DNA of 64,000 bases from Bolinopsis microptera (taxonomy: Eukaryota > Ctenophora > Tentaculata > Lobata > Bolinopsidae): contig NC_087073.1 in the NCBI RefSeq assembly GCF_026151205.1, positions 22,948,987 through 23,012,986 on the forward strand. Reading direction: 5' to 3'. A program made the translations under genes and the position numbers. The notes beneath the pieces are model-generated. The model saw only the letters and a program-made list of their open reading frames with translations. It made no database searches and was not told the DNA's origin. Positions within the stretch are counted from its first letter, which is position 1, and every line of letters starts with the position of its first letter. Positions 1 to 64,000 of this stretch are shown one piece after another.

Positions 1-1204
1 ACCTTCCCTTAAAAAACCCCCCTTAAAACTTTAAAAAGAGAAAAACGGGTATTATAACACCCCCTTAAATTAGAAAATAACAGGTAAAAACCCCCTTTAT
101 TTTAGTGGTAAACAGGTAACACCCTTTTATATTAGTGAAAACAGGAAACACCTTCTTATATTAGAGGTAACAGGAAAACCCCTTTCTTATATGATGGGGA
201 ATTAACAGGTAACACCTTTTAATATTAGGGGTTTAACGGAAACCCCTCCTTATTTTAAGTGGTAACAGGAAACACCTCTTTAATTAGTGGAAAACCCAGG
301 TAACCCCCTTCTTAAAAAAGAGATAAAAGGAAACCCCTTTCTTATTTTAAGGGGAAAAAACAGGAAACCCTTTCCCTTATTTTAAGTGGAAAAACCGGTT
401 TACAAATTCTTTTTATTAGGGAACGGGTAACCCCCCCAAAAATTAGTGGAACAGGTAACACCCTTTAAAAATTGGGGGGAACGGGTAACACCCCTTTTAA
501 AATGGGAGAAAAACCCGGAAACGACCTAAATTTTTTTGAGATAACGGGTTTAACACCCCCTTTTATTAGGGGTTTAAAGGAAAACACCTTTTTATTTAGT
601 GAAAACAGGAAACCACCTTTTATATTAGAGGAAACCAGGTAAAAAACCTCTTTAATTAGGGGAAAACGGGTTAACCCCTTTTTTTATATTTAAGGATAAC
701 AGGAAACCCACCTCCTTATTTCGGGAAAAGGGGGGAACACCCCCAAAAATTTTGAGAGGTAACAGGTAACACCCTTCGTATTTTATGGAAAAACCGGAAA
801 ACACCTCCAAAAATTAGGGGGGAAACCCGGGTAACCCCGCCTTATTTTTAGGGATTTTAAAGGTAACCCCTATTTTTTGGGTGAAGGGGGTAACCCTTTT
901 TTTAAAAGGTGAAACAGGTAAAAACCTCCTTATATTAAAGTAACAGGTAAAAACCTCCTTATAAAAAAGATAAAAAGGGTTTGGCACCCCCTATTATATT
1001 AGTGGTAACAGGTAACACCCCCCTTATATTAGTATAACAGGAAAACACCCCTTATACCCAAGATAAGGGTAAAAACCTCCTTAAAATTAGAGATAAAAAG
1101 GAACCCCCTCCTTTATTAGGGGAAAACCCTGTAAACCTCCTTATTTTAGTGGTAACGGGAAAAACACTTCTAATATTAGTGGTAACAGGAAACCCTTCCT
1201 TTGT

Positions 1205-1247
<43 letters not shown>

Positions 1248-3830
1248 TGGTAACAGGTAACCCCCCTTTATATTGGGAAATAATAGGAACACCCCCCCCC
1301 TTTTTAAACCAGATAACATGTAACACCCTCCTTAAAATTAAAAGGTAACATGATTTTAACACCTTTTATAAAGGGGATAAAAAGGAAACCCCTTTTAAAT
1401 TAGAGGAAACCCGGAACACCTTCTTATTTTAGAGGAAAACAGGTAACCCCAATCATTTTATTAGGGGGGAACGGTAATCCCACCTTTAAAAAATTAGAGT
1501 TAACGGGTAACCCTCCTTTATTTTAAAGAGATAACAGGAAACCCCCTTTCTTTTTTTTGAGGTAAACAGGAAACCACCTTCTTTTATTAGGAAACCCGGG
1601 TAAACCCCTTTAATATTAGGGGTTTAACAGGTAACCCTTCTTATATTAGGGGGATAACAGGAAACCCACCTTTTAAAAAGTGGAAAGGGTACACCTTTTA
1701 TTTTAGAGGTAAAGGTTTAAACACCTCTTTATTTATGGTAACGGGTAACCCTTCTTATAATGGGAGATAACAGGAAAACCCCTTTCTTAAAATAAGGTAA
1801 CAGGAAACACCTTCTTAAAATTAGGGGAAAAGGGTTTAAAAAACTTTTTTTAAATTAGTGGTAACAGGTAACCCCCTCCTTAAAATTAGTGGAAACAGGT
1901 AACACCTTTAAAAATTTAGTGGTAACAGGTAACCCCTCCTTATATTAGGGGAAAACAGGTAAAAACCTCCCTTATATTAGGGGTTAACAGGAAAACCCCT
2001 CTTTAAAAAAAAGTTTGGGGAACGGAACCCCCTTTAAAAAATTAGTGAAAACAGGAACACCTCCTTATATTAGGGGTTAACAGGTAAAATCCCCCAAAAT
2101 TTAGGGGGGAAACCAGGAAAAACCCCTTTCTTAATTAGTGATAACAGGAAACCCACCCCCAAAAATTAGGTTACATGAAAACCCTTTCTTTTTTTTGGAT
2201 AACAGGAAACCCCCTTTTTTTAAAAAATTCAGGTAACCCCTCCTTAAAATTAGGTTAAAAGGTAAACCCTCCTTATATAGTGGTAAAAAGGAAACCACCT
2301 TTTAAAATTAAAGGGATAACATTTTAAACACCCCCTTATTTTGGGAGATAAAGGTAACACCTCCTTATATTAGTGGTAACGGGTTAAACACCCCCTTAAA
2401 TTTTTGTGATAACGGGTTAACACCCCCCATAAACCAGGGGTAACGGGTAAACCCCCCTTAAAATTAAAAGAAAATTTGGTAAACCCCTTTTTATAAGAGA
2501 TAACATGTAAAAACCTCCTTATATTAGGGGGTTTAAACGGGGGCCCCAAACACTTCCATATTAGGGGAAAACCGGTAAAACTTCCTTTTTTTAAAGTGGT
2601 AACAGGTAACCCTTCTCAAATTAGTGGAAACAGGGAAAAAACCTTATAATTAGAAAAAAATTAGGAAACCCCTCCTTAAATATTACAGAACAGGGTTAAC
2701 ACCTTCTTAATTAGGGGGAAAAACATGATGTAACACCCCTTTTTAAAAAAAGGATAAAAGGTAACCCTTCTTAAAATTAGAGGAAAACAGGTAAACCCCT
2801 TATTTTTGGGGAACCCGGTTTTTCCCCCCCCCCACATAATTTTTTTTTTTGGGTAACGGGGAATCCCTAATTTTAATCGAGATAACGGGTAACACCCCCA
2901 AAAATAATTTGAGAAAAACGGGGCAACCCTTCTTATATTTGGTGGTAAAGGGTTAAAACCTTTTTAAATTTTTGGGGGATAACATTTTAACCCCTTTTAA
3001 ATATTAGGGAAACGGGAAACCTTGGATTTTAAAAGGTTAGAACGGAACCTCTTATAAAAGGGGGTTAACGGTTTTCACCCTTCTATAATAGAATAACAGG
3101 TTTTAAAAACCTTCCTTAATTAGGGTTACGGGGAACCCTTCTTTAAAATGGGTGGAAATAGGGTTTTATTCAATTAAAGTGGGAACGGTTTAACCCTCCT
3201 TATTTAGTGGGAAACCGGGTAAACCTCTTTATTTTTTGGTGGGTAACGGGGTAACACCCTCCCTTAAAATTTTAGGAGATCCCGGTAACCCCTTTTTTTA
3301 TATTAGGGGGTAAAAGGAAACACCTCCTTATATTAGGGGGAAACAGGTAAAAACATCCTTTAATAGGAAACCCGGGTAAACCCTTTTTTAGGGGTTTAAA
3401 AATTTAACCCCTCCTTATTTTAGTGACTACGGTAAAACCTCCTTTTTTTAAGGGGGGAAACCGGTAAAAACCTCCTTATATTAAGTTAACCGGAAAAACA
3501 CCCCCTTATATTATAGATAACCGGAAACCCCCCTTTTAAATTTTTGAAAGGGTTTAACCCTCCTAAATTTTTGGGGGAAACCGGGTTAACCCCTCCTTAT
3601 TTTAAAGTGAAAGGGTAAACCTTCTTTTTTTGTGGAAAAAAATTTAAATTCCCCTCCTTATATTAGTTAAACCTTAACACCCTTTAAAGTTAAAAACCCG
3701 GGAAAAACCCCCTTATATTATTTTTTTCCCCGGGAACACCCCTTATTAGGAAAACGGTTTAACACCCCCCATATTAGTGGAACGGGGAAACCCTTTTATT
3801 TTAGGGAAAGGGGTTTAGTGGTTCTTTGGT
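1..3830. repeat. Degenerate ~29-bp minisatellite array
   Basis: The whole stretch is a tandem repeat with a unit near 29 bp, built on TAACAGGTAACACC followed by a TCCTTATATTAGTGG-like half. Roughly 130 units fit by length. Units differ mostly by homopolymer length (A, C, G and T runs grow or shrink) rather than by scattered substitutions, which looks like unpolished long-read sequence on top of real divergence. The core contains CAGGTAAC, a donor-like string, but no exon could be tied to it. No gene is visible. Confidence 0.9.
1206..1246. repeat. 41-base poly-C run
   Basis: An uninterrupted run of C inside the 29-bp array. Similar C or G runs recur at 4793-4816, 18147-18165, 30191-30205, 31025-31046 and 61597-61615. 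They may be real, or they may be base-calling or assembly artefacts. Confidence 0.9.
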
Positions 3831-4155
3831 ACTTTCCTCTGTTTGGGCTGAAAATGTATATCCGGGGTTTTTCTTTACTTGGGGGGGGTGCAGAATGGTG
3901 GGGCGGTGTAGCACGGGGGGGGGGTGGCGCGGGGTTGGTTTTTACAGCCCCAGGGGGGTCCCCGGCCCCCCCCTGGTTTGGGTGCACCCCCATGGTGGCC
4001 CCTTTGGGGGGGGGTACCCCCCCCCCCCCCCCCCCCCAGGGGCCAGAGGGCCCCCCCCCCCCTTTTGTACCAGGGGGCCCCCTGGCCCGGGGGTACCCCC
4101 AAGGGGGCCCTGGTGGCCCCCGGTTTAGGGCCTTTAAAATGGTGGCACGGGGGTA
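3831..4155. repeat. GC-rich homopolymer tract, degenerate edge of the 22-bp array
   Basis: Dense runs of G and C with recognisable remnants of the neighbouring repeat (ATGGTGGC, GGGGTACCCC). Open frames on both strands here are proline/glycine-rich and overlap each other, which low complexity explains. No coding claim is made. Confidence 0.7.
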
Positions 4156-4556
4156 GCGCATGGTGGGGGGCCGTTGGGGGGTTTAGCAGAGGGTGGCACT
4201 GTGGGTTCAGCATGGTGGCGCCGTTGTGGGCAGAAATGGTGGAACTGTGGTAGCAGAAAGGTTTGGTTTTTCTTTTTTGGGGAGCAGCTGGTGGCGGTTT
4301 GGTAGGGGGGGCATGGTGGCGCTGTGGTAGCGCATGGTGTCGTTGTGGTTGCAGCATGGTGGGTGTGGTAGGCAGCTTAGTGGCACACTGTGGTAGCAGC
4401 ATGGTGGCGCTGTACTGGATTAGCAGCATGGTGGGCACTGTTGGTAGCAGCATGGAGGCGCTGTGGTAGCAGCATGGTGGCACTGTGGTAACAGCATGGT
4501 GGCACTGTGGTAGCATCATGGTGGCGCTGTGGTAGCAGCATGGTGGCGCTGTTATC
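4156..4556. repeat. 22-bp minisatellite (GCAGCATGGTGGCGCTGTGG)
   Basis: Tandem units of 22 bp with core AGCATGGTGGCRCTGTGGTA. They are cleanest at 4440-4556 and degrade leftward. About 17 units fit by length. Confidence 0.85.
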
Positions 4557-4826
4557 ACTTATAATAATTGTACACTGTCGTTGTAAGGATGGACTTCCAA
4601 TTCAAGAATATTTCGCAATAATGTCAAAAATCTATGAATAATAATTAACGATTATAATATAATAAATCTAATTAAAAATGATTCTAAATCAAATAATAAT
4701 GTTTATCGAGCATATTGTATAGTTGGGGACGAAGTGAGACTCTCACTTCGTCCTCAACTATCCAACGTCACGTACGGTATTAAGTGTATGATCCCCCCCC
4801 CCCCCCCCCCCCCCCCGTACAAATAA
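4557..4826. other. Unique AT-rich spacer with a hairpin and a poly-C run
   Basis: No coding signal was seen. The stretch contains the hairpin at 4719-4761 and 24 C residues at 4793-4816. It should be an intron of the mannosidase gene, since the next exon follows. Confidence 0.5.
4719..4761. repeat. Near-perfect inverted repeat, 21-bp arms
   Basis: The left arm starts ATAGTTGGGGACGAAG and the right arm ends CTTCGTCCTCAACTAT. There is one central base and one mismatched pair, so it would extrude as a hairpin with essentially no loop. Function unknown. Confidence 0.85.
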
Positions 4827-4878
4827 TAATGTGTTGCAGACAAGCAGACTACTGGAGTGGTTATTACACTTCACGACC
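4827..4878 (+). pseudogene. Truncated duplicate of mannosidase exon 1 with its acceptor
   Basis: These 52 bp are identical to 5227-5278: intron end TGTTGCAG plus the first 39 exon bases encoding [13 protein letters not shown]. The copy then runs into the 16-bp array and meets TAG immediately after the proline codon. The offset between copies is exactly 400 bp. Splicing into this decoy acceptor would truncate the protein. Confidence 0.85.
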
Positions 4879-5226
4879 ATAGTAACCAGTTACCATAGTA
4901 ACCAGTTACCATAGTAACCAGTTACCATAGTTACCAGTTACCGTAGTAACCAGTTACCGTAGTAACCAGTTACCGTAGTAACCAGTTACCGTAGTAACCA
5001 GTTACCGTAGTAACCAGTTACCGTAGTAACCAGTTACCGTAGTAACCAGTTACCGTAGTAACCAGTTACCGTAGTAACCAGTTACCGTAGTAACCAGTTA
5101 CCGTAGTAACCAGTTACCGTAGTAACCAGTTACCGTAGTAACCAGTTACCGTAGTAACCAGTTACCATAGTAACCAGTTACCATAGTAACCAGTTGCCAT
5201 AGTAACCAGTTACCATAGTAACCAGT
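4879..5226. repeat. 16-bp minisatellite GTTACCGTAGTAACCA
   Basis: About 22 tandem 16-bp units. Outer units read CCATAG and the central block reads CCGTAG. The same unit occurs about three more times at 5347-5396, on the other side of exon 1, so the exon sits inside the array. Confidence 0.9.
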
Positions 5227-5239
5227 TAATGTGTTGCAG

Positions 5240-5320
5240 ACAAGCAGACTACTGGAGTGGTTATTACACTTCACGACCCTTTTACAAAAACTTGGACCGT
5301 GTTTTGGAGTCAGCCCTGAG
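5240..5320 (+). CDS. MAN2A: Mannosidase exon 1 of the window
   Basis: The acceptor is TGTTGCAG at 5232-5239 and the donor is CTGAG|GTTAGT. One leading base completes a codon from an upstream exon. The exon then reads [16 protein letters not shown] and ends LESALR with two bases carried over. The acceptor and first 39 bases are duplicated 400 bp upstream. Confidence 0.9.
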
Positions 5321-8300
5321 GTTAGTTTTAAATATGTGACCTGTACCCCAGTTACCATAGTAACCAGTTACCATAGTAACCAGTTACCATAGCAACACTG
5401 ACTGTGTAACGAGTGTGTTGTTACTGAGTGTGTAATGATTGCGCCTATCAGTATTAACCAGTGATCCAATTTTCCTAAACCAACAACAAGACAATTGACT
5501 TAACATTCCGTGAGTGTGGCTATATAGTCTGCTATATAGTCCTCTGTATACTGGGTGTGTGTTACCATGGTGTTACCATGGTAATTGCGCTCTATACTTT
5601 CAACAAATTACTCGTTTTCAGGAGGACGGAGATACTGTTTTCCTTTTACCGCTCAGATCTGAGAAAAGGAGCGTTTGTGATGGCTAGAAACACGTTGTCT
5701 TTGTTCCAACACCACGATGGTATTACTGGCACTGCCAAGACGCACGTTGTCAATGACTACGGGGCAAGGCATGTAGTAAAGTATAATTAATTAAGTGCTG
5801 TAACCCCGCTGTAATTGCAACAACCTGACGTCATGCTCTACCCTACTTACTACCATGGAGTGCTGTAACCCCGCTGTAATTGCAACAACCTGATGCTCTA
5901 CCCTACTTACTACCATGATTCTGCCCAAGATGAGCAGTTATCTTGTATTTTGTATTTAGTGCGTAAATTGCGACTCGCGAGAGCGAAAATAGGTGTGGCC
6001 AGATAACTCATCAAACTCGATGTCTGATGACTTTTTTATGCTATATCCCACTAAATGTGATAATTCTGCACATTTTTATGGCCAAGTTGAGTTTCTTACT
6101 CCAATTAGAAGCGGAGTTATTTTGATTTTAAAGGGTGTGCGTGATCAATTGCACAAAACTGCACCATAGCCAAAATTTCAACCCAAGTCAAATTTGTTTC
6201 TGATGGGTCCCTTGAGCTATTCCAAGTCTCAAACCCCGGGTCGGAAGTTATATAGAATATCACCAACTATAGACGGGAATATTTTCAGATCCATATACAT
6301 CCAATATACATTTATTTATTCTGTACTAGCTGTACTTCTACAGATAAAGGAAGTAGTATTATACTACTGTTGAGCACTCTGCCATTATCAACACCAACTG
6401 TTGAGCACTCTGCCATTATCAACACCAACTGTTGAGCACTCTGCCATTATCAACACCAACTGTTGAGCACTCTGCCATTATCAACACCAACTGTTGAGCA
6501 CTCTGCCATTATCAACACCAACTATTGAGCACTCTGCCATTATCAACACCAACTGTTGAGCACTCTGCCATTATCAACACCAACTGTTGAGCACTCTGCC
6601 ATTATCAACACCAACTGTTGAGCACTCTGCCATTATCAACACCAACTGTTGAGCACTCTGCCATTATCAACACCAACTGTTGAGCACTCTGCCATTATCA
6701 ACACCAACTGTTGAGCACTCTGCCATTATCAACACCAACTGTTGAGCACTCTGCCATTATCAACACCAACTGTTGAGCACTCTGCCATTATCAACACCAA
6801 CTGTTGAGCACTCTGCCATTATCAACACCAACTGTTGAGCACTCTGCCATTATCAACACCAACTGTTGAGAACTCTGCCATTATCAACACCAACTGTTGA
6901 GCACTCTGCCATTATCAACACCAACTGTTGAGCACTCTGCCATTATCAACACAAACTGTTGAGCACTCTGCCATTATCAACACAAACTGTTGAGCACTCT
7001 GCCATTATCAACACCAACTGTTGAGAACTCTGCCATTATCAACACCAACTGTTGAGCACTCTGCCATTATCAACACCAACTGTTGAGCACTCTGCCATTA
7101 TCAACACCAACTGTTGAGCACTCTGCCATTATCAACACCAACTGTTGAGCACTCTGCCATTATCAACACCAACTGTTGAGCACTCTGCCATTATCAACAC
7201 CAACTGTTGAGCACTCTGCCATTATCAACACCAACTGTTGAGCACTCTGCCATTATCAACACCAACTGTTGAGCACTCTGCCATTATCAACACCAACTGT
7301 TGAGCACTCTGCCATTATCAACACCAACTGTTGAGCACTCTGCCATTATCAACACCAACTGTTGAGCACTCTGCCATTATCAACACCAACTGTTGAGCAC
7401 TCTGCCATTATCAACACCAACTGTTGAGCACTCTGCCATTATCAACACCAACTGTTGAGCACTCTGCCATTATCAACACCAACTGTTGAGCACTCTGCCA
7501 TTATCAACACCAACTGTTGAGCACTCTGCCATTATCAACACAAACTGTTGAGCACTCTGCCATTATCAACACCAACTGTTGAGCACTCTGCCATTATCAA
7601 CACCAACTGTTGAGCACTCTGCCATTATCAACACCAACTGTTGAGCACTCTGCCATTATCAACACAACTGTTGAGCACTCTGCCATTATCAACACCAACT
7701 GTTGAGCACTCTGCCATTATCAACACCAACTGTTGAGCACTCTGCCATTATCAACACCAACTGTTGAGCACTCTGCCATTATCAACACCAACTGTTGAGC
7801 ACTCTGCCATTATCAACACCAACTGTTGAGCACTCTGCCATTATCAACACCAACTGTTGAGCACTCTGCCATTATCAACACCAACTGTTGAGCACTCTGC
7901 CATTATCAACACCAACTGTTGAGCACTCTGCCATTATCAACACCAACTGTTGAGCACTCTGCCATTATCAACACCAACTGTTGAGCACTCTGCCATTATC
8001 AACACCAACTGTTGAGCACTCTGCCATTATCAACACCAACTGTTGAGCACTCTGCCATTATCAACACCAACTGTTGAGCACTCTGCCATTATCAACACCA
8101 ACTGTTGAGCACTCTGCCATTATCAACACCAACTGTTGAGCACTCTGCCATTATCAACACCAACTGTTGAGCACTCTGCCATTATCAACACCAACTGTTG
8201 AGCACTCTGCCATTATCAACACCAACTGTTGAGCACTCTGCCATTATCAACACCAACTGTTGAGAACTCTGCCATTATCAACACCAACTGTTGAGCACTC

Positions 8301-11300
8301 TGCCATTATCAACACCAACTGTTGAGCACTCTGCCATTATCAACACAACTGTTGAGCACTCTGCCATTATCAACACCAACTGTTGAGCACTCTGCCATTA
8401 TCAACACCAACTGTTGAGCACTCTGCCATTATCAACACCAACTGTTGAGCACTCTGCCATTATCAACACCAACTGTTGAGCACTCTGCCATTATCAACAC
8501 CAACTGTTGAGCACTCTGCCATTATCAACACCAACTGTTGAGCACTCTGCCATTATCAACACCAACTGTTGAGCACTCTGCCATTATCAACACCAACTAT
8601 TGAGCACTCTGCCATTATCAACACCAACTGTTGAGCACTCTGCCATTATCAACACCAACTGTTGAGCACTCTGCCATTATCAACACCAACTGTTGAGCAC
8701 TCTGCCATTATCAACACCAACTGTTGAGCACTCTGCCATTATCAACACCAACTGTTGAGAACTCTGCCATTATCAACACCAACTGTTGAGCACTCTGCCA
8801 TTATCAACACCAACTATTGAGCACTCTGCCATTATCAACACCAACTGTTGAGCACTCTGCCATTATCAACACCAACTGTTGAGCACTCTGCCATTATCAA
8901 CACCAACTGTTGAGCACTCTGCCATTATCAACACCAACTGTTGAGCACTCTGCCATTATCAACACCAACTGTTGAGAACTCTGCCATTATCAACACCAAC
9001 TGTTGAGCACTCTGCCATTATCAACACCAACTGTTGAGCACTCTGCCATTATCAACACAAACTGTTGAGCACTCTGCCATTATCAACACCAACTGTTGAG
9101 CACTCTGCCATTATCAACACCAACTGTTGAGCACTCTGCCATTATCAACACCAACTGTTGAGCACTCTGCCATTATCAACACCAACTGTTGAGCACTCTG
9201 CCATTATCAACACCAACTGTTGAGCACTCTGCCATTATCAACACCAACTGTTGAGCACTCTGCCATTATCAACACCAACTGTTGAGCACTCTGCCATTAT
9301 CAACACCAACTATTGAGCACTCTGCCATTATCAACACCAACTGTTGAGCACTCTGCCATTATCAACACCAACTGTTGAGCACTCTGCCATTATCAACACC
9401 AACTGTTGAGCACTCTGCCATTATCAACACCAACTGTTGAGCACTCTGCCATTATCAACACCAACTGTTGAGCAATCTGCCATTATCAACACCAACTGTT
9501 GAGCACTCTGCCATTATCAACACCAACTGTTGAGCACTCTGCCATTATCAACACCAACTGTGAAGACCAAGATTCTTTAAATCCAGCAATACACCACCCC
9601 AACACCCCGACCTACAATATTTCGAATCAGAATTGTATGATCTTATTGGCAGTTCTCAAAGTCTGAAACATTTCTCCATCCCTTTCGATCTGCAGTTAAT
9701 CTTCTCATACAATCAATCGTGAGTCCATTCCGATCCAATCTCTGCTCAGCATCCTCAATAAATACATCATTTAAGCTCTTCCTAGGCCTGCCTCTTGATC
9801 TCTTCCCATGCTTTGGTTTCCATTCAAGTAGATAGTTGGGTAACCGATCTTCAGGCATTCTACTGACATGTCCAAATCAACCACCAGTGGGGTACCATAT
9901 ACCATATACCCCACTGTATATATCTCTAAACAAGTCATCTCCCAACAGAGTAACTTATCGATCACTATTTCCGCACGGACCTAACTCTTGCACTACTTGG
10001 ATCAGAACTTCTGAGACATTACGTACAATTCTGAGAAGAAAACATCTGCTGAGTTGGACTTTCTGTACCAAACTGTACTGCAGAATGTTAAAATGGCTCA
10101 CTAAATGGAAGGCGCGATAATTTGAACATTGTGGTAAGTTAAGTTTGTATACAGCGACGGTGACAAGAATCATGCGCGCATCTTGTGTCGTGGTAAGAAA
10201 CCAGCATTGTAACTTTTATTTGAAGTGACCAACTATAACTGTTTCAGGTTAGTAACAACTACTGTTTCAGGTTGTACAACGCTTATAAGACCTGCACCGA
10301 CCTGACAATATTAGCTATACAGTATCTGCTGAAAGAAAGAACCACTTTTTCCCCGACTAGCAGTCGACTTGCTTTCAACACGGTTGAAAAGTACGACGTT
10401 TTGGGGGGGCCCAGTGAGTTGGTCCTTGCTAACACTCTATCCAGAGACGCACTCTCCTTAATAATTGTCGCCGTCAATAACTCCCAGCAACTTCAAGTAA
10501 GAAAAGGAATTAACATTCACCCAACAGTACCTAGTGTTATTTGTTTCCACTTTCCGCCTTTTTTGAATGCTATTTTATTAACAGAAATTAGACAATTTTT
10601 TTGTTTTTCCCGTCGAGCAATTTGTTAAGCAGCTGACCTCCCTCCTGCTGCAACCTCCCCCTGCTGTAACCCCTCCTGCTGCCACCCCTCCTGCTGTAAC
10701 CCCCTCCTGCTGCCACCCCTCCTGCTGCCACCCCTCCTGCTGTAACCCCTCCTGCTGTAACCCCCCTCCTGCTGTAACCCCTCCTGCTGCCACCCCTCCT
10801 GCTGTAACCCCCTCCTGCTGCCACCCCCTCCTGCTGTAACCCCCTCCTGCTGTAACCCCTCCTGCTGTCACCCCATCCTGCTGCCACCCCTCCTGCTGCC
10901 ACCCCTCCTGCTGCCACCTCTCCTGCTGTAACCCCCCTCCTGATGTAACCCCCTCCTGCTGTAACCCCCTCCTGCTGCCACCCCCTCCTGCTGTAACCCC
11001 CTCCTGCTGCCACCCCCCTCCTGCTGTAACCCCCTCCTGCTGTCACCCCCTCCTGCTGTAACCCCTCCTGCTGTCACCCCCTCCTGCTGTAACCCCTCCT
11101 GCTGCCACCCCTCCTGCTGTAACCCCTCCTGCTGCCACCCCTCCTGCTGTAACCCCCTGCTGATGTAACCCCCCTCCTGATGTAACCCCTCCTGCTGCCA
11201 CCCCTCCTGCTGTAACCCCCTCCTGCTGCCACCCCCTCCTGCTGCCACCCCTCCTGCTGTAACCCCCTCCTGCTGTAACCCCCTCCTGCTGTAACCCCTC

Positions 11301-14300
11301 CTGCTGCCACCCCTCCTGCTGTAACCCCCCTCCTGCTGTAACTCCCTCCTGCTGTAACTCCCTCCTGCTGCCACCCCTCCTGCTGTAACCCCCCTCCTGA
11401 TGTAACCCCCCTCCTGATGTAACCCCTCCTGCTGCCACCCCTCCTGCTGCCACCCCTCCTGCTGTAACCCCTCCTGCTGTAACCCCTCCTGCTGCCACCC
11501 CCTCCTGCTGCCACCCCTCCTGCTGTAACCCCTCCTGCTGTCACCCCCTCCTGCTGTAACCCCTCCTGCTGCCACCCCTCCTGCTGTAACCCCCCTCCTG
11601 CTGTAACCCCTCCTGCTGTAACCCCTCCTGCTGCCACCCCTCCTGCTGTAACCCCCCTCCTGATGTAACCCCCCTCCTGATATAACCCCTCCTGCTGCCA
11701 CCCCTCCTGATGTAACCCCCTCCTGCTGTAACCCTCTCCTGCTGCCACCCCTCCTGCTGCCACCCCTCCTGCTGTAACCCCCTGCTGATGTAACCCCCCT
11801 CCTGATGTAACCCCTCCTGATGTAACCCCTCCTGCTGCCACCCCTCCTGCTGTGACCCCCTCCTGCTGCCACCCCTCCTGCTGTAACCCCCTCCTGCTGT
11901 CACCCCTCCTGCTGTAACCCCCCTCCTGCTGTAACCCCCCTCCTGCTGTAAACCCTCCTGCTGCCACCCCTCCTGCTGTAACCCCCCTCCTGATGTAACC
12001 CCCTCCTGCTGCCACCCCTCCTGCTGTAACCCCCCTCCTGATGTAACCATCTCTCGCTGCCACCCCCTCCTGCTGTAACCCCCTCCTGCTGTAACCCCTC
12101 CTGCTGCCACCCCTCCTGCTGCCACCCCCTCCTGCTGTAACCCCCTCCTGCTGCCGCCCCTCCTGCTGCCACCCCCTCCTGCTGTAACCCCCTCCTGCTG
12201 TAACCCCCCTCCTGCTGTAACCCCTCCTGCTGCCACCCCTCCTGCTGTAACCCCCCTCCTGCTGCCACCCCCTCCTGCTGTAAACCCTCCTGCTGTAACC
12301 CCCTCCTGCTGTAACCCCTCCTGCTGCCACCCCTCCTGCTGTAACCCCTCCTGCTGTAACTCCCCTCCTGCTGCCACCCCTCCTGCTGTAACTCCCCTCC
12401 TGCTGCCACCCCTCCTGCTGTAACCCCTCCTGCTGTAACTCCCCTCCTGCTGCCACCCCTCCTGCTGCAACCTCCCCCTGCTGTAACCCCTCCTGCTGCC
12501 ACCCCTCCTGCTGTAACCCCCTCCTGCTGTAACCCCTCCTGATGTAACCCCTCCTGCTGTAACCCCCTCCTGCTGTAACCCCCCTCCTGCTGTAACCCCC
12601 TCCTGCTGCAACCCCTCCTGCTGTAACCCCCCTCCTGCTGTAACTCCCTCCTGCTGCCACCCCTCCTGCTGTAACTCCCTCCTGCTGCCACCCCTCCTGC
12701 TGTAACCCCCTCCTATTTATTCTGCACAGGTGACAGGTTTAGAGGGAGCAGTGTTACCACAACAGTCTGAGCCTCGTGTGGAATACGGAGAGGTACACTA
12801 CAATTCTAAATACCTGGTGTTCCTTGCTGACACGCCCTCTGTCTCTATACAAACGTACGTAACCATAGCAACACGCCCTCCGTCTCTATACAAACGTACG
12901 TAACCATAGCAACACGCCCTCCGTCTCTATACAAACGTACGTTACCATAGCAACACGCCCTCCGTCTCTATACAAACGTACGTTACCATAGCAACACGCC
13001 CTCTGTCTCTATACAAACGTACGTAACCATAGCAACACGCCCTCCGTCTCTATACAAACGTACGTAACCATAGCAACACGCCCTCCGTCTCTATACAAAC
13101 GTACGTTACCATAGCAACACGCCCTCCGTCTCTATACAAACGTACGTAACCATAGCAACACGCCCTCCGTCTCTATACAAACGTACGTTACCAGAGCAAC
13201 ACGCCCTCCGTCTCTATACAAACGTACGTGCTAACTAGACACGCCCTCCGTCTCTATACAAACGTACGTGCTAACTTCCCAATTATTCGAATACAATTGT
13301 TCCAAAACCCAAAACATTGAGTGGACCGTCGTTATAGTACTACTATTACGACGACTCAATTTTCCCCGATCCATGCCTCATGTGCCGACAAGGGTTAGCG
13401 AGCGTGCTAAATCACTCTACAGTCGATCTTCGAGATTGTTCTAATAGGGCCCCTGATGGTTGTAACCAACTTCAACCGATGTATTTTCGGATGCTGATTC
13501 CGAATCACCCCCCATGACATAGGGTTAAAATGCTCTCCTGACGAGATATTGGCGAAAAACTGTATCGATCACCCGGAGGCCTAAAACATTTTTTGAAGAT
13601 TGTGGTCACTAAACGTACGCATCCACAGAAATTCTAAGGAACAATATTCTTTTTTAAGACCATTTTGTGGGTAAAATTTTTGAATTTTTCATCTTACTAA
13701 GCCTTGATTGATATGACGATTTTAACCCTTCGAGATCCTTGCTCGAAGGGTTCGCATCGATCTGCGAAGATAAATGCAAAGCAAAAATGATAGTTCGCGC
13801 GGCGCGTCGAAGTCCTCCAAATCAAGCATCAAGATGGAAAAAATGAACCATGAAAGTCGAAGCACGGTCGCAACGGTAGCTTTTGACCTCTTTCTGCACT
13901 TTCTGCAGTTGGAATTTGGTGGATTTGTGATTAATATCAATATGGACACTGAAAACGTAAATTTTTCCTCACTGGGAAATTTTCGAGAGCAGGCAAAATG
14001 TTTTCTAAAGCAAGCATTGCCTTCTTTTGCCTTAGGCTGGCTACGTCACTGGTTATTTATTTACTAACAGATGATCCCTCAGTTACAAAATAGTGCCAGC
14101 GAGCTCCCCGATCACAAGGGCATCGCTAGACGTTTACAACTACGAGCTGGCACCTGAGTTTCACGACTCTTACCACAGCAGGATCCACTCTGAGGCTCAT
14201 TGCAAAGATATTGTTCTCGGGACGAACAAACTCAGCATTGTCTTGGACTGCAGGACGGGTGGGTCACATGTTGTGTATTACAAGTCACGTGTTGTTTATA

Positions 14301-15826
14301 TAAGTTAACTTTTAAGGTAATTAATAAGTACTAACCTGCTCATATATATAGGGCGGCTATTACAACACTTGAAGGAAGGAGTGGTAACGAGAATGGAGCA
14401 GGAGATACTGCTGTACAACAATACTGCTGGTGCTTACCTCTTCTTACCTAACGGCCCCCCTGCTCAACAGGGTGAGTACTTGTCGAGTAGCAGGGTGAGT
14501 ACTTGTTGAGTAGCAGGGTAAGTACTTGTTGAGTAGCAGGGTGAGTACTTGTTGAGCAGCAGGGTAAGTACTTGTTGAGTAGCAGGGTGAGTACTTGTTG
14601 AGCAGCAGGGTGAGTACTTGTTGAGCAGCAGGGTGAGTACTTGTTGAGTAGCAGGGTGAGTACTTGTTGAGCAGCAGGGTGAGTACTTGTTGAGTAGCAG
14701 GGTAAGTACTTGTTGAGTAGCAGGGTGAGTACTTGTTGAGCAGCAGGGTGAGTACTTGTTGAGTAGCAGGGTGAGTACTTGTTGAGCAGCAGGGTGAGTA
14801 CTTGTTGAGTAGCAGGGTGAGTACTTGTTGAGCAGCAGGGTGAGTACTTGTTGAGTAGCAGGGTGAGTACTTGTTGAGTAGCAGGGTGAGTACTTGTTGA
14901 GTAGCAGGGTGAATACTTGTTGAGTAGCAGGGTGAGTACTTGTTGAGTAGCAGGATGAGTACTTGTTGAGCAGCAGGGTGAGTACTTGTTGAGCAGCAGG
15001 GTGAGTACTTGTTGAGTAGCAGGGTGAGTACTTGTTGAGTAGCAGGGTGAGTACTTGTTGATTAGCAGGGTGAGTACTTGTTGAGTAGCAGGGTGAGTAC
15101 TTGTTGAGTAGCAGGGTGAGTACTTGTTGAGTAGCAGGGTGAGTACTTGTTGAGTAGCAGGGTGAGTACTTGTTGAGTAGCAGGGTGAGTACTTGTTGAG
15201 TAGCAGGGTGAGTACTTGTTGAGTAGCAGGGTGAATACTTGTTGAGCAGCAGGGTGAGTACTTGTTGAGTAGCAGGGTGAGTACTTGTCGAGTAGCAGGG
15301 TGAGTACTTGTTGAGAAGAAGGATGAGTACTTGTTGAGTAGCAGGGTGAGTACTTGTTGAGTAGCAGGGTGAGTACTTGTTGAGTAGCAGGGTGAGTACT
15401 TGTTGAGTAGCAGGGTGAGTACTTGTTGAGTAGCAGGTTGAGTACTTGTTGAGTAGCAGGGTGAGTACTTGTTGAGTAGCAGGTTGAGTACTTGTTGAGT
15501 AGCAGGGTGAGTACTTGTTGAGTAGCAGGGTGAGTACTTGTCGAGTAGCAGGGTGAGTACTTGTTGAGTAGCAGGGTGAGTACTTGTTGAGTAGCAGGTT
15601 GAGTACTTGTTGAGTAGCAGTGTGAGTACTTGTTGAGTAGCAGGGTGAGTACTTATTGAGTAGCAGGGTGAGTACTTGTTGAGTAGCAGTACTTATATCC
15701 TGTTTGTTGCAGTTGTAGAGACGTCTCGACCTCGAATTGTGGTAATGAAGGGACCTGTAAGACACAAGGCAGTTGTGAAGTATGACAGAAACATCGTCAT
15801 CAGCTACATCGTGAACCTATTGGGAG
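5240..15826 (+). CDS. MAN2A: Alpha-mannosidase II-like (GH38), partial: seven internal exons
   Basis: Seven exons join in phase into about 329 codons: 5240-5320, 5622-5768, 10271-10496, 12730-12854, 14083-14258, 14352-14471 and 15713-15826. In animals this family trims two mannoses from GlcNAcMan5GlcNAc2 in the Golgi lumen during complex N-glycan synthesis. Diagnostic strings are [27 protein letters not shown] followed by VVNDYG (the HHD histidine is a zinc ligand in the family), and [10 protein letters not shown]. VVxDYG and FLPNG favour the Golgi MAN2A branch over lysosomal enzymes. The segment covers the end of the catalytic domain, the middle domain and the start of the C-terminal domain. 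The membrane anchor and first catalytic residues would lie before the window. No exon for the C-terminal third was found after 15826, so the gene is either split by a very long repeat-filled intron or truncated. Confidence 0.9.
5321..5621 (+). other. Mannosidase intron 1
   Basis: GT-AG intron of 301 bp. It contains about three units of the 16-bp repeat at 5347-5396 and a small duplication of GTTACCATGGT near 5561-5582. It ends CTCGTTTTCAG. Confidence 0.8.
5622..5768 (+). CDS. MAN2A: Mannosidase exon 2, HHD zinc-ligand exon
   Basis: Reads [15 protein letters not shown], then [17 protein letters not shown] and VVNDYGA, the strongest family signature in the window. The only donor that keeps frame with exon 3 is AG|GCATGT at 5769, a GC-AG intron. 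The nearby GT at 5773 would put a stop in exon 3. An alternative is a T-to-C sequence error in a normal AG|GTATGT donor. Confidence 0.92.
5794..5918. repeat. Direct duplication, 65/60 bp
   Basis: Two adjacent copies starting AGTGCTGTAACCCCGCTG (5794 and 5859). The second lacks 5 bp (CGTCA). Confidence 0.9.
5919..6366. other. Intron 2, unique part
   Basis: AT-rich sequence between the duplication and the 31-bp array. No exon, repeat or RNA gene was recognised. Confidence 0.5.
6367..9561. repeat. 31-bp minisatellite, ~103 units, in intron 2
   Basis: The unit begins CTGTTGAGCACTCTGCCATT and ends ATCAACACCAA (31 bp). Units are nearly identical. Recurrent point variants are GAGAACT for GAGCACT, CTATTGAG for CTGTTGAG and ACAAACTG for ACCAACTG, and two units are one base short (near 7665 and 8345). 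The shared rare variants scattered along the array indicate homogenisation by unequal exchange. The 31-bp frame carries no family-like protein. Confidence 0.97.
9643..9876 (-). pseudogene. Non-LTR retrotransposon fragment: C-terminal tail of a reverse transcriptase
   Basis: The minus-strand frame reads [17 protein letters not shown], then [12 protein letters not shown] and [11 protein letters not shown] before a stop. This order (GH..RM, GKR.RGRP, ..DR..WR) is the usual end of LINE-type ORF2 proteins. Only the last 80 or so residues remain and no RT domain precedes them, so it is a 5'-truncated insertion in mannosidase intron 2, antisense to the gene. Confidence 0.75.
9877..10223. other. Intron 2, distal unique part
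   Basis: It contains a short tandem ACCATATACC near 9893-9912. No exon was recognised. Confidence 0.4.
10224..10270 (+). promoter_or_regulatory. Tandemly duplicated 3' splice site of exon 3
   Basis: ACTGTTTCAGGTT occurs twice with the AGs 23 bp apart (CAG ending at 10247 and 10270). Only the second acceptor keeps frame. Use of the first shifts frame by 23 nt. Confidence 0.7.
10271..10496 (+). CDS. MAN2A: Mannosidase exon 3
   Basis: The first base completes AGG (Arg) with the two bases carried from exon 2. The exon then reads [20 protein letters not shown] and on through [17 protein letters not shown] to NNSQQLQ. The donor is TTCAA|GTAAGA and the exon ends in phase 0. It corresponds to the linker between the catalytic and C-terminal parts and lacks the very short motifs that would fix the subfamily. 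Confidence 0.85.
10497..10624. other. Start of intron 3
   Basis: Unique sequence up to the 15-bp array. Nothing else was seen. Confidence 0.5.
10625..12715. repeat. 15/16-bp pyrimidine-rich minisatellite in intron 3
   Basis: About 135 units of CCTCCTGCTGTAACCC or CCTCCTGCTGCCACCC with C-run length varying by one or two. The + (transcribed) strand is almost pure C/T with CTGTAAC inside. The other strand is runs of 3-5 G. The array stops 14 bases before the exon 4 acceptor CAG, so it effectively extends the polypyrimidine tract to 2 kb. Long glycine/arginine/glutamine frames on the minus strand are repeat shadows. Confidence 0.95.
12730..12854 (+). CDS. MAN2A: Mannosidase exon 4
   Basis: The acceptor is TTCTGCACAG. 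The exon reads [20 protein letters not shown], then [15 protein letters not shown] and SVSIQT. The donor CAAAC|GTACGT leaves two bases and joins exon 5 as [14 protein letters not shown], which fits the family. The alternative GTAACC four bases later breaks frame. The last 25 exon bases and the donor are the first unit of an 11-copy 41-bp array. Confidence 0.87.
12830..13274 (+). repeat. 41-bp array containing the exon 4 end and its 5' splice site, ~11 units
   Basis: Unit starts are at about 12830 and every 41 bp thereafter. Each unit holds ACACGCCCTCYGTCTCTATA (exon-derived), CAAACGTACGT (the donor) and a short intronic ACCATAGCA tail. The last two units end GTGCTAAC instead. Since 41 is not a multiple of three, only the first donor preserves the frame into exon 5. 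Confidence 0.93.
13275..14082. other. Remainder of intron 4
   Basis: Mostly unique sequence. It contains a perfect 11-bp inverted repeat at 13724-13752 (AACCCTTCGAG / CTCGAAGGGTT, 7-base loop). Overlapping open frames of 75-97 codons on both strands resemble nothing known to me and probably are not genes. Confidence 0.5.
14062..14068 (+). promoter_or_regulatory. TACTAAC branch-point-like site, intron 4
   Basis: A perfect TACTAAC lies 15 nt before the exon 5 acceptor (CCTCAG ending at 14082). Confidence 0.65.
14083..14258 (+). CDS. MAN2A: Mannosidase exon 5
   Basis: Starts after CCTCAG. The T completes ACT (Thr) with exon 4, then the exon reads [20 protein letters not shown], later [20 protein letters not shown] and CRT. 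The donor is GACGG|GTGGGT in phase 1. An upstream AG (ACTAACAG at 14070) would put TGA in frame, which fixes the acceptor choice. Confidence 0.87.
14329..14335 (+). promoter_or_regulatory. TACTAAC branch-point-like site, intron 5
   Basis: Perfect TACTAAC in the 93-bp intron 5, followed by CTGCTCATATATATAG and exon 6. Confidence 0.65.
14352..14471 (+). CDS. MAN2A: Mannosidase exon 6, [10 protein letters not shown] exon
   Basis: Reads [15 protein letters not shown] across the junction, then [19 protein letters not shown] and PAQQ. The donor AGG|GTGAGT is the first of about 53 tandem copies. Phase 1 at the end. Confidence 0.9.
14468..15690 (+). repeat. 23-bp array of consensus 5' splice sites, ~53 units
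   Basis: The unit CAGGGTGAGTACTTGTTGAG plus TAG (23 bp) starts on the last four bases of exon 6 and runs almost to the exon 7 acceptor. Most units keep GTGAGT. Several carry GTAAGT (for example near 14519, 14565 and 14703), which is equally good. Few lose GT (near 14952 and 15323). Every unit contains TGA/TAG, so only the first donor makes a continuous protein. The 433-codon frame on the minus strand is a shadow. Confidence 0.95.
15713..15826 (+). CDS. MAN2A: Mannosidase exon 7, last one found
   Basis: The acceptor is TTTGTTGCAG. The exon reads [19 protein letters not shown], then [18 protein letters not shown], with donor GGGAG|GTATGT. It continues the C-terminal beta-sandwich region, and more exons are expected downstream but none was found. 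Confidence 0.83.
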
Positions 15827-16289
15827 GTATGTTAATTAAGAGACCTGCAAAATCAAATCAGTTTTTAAAATGCCTGTAAACACTTTTAAAATTTTTGGCA
15901 GGACTGCCGAAAGCTGCATCCTGTCCAAATTCTGTTAGCAGATGGGTATTAATGGCGAACATGTCGCCGTAGGCGAAAATTGTTTTGAAGATTTTGCTCA
16001 TGCAAAAAGCCTAGCTGAGCAATTTGGCATTATAGAGATAATTTTCAAACACAGTTTCAAGAACGATTCATATAATACGATATTAAATGCATATTAGAGC
16101 CATGCCAGCAGCAGCTCTTGCTAATTAAGTGTGATTCGAAAAAGGGATACATAGTGTATTCTTTGGAAGAATTTCAGAAAGTTTGCTTTCAGGATTGAAA
16201 TCTAGCAATGTGAATTGATAAATCAAGCAAGATTTTGGCTTTGTTGTGCCAATTGAGGGGTCAAGTCCTTACAGTAATAGCCGATAGGT
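15827..16289. other. Unique stretch after exon 7
   Basis: Presumed intron. No exon or repeat was recognised. Confidence 0.4.
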
Positions 16290-16377
16290 CTCAAAAAGGG
16301 TGCAAAGAGGGGGGGGGGCATATTAAAGTATATTCCCGCCCTCAAATCGGGAAAAACCTACATTTTAATATACTTGA

Positions 16378-16708
16378 ATTTGACCAAAACCCATAATCAT
16401 GGGTAGAGTGTACCGCTGCCAGTGTCTCTCTTTTCCAAACAAAAGGAAATGATATTAATTTGAATAACCGTCCGAAAATGCAAATTGATACCGAGAATGA
16501 AATCGGTCGCTCGCTTTTTCCATTCGATCACGGCTTACGAATTGTAATATAAAGCTTATTGATTGGAAAAAGCGAGCGACCGATTTCATTCTCGGTATCA
16601 ATTTGCATTTTCGGACGGTTATTCAAATTAATATCATTTCCTTTTGTTTGGAAAAGAGAGACACTGGCAGCGGTACACTCTACCCATGATTATGGGTTTT
16701 GGTCAAAT
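16378..16708. repeat. Perfect 145-bp inverted repeat with 41-bp spacer
   Basis: The arms at 16378-16522 and 16564-16708 are exact reverse complements by my reading. The outer ends are ATTTGACCAAAACCC / GGGTTTTGGTCAAAT and the inner ends CGCTTTTTCCA / TGGAAAAAGCG. Other copies of the same arms in the block are diverged, so this copy is the best preserved, recently converted, or an assembly fold-back. Confidence 0.9.
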
Positions 16709-18044
16709 ATCATCTCTTTTTGATTATAATGTCAAGATAATTTACAAAGCCGAAATGTAAACTCATAACTTCATTAATATTTATATTAATAATTAGGAGG
16801 TAATTTCATCAATTTCGAAATTTTACCTGACTGAATATGGCACTTTTTACTTATTCAAGTTGGCATTAAATTCATATATAATGCCATTTAAATATCGTAG
16901 GAAAGCAGATTTTATTCGAAATCACGAATGAGCAAAATTCTCACCTTTCGCACGTGCAAACTTTGAGCGGACGTTGCGTGCGGATACAATATTGAATCAC
17001 CGTAAATTTTTGCATAGCAGTATTTTATATATAGTTTAATAAGCATGCAAAGTTTCAGAAGATTTCATATAGAACTTGGATCACAACGAGACTCCAAAGT
17101 TGATAAAAATGGTGAAAACAGCAATTTTCAGTAATTTTAGCAATTTTCTATCAAACTGGGTGTGTCCCCACGTGTGCAACTTTTTGATTTTCAACTTTTA
17201 AACTAGCCTATAACACAATTTAGACCTTTAAAAAGCAAAATTGAGCTCCACAACCCAAGGGATGGCCCAACACCAGAGAATACTAATTCACAACTTTTGT
17301 GTTTTTATAAAATTATTCTTCAAAAAAGCACTTACTTCAATAGCGAATATCTTTATGAAGGAGCAAAGTAAGAAACTATTCCGGTAGATTTTCAGAATGC
17401 TTGAACAATTATCTAAGATGAAAATGTCCTCAAGTTTTGAATAAAATTACTCCTTAATGGTTTAAAATCGATTTGAAAAGTTGTTACTTTGTCAAAAATC
17501 AAGTTTTAAAAACACCTAATTTGATGACGTCATCAAGTGATGATGATGAAGATAAATTATTTTTTGATATAATGTAAACTAAAGTATAAACAATTATCTT
17601 TAAAACCTGTGGTTCGAAATGACTGTATCTTTTATACTTTTGAATCTACGGACACTTAAATGTAGGCTACAATTGACTTCAAAAGCGTCTATATATATAT
17701 ATATATACTTCACGACAATCTGTTGTAAAACAGGGGTTCCAGAAAACCCACTTCCCGATACTCCTGAAACATGCAATTTTTTTTACAGTCGATTTGGACA
17801 AGGTCTAGACGCCGTGCAAAGTTTCAGATCTCTAACTCAATTTTAACATGGTTTTTAAGGCACCTGAATATGGCGATTTTGGGTTTTTTACCTAATTTCG
17901 TATAACATGCTGGCGCGTATTTTGCGCAAATTTCTTAAAAACCTCCACATAACTATTTCTTATTCCTGTCATCTTTAACATTGAATTAGAATGTTTTGAA
18001 CTTAAATTTACCTGCTGAACTACTTTCGATGAGTCTTAATGCCT

Positions 18045-21000
18045 AGTATTTCGGGGTAGGGTGGTAGTTATTTGTTGATACATGTTTCGTATCCGCGAAA
18101 GTGCATGCAACGTATGTCAAGTTATTTGTTTTTAGTATTACTTAATGGGGGGGGGGGGGGGGGGGAATTAGCCTTGAAGTTTATTGAATCTTCATTGCGA
18201 GTACAGCTGCTTTGGGTAGTTTTTCTTATTCTATTACAATTGTAATGAATGGGGAAAAGCGATCGACCGATTTCATTTCGGTTTCATTTTGCATTTTAGA
18301 ACGAGTCAATCAAGTTATATCATTTCCTTTGTTGGGAAAGAGAGACCATGCCAGCTGTCCACTCTACCCTTGTTATGGGTTTTGGTTCAATTATCATCTC
18401 TTTTTGATTATAATATCAGGATATTTCAATGCCGAAATGTAAAACTCATAACTTCATTTTTTCAATTTATATCAGTAATATGAGGTAATTTCATCGATTT
18501 CGAAAATTTTACATGACTGAATATGGCACTTTTACTCATTCAAGTTGGCATTAAATTCATATATAATGCCATTTATATATCGTGGGGAAAGGCAGAATTT
18601 ATTCGAATCTCGAATGAGCAAAATTCTCCACCTTTCGCACGTGCAACTTTGAGCGGAGTTGCGTGGGCATACAATATTGAATCACGGTAAAAATTTTTGC
18701 ATAGCAGTATTTTATTATTTTTTTACATATTTGATTGACCGTTCTTCAAAGCAAACATGATACCGAGAATGAAAACGGTCGCTCCGCTTTTCCCATTCAT
18801 CACGGCTTACGCATAGAAATAAGTTATCGATTTGATTACATCAATCAGATTGCTGTAAAAACTTTTGGGTTGCGTTCGGGTCGATACCTGTATTTGGGGT
18901 AAGGGTGGTAGTGATTTGTTTAAACATGTTTCGTATCCGCGAAAGTGGCATGCAACGTATGTCAAGTTATTTGTTTTTAGTATTACTTAATTGAATTGCT
19001 GAAGTTTATTGAATCTTCATAGCCGGAGTTACAGCTGCCTTTGGGTAGTTTTTCTTAATCTATACAATTGTAAATGAAGGGGAAAAGCGAGAAGCGACCG
19101 ATTTTTCATTATCGTATCATTTTGCATTTGAGAACGGTCAATCAAAAGTAAATATCATTTCCTTTTGTTTGGGAAAGAGAGACCCTGACAGGGTCCACCT
19201 CTACCCATGATTATGGGTTTTGGTCAAATATCATCTCTTTTTGATTATAATTTCAGGATAATTTACAAAGCCGAAATGTAAATTCATAACTTCATTCATA
19301 TATTATTAATTAATATGAAGGTAATTTCATCGATTTCCGAAATTTTACCTGACTGAATATGGCACTTTTTACATTCAAGTTTGGCATTAAATTCAGTATA
19401 ATGCCATTTAATTCGTGGAAAGCAGAAATTATTCGAAATCACGAAGCGCGAAATTCTCACCTTTCGCACTGCAACTTGAGCGGACGTGCGTGCGCAGACA
19501 ATTTGACACACGGTAAAATTTTTGCATAGCAGTATTTTATATCTTTTTTACATATTTGATTGGACGTTTCAAATGCAAAATGATACCGAGATTGAAATCG
19601 GTCGCTCGCTTTTCCCATTCATTCACGGCCTAACGAATAGTAATAAGTTTTCGATTGATTACATCAATCAGATGCTGTACCAAACTCTTTGGGTTGCGTT
19701 CGGGTCGATACCTAGTATTTCGGGGTAAGGGTGGTAGTTATTTGTTGATACATGTTTCGTATCCCGCGAAAAGTGGCATGCAACGTATGTCAAGTTATTT
19801 GTTTTTAGTATTACTTATTGAAATTAGCTGATGTTTATTGAATCTTCCTTGCCGAGTACAGCTGCCTTTGGGTAGTTTTTCTTAAATCTATTACAATTGT
19901 AAATGAATGGAAAAGCGAGAGCCGACGCCGATGTCATTCTCGGTATCATTTTGCATTTGAGAACGTCAATCCAAAGTAATATCATTTCCTGTTTGTTTGG
20001 GGAAAGAGGACACTGACAGCGGGTCCACACTAACCATGATTATGGGTTTTGGTCAAATTATCATTCTTTTTGATTATAATGTAGGGTATTATAAAGTCGA
20101 ATATTAAAAACTGATTCTTCATTAATAAGGAGGGAGAGTTTCAAAACGATTTCGAATATCTATCCTTTAAAAAACATTTCCTTGAGTTTAGGGAAGCAAT
20201 ATCGGTCGATCATGACTGAATATGCCACTTAATACTCATTAGTTGGCAGTAATATTCATATATAATGACATTAAAAACTGGGTTCGTGGGGGGGCAAAGC
20301 AGAATTTGTTGGAAATCACGAATGAGCAACATTATCACCTTTGCACGTGCGAACTTTGAGGCAGACGTTGCGTGCGCATCCAATATGAATGCCGTAAATT
20401 TTTGCATGTAATTGTTTTATTGTTTTTTATATAGCTGAAAGCATAGCAAAGTTTCAAAGTATTTCAAGAAGAAACTGTAATCCAAACGGCACTTAAAGTT
20501 GACAGAAAAAATGACGAAAAAGCAATTTTCAGTGATTTTAGCGATTTCAATCAATTAGGGCGTGTCCACGTGTGCACTTTTCGATTTCAACTTAAATAGC
20601 CTATGACCAATTTATACCATTGGAAGCAGAACTGAGTCACACCAAGGATGGGCCACACCAGAGAATACTAAATCGCAAAATGACGTTTTTATAAAATCAT
20701 TCTTCAAAAAGCACAGACTTCAATGCGAAAATCTTTTGAAGGAGCAAGCTGAAAAACTTTCCGGATAGATTTCTATCAGAATGTTGAAACAAATTATTAA
20801 GATAAAAATTCCCTCAGATTATGAATAAAATTACTCCATAATGGTTTAAAATAAATTTTAAAAGTTATTACTTTGTCAAACAACTAAGTTTTAAAAACGG
20901 TTAAATTGATGACGTATCTAGGGGTGTTTATGAGTCATATAATTTTTGTATACTTGTAAACTAATGTATAAACAATTATTTGCAAGACCTGTGGTTCGGA

Positions 21001-24000
21001 AATGGCTGTATCTTTTATATTTTGAATCTATGGACAAATAAATACAGGCTACAATTGGACTGGCATGGTTATCCTGAATACATTAGCTGGCAAGCTTGAC
21101 CGTGCTCTTATATCAATGCTTGCACGCATTACCGTTGCCCTTTATTCACCCACATATGTACCCCCTATACTATTATATCCCTTTATTGTTGTCCTGGCAT
21201 TAAGACTCATCGAAGTAGTACAGCGGTATATTTAAGTAAAAACATTGAATTCAAATGTAAAAGATGACGGAATAAGAAATAGTTTGTGGAGGTTTTTAAG
21301 AAATTTTGTGCAAATTACGCGCCAGCATGTTATACGAAATTAGTTAAAAAACCCAAAAATGCCATATTCATGTGCCTTAAAAAACCCATGTAAATATTGA
21401 GTTAGTGATCTGAAACTTTGCAGGGCGTCTAGACCTCGACCAATCGACTGTAAAAAAAGTTTCATGTTTCAGGAGTATCGGGAAAGTGGTTTTCTGGAAC
21501 CCTGTTTTACAACAGATTGTCGTGAAGGACTATATATATATGTATGTATAGGCGCTTTGGCAGTCAAATGTAGATACTTTTAAGTGTCCGTAGGATTCGA
21601 AGTATAAAAGATCAGTCATTTCGAACCACAGGTTTTAAAGATAATTCATGTTTATACTTAAGTTTACCTTATATCGATAAATTAATTTATCGTCACATCA
21701 TCACTTGATGAGTCATCAAGTAAGTGTTCTAAACTTGATTTTTGACAAATAACAACTTCACATCGATTTTACACCCATTAAAAAGTAATTTTATTCAAAT
21801 CTGAGGACCTTTTCATCTAGATAATTGTTCACGATTCTAAAAATCTACGGAAAAGTTTCCTACCCTTTACACCTTCATAAAGATATTCGCTATTGAAGTT
21901 AGTGCTTTTTTGAAGAATTAATTTTATAAAAACACAAACAGTTGTGAATTTAGTATTCTTGGTGTTGGCCATTCCCTTGGGGTTGTGGGAGTCAATTTTG
22001 CTTCTTAAAGGTCTAAATTGTGGTTAGGCTAGTTTTAAATTGAAAATCGAAAAGTTGCACACGTGGGACACGTCCAAATTGATTTAAAACTAGCTTATAT
22101 CACTGAAAATTGTTATTTACATGAATTTTATCAACTTGGTGTCCGTTGTGATTCAAGTTCTTTTTGAAATCTTTTGCAAACTTTAGCATGCTTATAAACT
22201 ATATATTAAATACCCACTATGCAAAAATTTACGGTGATTCAGTATTGTATGCGCCGCAAACGCGCACACAGTTTGCACGTGGCGAAAGGTGTGAATTTTG
22301 CGCATTCGTGATTTCGAATATATTCTGCTTTCCCCGATATTTAAATGGCATTATATATGAATTAAATGCCAACTTGAATTGAGTTAAAAGTGCCATATTT
22401 CAGTCTGTTATCGCCTAATTACCTACCTTAAACACAAGGAAATGTTTTCAAATGTAAAATTCGAAAAATCGTTGAAAATTGCCTCTTATTAAAGAAGTTT
22501 CGACTATGTAAATTATCTGACAATGACATATATTCAAATGAGATGATATTAGACCAAAACCCATAATCATGGGTTAGAGTGGAACCGCTGCAGTGTCTCT
22601 CTTTTCCAAACAAAAGGAAATGATATTAATTTGAGGAACCGTCCGCAAATGCAAATTGATTCGAGGATGAAATCGGTCGCTCGCTTTTTCCATTCAATAA
22701 GCTTTATTATAATTCGTATAAAGCTGTGAATGAATGGGAAAGCGAGCGGACCGATTTCATTCTCCGGTATCAATTTGCATTTGCGGACGGTTCCTCAAAA
22801 TAATCTCATTTCCTTTGGTTTGGAAAAGAGAGTACATGGCAGCGGTGCACTCTACCCATGATTATGGGTTTTGGTCAAATATCATCTCTTTTTTGATTAT
22901 AATGTCATTTTCTGGATAATTTACACTGTCGAAACTTCATTAATAAGGCGGCACTTTCAACACGATTCGAATTTCATTTGAAACATTTCCTTGTGTTTAG
23001 GTGGGTATAGCTGTCGATAAAACAGTCTGAATATGCACTTTTATCATTCAAGTTGGGGCATTTAATCATATATACTGCCATTTAAATATCGTGGGAAAGC
23101 AGGAATATATTCGAAATCACGAATGAGCAAAATTCTCACCTTTCGCACGTGCAAACTTTGAGCGGGGAGTTGCAGTGCGCATACAATATGAATCACCGTA
23201 AATTTTGCAATAGTGGTATTTTTAATATATAGTTTAAAATGCATGCAAAGTTTCAGAAGATTTCAAAAAGAACCTTGAATCACACGGGACTCAGTGATAA
23301 AAATCATGTAAATAACAATTTCAGTGATATAGGTATTTTAAATCCCATTTGGGACGTGTCCCACGGTGCAACTTTTCCAGATTTTCAATTTTAAATACAG
23401 CTATAACACAATTTAGACCTTTAAGAAGCAAAATTGAGCTCCACCAACCTAAGGGATGGTCCCACCACCACGAGCATATAATTCACAACTTTTGTGTTTT
23501 GATAAAATTATCTTCAAAAAGCCACTTAACTTCAATAGCGAATATCTTTATGAAGGAGTAAGGTAGGAAACTTTTCCGGTAGCTTATTGAATGCTGAACA
23601 TTATCTAAGAGAAAATGTCCTCAGATTTGAATAAAAAGACTTTTTAATGTGTAAAAATCGTTTGAAAGAGTTATTTGTCAAAATCAAGTTTAGAAACACT
23701 TTAATTGATGACGTCATCAAGTGATGATGATGACGTAATTATTTTTCGATATAAGGTAAACTAAAGTATATAACAATATCTTTAAATCCTGTGTGTTCGA
23801 ATGGACTGTTCTTTTCTACTTTCGAAATCTACGGACACTTAAATGTAGGCTACAATGACTGCCAAAGCGTCTATACATCAATATATATATACCTACACGA
23901 ACAATTGTTGTAAAAACAGGGGTTCCAGATAACTCACTTCCCGATACTCCTGAAACATGAAAATTTTTTACAGTCGATTTGGACGAGGTCTAGACGCCCT

Positions 24001-27000
24001 GCAAGTTTCAGATCTCTAACTCAATTTTAACATGTTTTTAAGGCACCTGAATATGGCGATTTTGGGTTTTTTAATTATTTGTTAACATGCTGGCGCGTAT
24101 CGTATTTTGCACAAATTTCTTAAAAACCTCCACATAATATTTCATATTCCTGTCATCTTTTACATTTAATTAGAAGTTTTTTACTTAAATATACCTGTGA
24201 AGCTAGCTTCGAGAGTCTTAATGCCCTGGAAGAAAACAATAAAGGGGATATAATAGTATAGGGGTACAATAGTGTTGAGACTATAAGGGCAACGGTTTAA
24301 ATGCTTTCCAGCATTGTGTTTGATATAAGCGGCACGGTATGCTTGCCAGCATTGTGAATTCTGGGATAGACGCTTTGCCAGTCAATTCGTAGCCTGTATT
24401 TAATTGTCCATAGTTAAAAGTATAAAAAGTACAGCATTTCCGACCACAGGGTCTTGCAAATAACTTGTTTAACTTTAGTTTACAATGTATACAAAAATTA
24501 TTATGACGTCATAAAACCCTGATGACGTCATCAATTTAACGTTTTTAAACTGGTTTTTTGACCAAGTAATAACTTTTAAAATTAATTTTAAACCATTTAA
24601 GGAAGTTATTTATTCAAAATTGAGGGAATTTTTATCTTAGATAATTGTTTCAAGCATTCTGACAAATTACCGGAAAGTTTTTCTAGCGTGCTCCTTCATA
24701 AGAGATTCCGTCATTAGAAGTTAGTTGCTTTTTTTGAAGAATTATTTTATAAAAAACGTTTTTTTTTCAATTTTGCGATTTTAGTATTCTCTGGTGTGTT
24801 GGGCCATGCCTTGGTTGTGAAGCTCTGTTCTGCTTCCTATAGTATAATTTGTGTCTTAGGCTAGTTTTAAAGTGAAAATCGAAAAAGTTGCACCGTTGGG
24901 GAACGCCCAAATTGCTAGAAATCGCTAAAATCACTAAAATTGCTGTTTTGTCATTTTTGTCATACTTTAGAGTGCCGTTGTGATAAGTTTTTCTTGAAAT
25001 ACTTTGAAACTTTGCATGCTTATCAAGGCTATTATATAAAAACCAATTACATGCAAAAATTTACGGCGATTCCAATATTGGATGCGCACGCAAACGTCTG
25101 TCAAGTTTGCACGGGACGGTGATAATTTTGTCATTCGGATTTCCAAACAAATTCTGCTTTGCCACGACAGTTTAATGTTCATTATATATGGAATTTAATG
25201 CCCACTTGAATGAGTATAAGTGCATATTCAGTCAGTGATCGACCGATTATGTTCCCTAAACACAAGGAAATGTTTTTAAAGGCTAGATTTCGAAATCGTT
25301 TTGAAACTTCCTCCTTATTTGATGAATGATACAGTTTATTTCGACTCTATAAAGTACCCTGGACATTATAAGCCAAAAGGTTGATATTTGACCAAAACCA
25401 TAATCATGGGTAGCGTGGACCGCTGTCCGTGTCTCTCTTTCCCAAACAAAAGGAAATGATATTACTTTGATTTGACCGTTCTCAAATTGCAAAATGATAC
25501 CGAGAATGATAATCGGTCGCTGCTTTTCCCCATTGATTTAAATTGTAATTTTTAGATTAAGAAAAACATACCCAAAAGGCAGCTGTACTCGGCAATGAAG
25601 ATTCAATAAACTTCAGCTAATTCAATAAGTAATACTAATAACAAATAACTTGACATACGTTGCATGCCACTTTTCGCGGGATACGAACCTGTATCACAAT
25701 AACTCCCACCCTTACCCGGAAATACTAGGGTATCGACCGAACGCAACCCAAAGAGATTTGTACGCCATTGATTTGATGTAATCAATCGAAACTTTATTAC
25801 AATTCGTAGCCGTGAATGAATGGGAAAAGCGAGCGACCGATTTCATTCTCGGGATCATTTTGCATTTTGAGAACGGTAATCAAATATGTAAAAATATATA
25901 AAAAATACTGCTATGCAAAAATTTACCGTGATTCAATATTGTATGCGCACGCAACGTCCGCTCCACAGTTTGCACGTGCGAAAGGTGAGAATTTTGCTCA
26001 TTCGTTGATTCGAATAAATTCTGCTTTCCCACGATTATTTAAATGGCCTTATATATGAAGTTAAATGCCAACTTGAATGAGTAAAAGAGCCTATTCAGTC
26101 AGGTAAAAAACAAAAAAAAAAAAAAAAAAAAAATTCGAAATCGATGAAATTACCTCATATTTTTAATCAATATGAATGAAGTTAGAGTTTACATTTCGGC
26201 TTTGTAACTTCTCTTGTATTATAATCAAAAAGAGATTGATAATTTGACCAAAACCCATAATCAGGGTAGAGTTGGGACCGCTGTCAGTGTCTCTCTTTCC
26301 CAACAAAGGAAATGATATTACTTTGATTGACGTTTCTCAAATGCAAAATGGATTAGAGTATGAAATCGGTTAGGTCGCTCGCTTTTCCCCGTCATTTACA
26401 ATTGTTATAATAGATTAAGAAAAACTACCCAAAGGCAGCTGTAACTCTTACGGCAATGAAGATTCAATAAACTTCAGCCTAATGCAATAAGTAATACCTA
26501 AAAACAAATAATTGACATACGTTGCATGCACTTTTCGCGGGATACGAAACATTATCAACAAATAAACTACCACCCTTACCCGAATCACAGGTTCGACCGA
26601 ACGCAACCAAAGAGAGTTTTACAGCATCTGATTGATGTAATCAATCGAAACTATATTACAACTTGTAAGCCGTGAATGAAGGGGAAAAGCCGAAGCGACC
26701 GATTTTCCATTCTCGGTATCATTTTGCATTTGAGGGAAACGGTCAATCAATATGTAAAAAAATATATATAAAATACTGCTATGCAAAATTTACCGTGATT
26801 CAATATTGTATGCGCACGCAACGTCCCGCTCAAAGTTTGCACGTGCGAAAGGTGAGAATTTTGCTCAGTCGTGTTTTGAATAAATTTGCTTTCCCACGCT
26901 ATTTAATTGGCATTATATATGAATTTAATGCCAACTTGAATGAGTTAAAAAGTGCCATATTCAGTAGGGTAAAAATTTCGAATCGATGAATTACCTCATA

Positions 27001-27410
27001 TTAATTATCTAAATATGAATGGGAAGTTATGGAGTGTACATTGCGGCTTTTGTAAATTCTCCTGATATTATAATACTAAACGAGGATGATATTGACAAAA
27101 ACCCATTATCATGGGTAGAGTGGGACCGCTGTCGTGTCTCTCTTTCCCACAAAAGGACAATGATATTACTTTGATTGACCGTTCACAAATGCAAAATGAT
27201 ACCGAGACTGAACTCGGGTCGCTCGCTTTTTCCCATTCATTTACAATTGAAATAGATTAAGAAAAATAACCAAAAAGCAGCTGTATCGGCAATGAAGATT
27301 CAAATAAAACTTCAGCTATTCAATAAGTAATAATAAAAAAAAAACTTGACATACGTTGCATGCACTTTTCGGGGGATACGAAAATGTATCAAACAAATAA
27401 ACTACCCACC
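18045..27410. repeat. ~9.4-kb imperfect palindrome centred near 22.73 kb
   Basis: Matching inverted landmarks add up to a constant of about 45,420-45,480: 18060/27400 (GTATTTCGGGG / CCCGAAATAC), 18720/26760, 19210/26260, 20430/25030 and 21060/24360. The centre reads GCTCGCTTTTTCCATTC against GAATGGGAAAGCGAGC, around 22680-22745. Arms carry many indels. Confidence 0.8.
18147..18165. repeat. 19-base poly-G run
   Basis: Uninterrupted G run. The corresponding place in other copies of the repeat (after ATTACTTAAT) lacks it, so it is a copy-specific expansion or an error. Confidence 0.85.
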
Positions 27411-28960
27411 CTTACCCGAAATACTAGGTATCGACCAGAACGCAACCAACAACAGGATTTTTACAGCATTGATTGAGGGTAATCAATCGAAACTTATTAC
27501 AATTCGTAAGCGTGATGAATGGGAAAAGCGAGCGACGATTTCATTCTCGAATCATTTTGGCATTTTGAGAACGTCAATCAAATTATGTAAAACAATATAA
27601 AAATACTGCTATGCAAAATTTCCCGTGATTTCAATATTGTATGCGCACGCACGGCGCTCAAAGTTTTGGCACGTGCGAAAGGTGAGAATTTTGCTCATTC
27701 GTGGATTTCGAATAAAATTGCTTTCCCACGATATTTAATTGGCCTTAGATTTGGAATTTAATGCCAACTTGAATGAGTAAAAAGTGCCATATTCAGTCAG
27801 GTTAAAAATTTCGAATTCGATTGAATTACCTCATATCTATTAAATATAAATATGCATGATGTATGAGTTTACATTTGGCTTGGTAAATTATCTGATATTA
27901 TAATCAAAAAGAGCTGATATTTGACCAAAACCATAATCATGGGTAGAGTGGACGCTGTCAGTGTCTCTTTTCACAAACAAGAGGAAATGATATTACTTTG
28001 ATTGATCCGTTCTTCAAATGCACCAAAATGATACCGAGAATGAAATCTGTCGCTCGTTTTTCCCATTCATTTTACAATGTAATAGATTAAGAAAAACTAA
28101 CCAAAGGCAGCCTGTACTCGGCTATGAAGATTCAAAAAAACTTCAGCTAATTCAAAATGTAATACTAAAAACAAATAACTTGACATACGTTGCATGCCAC
28201 TTTTCGCGGGATACGAAACATGTATCAACAAATAACTACCACCCTTACCCCGAAATACTAGGTATCGACCCGAACGCAACCCAAAGAGATTTTTACAGCA
28301 TCTGATTGATGTATCAATCGAAATTAAGTACAATTCGTAAGCCGTTGAAATGAATGGAAAAGCGGAGCGGACCGATTTCCTTCTCGGTATCATTTTGCAT
28401 TTGGAGAACGGTCAATTCAAATATGTAAAAAATATATACAATTCTGCTATGCAAAAAATTTACCGTTGATTCAAATATTGTATGCGCACCGCAAACGTCC
28501 GTCAAATGTTTGCAGCGTGCGAAAGGTGGAGAATTTTGCTCATTTCGTGATTTCGAATAAATTTGCTTTCCCACGATATTTTTAAATGGCATTATATATG
28601 AATTTAATGCCCAACTTGAATTGAGTTAATAGTGCCATATTCAGTCAGGTAAAAATTCGAAATCGATGAAATTTCCCTCATATTTATTAATATAATAGAA
28701 TGAAGTTATGAGTTTACATTTCGGCTTTGTAAATTATCTGACATTTATCAAAAAAGAGAGATCATTTGGGGGGGACCAAAAACAATAATCATGGGTAGAG
28801 TGTACGCTGCCAGGTCTCTCTTTTCCAAACAAAAGGAAATGATATTAATTAGAATAACCGTCCGCAAATGCAAAATTGATTACCGAGAATGAAATCGGTC
28901 GTCGCTTTTTCCATTCGATCACGGCTTATATTTATTACAAATTGTAATAAAGCTTATTGA
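25480..28960 (-). repeat. Tandem ~850-bp units on the right side of the palindrome
   Basis: The markers ACATACGTTGCATG (near 25650, 26516, 27350 and 28183) and GCACGTGCGAAAGGTGAG recur about every 830-870 bp in one orientation, giving about four units. Counterparts in the opposite orientation lie at 18.0-20.1 kb. Confidence 0.75.
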
Positions 28961-31429
28961 CACGTTATAAAAAGGTGGCACTACAGATTGATTTTTCACT
29001 GCCAAAATTGTGTTGAGCATTTTTTTTAAAATACTTGTATTCAAGGAGTATGCTATGAAAGTTAACCAAATTTTAATATTGTGGTCCAAAAAGATTCAAA
29101 TGTTCACATAATTAAGTCATTCTTCGCTTTATTCTGTTATTGTTGCAGATATGAGCCAGGGAAAGAAATCACAAATATTATTTCTTGCACTCTAATGATG
29201 AATTTACATTCTGTGTGTGTTGTCCGCCTTCAATTTGATTATTGAACTTACTGAGATAGTTGAGTGTTAAAAGTGCGAAGGAGTCCACCGGTTAAATGAG
29301 GCGTTACGATGCAATTATTGTCACAACGGGTTAATTCTGATAAGTATTTTAGAATGATGAATGTGATATGAATATCAACGGAAATGATTGTAACAATGAA
29401 CTCTATCAATCACAATTATATCATTCTAATAATAATTAGATTAATTTTAGATGGTTAAAAGTGCTATAAGAGTCAAAAAATCACATAAATGCGCATGTAT
29501 TGAAATGATACTGTATCCAGGGGAATGTATCATATTTGGCTCTATATCAGGTTAGGTATTCATAGTAAATCTGCAGTAACTTGTTGTGACACTAGTTTAT
29601 GGTCATGGAGAAGTTCGTTTATTAGAGTACTAGTGGAATTCATATCACAAACACTGATTTTAAAAACTGAGTAAACTAGGCAAGTACTTTTACTACCCAA
29701 GCTATGAATAATTTTGTCTCCATAAAGTGACATGAATCAATCAGTATCAGTAGACGTATAATACTTAATGAATTTTTGAATGTGGATTTCGATTCTTTAC
29801 CTTCCTTTCAAAATGTCCTTACAACTTGAACATTACATATGATTCAATTGTCACACTTTAAAGAAAATTAATATTTGGTAGCTGATTTATGTGATTTTTG
29901 AAATCATTTAAGCACCCAGATCAAAATTGTCGCTCATGGCCTTTAATAGGTATAAGCTTGGACATGGATTCAAAAATCACATAATTAGAATCATAGAATG
30001 GATATAAAATTGGCACAATAACAATTCAGATTACGACATTCCATCTCTGCTGATTACAAGCATTATAGTCACCATATCAATTTTGGCGTCTTTGAGAATA
30101 GTACCTTTTCAGATTATCTACTAGTGTTTGATTCATTTGCATTTTTAATTGGGTGGACTTTTGAATCCTTGCGCTAAAATAACGATTAATCCCCCCCCCC
30201 CCCCCTTGTGATAAGCACTTAGAGACTCCGTGTTTTAGATCATGCAATTAATCGAATTTCTAAAGTATAGATAGAATATATCAATCCAACAAAGAGCAAT
30301 GATATTTTTAAAACGCATAAAAAAATCAATATCTTAGTGCACCTTTTTTTGAACGTTGTCCAATCTGTAGTAGTTATTTACTAATGACTCCTAAGTGAGC
30401 GTTTTTGAGTAAATGATGTGGCATTGAGTCGGCAATTGCGAACAATTTGCTGTTATAGCAGCGATCCTTTGCCTTAAGATAACCGTATTAAAAAAAATGC
30501 CCTTTCGTAAGACACAAATATGCTGCTGTCCTGGCCATTAAGAGAGATGCCCAATAAAGTAGAAGCATTCTCATTTTTGGTAGGTGTTTCTGGACCACAG
30601 AGTGAGTCATCTTACATTTGTGACAAATGCTATGTTGTATCATGAGTCTTTCAGACCTTTTAGGGAACAGTCCAATAGCCATTAGTGGATACTGTCATTG
30701 TTCGCTCGGCAAAAATCCGTTTTTCAGCCACATTTCCGAAATAAGCCTTTTTAGGGTATATGTTTGCTCATACGTAGTATTAAATGTGGCCATTATGTAC
30801 ATTTTAGTGTATTACTATTAGAATAGTCCTAATAGACTAGATCACTGACCAAGTAGCTCAGGAGGTTGATTTGAGTAAACTAACTGATTATCGGCAAAAT
30901 TATTTAAGAACGAGAGTTCAAGAATTATAAAAATTTTTGCCGAAATTTACCTCATTTTACTCATATTACATCATTCGGGCAGCCAAAAAGGCAAAATTGG
31001 GATGAGGTAAAAATGAGGGTTGAACCCCCCCCCCCCCCCCCCCCCCTAAGTATAACATACACGTTAAACTGGTGGTTCCAAATAATAAAACCGTAACAAA
31101 CCGTAGGGACTTACCGGTCAGTTAAACAGCATTTGTTCTCTTCATTGTGCTGATAAGTGATTCCGAGAAGATTCTCTTTACGCTGTTATCATATTAAAAA
31201 GCAAGATATCGGTCATTACAAATTTAGTAAATTATAGGCCTTTGTTAGATTGAAGTCCAGTGGGACCGCCGATCAAATCACGTGACTTGCTTTGTAAATC
31301 ATCTGTCCCGTAATCACATTCGTAACGTGTTCGAATGTGATTATCTCGTGACTTCACCAGGCTCAAGCTACTTGATCAGGCCTTATATGTTTTGTTAAGC
31401 TTTCTGCTGTGGCTTCCTCGACCGAAAAA
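28961..31429. other. Unique AT-rich sequence
   Basis: No gene, exon with good splice sites, or RNA gene was recognised on either strand. It contains C runs at 30191-30205 (15) and 31025-31046 (22). Confidence 0.4.
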
Positions 31430-33850
31430 TCAACAATGCAGCAACTCAATCGTGCCATTTGGTATTCTATTGTGGACTATTTAATTGGTTGCGGGTGAAA
31501 AAAAATCAGTTAAAATCTGTAAAATTTCGGTCCTCGAAATATCATCTTACACACATAACTGAACATTGGACACAGATTGGGCCAATATGATTTTGCAATT
31601 TTATTCGAGGATTTTGACGCTCAGTACCTCAATTTGGTTTCAAACCATCATAAATTAACTGTCTTATTGGTTTCTGGGAAAAGTTTCATCCAATCTGTCA
31701 AATTGTGTTCCAGGAAAATTTCATATTGGAAAAATGGAAAGGATTTTGAAACAATACAACTTTTCTTTTTGTTAAGCTTGCTGGCTTTGCTGTGGGCTTC
31801 CTCCGACCGAATCAAAACTTCCAGCACCTTCAAATAGTTGTTCAAGTGTTATCAATAGTTGACTTATTATTGGTTGCAGGTGAAAAAAAATCAGTAAAAA
31901 ACTGTAATAATGTCGGTCCTGGAAATTTCCATCTTTCTAAAAACTGAAATGGGGACAGATATTGGACTTAACAATCAACAATATTGAATATGATTTTGCA
32001 ATTTTATTTCGGGATGTTGACTCCAGTACACCTCAATTTGGTTTTTATACCATCATTGATTAGCTGACTAATTGGTTTCTGCGGCAAACAGTTTATCCCA
32101 TCTGTTAAATTTGTGTTCAGAAAATTTCATATTTGACCCCCTCCAATCGGGCCAGGATTTGAAAATACACTTTTTGTTTTGTTAAGCTTTCTGCTGTGGG
32201 CTTCTCGACCAAATCAAACTTCCAAGCACCTCCATCGTGTCCATTACTTGTTATCTATTGTAGACTTACTTAGGGGGGGCGGGGGGGGTACAAACTAAAT
32301 TTTGTTGTCATACTTTGTTTAGACCCGCCGGTATCGTCAGGACGATATAGGGGGACCATAGTTTGAAAACGACCCGTGGGGGTTCGCAACGTAGATACAA
32401 CATTTTTTGTACATGTCCACCAGAGTTTTGCCAAATGTTAGTGTCTCACATAAATGTACAAAAATATCGAGAGAGAGAGAGAGAGAGAAGAGACCCGGCA
32501 CCGATTTTTGCCAAATGTCCATGTACAAAATAAGTTTTTTCCTGTTTGGGCCACCAGATTTTTGCCAAATGTACATGTACAAAAATGTACTGTGTGTGCA
32601 GCATGATGATAGCAAGAGCAGAGTTTCCTGTTTGGTCACCAGATTTTTGCCAAATGTCCATGTTACAAAATATGATTTTTCCTGTTTCGTTTCCAGGGAT
32701 TCCGATTTTTTGTAACATTTTTTTGACCATTAAATTGACATGGCATCAGATTTTAGCCAAAATGTACGCTAAATTAGTGTACAAAATTGTAGTTGGATCC
32801 CCCCACCCCCCCCCATTATGGTTTGATTACTAATTGGTTAGCGGTGGAAAAATCAGGTCAAATTACTGTTAATTTCGATCCTGGAAATTTCATCTTCAAA
32901 AAACTGAACATGGGACAAAAGATTGGGACAATTTAATTTTGCACTCACTGCATTTATTCGGGGGATTTTGTTTGATTTCCCATTACCTCAATGCTGGTTT
33001 CATACCATCATCAAATTAACTGTCTTTTTGGTTTTTCTGGGCATCTCAGTCCCTGTTTCATCCAATCTGTCAAATTTGGGTTAGAAAATTTCATATTTGA
33101 ATGTTCCGAAAAAGGGAACAGGATTTTGAAAATATAACTTTTTAGGAGAGAGAGTGAGTGATAGCACTTTCTGCCCTGCTCGGCTCCCCCCACCCCCCCT
33201 GTGCGGGCTTCCTCCGACCGAAATTCAAACTTCCAGAATCAATCGTGTCATTTAGCCTCTATAGTTGACTTACTAATTGGGTGCGGGTGAAAAAAATCGG
33301 TAAAACACTGTAAAATTTCGGTCCTGGAAATTTCATCTTCAAAAACTAAAAATGGGACCAAAGATTGGGACAATATGATTTTGCAATTTTATTCGGGATT
33401 TTTACTCAGACCTCAATTTTTGGTTCAAAATCTACCTCTTTGGCGGTTTATAAAACATCATTGTACTTGCTGTAGTGTGTGTCTAATTTTGCAGTTTTAT
33501 TCGGGATTTTGACTTCCAGTACCGTCATTTGGCATCATAACATCATCAATTAACTAACCAATTGGTTTATGGGCAAAAAGTTCGTCCAATCTGTCAAATT
33601 TGTGTTCAGAAAATTTCATGTTTGAAAATGGGACAGACATTTGAAAATACAACTTCCAGCACCTCGATCGTGTCATATACCATTTACAGTTTAAACTGAC
33701 TTATTGGTTACCGGAGAGAAATTCAATCTAAAGTGTGAAATTTCATCTTCAAAATATGAAAATGGGACAGAGAAAAGGACAATACGATTTTTCCATTTTG
33801 TCCCCGATTTCGATTTCCAGTACCTCAATTTGGTCTCATACGCCTAAGAT
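31430..33850. repeat. Diverged ~400-bp tandem repeat, 4-5 copies
   Basis: Each copy carries GACTTACTAATTGG-like, AATTTCGGTCCTGGAAATTT, GATTTTGCAATTTTATTCGG and CTGTCAAATTTGTGTTCAGA in that order. Copies start near 31430, 31850, 32820 and 33240, with a partial one at 33660. Copy 2/3 is split by a different repeat at 32400-32770. Confidence 0.75.
32400..32770. repeat. Short tandem repeat around TTTTGCCAAATGTNCATGT
   Basis: About four to five loose copies, spaced 60-100 bp, of AGATTTTTGCCAAATGTCCA followed by GTTTCCTGTTTGG-like sequence, plus a (GA)n tract at 32469-32488. It interrupts the 400-bp repeat. Confidence 0.7.
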
Positions 33851-34446
33851 AATATTTAGTTTTTTGGTGATAACAAAGAAAAAGTCTGTGTTTACCACTT
33901 TCGTCACAAAGCCATAATATATGTATTTTGTAAATATCTGAAATTTAATGTCATTACATATTCAACATATCCAAACCTGTGTCTCACTCTCATTGCCTTG
34001 AATAAATATAGTCAAAATATTTGTGGGTCATAGCCCATAGGACTTCACTGAATTTGTGGCGTCATAAAAATTGTATGTATGAAAAAATTTCATATTTCAT
34101 TCAATCCATTATATATAATAGGTATGTAAATATCATGAAGAATTCTTATAAAGATATATTAAATATCAGATATGGCTATGGGGCCATATTAACAATCCAA
34201 CTCAAAGAGTTTTACCACATTGGTACCGGTTACTTAAAAGTAGAAATTGCCACTTTTAGGAGCATATGTTTTCAATAACTTTGCCTAACAGCAGAAATGG
34301 CTATCCTTTAATCTGATGACTTCAGATAACTGTATTTAATACAGTAGTATCCAGATCATATATTAAACAATAAAATAACTGGTAAGTTTCACAAATAACA
34401 GGAAATTACGCACTCAGACAGACTACGAGTTCTGGTCGGCTCAATA
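33851..34446. other. Region downstream of ANP32 (3' UTR/intergenic)
   Basis: AT-rich. It should include the 3' UTR of the minus-strand gene. TTTAAT at 34307 would read ATTAAA on that strand, a possible poly(A) signal, but this is weak. No gene was seen. Confidence 0.4.
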
Positions 34447-34620
34447 TCACAACTCTACATCATCTGATACATTCTTAATGTCAGGGTCTATTTTAGCTCG
34501 CTTTGCAGCAGGCTGTGATTCGTCGTCAGGAACCTCTACTACTGCCTCCTCGTTATCAGATACATTTTGTTCCTCTCCATCTTCTCCTTCTTTATCATCA
34601 TCTCCTTCTTTATCGTCATC
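34447..34620 (-). CDS. ANP32: ANP32 last exon (acidic tail, C-terminus)
   Basis: 174 nt including TGA, phase 0. The acceptor is CTGATTTCAG. It encodes DDDKEGDDDKEGEDGEEQN, later PDDESQPAAKRAKIDPDIK, and ends NVSDDVEL. The tandem DDDKEG and the KRAK motif fit an ANP32 low-complexity acidic region. Confidence 0.9.
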   Translation of the reverse strand, partial: DDDKEGDDDKEGEDGEEQNVSDNEEAVVEVPDDESQPAAKRAKIDPDIKNVSDDVEL

Positions 34621-37600
34621 CTGAAATCAGCAATCCCTTTCAGCGCGTAGTTGACAATGTAAGATTAATTAATATGAGACATAGAATTATATTTTAATAT
34701 GATTTTAAAAAGAGTTGACAAAAGCACATGAATATAAACTCGATAATCGCTTACCTCGTCGTCTTCCTCCTCCTCCTCCTCCTCCTCCTCCTCCTCCTCG
34801 CTATCTAAATCATCGTCCTCTCCCTCTTCATCTAACTCGAAGTCTTCATCTGAATCTGGCTCTGCAGTACCTTCCCTATTTCATTATTTAGGTTTATTGA
34901 GCCAACATTCGGATAGGAGCAAAACAGGCAAAATTGTAAACAAAAATGATCGAGCGCGGGTAAAACTTGCGCGCTAAAATGGCGCGAAAATTAAAAAATC
35001 AATTTTGAGTAGACCTTTTCTAAAGTCACCAGAAGACGTTTCCCTGAAATGTGTATGCGATTTTGTATGCGATTTGCGCGCCGCACGTACGTTAAAATAA
35101 TTATATTTGTAGAATTTATGACGGTAACCCTTCAAAAGTCAAAATAAACTGCTCGTATATTTATAGACACTATGATATGAATAACTAAATAACACCTTGA
35201 ACCCAACTTGGAACCACATCCAAGGGCTGCACCGACCCCAGAAAAGCTATAATTCAAGTCAAAAATCTTTACTCGGCCCTGTATGTGATTTGTGTTCCGG
35301 GGTAGTGGACAGATGTTTTAGTGGTTGAATAGCTAGTACCTATCCCAAACCATCATAAAAACCAAGTTTTGTTCTCTCAACCCACTCAGGCCACTCCCAG
35401 GGGCCACACATAACCCAAAATAGCTGAAATCCAGGTCAAATCCCATACATAAAAATCAAGACTAAGAATCTTTACCCCCGTATGCGATTTATGTTCCGGG
35501 GTAGGTGGCCCATGTTTTAGTATAAACCACTCTCAAACCACTCAGGCCACTCCCAGGAGCCACGCCCATCCCAAAATAGCTGAAATCCAGCTGAAATCCC
35601 ATACAAATTCAGACTGAGAATCTTTACCCCCGTATGCGATTTATGTTCCGGGGTAGGTGGCCCATGTTTTAGTATAAAAATGGGTACTGCCTATCCCAAA
35701 CCATCATAAAAACGAAGTTTCAACCTCTCAAACCACTCAGGCCACTCCCAGGGGCCACGCCCATCACAAAATAGCTGAAATCCTGGTCAAATCCCATACA
35801 AATTCAGACTGAGAATCTTTACCCCCGTATGCGATTTATGTTCCGGGGTAGGTGGCCCATGTTCTAGTATAAAAATGGGTACAACCTATCCCAAACCATC
35901 ATAAAAACCAAGTTTCGACCTCTCAAACCACTCAGGCCACTCCCAGGAGCCACGCCCATCCCAAAATAGCTGAAATCCAGCTGAAATCCTAAACAAATTC
36001 AGACTGAGAATCTTTACCCCCGTATGCGATTTATGTTCCGGGGTAGGTGGCCCATGTTCTAGTATAAAAATGGGTACTGCCTATCCCAAACCATCATAAA
36101 AATCAAGTTTCGACCTCTCAACCCACTCAGGCCACTCCCAGGAGCCACGCCCATCCCAAAATTACTGAAATCCAGCTAAAATCCTGACTTTAAAATCTTT
36201 ACCCCCGTATGCGATTTATGTTCCAGGGTAGGTGGCCCATGTTTTACTATAAAAATGGGTACTACCTATCCCAAACCATCATAAAAACCAAGTTTCGACC
36301 TCTCAAACCACTCAGGCCACTCCCAGGGGCCACGCCCATCACAAAATAGCTGAAATCCTGGTCAAATCCCATACAAATTCAGACTGAGAATCTTTACCCC
36401 CGTATGCGATTTATGTTCCGGGGTAGGTGGCCCATGTTTTAGAATAAAAATGGGTACTACCTATCCCAAACCATCATAAAGACTAAGTTTCGACCTCTCA
36501 AACCACTCAGGCCACTCCCAGGAGCCACGCCCATCCCAAAATAGCTGAAATCCAGCTGAAATCCTAAACAAATTCAGACTGAGAATCTTTACCCCCGTAT
36601 GCGATTTATGTTCCGGGGTAGGTGGCTCATGTTCTAGTATAAAAATGGGTACTGCCTATCCCAAACCATCATAAAAATCAAGTTTCGACCTCTCAACCCA
36701 CTCAGGCCACTCCCAGGAGCCACGCCCATCCCAAAATTACTGAAATCCAGCTAAAATCCTGACTTTAAAATCTTTACCCCCGTATGCAATTTATGTTCCG
36801 GGGTAGGTGGCCCATATTTTGGTATAAAAATGGGTACAACCTATCCCAAACCATCATAAAAACCAAGTTTCGACCTCTCAAACCACTCAGGCCACTCCCA
36901 GGAGCCACGCCCATCCCAAAATAGCTGAAATCTAGCTGAAATCCCATACAAATTCAGACTGAGAATCTTTACCCCCGTATGCGATTTATGTTCCGGGGTA
37001 GGTGGCCCATGTTTTAGTATAAAAATGGGTACTACCTATCCCAAACCATCATAAAAACCAAGTTTCGACCTCTCAGACCACTCAGGCCACTTCCAGGGGC
37101 CACGCCCATCCCAAAATAGCTGAAATCCAGCTGAAATCCTAAACAAATTCAGACTGAGAATCTTTACCCCCGTATGCGATTTATGTTCCGGGGTAGGTGG
37201 CCCATGTTTTAGAATAAAAATGGGTACTACCTATCCCAATGATATGATGGTTTGGGATAGGCAGTACCCATTTTTATACTAAAACATGGGCCACCTACCC
37301 CGGAACATAAATCGCATACGGGGGTAAAGATTTTCAATCTTGATTTTACCAGGATTTCAGCTATTTTGGGATGGGCGTGGCCCCTGGGAGTGGCCTGAGT
37401 GGGTTGGGAGGTCGAAACTTGATTTTTATGATGGTTTGGGATAGGCAGTACCCATTTTATACTAAAACATGGGCCACCTACCCCGGAACATAAATCGCAT
37501 ACGGGGGTAAAGATTCTCAGTCTGGATTTGTATGGGATTTGACCTGGATTTCAGCTATTTTGGGATGGGCGTGGCCCCTGGGAGTGGCCTGAGTGGTTTG

Positions 37601-39228
37601 AGAGGTCGAAACTTGGTTTTTATGATGGTTTGGGATAGTCAGTACCCATTTTTATACTAAAACATGGCCCACCTACCCCGGAACATAAATCGCATACGGG
37701 GGTAAAGATTCTCAGTCTGGATTTGTATGGGATTTGACCTGGATTTCAGCTATTTTGGGATGGGCGTGGCCCCTGGGAGTGGCCTGAGTGGTTTGAGAGG
37801 TCGAAACTTGGTTTTTATGATGGTTTGGGATAGGCAGTACCCATTTTTATACTAAAACATGGGCCACCTACCCCGGAACATAAATCGCATACGGGGGTAA
37901 AGATTTTCAATCTTGATTTTACCAGGATTTCAGCTATTTTGGGATGGGCGTGGCCCCTGGGAGTGGCCTGAGTGGGTTGGGAGGTCGAAACTTGATTTTT
38001 ATGATGGTTTGGGACAGGTACTAACTATTTAAAACCCTAAACCTGTTCCAAATACCCCGGAACACAAATCGCATACAGGGGTGAAATCGCATACAAATCG
38101 CATACACAAATCAAGGAAACGTGCTCTCAAAGTCACGATATTGCCACGATATTGTCACAATATTGTCCACACCAGGAGATGTTTCCCCAAAATGTAAAGC
38201 AATGGTTTACTAAAATAATGCTTAATTTCATACAAAAAATAGTCCTCAAAAGGGAATGCAACGCAATTTGTCCTTTACAACTATCCTTTAACAGGTCAGA
38301 AAAAATAATGTTATTATCTTTTCTTTTATTTTTGCTACAATCACGCCACAACATTTGTAAAAACATAACCTAACATTGTTAGGACCTTATCAATTATTTG
38401 AAGAAATTTAAATGTGTTAAGTAAAGTTTTAATACCTGTCAATTCCATCAAGGAAGGTAAGTTGTGGAATCGCTGAAAATACTTTATCTCGATATTTTTC
38501 AACTTCAGCAATCGGACATTCGATCAAATCCAAACTTGACAGATTACTCAGCAATTTCTGAAAGATTTTATTACATTAAATTGTACAACCAAGTTTATAA
38601 AATGGATAGCTCTGAATCACAACTCAAACAAAGGTAACCGAGATAAAACACCACCAGCATTTGTTAAAAAGTTAACCCTAGTAGCAGTGTAAAGATAAAC
38701 AAACCAGTGGTTCCAGCGTAGCAACATCTTTAATCCTATTATTACAGATCTTGAGGGAGGTGAGGTTTGGGCAACTCTTCAAATACTCCAGATCCCCCGA
38801 CAACTTATTATCACTAACCTCCAACTGTAATATCAGTGAGATATATCAAACTGGTACTTTCAGAGACAACAATAAAATAACAGTTAGCACACCGGTGTCC
38901 GGGCAATATTTTATTATTTGGCGATTTCAACATAGGTAGGTTAGATCTCCAAAGTTAATTCCAGGTTAACTATTTTAGCACTGTCAATGTTTATTGTTGG
39001 CTTAATTAACTCACTATGGTCGTATAACATATAATATTCTGCGTTCTAATTTCTATTATAATTAAACGTTCCCCTACTACCTACCGATCTTAGTTTGGGG
39101 TAAGCAGGGAATCCTTTAAGAGAAGTGAGACCTATGTTGATCATGCTGAGAACCTCTAACTCCTCGTATTTATCTGTTAGTCCTGTTAGCGTGCTGGCTC
39201 TACAGTTATCTAGAAACAACTCCTTTAC
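34447..39228 (-). CDS. ANP32: ANP32-like acidic leucine-rich nuclear phosphoprotein (five exons; exon 1 not found)
   Basis: Exons on the minus strand are 39228-39085, 38824-38705, 38557-38436, 34875-34755 and 34620-34447. They join in phase to 226 codons plus TGA, near the usual family length once the short first exon is added. The order is LRR1-2 (VKELFLDNCRAS, LEVLSMINIGLTSL), LRR3-4 (LEVSDNKLSG, CPNLTSLKICNNRIKDVATL), LRR cap (KLLSNLSSLDLIECPI, VFSAIPQLTFLDGIDR), then an acidic tail starting EPDSDEDFELDEE with 12 Glu in a row, and a basic KRAKID near the C-terminus that could serve as nuclear signal. Family members bind histones and act as chromatin and phosphatase (PP2A) regulators in the nucleus. 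Exon 1 should lie upstream, to the right of 59311, but was not recognised. Confidence 0.93.
34755..34875 (-). CDS. ANP32: ANP32 exon 5 (acidic tail, poly-Glu)
   Basis: 121 nt. The acceptor is GAAATAG|GGAAGG and the donor is GACGAG|GTAAGC. It encodes EGTAEPDSDEDFELDEEGED, then DDLDS, 12 Glu (GAA plus eleven GAG codons, a pure triplet tract at 34764-34799) and DDE. An alternative acceptor CTGCAG at 34862 would break frame with exon 4. Confidence 0.9.
34876..38435 (-). other. ANP32 intron 4, 3.56 kb, mostly repeat
   Basis: The other introns are 134-260 bp. This one is swollen by the 195-bp repeat block. The ends outside the block (34876-35269 and 38111-38435) show no further feature. Confidence 0.8.
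35270..38110. repeat. ~195-bp satellite, ~10 direct then ~5 inverted copies
   Basis: The unit contains ACCCCCGTATGCGATTTATG, TTCCGGGGTAGGTGGCCCAT and CACTCAGGCCACTCCCAGG. Copies run in one orientation to about 37236 and then switch to the reverse complement at CTATCCCAATGATATGATGG. The outermost copies (35270 and 38040) are most diverged. RNA across the switch could form a very long hairpin inside the intron. Confidence 0.93.
38436..38557 (-). CDS. ANP32: ANP32 exon 4 (LRR cap)
   Basis: 122 nt. The acceptor is ATCTTTCAG and the donor is GACAG|GTATTA. It encodes KLLSNLSSLDLIECPIAEVE, then KYRDKVFSAIPQLTFLDGID. The last two bases plus the first base of exon 5 make Arg, giving the conserved LDGxDR cap. 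Confidence 0.92.
38705..38824 (-). CDS. ANP32: ANP32 exon 3 (LRR3-4)
   Basis: 120 nt, phase 0. The acceptor is GATATTACAG and the donor is CCACTG|GTTTGT. It encodes LEVSDNKLSGDLEYLKSCPN, then LTSLKICNNRIKDVATLEPL, matching the family's LELSDN...CPNLTHLNLSGN pattern. Confidence 0.92.
39085..39228 (-). CDS. ANP32: ANP32 exon 2 (LRR1-2)
   Basis: 144 nt, phase 0 at both ends. The acceptor is CTCTGCAG|GTAAAG and the donor is GATCG|GTAGGT. It encodes VKELFLDNCRASTLTGLTD, then KYEELEVLSMINIGLTSLKG and AYPKLRS. Its first 59 bases are the sequence amplified in the 69-bp array that lies directly upstream. Confidence 0.92.
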
Positions 39229-42200
39229 CTGCAGAGTATTATCTGTTAGTCCTGTTAGCGTGCTGGCTCTACAGTTATCTAGAAACAACTCCTTTACCTG
39301 CAGAGTATTATCTGTTAGTCCTGTTAGCGTGCTGGCTCTACAGTTATCTAGAAACAGCTCCTTTACCTGCAGAGTATTATCTGTTAGTCCTGTTAGCGTG
39401 CTGGCTCTACAGTTATCTAGAAACAACTCCTTTACCTGCAGAGTATTATCTGTTAGTCCTGTTAGCGTGCTGGCTCTACAGTTATCTAGAAACAACTCCT
39501 TTACCTGCAGAGTATTATCTGTTAGTCCTGTTAGCGTGCTGGCTCTACAGTTATCTAGAAACAACTCCTTTACCTGCAGAGTATTATCTGTTAGTCCTGT
39601 TAGCGTGCTGGCTCTACAGTTATCTAGAAACAGCTCCTTTACCTGCAGAGTATTATCTGTTAGTCCTGTTAGCGTGCTGGCTCTACAGTTGTCTAGAAAC
39701 AGCTCCTTTACCTGCAGAGTATTATCTGTTAGTCCTGTTAGCGTGCTGGCTCTACAGTTATCTAGAAACAACTCCTTTACCTGCAGAGTATTATCTGTTA
39801 GTCCTGTTAGCGTGCTGGCTCTACAGTTATCTAGAAACAGCTCCTTTACCTGCAGAGTATTATCTGTTAGTCCTGTTAGCGTGCTGGCTCTACAGTTATC
39901 TAGAAACAGCTCCTTTACCTGCAGAGTATTATCTGTTAGTCCTGTTAGCGTGCTGGCTCTACAGTTATCTAGAAACAGCTCCTTTACCTGCAGAGTATTA
40001 TCTGTTAGTCCTGTTAGCGTGCTGGCTCTACAGTTGTCTAGAAACAGCTCCTTTACCTGCAGAGTATTATCTGTTAGTCCTGTTAGCGTGCTGGCTCTAC
40101 AGTTATCTAGAAACAGCTCCTTTACCTGCAGAGTATTATCTGTTAGTCCTGTTAGCGTGCTGGCTCTACAGTTATCTAGAAACAGCTCCTTTACCTGCAG
40201 AGTATTATCTGTTAGTCCTGTTAGCGTGCTGGCTCTACAGTTGTCTAGAAACAGCTCCTTTACCTGCAGAGTATTTATCTGTTAGTCCTGTTAGCGTGCT
40301 GGCTCTACAGTTATCTAGAAACAACTCCTTTACCTGCAGAGTATTATCTGTTAGTCCTGTTAGCGTGCTGGCTCTACAGTTATCTAGAAACAGCTCCTTT
40401 ACCTGCAGAGTATTATCTGTTAGTCCTGTTAGCGTGCTGGCTCTACATTTATCTAGAAACAGCTCCTTTACCTGCAGAGTATTATCTGTTAGTCCTGTTA
40501 GCGTGCTGGCTCTACATTTATCTAGAAACAGCTCCTTTACCTGCAGAGTATTATCTGTTAGTCCTGTTAGCGTGCTGGCTCTACAGTTATCTAGAAACAG
40601 CTCCTTTACCTGCAGAGTATTATCTGTTAGTCCTGTTAGCGTGCTGGCTCTACATTTATCTAGAAACAGCTCCTTTACCTGCAGAGTATTATCTGTTAGT
40701 CCTGTTAGCGTGCTGGCTCTACAGTTATCTAGAAACAGCTCCTTTACCTGCAGAGTATTATCTGTAAGTCCTGTTAGCGTGCTGGCTCTACAGTTGTCTA
40801 GAAACAACTCCTTTACCTGCAGAGTATTATCTGTAAGTCCTGTTAGCGTGCTGGCTCTACAGTTATCTAGAAACAGCTCCTTTACCTGCAGAGTATTATC
40901 TGTTAGTCCTGTTAGCGTGCTGGCTCTACAGTTATCTAGAAACAGCTCCTTTACCTGCAGAGTATTATCTGTTAGTCCTGTTAGCGTGCTGGCTCTACAG
41001 TTATCTAGAAACAGCTCCTTTACCTGCAGAGTATTATCTGTTAGTCCTGTTAGCGTGCTGGCTCTACAGTTATCTAGAAACAGCTCCTTTACCTGCAGAG
41101 TATTATCTGTTAGTCCTGTTAGCGTGCTGGCTCTACAGTTATCTAGAAACAGCTCCTTTACCTGCAGAGTATTATCTGTTAGTCCTGTTAGCGTGCTGGC
41201 TCTACAGTTATCTAGAAACAGCTCCTTTACCTGCAGAGTATTATCTGTTAGTCCTGTTAGCGTGCTGGCTCTACAGTTATCTAGAAACAGCTCCTTTACC
41301 TGCAGAGTATTATCTGTTAGTCCTGTTAGCGTGCTGGCTCTACAGTTGTCTAGAAACAACTCCTTTACCTGCAGAGTATTATCTGTTAGTCCTGTTAGCG
41401 TGCTGGCTCTACAGTTATCTAGAAACAGCTCCTTTACCTGCAGAGTATTTATCTGTTAGTCCTGTTAGCGTGCTGGCTCTACAGTTGTCTAGAAACAACT
41501 CCTTTACCTGCAGAGTATTTATCTGTTAGTCCTGTTAGCGTGCTGGCTCTACAGTTGTCTAGAAACAACTCCTTTACCTGCAGAGTATTATCTGTTAGTC
41601 CTGTTAGCGTGCTGGCTCTACAGTTATCTAGAAACAGCTCCTTTACCTGCAGAGTATTATCTGTTAGTCCTGTTAGCGTGCTGGCTCTACAGTTATCTAG
41701 AAACAGCTCCTTTACCTGCAGAGTATTATCTGTTAGTCCTGTTAGCGTGCTGGCTCTACAGTTATCTAGAAACAGCTCCTTTACCTGCAGAGTATTATCT
41801 GTTAGTCCTGTTAGCGTGCTGGCTCTACAGTTGTCTAGAAACAACTCCTTTACCTGCAGAGTATTATCTGTTAGTCCTGTTAGCGTGCTGGCTCTACAGT
41901 TATCTAGAAACAGCTTCTTTACCTGCAGAGTATTTATCTGTTAGTCCTGTTAGCGTGCTGGCTCTACAGTTGTCTAGAAACAACTCCTTTACCTGCAGAG
42001 TATTATCTGTTAGTCCTGTTAGCGTGATGGCTCTACAGTTATCTAGAAACAGCTCCTTTACCTGCAGAGTATTATCTGTTAGTCCTGTTAGCGTGCTGGC
42101 TCTACAGTTGTCTAGAAACAACTCCTTTACCTGCAGAGTATTATCTGTTAGTCCTGTTAGCGTGCTGGCTCTACAGTTATCTAGAAACAGCTCCTTTACC

Positions 42201-45200
42201 TGCAGAGTATTATCTGTTAGTCCTGTTAGCGTGCTGGCTCTACAGTTGTCTAGAAACAACTCCTTTACCTGCAGAGTATTTATCTGTTAGTCCTGTTAGC
42301 GTGCTGGCTCTACAGTTATCTAGAAACAGCTCCTTTACCTGCAGAGTATTTATCTGTTAGTCCTGTTAGCGTGCTGGCTCTACAGTTATCTAGAAACAAC
42401 TCCTTCACCTGCAGAGTATTATCTGTTAGTCCTGTTAGCGTGCTGGCTCTACAGTTATCTAGAAACAGCTCCTTTACCTGCAGAGTATTATCTGTTAGTC
42501 CTGTTAGCGTGCTGGCTCTACATGTATCTAGAAACAGCTCCTTTACCTGCAGAGTATTATCTGTTAGTCCTGTTAGCGTGCTGGCTCTACAGTTATCTAG
42601 AAACAGCTCCTTTACCTGCAGAGTATTATCTGTTAGTCCTGTTAGCGTGCTGGCTCTACAGTTATCTAGAAACAGCTCCTTTACCTGCAGAGTATTATCT
42701 GTTAGTCCTGTTAGCGTGCTGGCTCTACAGTTGTCTAGAAACAACTCCTTTACCTGCAGAGTATTATCTGTTAGTCCTGTTAGCGTGCTGGCTCTACAGT
42801 TATCTAGAAACAGCTCCTTTACCTGCAGAGTATTATCTGTTAGTCCTGTTAGCGTGCTGGCTCTACAGTTATCTAGAAACAACTCCTTCACCTGCAGAGT
42901 ATTATCTGTTAGTCCTGTTAGCGTGCTGGCTCTACAGTTATCTAGAAACAGCTCCTTTACCTGCAGAGTATTATCTGTTAGTCCTGTTAGCGTGCTGGCT
43001 CTACAGTTGTCTAGAAACAGCTCCTTTACCTGCAGAGTATTATCTGTTAGTCCTGTTAGCGTGCTGGCTCTACAGTTATCTAGAAACAGCTCCTTTACCT
43101 GCAGAGTATTATCTGTTAGTCCTGTTAGCGTGCTGGCTCTACAGTTATCTAGAAACAGCTCCTTTACCTGCAGAGTATTATCTGTTAGTCCTGTTAGCGT
43201 GCTGGCTCTACAGTTATCTAGAAACAGCTCCTTTACCTGCAGAGTATTATCTGTTAGTCCTGTTAGCGTGCTGGCTCTACAGTTGTCTAGAAACAGCTCC
43301 TTTACCTGCAGAGTATTATCTGTTAGTCCTGTTAGCGTGCTGGCTCTACAGTTATCTAGAAACAGCTCCTTTACCTGCAGAGTATTATCTGTTAGTCCTG
43401 TTAGCGTGCTGGCTCTACAGTTATCTAGAAACAGCTCCTTTACCTGCAGAGTATTATCTGTTAGTCCTGTTAGCGTGCTGGCTCTACAGTTATCTAGAAA
43501 CAGCTCCTTTACCTGCAGAGTATTATCTGTTAGTCCTGTTAGCGTGCTGGCTCTACAGTTGTCTAGAAACAGCTCCTTTACCTGCAGAGTATTATCTGTT
43601 AGTCCTGTTAGCGTGCTGGCTCTACAGTTATCTAGAAACAGCTCCTTTACCTGCAGAGTATTATCTGTTAGTCCTGTTAGCGTGCTGGCTCTACAGTTGT
43701 CTAGAAACAGCTCCTTTACCTGCAGAGTATTATCTGTTAGTCCTGTTAGCGTGCTGGCTCTACAGTTGTCTAGAAACAGCTCCTTTACCTGCAGAGTATT
43801 ATCTGTTAGTCCTGTTAGCGTGCTGGCTCTACAGTTATCTAGAAACAGCTCCTTTACCTGCAGAGTATTATCTGTTAGTCCTGTTAGCGTGCTGGCTCTA
43901 CAGTTATCTAGAAACAGCTCCTTTACCTGCAGAGTATTATCTGTTAGTCCTGTTAGCGTGCTGGCTCTACAGTTATCTAGAAACAGCTCCTTTACCTGCA
44001 GAGTATTATCTGTTAGTCCTGTTAGCGTGCTGGCTCTACAGTTATCTAGAAACAGCTCCTTTACCTGCAGAGTATTATCTGTTAGTCCTGTTAGCGTGCT
44101 GGCTCTACAGTTATCTAGAAACAGCTCCTTTACCTGCAGAGTATTATCTGTTAGTCCTGTTAGCGTGCTGGCTCTACAGTTGTCTAGAAACAGCTCCTTT
44201 ACCTGCAGAGTATTATCTGTTAGTCCTGTTAGCGTGCTGGCTCTACAGTTATCTAGAAACAGCTCCTTTACCTGCAGAGTATTATCTGTTAGTCCTGTTA
44301 GCGTGCTGGCTCTACAGTTGTCTAGAAACAGCTCCTTTACCTGCAGAGTATTATCTGTTAGTCCTGTTAGCGTGCTGGCTCTACAGTTATCTAGAAACAA
44401 CTCCTTTACCTGCAGAGTATTATCTGTTAGTCCTGTTAGCGTGCTGGCTCTACAGTTATCTAGAAACAGCTCCTTTACCTGCAGAGTATTATCTGTTAGT
44501 CCTGTTAGCGTGCTGGCTCTACATTTATCTAGAAACAGCTCCTTTACCTGCAGAGTATTATCTGTTAGTCCTGTTAGCGTGCTGGCTCTACAGTTGTCTA
44601 GAAACAGCTCCTTTACCTGCAGAGTATTATCTGTTAGTCCTGTTAGCGTGCTGGCTCTACAGTTATCTAGAAACAGCTCCTTTACCTGCAGAGTATTATC
44701 TGTTAGTCCTGTTAGCGTGCTGGCTCTACAGTTATCTAGAAACAGCTCCTTTACCTGCAGAGTATTATCTGTTAGTCCTGTTAGCGTGCTGGCTCTACAG
44801 TTATCTAGAAACAGCTCCTTTACCTGCAGAGTATTATCTGTTAGTCCTGTTAGCGTGCTGGCTCTACAGTTATCTAGAAACAGCTCCTTTACCTGCAGAG
44901 TATTATCTGTTAGTCCTGTTAGCGTGCTGGCTCTACAGTTATCTAGAAACAGCTCCTTTACCTGCAGAGTATTATCTGTTAGTCCTGTTAGCGTGCTGGC
45001 TCTACATTTATCTAGAAACAGCTCCTTTACCTGCAGAGTATTATCTGTTAGTCCTGTTAGCGTGCTGGCTCTACAGTTATCTAGAAACAGCTCCTTTACC
45101 TGCAGAGTATTATCTGTTAGTCCTGTTAGCGTGCTGGCTCTACATTTATCTAGAAACAGCTCCTTTACCTGCAGAGTATTATCTGTTAGTCCTGTTAGCG

Positions 45201-48200
45201 TGCTGGCTCTACAGTTATCTAGAAACAGCTCCTTTACCTGCAGAGTATTATCTGTTAGTCCTGTTAGCGTGCTGGCTCTACAGTTATCTAGAAACAGCTC
45301 CTTTACCTGCAGAGTATTATCTGTTAGTCCTGTTAGCGTGCTGGCTCTACAGTTATCTAGAAACAGCTCCTTTACCTGCAGAGTATTATCTGTTAGTCCT
45401 GTTAGCGTGCTGGCTCTACATTTATCTAGAAACAGCTCCTTTACCTGCAGAGTATTATCTGTTAGTCCTGTTAGCGTGCTGGCTCTACAGTTATCTAGAA
45501 ACAGCTCCTTTACCTGCAGAGTATTATCTGTTAGTCCTGTTAGCGTGCTGGCTCTACAGTTATCTAGAAACAGCTCCTTTACCTGCAGAGTATTATCTGT
45601 TAGTCCTGTTAGCGTGCTGGCTCTACAGTTATCTAGAAACAGCTCCTTTACCTGCAGAGTATTATCTGTTAGTCCTGTTAGCGTGCTGGCTCTACAGTTG
45701 TCTAGAAACAGCTCCTTTACCTGCAGAGTATTATCTGTTAGTCCTGTTAGCGTGCTGGCTCTACAGTTGTCTAGAAACAGCTCTTTTACCTGCAGAGTAT
45801 TATCTGTTAGTCCTGTTAGCGTGCTGGCTCTACATTTATCTAGAAACAACTCCTTTACCTGCAGAGTATTATCTGTTAGTCCTGTTAGCGTGCTGGCTCT
45901 ACAGTTGTCTAGAAACAGCTCCTTTACCTGCAGAGTATTATCTGTTAGTCCTGTTAGCGTGCTGGCTCTACAGTTATCTAGAAACAACTCCTTTACCTGC
46001 AGAGTATTATCTGTTAGTCCTGTTAGCGTGCTGGCTCTACAGTTGTCTAGAAACAGCTCCTTTACCTGCAGAGTATTATCTGTTAGTCCTGTTAGCGTGC
46101 TGGCTCTACAGTTATCTAGAAACAGCTCCTTTACCTGCAGAGTATTATCTGTTAGTCCTGTTAGCGTGCTGGCTCTACAGTTATCTAGAAACAGCTCCTT
46201 TACCTGCAGAGTATTATCTGTTAGTCCTGTTAGCGTGCTGGCTCTACAGTTGTCTAGAAACAGCTCCTTTACCTGCAGAGTATTATCTGTTAGTCCTGTT
46301 AGCGTGCTGGCTCTACAGTTATCTAGAAACAACTCCTTTACCTGCAGAGTATTATCTGTTAGTCCTGTTAGCGTGCTGGCTCTACAGTTATCTAGAAACA
46401 GCTCCTTTACCTGCAGAGTATTATCTGTTAGTCCTGTTAGCGTGCTGGCTCTACAGTTGTCTAGAAACAGCTCCTTTACCTGCAGAGTATTATCTGTTAG
46501 TCCTGTTAGCGTGCTGGCTCTACAGTTATCTAGAAACAGCTCCTTTACCTGCAGAGTATTATCTGTTAGTCCTGTTAGCGTGCTGGCTCTACAGTTATCT
46601 AGAAACAGCTCCTTTACCTGCAGAGTATTATCTGTTAGTCCTGTTAGCGTGCTGGCTCTACAGTTGTCTAGAAACAGCTCCTTTACCTGCAGAGTATTAT
46701 CTGTTAGTCCTGTTAGCGTGCTGGCTCTACAGTTATCTAGAAACAACTCCTTTACCTGCAGAGTATTATCTGTTAGTCCTGTTAGCGTGCTGGCTCTACA
46801 GTTATCTAGAAACAGCTCCTTTACCTGCAGAGTGTTATCTGTTAGTCCTGTTAGCGTGCTGGCTCTACAGTTATCTAGAAACAGCTCCTTTACCTGCAGA
46901 GTATTATCTGTTAGTCCTGTTAGCGTGCTGGCTCTACAGTTGTCTAGAAACAGCTCCTTTACCTGCAGAGTATTATCTGTTAGTCCTGTTAGCGTGCTGG
47001 CTCTACAGTTATCTAGAAACAGCTCCTTTACCTGCAGAGTATTATCTGTTAGTCCTGTTAGCGTGCTGGCTCTACAGTTATCTAGAAACAGCTCCTTTAC
47101 CTGCAGAGTATTATCTGTTAGTCCTGTTAGCGTGCTGGCTCTACAGTTATCTAGAAACAGCTCCTTTACCTGCAGAGTGTTATCTGTTAGTCCTGTTAGC
47201 GTGCTGGCTCTACAGTTATCTAGAAACAGCTCTTTTACCTGCAGAGTATTATCTGTTAGTCCTGTTAGCGTGCTGGCTCTACATTTATCTAGAAACAGCT
47301 CCTTTACCTGCAGAGTATTATCTGTTAGTCCTGTTAGCGTGCTGGCTCTACATTTATCTAGAAACAGCTCCTTTACCTGCAGAGTATTATCTGTTAGTCC
47401 TGTTAGCGTGCTGGCTCTACAGTTGTCTAGAAACAACTCCTTTACCTGCAGAGTATTATCTGTTAGTCCTGTTAGCGTGCTGGCTCTACAGTTATCTAGA
47501 AACAGCTCCTTTACCTACAGAGTGTTATCTGTTAGTCCTGTTAGCGTGCTGGCTCTACAGTTATCTAGAAACAGCTCCTTTACCTGCAGAGTATTATCTG
47601 TTAGTCCTGTTAGCGTGCTGGCTCTACAGTTATCTAGAAACAGCTCCTTTACCTGCAGAGTATTATCTGTTAGTCCTGTTAGCGTGCTGGCTCTACAGTT
47701 ATCTAGAAACAGCTCCTTTACCTGCAGAGTATTATCTGTTAGTCCTGTTAGCGTGCTGGCTCTACATTTATCTAGAAACAGCTCCTTTACCTGCAGAGTA
47801 TTATCTGTTAGTCCTGTTAGCGTGCTGGCTCTACATTTATCTAGAAACAGCTCCTTTACCTGCAGAGTATTATCTGTTAGTCCTGTTAGCGTGCTGGCTC
47901 TACATTTATCTAGAAACAGCTCCTTTACCTGCAGAGTATTATCTGTTAGTCCTGTTAGCGTGCTGGCTCTACAGTTATCTAGAAACAGCTCCTTTACCTG
48001 CAGAGTATTATCTGTTAGTCCTGTTAGCGTGCTGGCTCTACAGTTATCTAGAAACAGCTCCTTTACCTGCAGAGTATTATCTGTTAGTCCTGTTAGCGTG
48101 CTGGCTCTACAGTTATCTAGAAACAGCTCCTTTACCTGCAGAGTATTATCTGTTAGTCCTGTTAGCGTGCTGGCTCTACAGTTATCTAGAAACAGCTCCT

Positions 48201-51200
48201 TTACCTGCAGAGTATTATCTGTTAGTCCTGTTAGCGTGCTGGCTCTACAGTTATCTAGAAACAGCTCCTTTACCTGCAGAGTATTATCTGTTAGTCCTGT
48301 TAGCGTGCTGGCTCTACAGTTATCTAGAAACAGCTCCTTTACCTGCAGAGTATTATCTGTTAGTCCTGTTAGCGTGCTGGCTCTACAGTTGTCTAGAAAC
48401 AGCTCCTTTACCTGCAGAGTATTATCTGTTAGTCCTGTTAGCGTGCTGGCTCTACAGTTATCTAGAAACAACTCCTTTACCTGCAGAGTATTATCTGTTA
48501 GTCCTGTTAGCGTGCTGGCTCTACAGTTGTCTAGAAACAGCTCCTTTACCTGCAGAGTATTATCTGTTAGTCCTGTTAGCGTGCTGGCTCTACAGTTATC
48601 TAGAAACAGCTCCTTTACCTGCAGAGTATTATCTGTTAGTCCTGTTAGCGTGCTGGCTCTACAGTTATCTAGAAACAGCTCCTTTACCTGCAGAGTATTA
48701 TCTGTTAGTCCTGTTAGCGTGCTGGCTCTACAGTTATCTAGAAACAGCTCCTTTACCTGCAGAGTATTATCTGTTAGTCCTGTTAGCGTGCTGGCTCTAC
48801 AGTTGTCTAGAAACAGCTCCTTTACCTGCAGAGTATTATCTGTTAGTCCTGTTAGCGTGCTGGCTCTACAGTTGTCTAGAAACAGCTCTTTTACCTGCAG
48901 AGTATTATCTGTTAGTCCTGTTAGCGTGCTGGCTCTACATTTATCTAGAAACAGCTCCTTTACCTGCAGAGTATTATCTGTTAGTCCTGTTAGCGTGCTG
49001 GCTCTACATTTATCTAGAAACAGCTCCTTTACCTGCAGAGTATTATCTGTTAGTCCTGTTAGCGTGCTGGCTCTACAGTTGTCTAGAAACAGCTCCTTTA
49101 CCTGCAGAGTATTATCTGTTAGTCCTGTTAGCGTGCTGGCTCTACAGTTGTCTAGAAACAGCTCCTTTACCTGCAGAGTATTATCTGTTAGTCCTGTTAG
49201 CGTGCTGGCTCTACAGTTGTCTAGAAACAGCTCCTTTACCTGCAGAGTATTATCTGTTAGTCCTGTTAGCGTGCTGGCTCTACAGTTGTCTAGAAACAAC
49301 TCCTTTACCTGCAGAGTATTATCTGTTAGTCCTGTTAGCGTGCTGGCTCTACAGTTGTCTAGAAACAGCTCCTTTACCTGCAGAGTATTATCTGTTAGTC
49401 CTGTTAGCGTGCTGGCTCTACAGTTATCTAGAAACAGCTCCTTTACCTGCAGAGTATTATCTGTTAGTCCTGTTAGCGTGCTGGCTCTACAGTTATCTAG
49501 AAACAGCTCCTTTACCTGCAGAGTATTATCTGTTAGTCCTGTTAGCGTGCTGGCTCTACAGTTATCTAGAAACAGCTCCTTTACCTGCAGAGTATTATCT
49601 GTTAGTCCTGTTAGCGTGCTGGCTCTACAGTTATCTAGAAACAGCTCCTTTACCTGCAGAGTATTATCTGTTAGTCCTGTTAGCGTGCTGGCTCTACAGT
49701 TATCTAGAAACAGCTCCTTTACCTGCAGAGTATTATCTGTTAGTCCTGTTAGCGTGCTGGCTCTACAGTTATCTAGAAACAGCTCCTTTACCTGCAGAGT
49801 ATTATCTGTTAGTCCTGTTAGCGTGCTGGCTCTACATTTATCTAGAAACAGCTCCTTTACCTGCAGAGTATTATCTGTTAGTCCTGTTAGCGTGCTGGCT
49901 CTACATTTATCTAGAAACAGCTCCTTTACCTGCAGAGTATTATCTGTTAGTCCTGTTAGCGTGCTGGCTCTACAGTTATCTAGAAACAGCTCCTTTACCT
50001 GCAGAGTATTATCTGTTAGTCCTGTTAGCGTGCTGGCTCTACAGTTATCTAGAAACAGCTCCTTTACCTGCAGAGTATTATCTGTTAGTCCTGTTAGCGT
50101 GCTGGCTCTACAGTTATCTAGAAACAGCTCCTTTACCTGCAGAGTATTATCTGTTAGTCCTGTTAGCGTGCTGGCTCTACATTTATCTAGAAACAGCTCC
50201 TTTACCTGCAGAGTATTATCTGTTAGTCCTGTTAGCGTGCTGGCTCTACAGTTGTCTAGAAACAGCTCCTTTACCTGCAGAGTATTATCTGTTAGTCCTG
50301 TTAGCGTGCTGGCTCTACAGTTATCTAGAAACAGCTCCTTTACCTGCAGAGTATTATCTGTTAGTCCTGTTAGCGTGCTGGCTCTACAGTTGTCTAGAAA
50401 CAGCTCCTTTACCTGCAGAGTATTATCTGTTAGTCCTGTTAGCGTGCTGGCTCTACAGTTATCTAGAAACAGCTCCTTTACCTGCAGAGTATTATCTGTT
50501 AGTCCTGTTAGCGTGCTGGCTCTACAGTTATCTAGAAACAGCTCCTTTACCTGCAGAGTATTATCTGTTAGTCCTGTTAGCGTGCTGGCTCTACATTTAT
50601 CTAGAAACAGCTCCTTTACCTGCAGAGTATTATCTGTTAGTCCTGTTAGCGTGCTGGCTCTACATTTATCTAGAAACAGCTCCTTTACCTGCAGAGTATT
50701 ATCTGTTAGTCCTGTTAGCGTGCTGGCTCTACATTTATCTAGAAACAGCTCCTTTACCTGCAGAGTATTATCTGTTAGTCCTGTTAGCGTGCTGGCTCTA
50801 CATTTATCTAGAAACAGCTCCTTTACCTGCAGAGTATTATCTGTTAGTCCTGTTAGCGTGCTGGCTCTACAGTTATCTAGAAACAGCTCCTTTACCTGCA
50901 GAGTATTATCTGTTAGTCCTGTTAGCGTGCTGGCTCTACATTTATCTAGAAACAGCTCCTTTACCTGCAGAGTATTATCTGTTAGTCCTGTTAGCGTGCT
51001 GGCTCTACATTTATCTAGAAACAGCTCCTTTACCTGCAGAGTATTATCTGTTAGTCCTGTTAGCGTGCTGGCTCTACAGTTATCTAGAAACAGCTCCTTT
51101 ACCTGCAGAGTATTATCTGTTAGTCCTGTTAGCGTGCTGGCTCTACATTTATCTAGAAACAGCTCCTTTACCTGCAGAGTATTATCTGTTAGTCCTGTTA

Positions 51201-54200
51201 GCGTGCTGGCTCTACAGTTGTCTAGAAACAGCTCCTTTACCTGCAGAGTATTATCTGTTAGTCCTGTTAGCGTGCTGGCTCTACAGTTATCTAGAAACAG
51301 CTCCTTTACCTGCAGAGTATTATCTGTTAGTCCTGTTAGCGTGCTGGCTCTACAGTTGTCTAGAAACAGCTCCTTTACCTGCAGAGTATTATCTGTTAGT
51401 CCTGTTAGCGTGCTGGCTCTACAGTTATCTAGAAACAGCTCCTTTACCTGCAGAGTATTATCTGTTAGTCCTGTTAGCGTGCTGGCTCTACAGTTGTCTA
51501 GAAACAGCTCCTTTACCTGCAGAGTATTATCTGTTAGTCCTGTTAGCGTGCTGGCTCTACATTTATCTAGAAACAGCTCCTTTACCTGCAGAGTATTATC
51601 TGTTAGTCCTGTTAGCGTGCTGGCTCTACATTTATCTAGAAACAGCTCCTTTACCTGCAGAGTATTATCTGTTAGTCCTGTTAGCGTGCTGGCTCTACAT
51701 TTATCTAGAAACAGCTCCTTTACCTGCAGAGTATTATCTGTTAGTCCTGTTAGCGTGCTGGCTCTACATTTATCTAGAAACAGCTCCTTTACCTGCAGAG
51801 TATTATCTGTTAGTCCTGTTAGCGTGCTGGCTCTACAGTTGTCTAGAAACAGCTCCTTTACCTGCAGAGTATTATCTGTTAGTCCTGTTAGCGTGCTGGC
51901 TCTACAGTTGTCTAGAAACAACTCCTTTACCTGCAGAGTATTATCTGTTAGTCCTGTTAGCGTGCTGGCTCTACAGTTATCTAGAAACAGCTCCTTTACC
52001 TGCAGAGTATTATCTGTTAGTCCTGTTAGCGTGCTGGCTCTACATTTATCTAGAAACAGCTCCTTTACCTGCAGAGTATTATCTGTTAGTCCTGTTAGCG
52101 TGCTGGCTCTGCAGTTATCTAGAAACAGCTCCTTTACCTGCAGAGTATTATCTGTTAGTCCTGTTAGCGTGCTGGCTCTACATTTATCTAGAAACAGCTC
52201 CTTTACCTGCAGAGTATTATCTGTTAGTCCTGTTAGCGTGCTGGCTCTACAGTTGTCTAGAAACAGCTCCTTTACCTGCAGAGTATTATCTGTTAGTCCT
52301 GTTAGCGTGCTGGCTCTACAGTTATCTAGAAACAACTCCTTTACCTGCAGAGTATTATCTGTTAGTCCTGTTAGCGTGCTGGCTCTACAGTTGTCTAGAA
52401 ACAGCTCCTTTATCTGCAGAGTATTATCTGTTAGTCCTGTTAGCGTGCTGGCTCTACAGTTGTCTAGAAACAGCTCCTTTACCTGCAGAGTATTATCTGT
52501 TAGTCCTGTTAGCGTGCTGGCTCTACAGTTATCTAGAAACAGCTCCTTTACCTGCAGAGTATTATCTGTTAGTCCTGTTAGCGTGCTGGCTCTACAGTTA
52601 TCTAGAAACAGCTCCTTTACCTGCAGAGTATTATCTGTTAGTCCTGTTAGCGTGCTGGCTCTACAGTTATCTAGAAACAACTCCTTTACCTGCAGAGTAT
52701 TATCTGTTAGTCCTGTTAGCGTGCTGGCTCTACAGTTATCTAGAAACAGCTCCTTTACCTGCAGAGTATTATCTGTTAGTCCTGTTAGCGTGCTGGCTCT
52801 ACAGTTATCTAGAAACAGCTCCTTTACCTGCAGAGTATTATCTGTTAGTCCTGTTAGCGTGCTGGCTCTACAGTTGTCTAGAAACAGCTCCTTTACCTGC
52901 AGAGTATTATCTGTTAGTCCTGTTAGCGTGCTGGCTCTACAGTTATCTAGAAACAGCTCCTTTACCTGCAGAGTATTATCTGTTAGTCCTGTTAGCGTGC
53001 TGGCTCTACAGTTATCTAGAAACAACTCCTTTACCTGCAGAGTATTATCTGTTAGTCCTGTTAGCGTGCTGGCTCTACAGTTGTCTAGAAACAGCTCCTT
53101 TACCTGCAGAGTATTATCTGTTAGTCCTGTTAGCGTGCTGGCTCTACATGTATCTAGAAACAGCTCCTTTACCTGCAGAGTATTATCTGTTAGTCCTGTT
53201 AGCGTGCTGGCTCTACAGTTGTCTAGAAACAGCTCCTTTACCTGCAGAGTATTATCTGTTAGTCCTGTTAGCGTGCTGGCTCTACAGTTGTCTAGAAACA
53301 GCTCCTTTACCTGCAGAGTATTATCTGTTAGTCCTGTTAGCGTGCTGGCTCTACAGTTATCTAGAAACAACTCCTTTACCTGCAGAGTATTATCTGTTAG
53401 TCCTGTTAGCGTGCTGGCTCTACAGTTGTCTAGAAACAGCTCCTTTACCTGCAGAGTATTATCTGTTAGTCCTGTTAGCGTGCTGGCTCTACAGTTGTCT
53501 AGAAACAGCTCCTTTACCTGCAGAGTATTATCTGTTAGTCCTGTTAGCGTGCTGGCTCTACAGTTATCTAGAAACAACTCCTTTACCTGCAGAGTATTAT
53601 CTGTTAGTCCTGTTAGCGTGCTGGCTCTACATTTATCTAGAAACAGCTCCTTTACCTGCAGAGTATTATCTGTTAGTCCTGTTAGCGTGCTGGCTCTACA
53701 GTTATCTAGAAACAACTCCTTTACCTGCAGAGTATTATCTGTTAGTCCTGTTAGCGTGCTGGCTCTACAGTTATCTAGAAACAGCTCCTTTACCTGCAGA
53801 GTATTATCTGTTAGTCCTGTTAGCGTGCTGGCTCTACATTTATCTAGAAACAGCTCCTTTACCTGCAGAGTATTATCTGTTAGTCCTGTTAGCGTGCTGG
53901 CTCTACAGTTATCTAGAAACAGCTCCTTTACCTGCAGAGTATTATCTGTTAGTCCTGTTAGCGTGCTGGCTCTACAGTTATCTAGAAACAGCTCCTTTAC
54001 CTGCAGAGTATTATCTGTTAGTCCTGTTAGCGTGCTGGCTCTACAGTTATCTAGAAACAGCTCCTTTACCTGCAGAGTATTATCTGTTAGTCCTGTTAGC
54101 GTGCTGGCTCTACATTTATCTAGAAACAGCTCCTTTACCTGCAGAGTATTATCTGTTAGTCCTGTTAGCGTGCTGGCTCTACAGTTATCTAGAAACAGCT

Positions 54201-56760
54201 CCTTTACCTGCAGAGTATTATCTGTTAGTCCTGTTAGCGTGCTGGCTCTACAGTTATCTAGAAACAGCTCCTTTACCTGCAGAGTATTATCTGTTAGTCC
54301 TGTTAGCGTGCTGGCTCTACAGTTGTCTAGAAACAGCTCCTTTACCTGCAGAGTATTATCTGTTAGTCCTGTTAGCGTGCTGGCTCTACAGTTGTCTAGA
54401 AACAACTCCTTTACCTGCAGAGTATTATCTGTTAGTCCTGTTAGCGTGCTGGCTCTACAGTTATCTAGAAACAGCTCCTTTACCTGCAGAGTATTATCTG
54501 TTAGTCCTGTTAGCGTGCTGGCTCTACAGTTATCTAGAAACAGCTCCTTTACCTGCAGAGTATTATCTGTTAGTCCTGTTAGCGTGCTGGCTCTACAGTT
54601 ATCTAGAAACAGCTCCTTTACCTGCAGAGTATTATCTGTTAGTCCTGTTAGCGTGCTGGCTCTACAGTTATCTAGAAACAACTCCTTTACCTGCAGAGTA
54701 TTATCTGTTAGTCCTGTTAGCGTGCTGGCTCTACAGTTATCTAGAAACAACTCCTTTACCTGCAGAGTATTATCTGTTAGTCCTGTTAGCGTGCTGGCTC
54801 TACATTTATCTAGAAACAGCTCCTTTACCTGCAGAGTATTATCTGTTAGTCCTGTTAGCGTGCTGGCTCTACATTTATCTAGAAACAGCTCCTTTACCTG
54901 CAGAGTATTATCTGTTAGTCCTGTTAGCGTGCTGGCTCTACATTTATCTAGAAACAGCTCCTTTACCTGCAGAGTATTATCTGTTAGTCCTGTTAGCGTG
55001 CTGGCTCTACAGTTGTCTAGAAACAGCTCCTTTACCTGCAGAGTATTATCTGTTAGTCCTGTTAGCGTGCTGGCTCTACAGTTATCTAGAAACAGCTCCT
55101 TTACCTGCAGAGTATTATCTGTTAGTCCTGTTAGCGTGCTGGCTCTACAGTTATCTAGAAACAGCTCCTTTACCTGCAGAGTATTATCTGTTAGTCCTGT
55201 TAGCGTGCTGGCTCTACAGTTGTTTAGAAACAACTCCTTTACCTGCAGAGTATTATATGTTAGTCCTGTTAGCGTGCTGGCTCTACAGTTATCTAGAAAC
55301 AGCTCCTTTACCTGCAGAGTATTATCTGTTAGTCCTGTTAGCGTGCTGGCTCTACAGTTGTCTAGAAACAGCTCCTTTACCTGCAGAGTATTATCTGTTA
55401 GTCCTGTTAGCGTGCTGGCTCTACAGTTATCTAGAAACAGCTCCTTTACCTGCAGAGTATTATCTGTTAGTCCTGTTAGCGTGCTGGCTCTACAGTTATC
55501 TAGAAACAGCTCCTTTACCTGCAGAGTATTATCTGTTAGTCCTGTTAGCGTGCTGGCTCTACAGTTATCTAGAAACAGCTCCTTTACCTGCAGAGTATTA
55601 TCTGTTAGTCCTGTTAGCGTGCTGGCTCTACAGTTATCTAGAAACAGCTCCTTTACCTGCAGAGTATTATCTGTTAGTCCTGTTAGCGTGCTGGCTCTAC
55701 AGTTATCTAGAAACAGCTCCTTTACCTGCAGAGTATTATCTGTTAGTCCTGTTAGCGTGCTGGCTCTACAGTTATCTAGAAACAGCTCCTTTACCTGCAG
55801 AGTATTATCTGTTAGTCCTGTTAGCGTGCTGGCTCTACAGTTGTCTAGAAACAGCTCCTTTACCTGCAGAGTATTATCTGTTAGTCCTGTTAGCGTGCTG
55901 GCTCTACAGTTATCTAGAAACAGCTCCTTTACCTGCAGAGTATTATCTGTTAGTCCTGTTAGCGTGCTGGCTCTACAGTTATCTAGAAACAGCTCCTTTA
56001 CCTGCAGAGTATTATCTGTTAGTCCTGTTAGCGTGCTGGCTCTACAGTTGTCTAGAAACAGCTCCTTTACCTGCAGAGTATTATCTGTTAGTCCTGTTAG
56101 CGTGCTGGCTCTACAGTTATCTAGAAACAGCTCCTTTACCTGCAGAGTATTTATCTGTTAGTCCTGTTAGCGTGCTGGCTCTACATTTATCTAGAAACAG
56201 CTCCTTTACCTGCAGAGTATTATCTGTTAGTCCTGTTAGCGTGCTGGCTCTACAGTTATCTAGAAACAACTCCTTTACCTGCAGAGTATTATCTGTTAGT
56301 CCTGTTAGCGTGCTGGCTCTACAGTTATCTAGAAACAGCTCCTTTACCTGCAGAGTATTATCTGTTAGTCCTGTTAGCGTGCTGGCTCTACAGTTGTCTA
56401 GAAACAGCTCCTTTACCTGCAGAGTATTATCTGTTAGTCCTGTTAGCGTGCTGGCTCTACAGTTATCTAGAAACAGCTCCTTTACCTGCAGAGTATTATC
56501 TGTTAGTCCTGTTAGCGTGCTGGCTCTACAGTTATCTAGAAACAGCTCCTTTACCTGCAGAGTATTATCTGTTAGTCCTGTTAGCGTGCTGGCTCTACAG
56601 TTATCTAGAAACAGCTCCTTTACCTGCAGAGTATTATCTGTTAGTCCTGTTAGCGTGCTGGCTCTACAGTTATCTAGAAACAACTCCTTTACCTGCAGAG
56701 TATTATCTGTTAGTCCTGTTAGCGTGCTGGCTCTACAGTTATCTAGAAACAGCTCCTTTA
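39160..56760 (-). repeat. 69-bp array of ANP32 exon 2 acceptor + 5' half, left block, ~255 units
   Basis: On the minus strand the unit is TACTCTGCAG (intron end) plus exon bases GTAAAGGAG through GACTAACAGATAA. Most differences are GAT/GAC and CTG/TTG (silent in the LRR frame) or AAC/AAA (Asn/Lys); Thr appears at 42524 and 53151. Seven units are 70 bp with GATAAATAC (+ strand GTATTTATC near 40272, 41449, 41520, 41932, 42289, 42350 and 56151). A C-to-T change near 47516 makes TAG. These breaks mean the whole block cannot encode a single LRR protein. Open frames of 4,596 and 4,757 codons on the + strand are shadows of a stop-free unit. Confidence 0.95.
56753..56760. repeat. Target-site duplication, left copy
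   Basis: CTCCTTTA, repeated at 57368-57375 on the other side of the inserted element. Confidence 0.85.
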
Positions 56761-57367
56761 CCCAGGTCAATATCATTACATATTTCGCATATTAATATAC
56801 GACATATTTCGAAGGAAAACCACGACATAACAAAATTATTGTTAAAATTTGTTACAAATTAATTTAATTTCAGAAATAGTTGATTGCAGAATTCCTTTGA
56901 AAAAAATTTTTTTCGAAAAATTTTCTTGAAAAAATTTTGCGAATATTTTGATATTTTCATGACATCCGAAATCATGACATCCGAAATCTTGACATCATGT
57001 CATGATTTACAAATATCTGAGAAAGTTCACGCATATTTTTACCTGTATTTTACAGGCAAAACTTGACATGAAAAACGTCCCCGCATATTTGATAAGATGA
57101 GCGCATATTTGACATGGATCTAAATATCTGACGGGGGATATCATATAAAAAATATCCTTGTGTTTGAAAAATTATATCAAAAAAGTTAAGAATTTTTTAA
57201 TAAATTTTTCTAGGACTCGCCTGTAGCAGGCTTTGTCCCCCTGGATCGGGCTCTGCCAATTTGGATCATTGTGGGGCCCAAAAATGCCCCATCGGGTGAT
57301 AAAAACCATGACATATTTCACCCAGATATAATAATATACGACATATTTTTAATGATATTGACCTGGG
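56761..57367. mobile_element. 607-bp non-autonomous DNA transposon (MITE-like), 8-bp TSD
   Basis: It begins CCCAGGTCAATATCATTA and ends with the exact reverse complement (18-bp terminal inverted repeats). Removing the element plus one CTCCTTTA restores an intact 69-bp unit. No transposase frame is present. The interior is AT-rich with repeated CATATTT and GACATCCGAAATC strings. An 8-bp duplication is typical of hAT, P and Merlin-type elements. The TSD does not fully fit the hAT preference, so the superfamily is left open. Confidence 0.88.
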
Positions 57368-59310
57368 CTCCTTTACCTGCAGAGTATTATCTGTTAGTCC
57401 TGTTAGCGTGCTGGCTCTACAGTTATCTAGAAACAGCTCCTTTACCTGCAGAGTATTATCTGTTAGTCCTGTTAGCGTGCTGGCTCTACAGTTGTCTAGA
57501 AACAACTCCTTTACCTGCAGAGTATTATCTGTTAGTCCTGTTAGCGTGCTGGCTCTACAGTTGTCTAGAAACAGCTCCTTTACCTGCAGAGTATTATCTG
57601 TTAGTCCTGTTAGCGTGCTGGCTCTACAGTTATCTAGAAACAGCTCCTTTACCTGCAGAGTATTATCTGTTAGTCCTGTTAGCGTGCTGGCTCTACAGTT
57701 ATCTAGAAACAGCTCCTTTACCTGCAGAGTATTATCTGTTAGTCCTGTTAGCGTGCTGGCTCTACAGTTATCTAGAAACAGCTCCTTTACCTGCAGAGTA
57801 TTATCTGTTAGTCCTGTTAGCGTGCTGGCTCTACAGTTATCTAGAAACAGCTCCTTTACCTGCAGAGTATTATCTGTTAGTCCTGTTAGCGTGCTGGCTC
57901 TACAGTTATCTAGAAACAGCTCCTTTACCTGCAGAGTATTATCTGTTAGTCCTGTTAGCGTGCTGGCTCTACAGTTATCTAGAAACAGCTCCTTTACCTG
58001 CAGAGTATTATCTGTTAGTCCTGTTAGCGTGCTGGCTCTACATTTATCTAGAAACAGCTCCTTTACCTGCAGAGTATTATCTGTTAGTCCTGTTAGCGTG
58101 CTGGCTCTACATTTATCTAGAAACAACTCCTTTACCTGCAGAGTATTATCTGTTAGTCCTGTTAGCGTGCTGGCTCTACAGTTATCTAGAAACAACTCCT
58201 TTACCTGCAGAGTATTATCTGTTAGTCCTGTTAGCGTGCTGGCTCTACAGTTATCTAGAAACAGCTCCTTTACCTGCAGAGTATTATCTGTTAGTCCTGT
58301 TAGCGTGCTGGCTCTACATTTATCTAGAAACAGCTCCTTTACCTGCAGAGTATTATCTGTTAGTCCTGTTAGCGTGCTGGCTCTACAGTTATCTAGAAAC
58401 AGCTCCTTTACCTGCAGAGTATTATCTGTTAGTCCTGTTAGCGTGCTGGCTCTACAGTTATCTAGAAACAACTCCTTTACCTGCAGAGTATTATCTGTTA
58501 GTCCTGTTAGCGTGCTGGCTCTACAGTTATCTAGAAACAGCTCCTTTACCTGCAGAGTATTATCTGTTAGTCCTGTTAGCGTGCTGGCTCTACAGTTATC
58601 TAGAAACAGCTCCTTTACCTGCAGAGTATTATCTGTTAGTCCTGTTAGCGTGCTGGCTCTACAGTTATCTAGAAACAGCTCCTTTACCTGCAGAGTATTA
58701 TCCTGTTAGCGTGCTGGCTCTACAGTTATCTAGAAACAGCTCCTTTACCTGCAGAGTGTTATCTGTTAGTCCTGTTAGCGTGCTGGCTCTACAGTTATCT
58801 AGAAACAACTCCTTTACCTGCAGAGTATTATCTGTTAGTCCTGTTAGCGTGCTGGCTCTACAGTTGTCTAGAAACAGCTCCTTTACCTGCAGAGTATTAT
58901 CTGTTAGTCCTGTTAGCGTGCTGGCTCTACAGTTATCTAGAAACAGCTCCTTTACCTGCAGAGTATTATCTGTTAGTCCTGTTAGCGTGCTGGCTCTACA
59001 GTTATCTAGAAACAGCTCCTTTACCTGCAGAGTATTATCTGTTAGTCCTGTTAGCGTGCTGGCTCTACAGTTATCTAGAAACAGCTCCTTTACCTGCAGA
59101 GTATTATCTGTTAGTCCTGTTAGCGTGCTGGCTCTACAGTTGTCTAGAAACAGCTCCTTTACCTGCAGAGTGTTATCTGTTAGTCCTGTTAGCGTGCTGG
59201 CTCTACAGTTATCTAGAAACAACTCCTTTACCTGCAGAGTATTATCTGTTAGTCCTGTTAGCGTGCTGGCTCTACAGTTATCTAGAAACAGCTCCTTTAC
59301 CTGCAGAGTA
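57368..59310 (-). repeat. 69-bp array, right block, ~28 units, with native upstream edge
   Basis: Same unit as the left block. One unit near 58700 is 8 bp short. The right edge joins what looks like the original intron: the minus strand reads CAGTATAACATACTCTGCAG, then GTAAAGG. This edge therefore preserves the ancestral 3' splice site. Confidence 0.93.
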
Positions 59311-59530
59311 TGTTATACTGCATGTTCATGTGGAAACAAATCACTACATCTTCTTAATTTATAAATGTAATAAACTAATTTAAACTAATTACAACACTAC
59401 AAATCTATTACATTTATTGAGGACGTTACAGAAGGTGTTAATTTAATGTAGTTGGAGGAGTCCTAACTCTCCTCACGTCCGAAAATGGCGTTTCTCTTGT
59501 ATCAAATATGTAGCATTCTATGATACCCAC
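59311..59530. other. Unique sequence right of the array
   Basis: Presumed 3' part of ANP32 intron 1 on the minus strand. No exon was recognised. Confidence 0.4.
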
Positions 59531-59850
59531 ACAGGGTATACAGGGTATACAGGGTATACAGGGTATACAGGTGATACAGGGTATACAGGTGATACAGGGT
59601 ATACAGGGTATACAGGTGATACAGGGTATACAGGGTATTATACAGGGTATACAGGGTATACAGGTGATACATGTGATACAGGGTATACACCCTATACAGT
59701 GTATACAGGGTATGCAGGGTATACAGGGTATACAGTGTATACAGTGTATACAGGGTATACAGGTGATACAGGGTATACAGGGTATACAGGGTATGCAGTG
59801 TATACAGTGTATACAGTGTATACAGGGTATACACTATACAGGGTATACAC
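59531..59850. repeat. 9/10-bp microsatellite GGGTATACAG / GTGATACAG
   Basis: About 32 short units mixing GGGTATACAG, GTGATACAG, TGTATACAG and GGTATGCAG. GTATAC is palindromic. Confidence 0.93.
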
Positions 59851-59858
59851 AGTAGTAA

Positions 59859-59888
59859 TGAAAATGTCCTACCGGTAGGACATTTTCA
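59859..59888. repeat. Perfect 30-bp palindrome
   Basis: TGAAAATGTCCTACC and its exact reverse complement with no spacer, centred on CCGG, directly beside the microsatellite. Confidence 0.93.
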
Positions 59889-60310
59889 GATTTCAGCTTT
59901 CCTTCAAGACCCAAATTTCACTATTTCGACTGAATTTTTCTTCAATGATCAACTAGTGAGTTCATTGTGGATGGCACAAGACACCATTAAGGCACTGAAA
60001 GCTAAATCACCGAACAAAGCTTTGATAAACGGAAAAACATCAGAAAACAAGGAGACATTTTGGATGATTTTTAAATAGAACCTTTTCTGTCGTTTGACGG
60101 AATTTCACACTTTTGACTGAATTTGTTTTATTAATACATAAAAACTAGTTGTTGAAATGCTTTTAACAAACCTCTTTGGGCTTAAGATCTCGTGTCTCTA
60201 GTTCTATTCTTGCTTCCATACTCAGATTTGACATGGCTCAATTCTTCCTGTGATAAATTCAATGGTCAGTAAAATTTGTAAATGTAAAAACTATTTGGTC
60301 TAGAAGATTG
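59889..60310. other. Unique sequence before the retroelement
   Basis: No feature was recognised. Confidence 0.3.
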
Positions 60311-61048
60311 CTCTTCGAACGAAATATTGAAAATCATAAGCGAGTTCGAAAATGGTAAAGCCAGTGACATACCCATAAAAGTCATCTCATGTAATTGCAC
60401 CTGTATTATCGAATTACTTCAATATCCTTATGGCCAAAGGTATATTTCCTGATGTCCTGAAAACTGGTAAAATAACACCTGTATATAAGAAAGGTAACCC
60501 AGAAGAAATCGAGAACTACCGTCCTATCTCCACACTGTCCGTCTTCGGTAAAATCTTTGAAAAGCTCATATATTCAAGAAAACAACAAATTTTCAAGAAA
60601 ACAACAAATTTGTATTTAAATCAATTATAGCAACATTTCGGAAAACTTTAAAGTTAATCTATTACCAAGGAATATACTACGGGTATGGTGACTTGGGCTA
60701 TTGAGTTGTTAAGTAATTAAGATTAGTAAACATGCACTTGCATTGTATTTATAAAAACTAGAAATTAGGCTTCACGGTAAAATGGAGAAGCAGGCTGATC
60801 TTTGAGAGAGCAGACCGTAAAGTTTACGCACCCAACCAGGGTTACCTACCTACCCCAGTTGTTCTTTTTGGTTTATCAGCTTGTATTGTTATATTTATAG
60901 ACCCCAAGTCACCACACTAATCTGAAGAAGTATGTAACAAAATAAGTTGAGTTAATGTCATCATATAAGTTTAAAGCAGTAAAAGTTAAGTTGAGGATTG
61001 AATTTTCTAGTTAATTTAATGGTTCAAACGGTTGGGAATATAAAAATG

Positions 61049-61086
61049 TTCTAGAATAATATTCTAGAATAATATTCTAGAATATT
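61049..61086. repeat. Three copies of 13-bp self-complementary CTAGAATAATATT
   Basis: TTCTAGAATAATATTCTAGA and its continuation can fold back on itself in several registers. It sits at the inner edge of the first foreign block in the dead RT. Confidence 0.8.
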
Positions 61087-61596
61087 TGTTAGCTCCCAGG
61101 GAGTTGTATCGAATACACAGTTTGGATTTAGGAAATCTTTTGACACTATCGACCATTCAACGCTTCTTATAAAATTAGAGGGATGTGGAGTGAGAGGAGT
61201 TGCAAATAACCTCATAAAAAGCTACTTGACAAACAGGCAACAATACACCGAAGTTGTAGGAGAAAAATCAGATACCCTATCTATTCAATTTGGTGTCCTG
61301 CAGGCCGCAGGGTTCAATTCTTGGACCTCTCCTATTTCTTCTTTATATATGTATGACATCACAAACAGTTCTAAACCATAGGTGCAGATTTCGTTTTGAG
61401 GTGAACTTTTAAGTTCCCGAGAAATTTTCTTAAGTTTGCTTTTTTTTTCCTCCTCGGGCACATTCGTAACCTACGGGCCAGGTAAACCTAAACTACATAT
61501 TGACTGTTATGTACGTCGGTATCTGTTGAGGAGCCAAATCATCTGAAAAGCCCTTGACCTATATTTTGCTCAGGCACGTAGCCAGGATTTTTCTTT

Positions 61597-61615
61597 GGGG
61601 GGGGGGGGGGGGGGG
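61597..61615. repeat. 19-base poly-G run after CACGTAGCCAGGATTTTTC
   Basis: G run directly after GGCACGTAGCCAGGATTTTT, inside the second foreign block of the RT pseudogene. The combination suggests the end of another mobile element, but its borders are not visible. Confidence 0.7.
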
Positions 61616-62785
61616 CTGTCGGCGAGTGAAGCTGCAAGCTGTGGCAGGGGTCTTTGCGAAATAGGGTGTTTTAGGCTAAATTGAAAGTTTAATGAATTTA
61701 CAAAAATGTATGGTTTGGCATAATCATTGCCTACAATCCTGACCTGAGTAATTTACCCCTGGCCCTTTGAGACTTTATTTTGGGTTGAAAATTAAGTTTA
61801 TCGAGAGGAAGTGAAAAATCTCTGGTTCAAATTTGGATTTGAAGCCATGTTTAATTTTTTCTGTTGAGGTCAATTTTTTGCGCAGAAAGCGTTCGATTTT
61901 AGGGGAAAAAATTTATGTTTGCTTTTAATTTGTATGGTGCCGACGGCACCTGAAATCGACGAAATGTGCAGGGGCGTTCTAAACTAGGATCATTTGTTAC
62001 CTTTGCTGATAATACCAATATATTTGTTGTCGACAAAACAAAACGTGAGGCATATGAACGAGGAAATGAGCTTTTGTCATCATTGCAGTCTTATATGAGA
62101 GCAAATAAGTTACATATAAACATGTCCAAGTGCTGCTACATACACTTCAAACCCAACATGGCAGGTTATAAATCAGAGACACCCTGAAGTTGTACTAACT
62201 ATAGACAACTTTCCAATAAAAAAGGGTTCATCCGCAAAATGTCTGGGTGTTATAATTGACTAGAACCTATCATGGGAAGATCACATTAAAGCTCTTAAGC
62301 GAACTCTCAATCATTCTACATCCACTTTATGTAGACTTCGCTGCTCCCTTCCAGAATTACTACATCAACAATTATATCATACCCTGTTCGAATCACATCT
62401 TTCTTACTGTGTATCTGTATGGGGTGGGGCAGCGAAGCAACGTATAAGTTCAATATTTACTGCTCAGAAGTACTGTCTCAGAGTACTATTTGGTGATAGG
62501 CTGGCATACCTTAATAAGTTTAAGACTTGTGCACGTACTAGGCCTATAGGACACCAGAAACTTGACCAAAAATTTTTCATAAAAGAGCACACCAAACCGA
62601 TATTCAAGCATAATAACATTCTAGCTATCCAAAATCTCTATACATACTACAGTTACGTCGAGCTTTACAAGAAAGAAGTTATAATAAATCAAAAATTATA
62701 TCATAACTTCTTAAGGATAATTACACGGTGGGTGGAATGATTTAAACTGTGATGTATTATATCAATAGATGTGGATACTGGCGGG

Positions 62786-62910
62786 GAGGTGAAACACATT
62801 TGTTTACGTTTTAAGTGGCGCCTCTATTCAGCAGGTTGAAGAGGTGATACACATTTGTTTACTTTTGAGTGGCGCCTCTATTCAGCAGGTTAAAGAGGTG
62901 ATACATATTT
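62786..62910. repeat. 55-bp tandem duplication, 2.3 copies
   Basis: GAGGTGAWACACATTTGTTT ... GGCGCCTCTATTCAGCAGGT at 62786 and 62841, and a partial copy from 62895. Confidence 0.9.
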
Positions 62911-63023
62911 TGTATTATAGAAGGCTTGTAACACTTGTAACTCCTTCTTGTTACCCCCCTTTGAAGGTCCCGAATTATTTTCTGAACGAAAGCTCAAAAA
63001 TAACCGAGAAATCGACCTTCGTA

Positions 63024-63570
63024 TTAACTCATTTTGATGACTGTTTCTGACCTAAAATTGCACGAAAAATCGATTTAACTAGGTTTCAGAACCTATAAAC
63101 ACTTCCTTATCCCTCAAAATTGATGTTTTATAGTTAATACGACCAACAAGCAACATATATTTTGATCCTTCGGTTCTACTCATGACCTAGGGCCTAGGGA
63201 GTTACGCTGAAACCGAAAGATCCAGGCAATCCTCACCCTAACTGATCGAACAGGTACTAACACAATTTTCAGATAGAAATGTTCGTTGCAATATGTCTAT
63301 TGCAGCTTTGCAACTTGAGCGAAGAGCAGAATACGAAAAAACACAGCAGGTAAGCAACTCATTTTGTTAACTGTTCCTCACCTAACGTTGCACGAGAAAT
63401 CGATTTAAGTTGGTTTTACAGCCCAATAACGCTTCCTTATTCCTCAAAATTCTTGTGTTATTCAAACAAAGAATATTTTGATTCTGCAACGGAAAAACAA
63501 GGAGATCGTCATTCGTCTCGTTAACAACTCGAACAGGTACTATCACAATTTTTAGAGCAGAGCACAATTA
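63024..63570. repeat. Diverged ~330-bp tandem duplication
   Basis: AACTCATTTTG, then TTGCACGARAAATCGATTTAA, CTTCCTTATYCCTCAAAATT and GAACAGGTACTANCACAATTTT occur in the same order at about 63026-63270 and 63356-63560. Confidence 0.8.
63273..63349 (+). CDS. Possible exon, unknown protein
   Basis: 77 nt between ACACAATTTTCAG and CAGCAG|GTAAGC. One frame is open and reads RNVRCNMSIAALQLERRAEY, then EKTQQ, a helical charged peptide. The second copy of the surrounding duplication has lost the acceptor AG (TTTTTAGAG). No homolog is recognised and it may be chance. Confidence 0.3.
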
Positions 63571-64000
63571 TAGCAAAGTCAAAAGAAACACAATGAAGGT
63601 AGGTAACCATTAACCATCACCATGATATTATAACAATCATAATAACAACTGAATTATATTTAGTTTGAACGGTACGGGCAGCCATGCCCTCCGTGATCCT
63701 GACCAAGCGACCAATTGTAATAGAGGTGTTATGTCACGTGACGCCGATCCGTCCAATCACAAACAGGAAGAGTCATGCCCAAATACGGACATATGTGTTT
63801 GAGCCCATAACTCAGCCATTTTTAGTCTAATCTGGATAAAAATTCATATACGAGTTTAGAAGACCACTAGCTACAAGTAAACTAGTAAAGCAACTCAAAC
63901 ATATGTTTTGGGCAGTCCCATTTCCTCTTGTTGCACAGCATCATTGTGGATTCCTGATTGCTAGATCTTCACTATTGAAGGTCAAAAATGTCAAAATTTC
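63571..64000. other. Unique sequence to window end
   Basis: No gene, RNA or repeat was recognised. Confidence 0.3.

Follow-up and report, generated by a model that had tools for sequence, protein, structure and literature searches.

Tandem repeats lying over exon-intron borders are already known from amphioxus as 'mirages' (PMC3087553, PMC3902484). They occur in the globins BflGb6 and BflGb9, troponin C, PGBD5 and Adh3 (the last from Canestro et al. 2002, as cited in PMC3087553 and PMC3902484) with units of 10-160 bp; BflGb6 haplotypes carry 6 and 3 copies, and regular splicing was observed by RT-PCR (PMC3087553, PMC3902484). In the intron gain by tandem duplication described for potato RdRp, a border-crossing duplication turns exon into intron (PMC4974935). 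Human segmental-duplication genes have internal tandem repeats at exon-intron boundaries, and minisatellite copy number varies between the paralogues, transcripts are altered and new introns are made (PMC2812944).

The window analysed here is a stretch of 64 kb (C2:22948987-23012986) from the assembly of the ctenophore Bolinopsis microptera. The assembly has 264.65 Mb in 232 contigs, and 13 contigs of 15-26 Mb contain 258.07 Mb (97.5 %). In the published description, 97.23 % of bases are placed in 13 chromosome-scale scaffolds, haplotigs were removed and gaps were closed with TGS-GapCloser, which, going by the title of the tool, uses error-prone long reads (PMC10232365). Arrays were confirmed by TRF and direct reading of the sequence, and an array was considered junction-spanning when it had at least 4 bases on each side of the border. 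A sequence-only reading of the window had reported five tandemly copied junctions in two genes, and all five are present (Table 1), two of them weak (the exon-3 acceptor and the exon-6 donor). As that reading also said, units of different arrays are unrelated in the TRF unit list, and one mobile family behind all arrays was rejected for this reason.

Table 1 Features of the window (positions counted from its first base; a slash marks a splice border)
Feature	Position	Strand	Basis or remark
Alpha-mannosidase II-like (GH38) exon 1	5240..5320	+	Match to Drosophila Golgi alpha-mannosidase II, E 7e-28; Pfam Alpha-mann_mid
Mannosidase exon 2	5622..5768	+	GC donor CAAG/gcatgt, one copy in window
Mannosidase exon 3	10271..10496	+	
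Mannosidase exon 4	12730..12854	+	
Mannosidase exon 5	14083..14258	+	Spliced frame open
Mannosidase exon 6	14352..14471	+	Spliced frame open
Mannosidase exon 7	15713..15826	+	Spliced frame open
Exon-1 acceptor, upstream copy	4828..4878	+	51 bp (12 intron and 39 exon bases), identical to 5228-5278
Exon-1 acceptor, downstream copy, probably used	5228..5278	+	Runs on into rest of exon
Minisatellite between the two exon-1 acceptor copies, 16 bp x 22	4876..5228	+	TRF
Exon-3 acceptor array, 23 bp x 2.0, copies diverged	10238..10280	+	TRF score only 68
Intronic array, 15-bp unit, not junction-spanning	10640..12714	+	Ends 15 bp 5' of exon 4; TRF, reading
Exon-4 donor array, 41 bp x 10.8	12830..13269	+	25 exon bases per unit, CAAAC/gtacgt; TRF
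Exon-6 donor array, 23 bp x 53.1	14468..15689	+	CAGG/gtgagtacttgttgagtag; TRF
ANP32 exon 1	60172..60234	-	Spliced product matches ANP32A, E 5e-45
ANP32 exon 2	39085..39228	-	First 59 bases are last unit of array
ANP32 exon-2 acceptor array, ~285 units of 69 bp	39170..59311	-	TACTCTGCAG/GTAAAGGAG...; TRF, unit statistics
hAT-like non-autonomous insert in ANP32 array	56757..57368	-	17-bp terminal inverted repeats CCCAGGTCAATATCATT; 8-bp target duplication TAAAGGAG

When the seven mannosidase exons at 5240-15826 are spliced, they give an open stretch of 329 residues that resembles the Drosophila enzyme and contains the Alpha-mann_mid domain. The exon numbering is that of the earlier reading and needs correction, as its exon 1 is an internal exon and an earlier one lies at C2:22938226. 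At the exon-1 acceptor, the perfect 51-bp copies are exactly 400 bp apart. The 16-bp unit found there, ACCATAGTAACCAGTT, has about 25 copies in the intron (window 4876-5396) and contains a near-palindrome resembling the RFX X-box. Exon 2 has an apparent GC donor at 5761-5774 (GGGGCAAG/gcatgt), of which a second copy of the gene has about five repeats. The exon-3 acceptor array proves little alone because of its low TRF score, as arrays scoring at least 50 occur in the genome at about 0.7 per kb. The exon-6 array, with only 4 exon bases (CAGG) in the unit, is close to a purely intronic array starting at the donor. Other units hold more exon sequence (39 bases at the exon-1 acceptor, 25 at the exon-4 donor, 58-59 in ANP32, and about 27 each at an upstream mannosidase exon and a myosin donor).

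The sequence-only reading knew of no described class of repeat defined in this way; the amphioxus mirages are such a class. As in amphioxus, the unit spans the border with both exon and intron bases and carries a complete splice site, here GTACGT, GTGAGT, GCATGT or TGCAG/GTAAAG. Both kinds of junction are affected: donors at mannosidase exons 2, 4 and 6 and in myosin, and acceptors at mannosidase exons 1 and 3, the upstream exon and ANP32. The genes and the units are likewise unrelated, and the outermost copy keeps the frame. The arrays differ from the amphioxus ones in the ctenophore host, in copy number (up to ~285 copies over 20 kb), in the presence of several in one gene, and in that splicing is predicted here from DNA. 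New here are the host and the 20-kb ANP32 array, whose in-frame unit joins an acceptor to a donor. In the literature searched we found no report of ctenophore mirages, which does not imply that none exists elsewhere. Compared with the potato case, the ANP32 unit also contains AG/GT, but the arrays only lengthen existing introns and no extra exon or intron was seen; all of them lie at existing intron borders of predicted genes. Unlike in the human genes, the expected mRNA is unchanged.

The arrays are probably neutral minisatellites of the mirage kind, surviving because the outermost copy restores the mRNA. We infer their origin by duplication, the use of the outermost copy and their neutrality. 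In a minisatellite-rich genome, a short tandem duplication would happen to cross an exon-intron border and the copied block would include a complete splice site. The copy adjoining the remainder of the exon (the first for a donor, the last for an acceptor) would keep the old mRNA, the remaining copies would turn into intron, and copy number could drift without coding cost through slippage or unequal exchange. Judged by sequence, the breakpoints share short matches. The exon-2 donor join has CAA in common, the exon-6 array has a length of 53 x 23 + 3 bases (CAG), and the initial ANP32 duplication probably linked ATAC of the exon with ATAC of the intron, as the 70-bp units still have exon GATAAATAC before TCTGCAG. 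This fits slippage or microhomology-mediated duplication followed by expansion.

Splicing at the outermost copies gives intact predicted alpha-mannosidase II-like and ANP32 proteins. In a spliced-frame test, the other copies at the exon-1 and exon-3 acceptors and at the exon-4 and exon-6 donors led to early stops, and none of the mannosidase units (41, 23, 53, 23 and 52 bp) is a multiple of 3. The earlier proposal that such arrays are tolerated because the same mRNA can still be made agrees with the complete splice sites in the arrays, with a copy number that varies while the coding frame stays open, and with the loss of frame from any mannosidase copy but the outermost in every array tested. 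ANP32 differs in that other copies keep the frame too. The idea is essentially that of the authors who described the amphioxus mirages, namely that regular splicing is undisturbed.

The ANP32 gene has exons 1 and 2 and two further exons on the minus strand, which together encode a predicted protein of 150 residues. The product matches ANP32A over its whole length; the alignment requires exactly one array copy, with exon 1 joined to the last one. Human ANP32 genes have an intron at the same position as well, so the ANP32 intron is probably not new. Units of exactly 69 bp number 273, and there are seven of 70 bp and one of 61 bp, each with 58-59 exon bases. The unit joins its acceptor straight to a donor-like GTAAAG (CAG/GTAAAG, within CTGCAG/GTAAAG) and the 69-bp form translates without a stop as VKELFLDNCRASTLTGLTDNTLQ. 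When each of the 15 acceptors nearest to exon 2 is used, the product is in-frame and stop-free with 23 more residues per unit. The internal acceptors share the upstream context of the last acceptor, and the central puzzle is how the spliceosome would come to choose the last copy, supposing that it does. The seven 70-bp units retain exon GATAAATAC before TCTGCAG, and on sequence comparison the common 69-bp unit seems to have arisen from the 70-bp unit by loss of 1 bp, which by chance restored the frame. The open minus-strand frames at 42316-47514 and 47515-56157 (1732 and 2880 residues) were considered as a giant coding LRR array, and this was rejected because of the frame-breaking 70-bp and 61-bp units, the stop variant and the lack of a synonymous excess.

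Second copies of both genes were found on the same contig. The second mannosidase copy is inverted and lies at C2:22764000-22793700 and beyond. Each mannosidase copy has its own 5' exon, at C2:22938226 and C2:22809284, and exons 1 and 2 of the second copy are identical to those of the window at 79/81 and 146/147 positions (225/228 together). It has five exon-1 acceptors against two in the window, about five copies of a 53-bp unit at the exon-2 donor against one, and 110 against 103 units of a 31-bp intronic array. Arrays at the exon-4 and exon-6 donors are also present, the latter homologous to that of the window. From intron 2 onward, identity falls abruptly from ~98-99 % to 83 %, and a comparison over 1.16 kb counts 72 deletions and 25 insertions. 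Judged by its sequence, this 83 %-identity part looks like unpolished reads, so the arrays within it show the same structures a second time in a partly independent way. An old paralogue is less likely, as the abrupt switch and the predominance of deletions are those of unpolished sequence. The second ANP32 copy (C2:22438000-22445880) is 99.4 % identical in 1.1 kb beside the array and has at least 10.8 units; we did not accept it as a short allele of 10.8 units because the contig ends within the array at a 100-N gap. Assembled gene copies differ in junction-array copy number, whether they are haplotypes or paralogues; from the sequence, the second copies may be either haplotigs that escaped purging or a genuine inverted duplication close to the end of the contig. 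The region C2:22.44-23.03 Mb has both genes duplicated on one contig within 0.6 Mb, one of them inverted, and an N gap.

Junctions were also counted outside the window, in a genome sample of ~296 kb. In this sample, 79 junctions were called in myosin, CCT and other GH38 genes at loci picked by Pfam or protein match, the CCT genes being short slices of their loci; simple splice-site scores were used, and of the 156 exon ends in the sample, half were not callable with them and were omitted. Two of the 79 junctions are spanned, against 1.0-1.1 expected under uniform seeding at 0.7-1 arrays per kb. Both are donors and belong to the same myosin gene (C2:3.17 Mb), one with at least 4.2 copies of a 40-bp unit (CACTACATCGTCCACTATTACGCTCAG/GTAGGAGAGCCTT) and the other with two copies of a 26-bp unit. 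A general enrichment of junction-anchored arrays, as the sequence-only reading had expected, is not supported so far by this small 79-junction sample, and the frequency of spanning arrays elsewhere in the genome is roughly what arrays with no preference for or against junctions would give. In the mannosidase gene, 4 of 14 junctions have spanning arrays against 0.76-0.91 expected (P 0.003-0.007), and counting the second copy as well gives five against 1.0-1.2 (P 0.0015-0.003); these P values are post hoc and optimistic because the gene was singled out for the pattern seen there. Junction arrays have a hot spot in this gene, for which the sole out-of-sample support is the upstream exon at C2:22938050-22938560, fetched by homology only and bearing four copies of a 52-bp unit at its acceptor. 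Arrays occupy 50 % of the window and 7-8 % of the genome sample.

The mannosidase excess and this homology-fetched exon speak against a purely neutral reading, and would be explained if tandem duplications were actively seeded at splice junctions or drawn to them, for example through co-transcriptional R-loops or splice-site motifs, so that arrays are truly anchored there. The two donor arrays within one myosin gene point the same way. We nevertheless regard such seeding as unlikely, because the sampled junctions give a count near expectation, most sampled intronic arrays near exons lie fully in the intron or end before the exon, and the window was chosen for showing the pattern. Something local would lie behind the excess, such as a hot gene, a position near the chromosome end or selection against arrays placed elsewhere. 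The equal upstream context of the ANP32 acceptors also argues against neutrality. A different alternative is that the array is used. Its ~285 in-frame units, each with an acceptor abutting a strong donor, could serve as optional 69-nt micro-exons of 23 residues bounded by CTGCAG/GTAAAG, included in variable number to give a length-variable ANP32 with extra LRR-like 23-mers, or as ratcheting points for removal by serial recursive splicing. The 69-bp unit would then have replaced the ancestral 70-bp unit because it kept the frame. The stop-free unit and the in-frame products of the 15 nearest acceptors are in line with such use, and recursive splice sites likewise juxtapose acceptor and donor. 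However, the ANP32 unit is at the start of a genuine exon, where the codons are conserved, GTAAAGGAG merely corresponding to the conserved VKE codons of ANP32, and a ratchet role is putative. The array is not frame-kept overall, with its 70-bp and 61-bp units, one stop variant and a transposon inside, and 69 is divisible by 3 with a chance of one in three. The synonymous count (7 of 15 against 5 expected, a share of 0.33; P 0.2) gave no indication that the array is under coding selection, and neither frame nor amino-acid constraint is held across the units as in a coding tandem repeat. Use of the array in either form, including replacement of the 70-bp unit for the sake of the frame, is therefore quite improbable in our opinion.

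An assembly artefact, with false tandem copies or misjoined reads, is more improbable still. Parts of the data do look like unpolished long reads (window 1-4560 and the second copy over exons 4-7), the second ANP32 contig stops inside the array at an N gap, and the gene duplicates lie within 0.6 Mb of one contig. On the other side, the same arrays are seen in both assembled copies, the raw-looking stretch included, sequence variants occur in an ordered way among the units, and the ANP32 array has a transposon within it. The assembled copy numbers, above all ~285, may still be wrong. Homopolymer and indel noise like that of unpolished reads was seen at window 1-4560 and in two other fetched segments (in one over its positions 1-2600); the window start is a noisy version of 29-bp and 22-bp arrays that are clean in another fetched segment.

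With a ctenophore as host, mirages are not an amphioxus oddity and would appear in any animal genome dense in minisatellites, on either side of the animal tree. They offer a natural test of spliceosome choice among tens to hundreds of identical sites, the ANP32 array being an extreme case with its ~285 equal acceptors, and are a plausible source of new introns and exons. The main interest lies in the ANP32 splicing problem and in the fact that several mirages cluster within one gene.

Two minor observations were made on other repeats. In the myosin and CCT genes, short intronic arrays end at acceptors and have units with branch-point-like CTAAT or CTAAC. About 1 kb downstream of ANP32 exon 2 in the sense of the gene, 195-bp tandem units form two neighbouring blocks in opposite orientation (35530-37239 and 37342-38082).

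What the first reader, a model, noticed from the sequence alone, without database searches (positions are those of the whole stretch)
39160..59310. ~280 tandem candidate recursive splice sites upstream of ANP32 exon 2
On the minus strand every unit has GACTAAC (branch-point-like), about 14 nt later CTCTGCAG (acceptor) and immediately GTAAAG (donor-like). CAG|GTAAAG with a branch point upstream is the layout of a recursive or zero-length-exon splice site. A 20-kb intron made of such sites could be removed in steps. Alternatively, different acceptors could include variable numbers of 23-residue LRR-like repeats. Between exon 2 and the first frame-breaking unit near 40272 about 15 units are in frame, so isoforms with 0-15 extra repeats are possible.
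Basis: partly seen in the sequence, partly recalled or inferred. Interest (0 to 1): 0.9.

Follow-up and report, generated by a model that had tools for sequence, protein, structure and literature searches.

The report
Giant repeat of an intron-exon junction
In a comb-jelly gene, a short piece of DNA spanning the end of one intron and the start of the next exon has been copied about 280 times in a row, so the splicing machinery faces hundreds of near-identical start points for one exon; how it chooses among them is an open, testable question.

Summary
The array is real: 283 unit boundaries on the minus strand, 69-bp unit, directly upstream of exon 2 of a complete ANP32 gene in a ctenophore genome (perhaps Bolinopsis microptera; not proven). 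The 'branch point' GACTAAC is coding sequence (GLT) and the 'donor' GTAAAG is exon 2's first two codons (V-K). This is the anatomy of amphioxus 'mirages', known there with few copies; here there are 283 boundaries, in another phylum. Exon 2's own acceptor is itself a repeat unit, so any nearby branch point must lie in a repeat. The sites score within the range of this genome's real sites. Recursive splicing is possible but unproven: 69 nt is shorter than all 18 introns measured (minimum 121), splice-critical positions show no depletion of variants, and no RNA was available. If all downstream units were kept in mRNA, 16 of 283 acceptors would give an open protein. Best reading: a tolerated giant mirage whose mRNA mostly keeps one copy, by exon definition, re-splicing or both. 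Two smaller candidate donor-side junction arrays occur in the same genome. New variant of a known kind.

The parts
60172..60234 (-). ANP32 exon 1 coding part (MSNLSMEARIELETRDLKPKE), donor GAG|gtttgt
   Evidence: identical residues in Mnemiopsis leidyi protein P0002
39229..60171 (-). present intron 1, 20,943 nt, of which the array is 20,072; inferred ancestral intron 1 was 60171-59301, 871 nt
   Evidence: inference for the ancestral state
59301..59360 (-). unduplicated 3' part of the ancestral intron 1, ending TATAACATACTCTGCAG at the first acceptor
39229..59300 (-). mirage array: units GTAAAGGAG...GGACTAACAGATAATACTCTGCAG (exon 2 nt 1-59 plus about 10 nt of intron 1 end); 282 units, 283 boundaries counting exon 2's own start
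39229..39297 (-). repeat unit next to exon 2 (one of 22 identical 69-bp units); supplies the best nearby branch-point-like site (GACTAAC) and the acceptor CTCTGCAG of true exon 2
39085..39228 (-). true ANP32 exon 2 (VKELFLDNCRASTLTGLTDKYEELE...), 144 nt, donor TCG|gtaggt
38705..38824 (-). ANP32 exon 3
38436..38557 (-). ANP32 exon 4
34755..34875 (-). ANP32 exon 5 (acidic)
34447..34620 (-). ANP32 exon 6 (acidic, stop TGA)
40264..40333 (-). first of seven 70-bp units (others start at 41507, 41577, 41992, 42338, 42408, 56209); extra A breaks the frame; probable founder form
56761..57367 (-). 607-bp inserted element; terminal inverted repeats identical over the first 18 bases (CCCAGGTCAATATCATTA; 28 of the first 40), 8-bp target duplication TAAAGGAG: hAT-like MITE inside the array
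   Evidence: class name is inference from TSD length and ends
14468..15689 (+). second, donor-side candidate junction array in the window: 23-bp unit CAGG|GTGAGTACTTGTTGAGTAG x53 at the 3' end of an apparent exon of an alpha-mannosidase-like gene
   Evidence: similarity marginal; one search found no Pfam family

Best explanation
The array is a giant 'mirage': a minisatellite born from a tandem duplication across the intron 1/exon 2 junction of ANP32 (about 10 nt of intron end plus about 59 nt of exon 2), then amplified to 282 units in front of exon 2 (shown from sequence). Because the duplicated piece begins with the exon codons GTAAAG, ends with the real acceptor CTCTGCAG, and holds GACTAAC (codons of GLT), nearly every copy looks like both a 3' splice site and a 5' splice site, and is itself a GT...AG stretch (shown). 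True exon 2 is preceded by repeats for 20 kb, so if it is spliced correctly its branch point lies in a repeat and other copies should be recognisable too (deduced). Most likely mature mRNA keeps one copy, because the acceptor nearest the real exon 2 donor is favoured by exon definition. Transcripts that first join an upstream copy are probably rescued by re-splicing from CAG|GTAAAG over two or more units (138 nt is an ordinary intron size here), or carry frameshifts and are lost (inferred).
For: Unit = exon 2 nt 1-59 + intron 1 end; both breakpoints readable. Complete ANP32 gene. The eight best database relatives, P0001-P0008, carry this stretch once, except P0006, which lacks it. Known precedent: amphioxus BflGb6 duplicates the 3' end of an intron plus the 5' part of exon 2 with AG/GT in many units, and RT-PCR suggests regular splicing is not disturbed (PMC3087553, passages; further amphioxus cases in PMC3902484, passages). 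Array sites against 18 introns of this genome: U1 pairing stronger than 13 of 18; acceptor score 5.1, above 9 of 18, and above the ancestral acceptor (1.2); branch-point match 6 of 7 against at most 5 of 7 in this gene's other introns. Retaining everything downstream leaves 16 of 283 acceptors open, so selection of the last copy or re-splicing is needed. No significant excess of synonymous variants (7 of 15 types, 5.0 expected, p 0.19) and no depletion at splice motifs: no sign that the copies themselves are under selection.
Against: No RNA evidence of any kind was available. Exon definition in this species is assumed. Donor profile score of the array (5.1) is in the lower third of real donors (above 5 of 18), and the polypyrimidine content is low (7 of 15; real 5-14). 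The introns were picked with help of donor pairing and pyrimidine content, so these comparisons are mildly circular. Array length rests on one assembly. The confidence given covers origin and mostly single-copy mRNA; the rivals about the mode of splicing overlap with it, so the figures do not sum to 1.
Confidence: 0.72

Rival explanations
1. Recursive splicing in earnest: the intron is removed stepwise from the 5' end, each CAG|GTAAAG restoring a donor for the next step, the array being maintained for that purpose.
For: Layout present at 267 of 283 boundaries; donor pairs with U1 better than 13 of 18 real donors, branch-point match the best among this gene's introns. The result is frame-neutral whatever the step, since units start GT and end AG.
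Against: Motifs are explained by origin alone. No depletion of variants at splice positions (3 of 15 types, 2.6 expected). 69-nt steps are below all 18 introns measured, minimum 121. Fly recursive segments are nearly all above 1 kb and their sites are conserved (PMC6110457, passages). Donor lacks G at +5.
Confidence: 0.15
2. A protein-size ladder: upstream acceptors are used and kept, giving ANP32 with 1-15 extra 23-residue pieces at its first LRR.
For: The 15 units nearest exon 2 are in frame and open; predicted proteins 270-592 aa. 273 of 282 units have the in-frame 69-bp length although the 70-bp form looks like the founder.
Against: Synonymous excess not significant (p 0.19). The eight best relatives carry the stretch at most once. 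A database search with a 374-aa run of repeats gave no protein at E 0.001 or better among 7,990 scored candidates. Each of the other 267 acceptors gives a broken frame if all downstream is kept.
Confidence: 0.1
3. Inert minisatellite: ordinary one-step splicing to 39228, upstream sites silenced (structure, bound proteins, weak pyrimidine tract); nothing special happens.
For: Amphioxus mirages reportedly leave splicing undisturbed (PMC3087553, PMC3902484, passages). Low pyrimidine content, 7 of 15.
Against: The unit upstream of exon 2 is one of 22 identical 69-bp units, so whatever silences the others must spare the last; the ancestral intron end is 20 kb away.
Confidence: 0.3
4. Assembly artefact: the array is not there or is grossly mis-sized.
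For: A second copy of the gene's 3' part 543 kb away on the same contig breaks off after about 10 units at a run of N and carries small indels, so the assembly is imperfect here.
Against: That separately placed copy shows the same order of variants in 10 of 10 copies compared, exon 2 included. Variants are interspersed along the array, and a transposon sits inside one unit.
Confidence: 0.05

Closest known systems
[quoted passage not shown] PGBD5 likened to them)
   [quoted passage not shown] AG/GT in units; tandem and nearly identical; unit size within the range reported for Adh3 (10-72 bp). Seen as passages of PMC3087553 and PMC3902484.
   Different: Ctenophore, not cephalochordate; 283 boundaries against 6 and 3 units in the two BflGb6 haplotypes; in-frame unit length; branch-point-like motif supplied by duplicated exon codons. 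Copy numbers of the Adh3 and TnC cases were not seen.
[quoted passage not shown] fission-yeast genes with multiple 24-bp duplicates; vertebrate ATP2A1; potato RdRp)
   Same: Duplication of AG|GT gives each copy a GT start and an AG end, so removing it leaves the peptide unchanged; the potato case also duplicated an existing intron-exon structure. Seen as passages of PMC4974935.
   Different: Duplication at an existing splice site of an existing intron, and hundreds of copies; no proof that any copy is spliced as an intron of its own.
Recursive splicing / ratchet points / zero-length exons (Drosophila, vertebrates)
   Same: Juxtaposed acceptor and donor, CAG|GTAA, with a branch-point-like motif upstream (passages of PMC2773006, PMC8605326).
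   Different: Consensus is cag|gtaagt, here cag|gtaaag; steps of 69 nt against nearly all above 1 kb in flies; no sign of selective conservation within the array; origin by duplication of a coding exon's start.

Membership tests
Mirage minisatellite | Repeat unit spans an intron-exon boundary of a real gene | tested here: met
   Unit = exon 2 nt 1-59 + about 10 nt intron end of a complete ANP32 gene
Mirage minisatellite | Tandem, near-identical units, homogenised | tested here: met
   273 of 282 units exactly 69 bp, 21 sequence types among them, 135 identical to consensus
Mirage minisatellite | AG/GT splice signals in units | tested here: met
   282 of 283 CAG (1 TAG), 277 of 283 GTAAAG
Mirage minisatellite | Regular splicing not disturbed | not testable with these tools
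   No RNA data held
Mirage minisatellite | Length instability between haplotypes | tested here: inconclusive
   Second copy breaks off at an assembly gap after about 10 units
Recursive splice site (ratchet point) | Acceptor directly followed by donor | tested here: met
   CTCTGCAG directly followed by GTAAAG at 276 places; 277 of 283 boundaries have GTAAAG
Recursive splice site (ratchet point) | Strong pyrimidine tract and donor | tested here: inconclusive
   Pyrimidines 7 of 15 (18 real acceptors 5-14); donor profile score above 5 of 18, U1 pairing above 13 of 18
Recursive splice site (ratchet point) | Sites conserved by selection | tested here: not met
   3 of 15 variant types fall in 12 splice-critical positions, 2.6 expected; within-array test only, no second species
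Recursive splice site (ratchet point) | Spacing compatible with an intron of this genome | tested here: not met
   69 nt against minimum 121 in 18 introns measured; two units (138 nt) would fit
Recursive splice site (ratchet point) | Intermediate junctions or lariats | not testable with these tools
   No RNA data held
Intron gain by tandem duplication | Duplicated segment contains AGGT so that each copy is GT...AG | tested here: met
Intron gain by tandem duplication | A copy is spliced out as an intron | not testable with these tools
   No RNA data held
ANP32 | N-terminal LRR domain and acidic tail | tested here: met
   PDB ANP32A E 8.9e-51; Pfam LRR_4 and LRR_9 above cut-off; acidic exons 5-6

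The most novel reading that the evidence does not exclude
The array is a self-erasing intron: because nearly every unit begins with the exon's own GT and ends with the exon's own acceptor, any acceptor may be joined first and the surplus copies are then cut out by re-splicing from the restored CAG|GTAAAG, mostly in steps of two or more units. Arbitrary growth of the array, even with frameshifting units, is then invisible in the mRNA. This would be the densest run of recursive sites known (to my recollection; not searched) and would explain how junction minisatellites are tolerated at all.
Probability: 0.25. Interest if true: 0.85.

Novelty: new variant of a known kind. Interest (0 to 1): 0.6.

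Why it matters
A spliceosome facing 283 near-identical acceptors, one of which starts an exon of a conserved gene, is a natural experiment on how 3' splice sites are chosen (order of synthesis, nearness to the next donor, or trial and re-splicing). It carries the mirage phenomenon, described in amphioxus, to a ctenophore and to hundreds of copies. It also shows how coding sequence can come to look like branch point and donor, the step that intron gain by duplication needs.

Tried and rejected
Coding selection on the repeats: unproven (synonymous types 7 of 15, p 0.19). Long open frames as evidence of coding: rejected, since two plus-strand frames are open for 4,596 and 4,757 aa against at most 2,572 on the minus strand; homogenised repeats explain both. 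Higher-order repeats: none detected (best lag 0.381 against a shuffled 95th percentile of 0.396). Rfam: no family in the window. Database proteins made of the repeat: none at E 0.001 among 7,990 scored candidates with a 374-aa query; this says little, because the species' own ANP32 was not among the best hits either (highest identity listed 76%), and proteins outside 0.55-1.75 times the query length are not searched. Independent second gene copy as comparative evidence: rejected, same variant order in 10 of 10 copies compared and a gap beside it, so probably an assembly duplicate. A gradient of the TTG variant with distance from exon 2: none among 69-bp units (p 0.93). A first microhomology count printed nothing because of an off-by-one; redone. 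Enrichment of junction arrays in this genome: not tested; tandem repeats of all periods cover 13.8% of a 200-kb sample, so some overlap with splice sites is expected. Alpha-mannosidase confirmation by Pfam with a longer exon join failed (no family); a shorter join gave Glyco_hydro_38C below cut-off (E 0.062), and the longer join gave the fly enzyme in the PDB at E 0.019.
Full report
What is there. On the minus strand, between exon 1 (60234-60172) and exon 2 (39228-39085) of a gene coding for a 247-aa ANP32 protein, lies a 20-kb tandem array with a 69-bp unit. There are 283 unit boundaries; 282 have CAG and 277 have GTAAAG, 280 stretches carry GACTAAC, and 267 carry all three under a strict pattern.

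Where it comes from. Reading the unit against both flanks shows that it is neither intronic filler nor an array of designed splice sites. It is the junction itself: exon 2 from its first base to about base 59, followed by about the last 10 bases of intron 1. GTAAAG is the start of exon 2 (V-K); GACTAAC lies in GGA CTA ACA, the G-L-T of the GLTD motif; CTCTGCAG is the true intron end. The unduplicated intron end survives just beyond the far end of the array (59360-59301), so intron 1 was probably 871 nt before. Seven units have 70 bp. The 70-bp junction can be made by joining exon and intron at a shared ATAC (4 bases), the 69-bp junction only at one shared base, and 5 of 7 70-bp units carry the TTG of true exon 2 against 39 of 273 69-bp units (Fisher p 0.0013). 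I infer that the founder was 70 bp, out of frame, and that an in-frame 69-bp version took over. Selection on frame or chance could both explain this; against a simple age gradient, TTG shows no trend with distance from exon 2 among 69-bp units (p 0.93). A 607-bp hAT-like element with identical 18-base ends and an 8-bp target duplication sits in one unit, so that unit existed before the insertion.

Which organism. The genome has 264.65 Mb in 232 contigs. The best named hit is Mnemiopsis leidyi at 66% identity; unnamed hits reach 74-76% (best 120 of 267 listed). The Bolinopsis microptera paper reports about 254 Mbp and 13 chromosome-scale scaffolds holding 97.23% of bases (PMC10232365, passages), which fits, but the species is not proven.

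Can the sites work? I measured 14 introns of CCT chaperonin genes by frame-consistent joins and four of ANP32. Of 19 exon pairs, 5 with poor joins were left out. Of the 14 kept, one is the second-ranked join and two differ from the profile length by 3-4 residues, and ranking used donor pairing and pyrimidine content, which biases the comparison a little. Introns read through inside one profile match were not measured; the surplus length of four such matches suggests about 111-192 nt. Against the 18, the array donor pairs with U1 better than 13 and has a profile score above 5; its acceptor scores above 9; its pyrimidine count is 7 of 15 (real 5-14). The ancestral acceptor scores lower (1.2 against 5.1). 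Its branch-point match is 6 of 7, the best among this gene's introns. So the units should be visible to the spliceosome. The 18 introns run from 121 to 3560 nt: 69 nt is too short by that yardstick, while two units (138 nt) is an ordinary length.

The logical point. True exon 2 has repeat units upstream of it for 20 kb (with one inserted element). If ANP32 mRNA is made correctly, the branch point and acceptor for exon 2 are those of a repeat unit, one of 22 identical ones. If all that follows an acceptor were kept, 16 of 283 acceptors would give an open protein (247-592 aa) and one of 283 the ordinary one. Something must favour the last copy or remove surplus copies. Exon definition by the donor at 39084 would do the first, re-splicing from CAG|GTAAAG the second. 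Both are inferences; no RNA data were available.

Tests against function in the repeats. Among 69-bp units, synonymous variant types are 7 of 15 against 5.0 expected (p 0.19), and splice-critical positions take 3 of 15 variant types against 2.6 expected. So there is no sign that copies are kept for coding or for splicing, though 15 types give little power; likeness among copies is enough to explain the preserved motifs. Plus-strand frames are even longer than minus-strand ones. No higher-order repeat was detected.

What is known. [quoted passage not shown] Adh and TnC are further cases and PGBD5 is likened to them (PMC3902484, passages). The original Adh report (Canestro and others 2002) was seen as a reference only and is not held. 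The wider model is intron gain by duplication of AGGT segments, which includes fission-yeast genes with multiple 24-bp duplicates (PMC4974935, passages). My paper searches listed no junction minisatellite called a mirage outside amphioxus; I saw listings only, in a partial library, and one search was insensitive (it returned nothing, not even the amphioxus globin paper).

Not alone in this genome. A 23-bp array at 14468-15689 of the window starts at the donor of an apparent exon ending ...[14 protein letters not shown], and the next apparent exon follows on its far side; the joined peptide resembles alpha-mannosidase II only weakly (PDB E 0.019; Pfam E 0.062, below cut-off; a longer join gave no Pfam family). 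In a 200-kb sample (20 stretches of 10 kb that I placed on five contigs) a 28-bp array in L023, 8102-8988, repeats the last 22 nt of an apparent exon plus GTAAGT; that exon matches the activin receptor domain above Pfam's cut-off (E 1.1e-4). I looked at the flanks of only four arrays: these two, one in L035 and one at 6366-9561, for the latter two of which I recognised no exon boundary by eye. Tandem repeats cover 13.8% of the sample, so some such coincidences are expected; enrichment was not tested.

Verdict. A real, striking object whose origin is explained: a giant mirage in a ctenophore, a new variant of a known kind. Recursive use is the interesting untested possibility, not a finding.

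Noticed in passing
14468-15689: Donor-side junction array: 23-bp unit with GGTGAGT x53 at the end of an apparent exon of an alpha-mannosidase-like gene; in-window second candidate mirage (similarity marginal).
   Followed up: partly
L023 8102-8988 (G000:C1 near 13.008 Mb): Donor-side junction array: 28-bp unit GTTGGGTACGGTGAACCACCTG|GTAAGT, about 30 copies, at the end of an activin-receptor-domain exon; an apparent membrane-spanning exon follows.
   Followed up: partly
G000:C2:22438000-22446000 (L009): Second copy of the ANP32 3' part and about 10 array units 543 kb away on the same contig, with small indels and a run of N: probably an assembly duplicate or unpurged haplotig.
   Followed up: yes
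56761-57367: 607-bp hAT-like MITE with CCCAGGTCAATATCATTA ends and 8-bp target duplication, inserted in one array unit.
   Followed up: partly
35374-38082: About 195-bp tandem repeats in both orientations in intron 4 of ANP32.
   Followed up: no
6366-9561; 10640-12714; 12830-13269; 59531-59849: Further long minisatellites (31 bp x103, 15 bp x132, 41 bp x11, 9 bp x35); the last lies in intron 1 of ANP32 just upstream of the array.
   Followed up: no
39170-59311, unit positions 21 and 24: The GAC variant (unit position 21) and the AAA variant (position 24) never occur in the same unit, although each is common.
   Followed up: no
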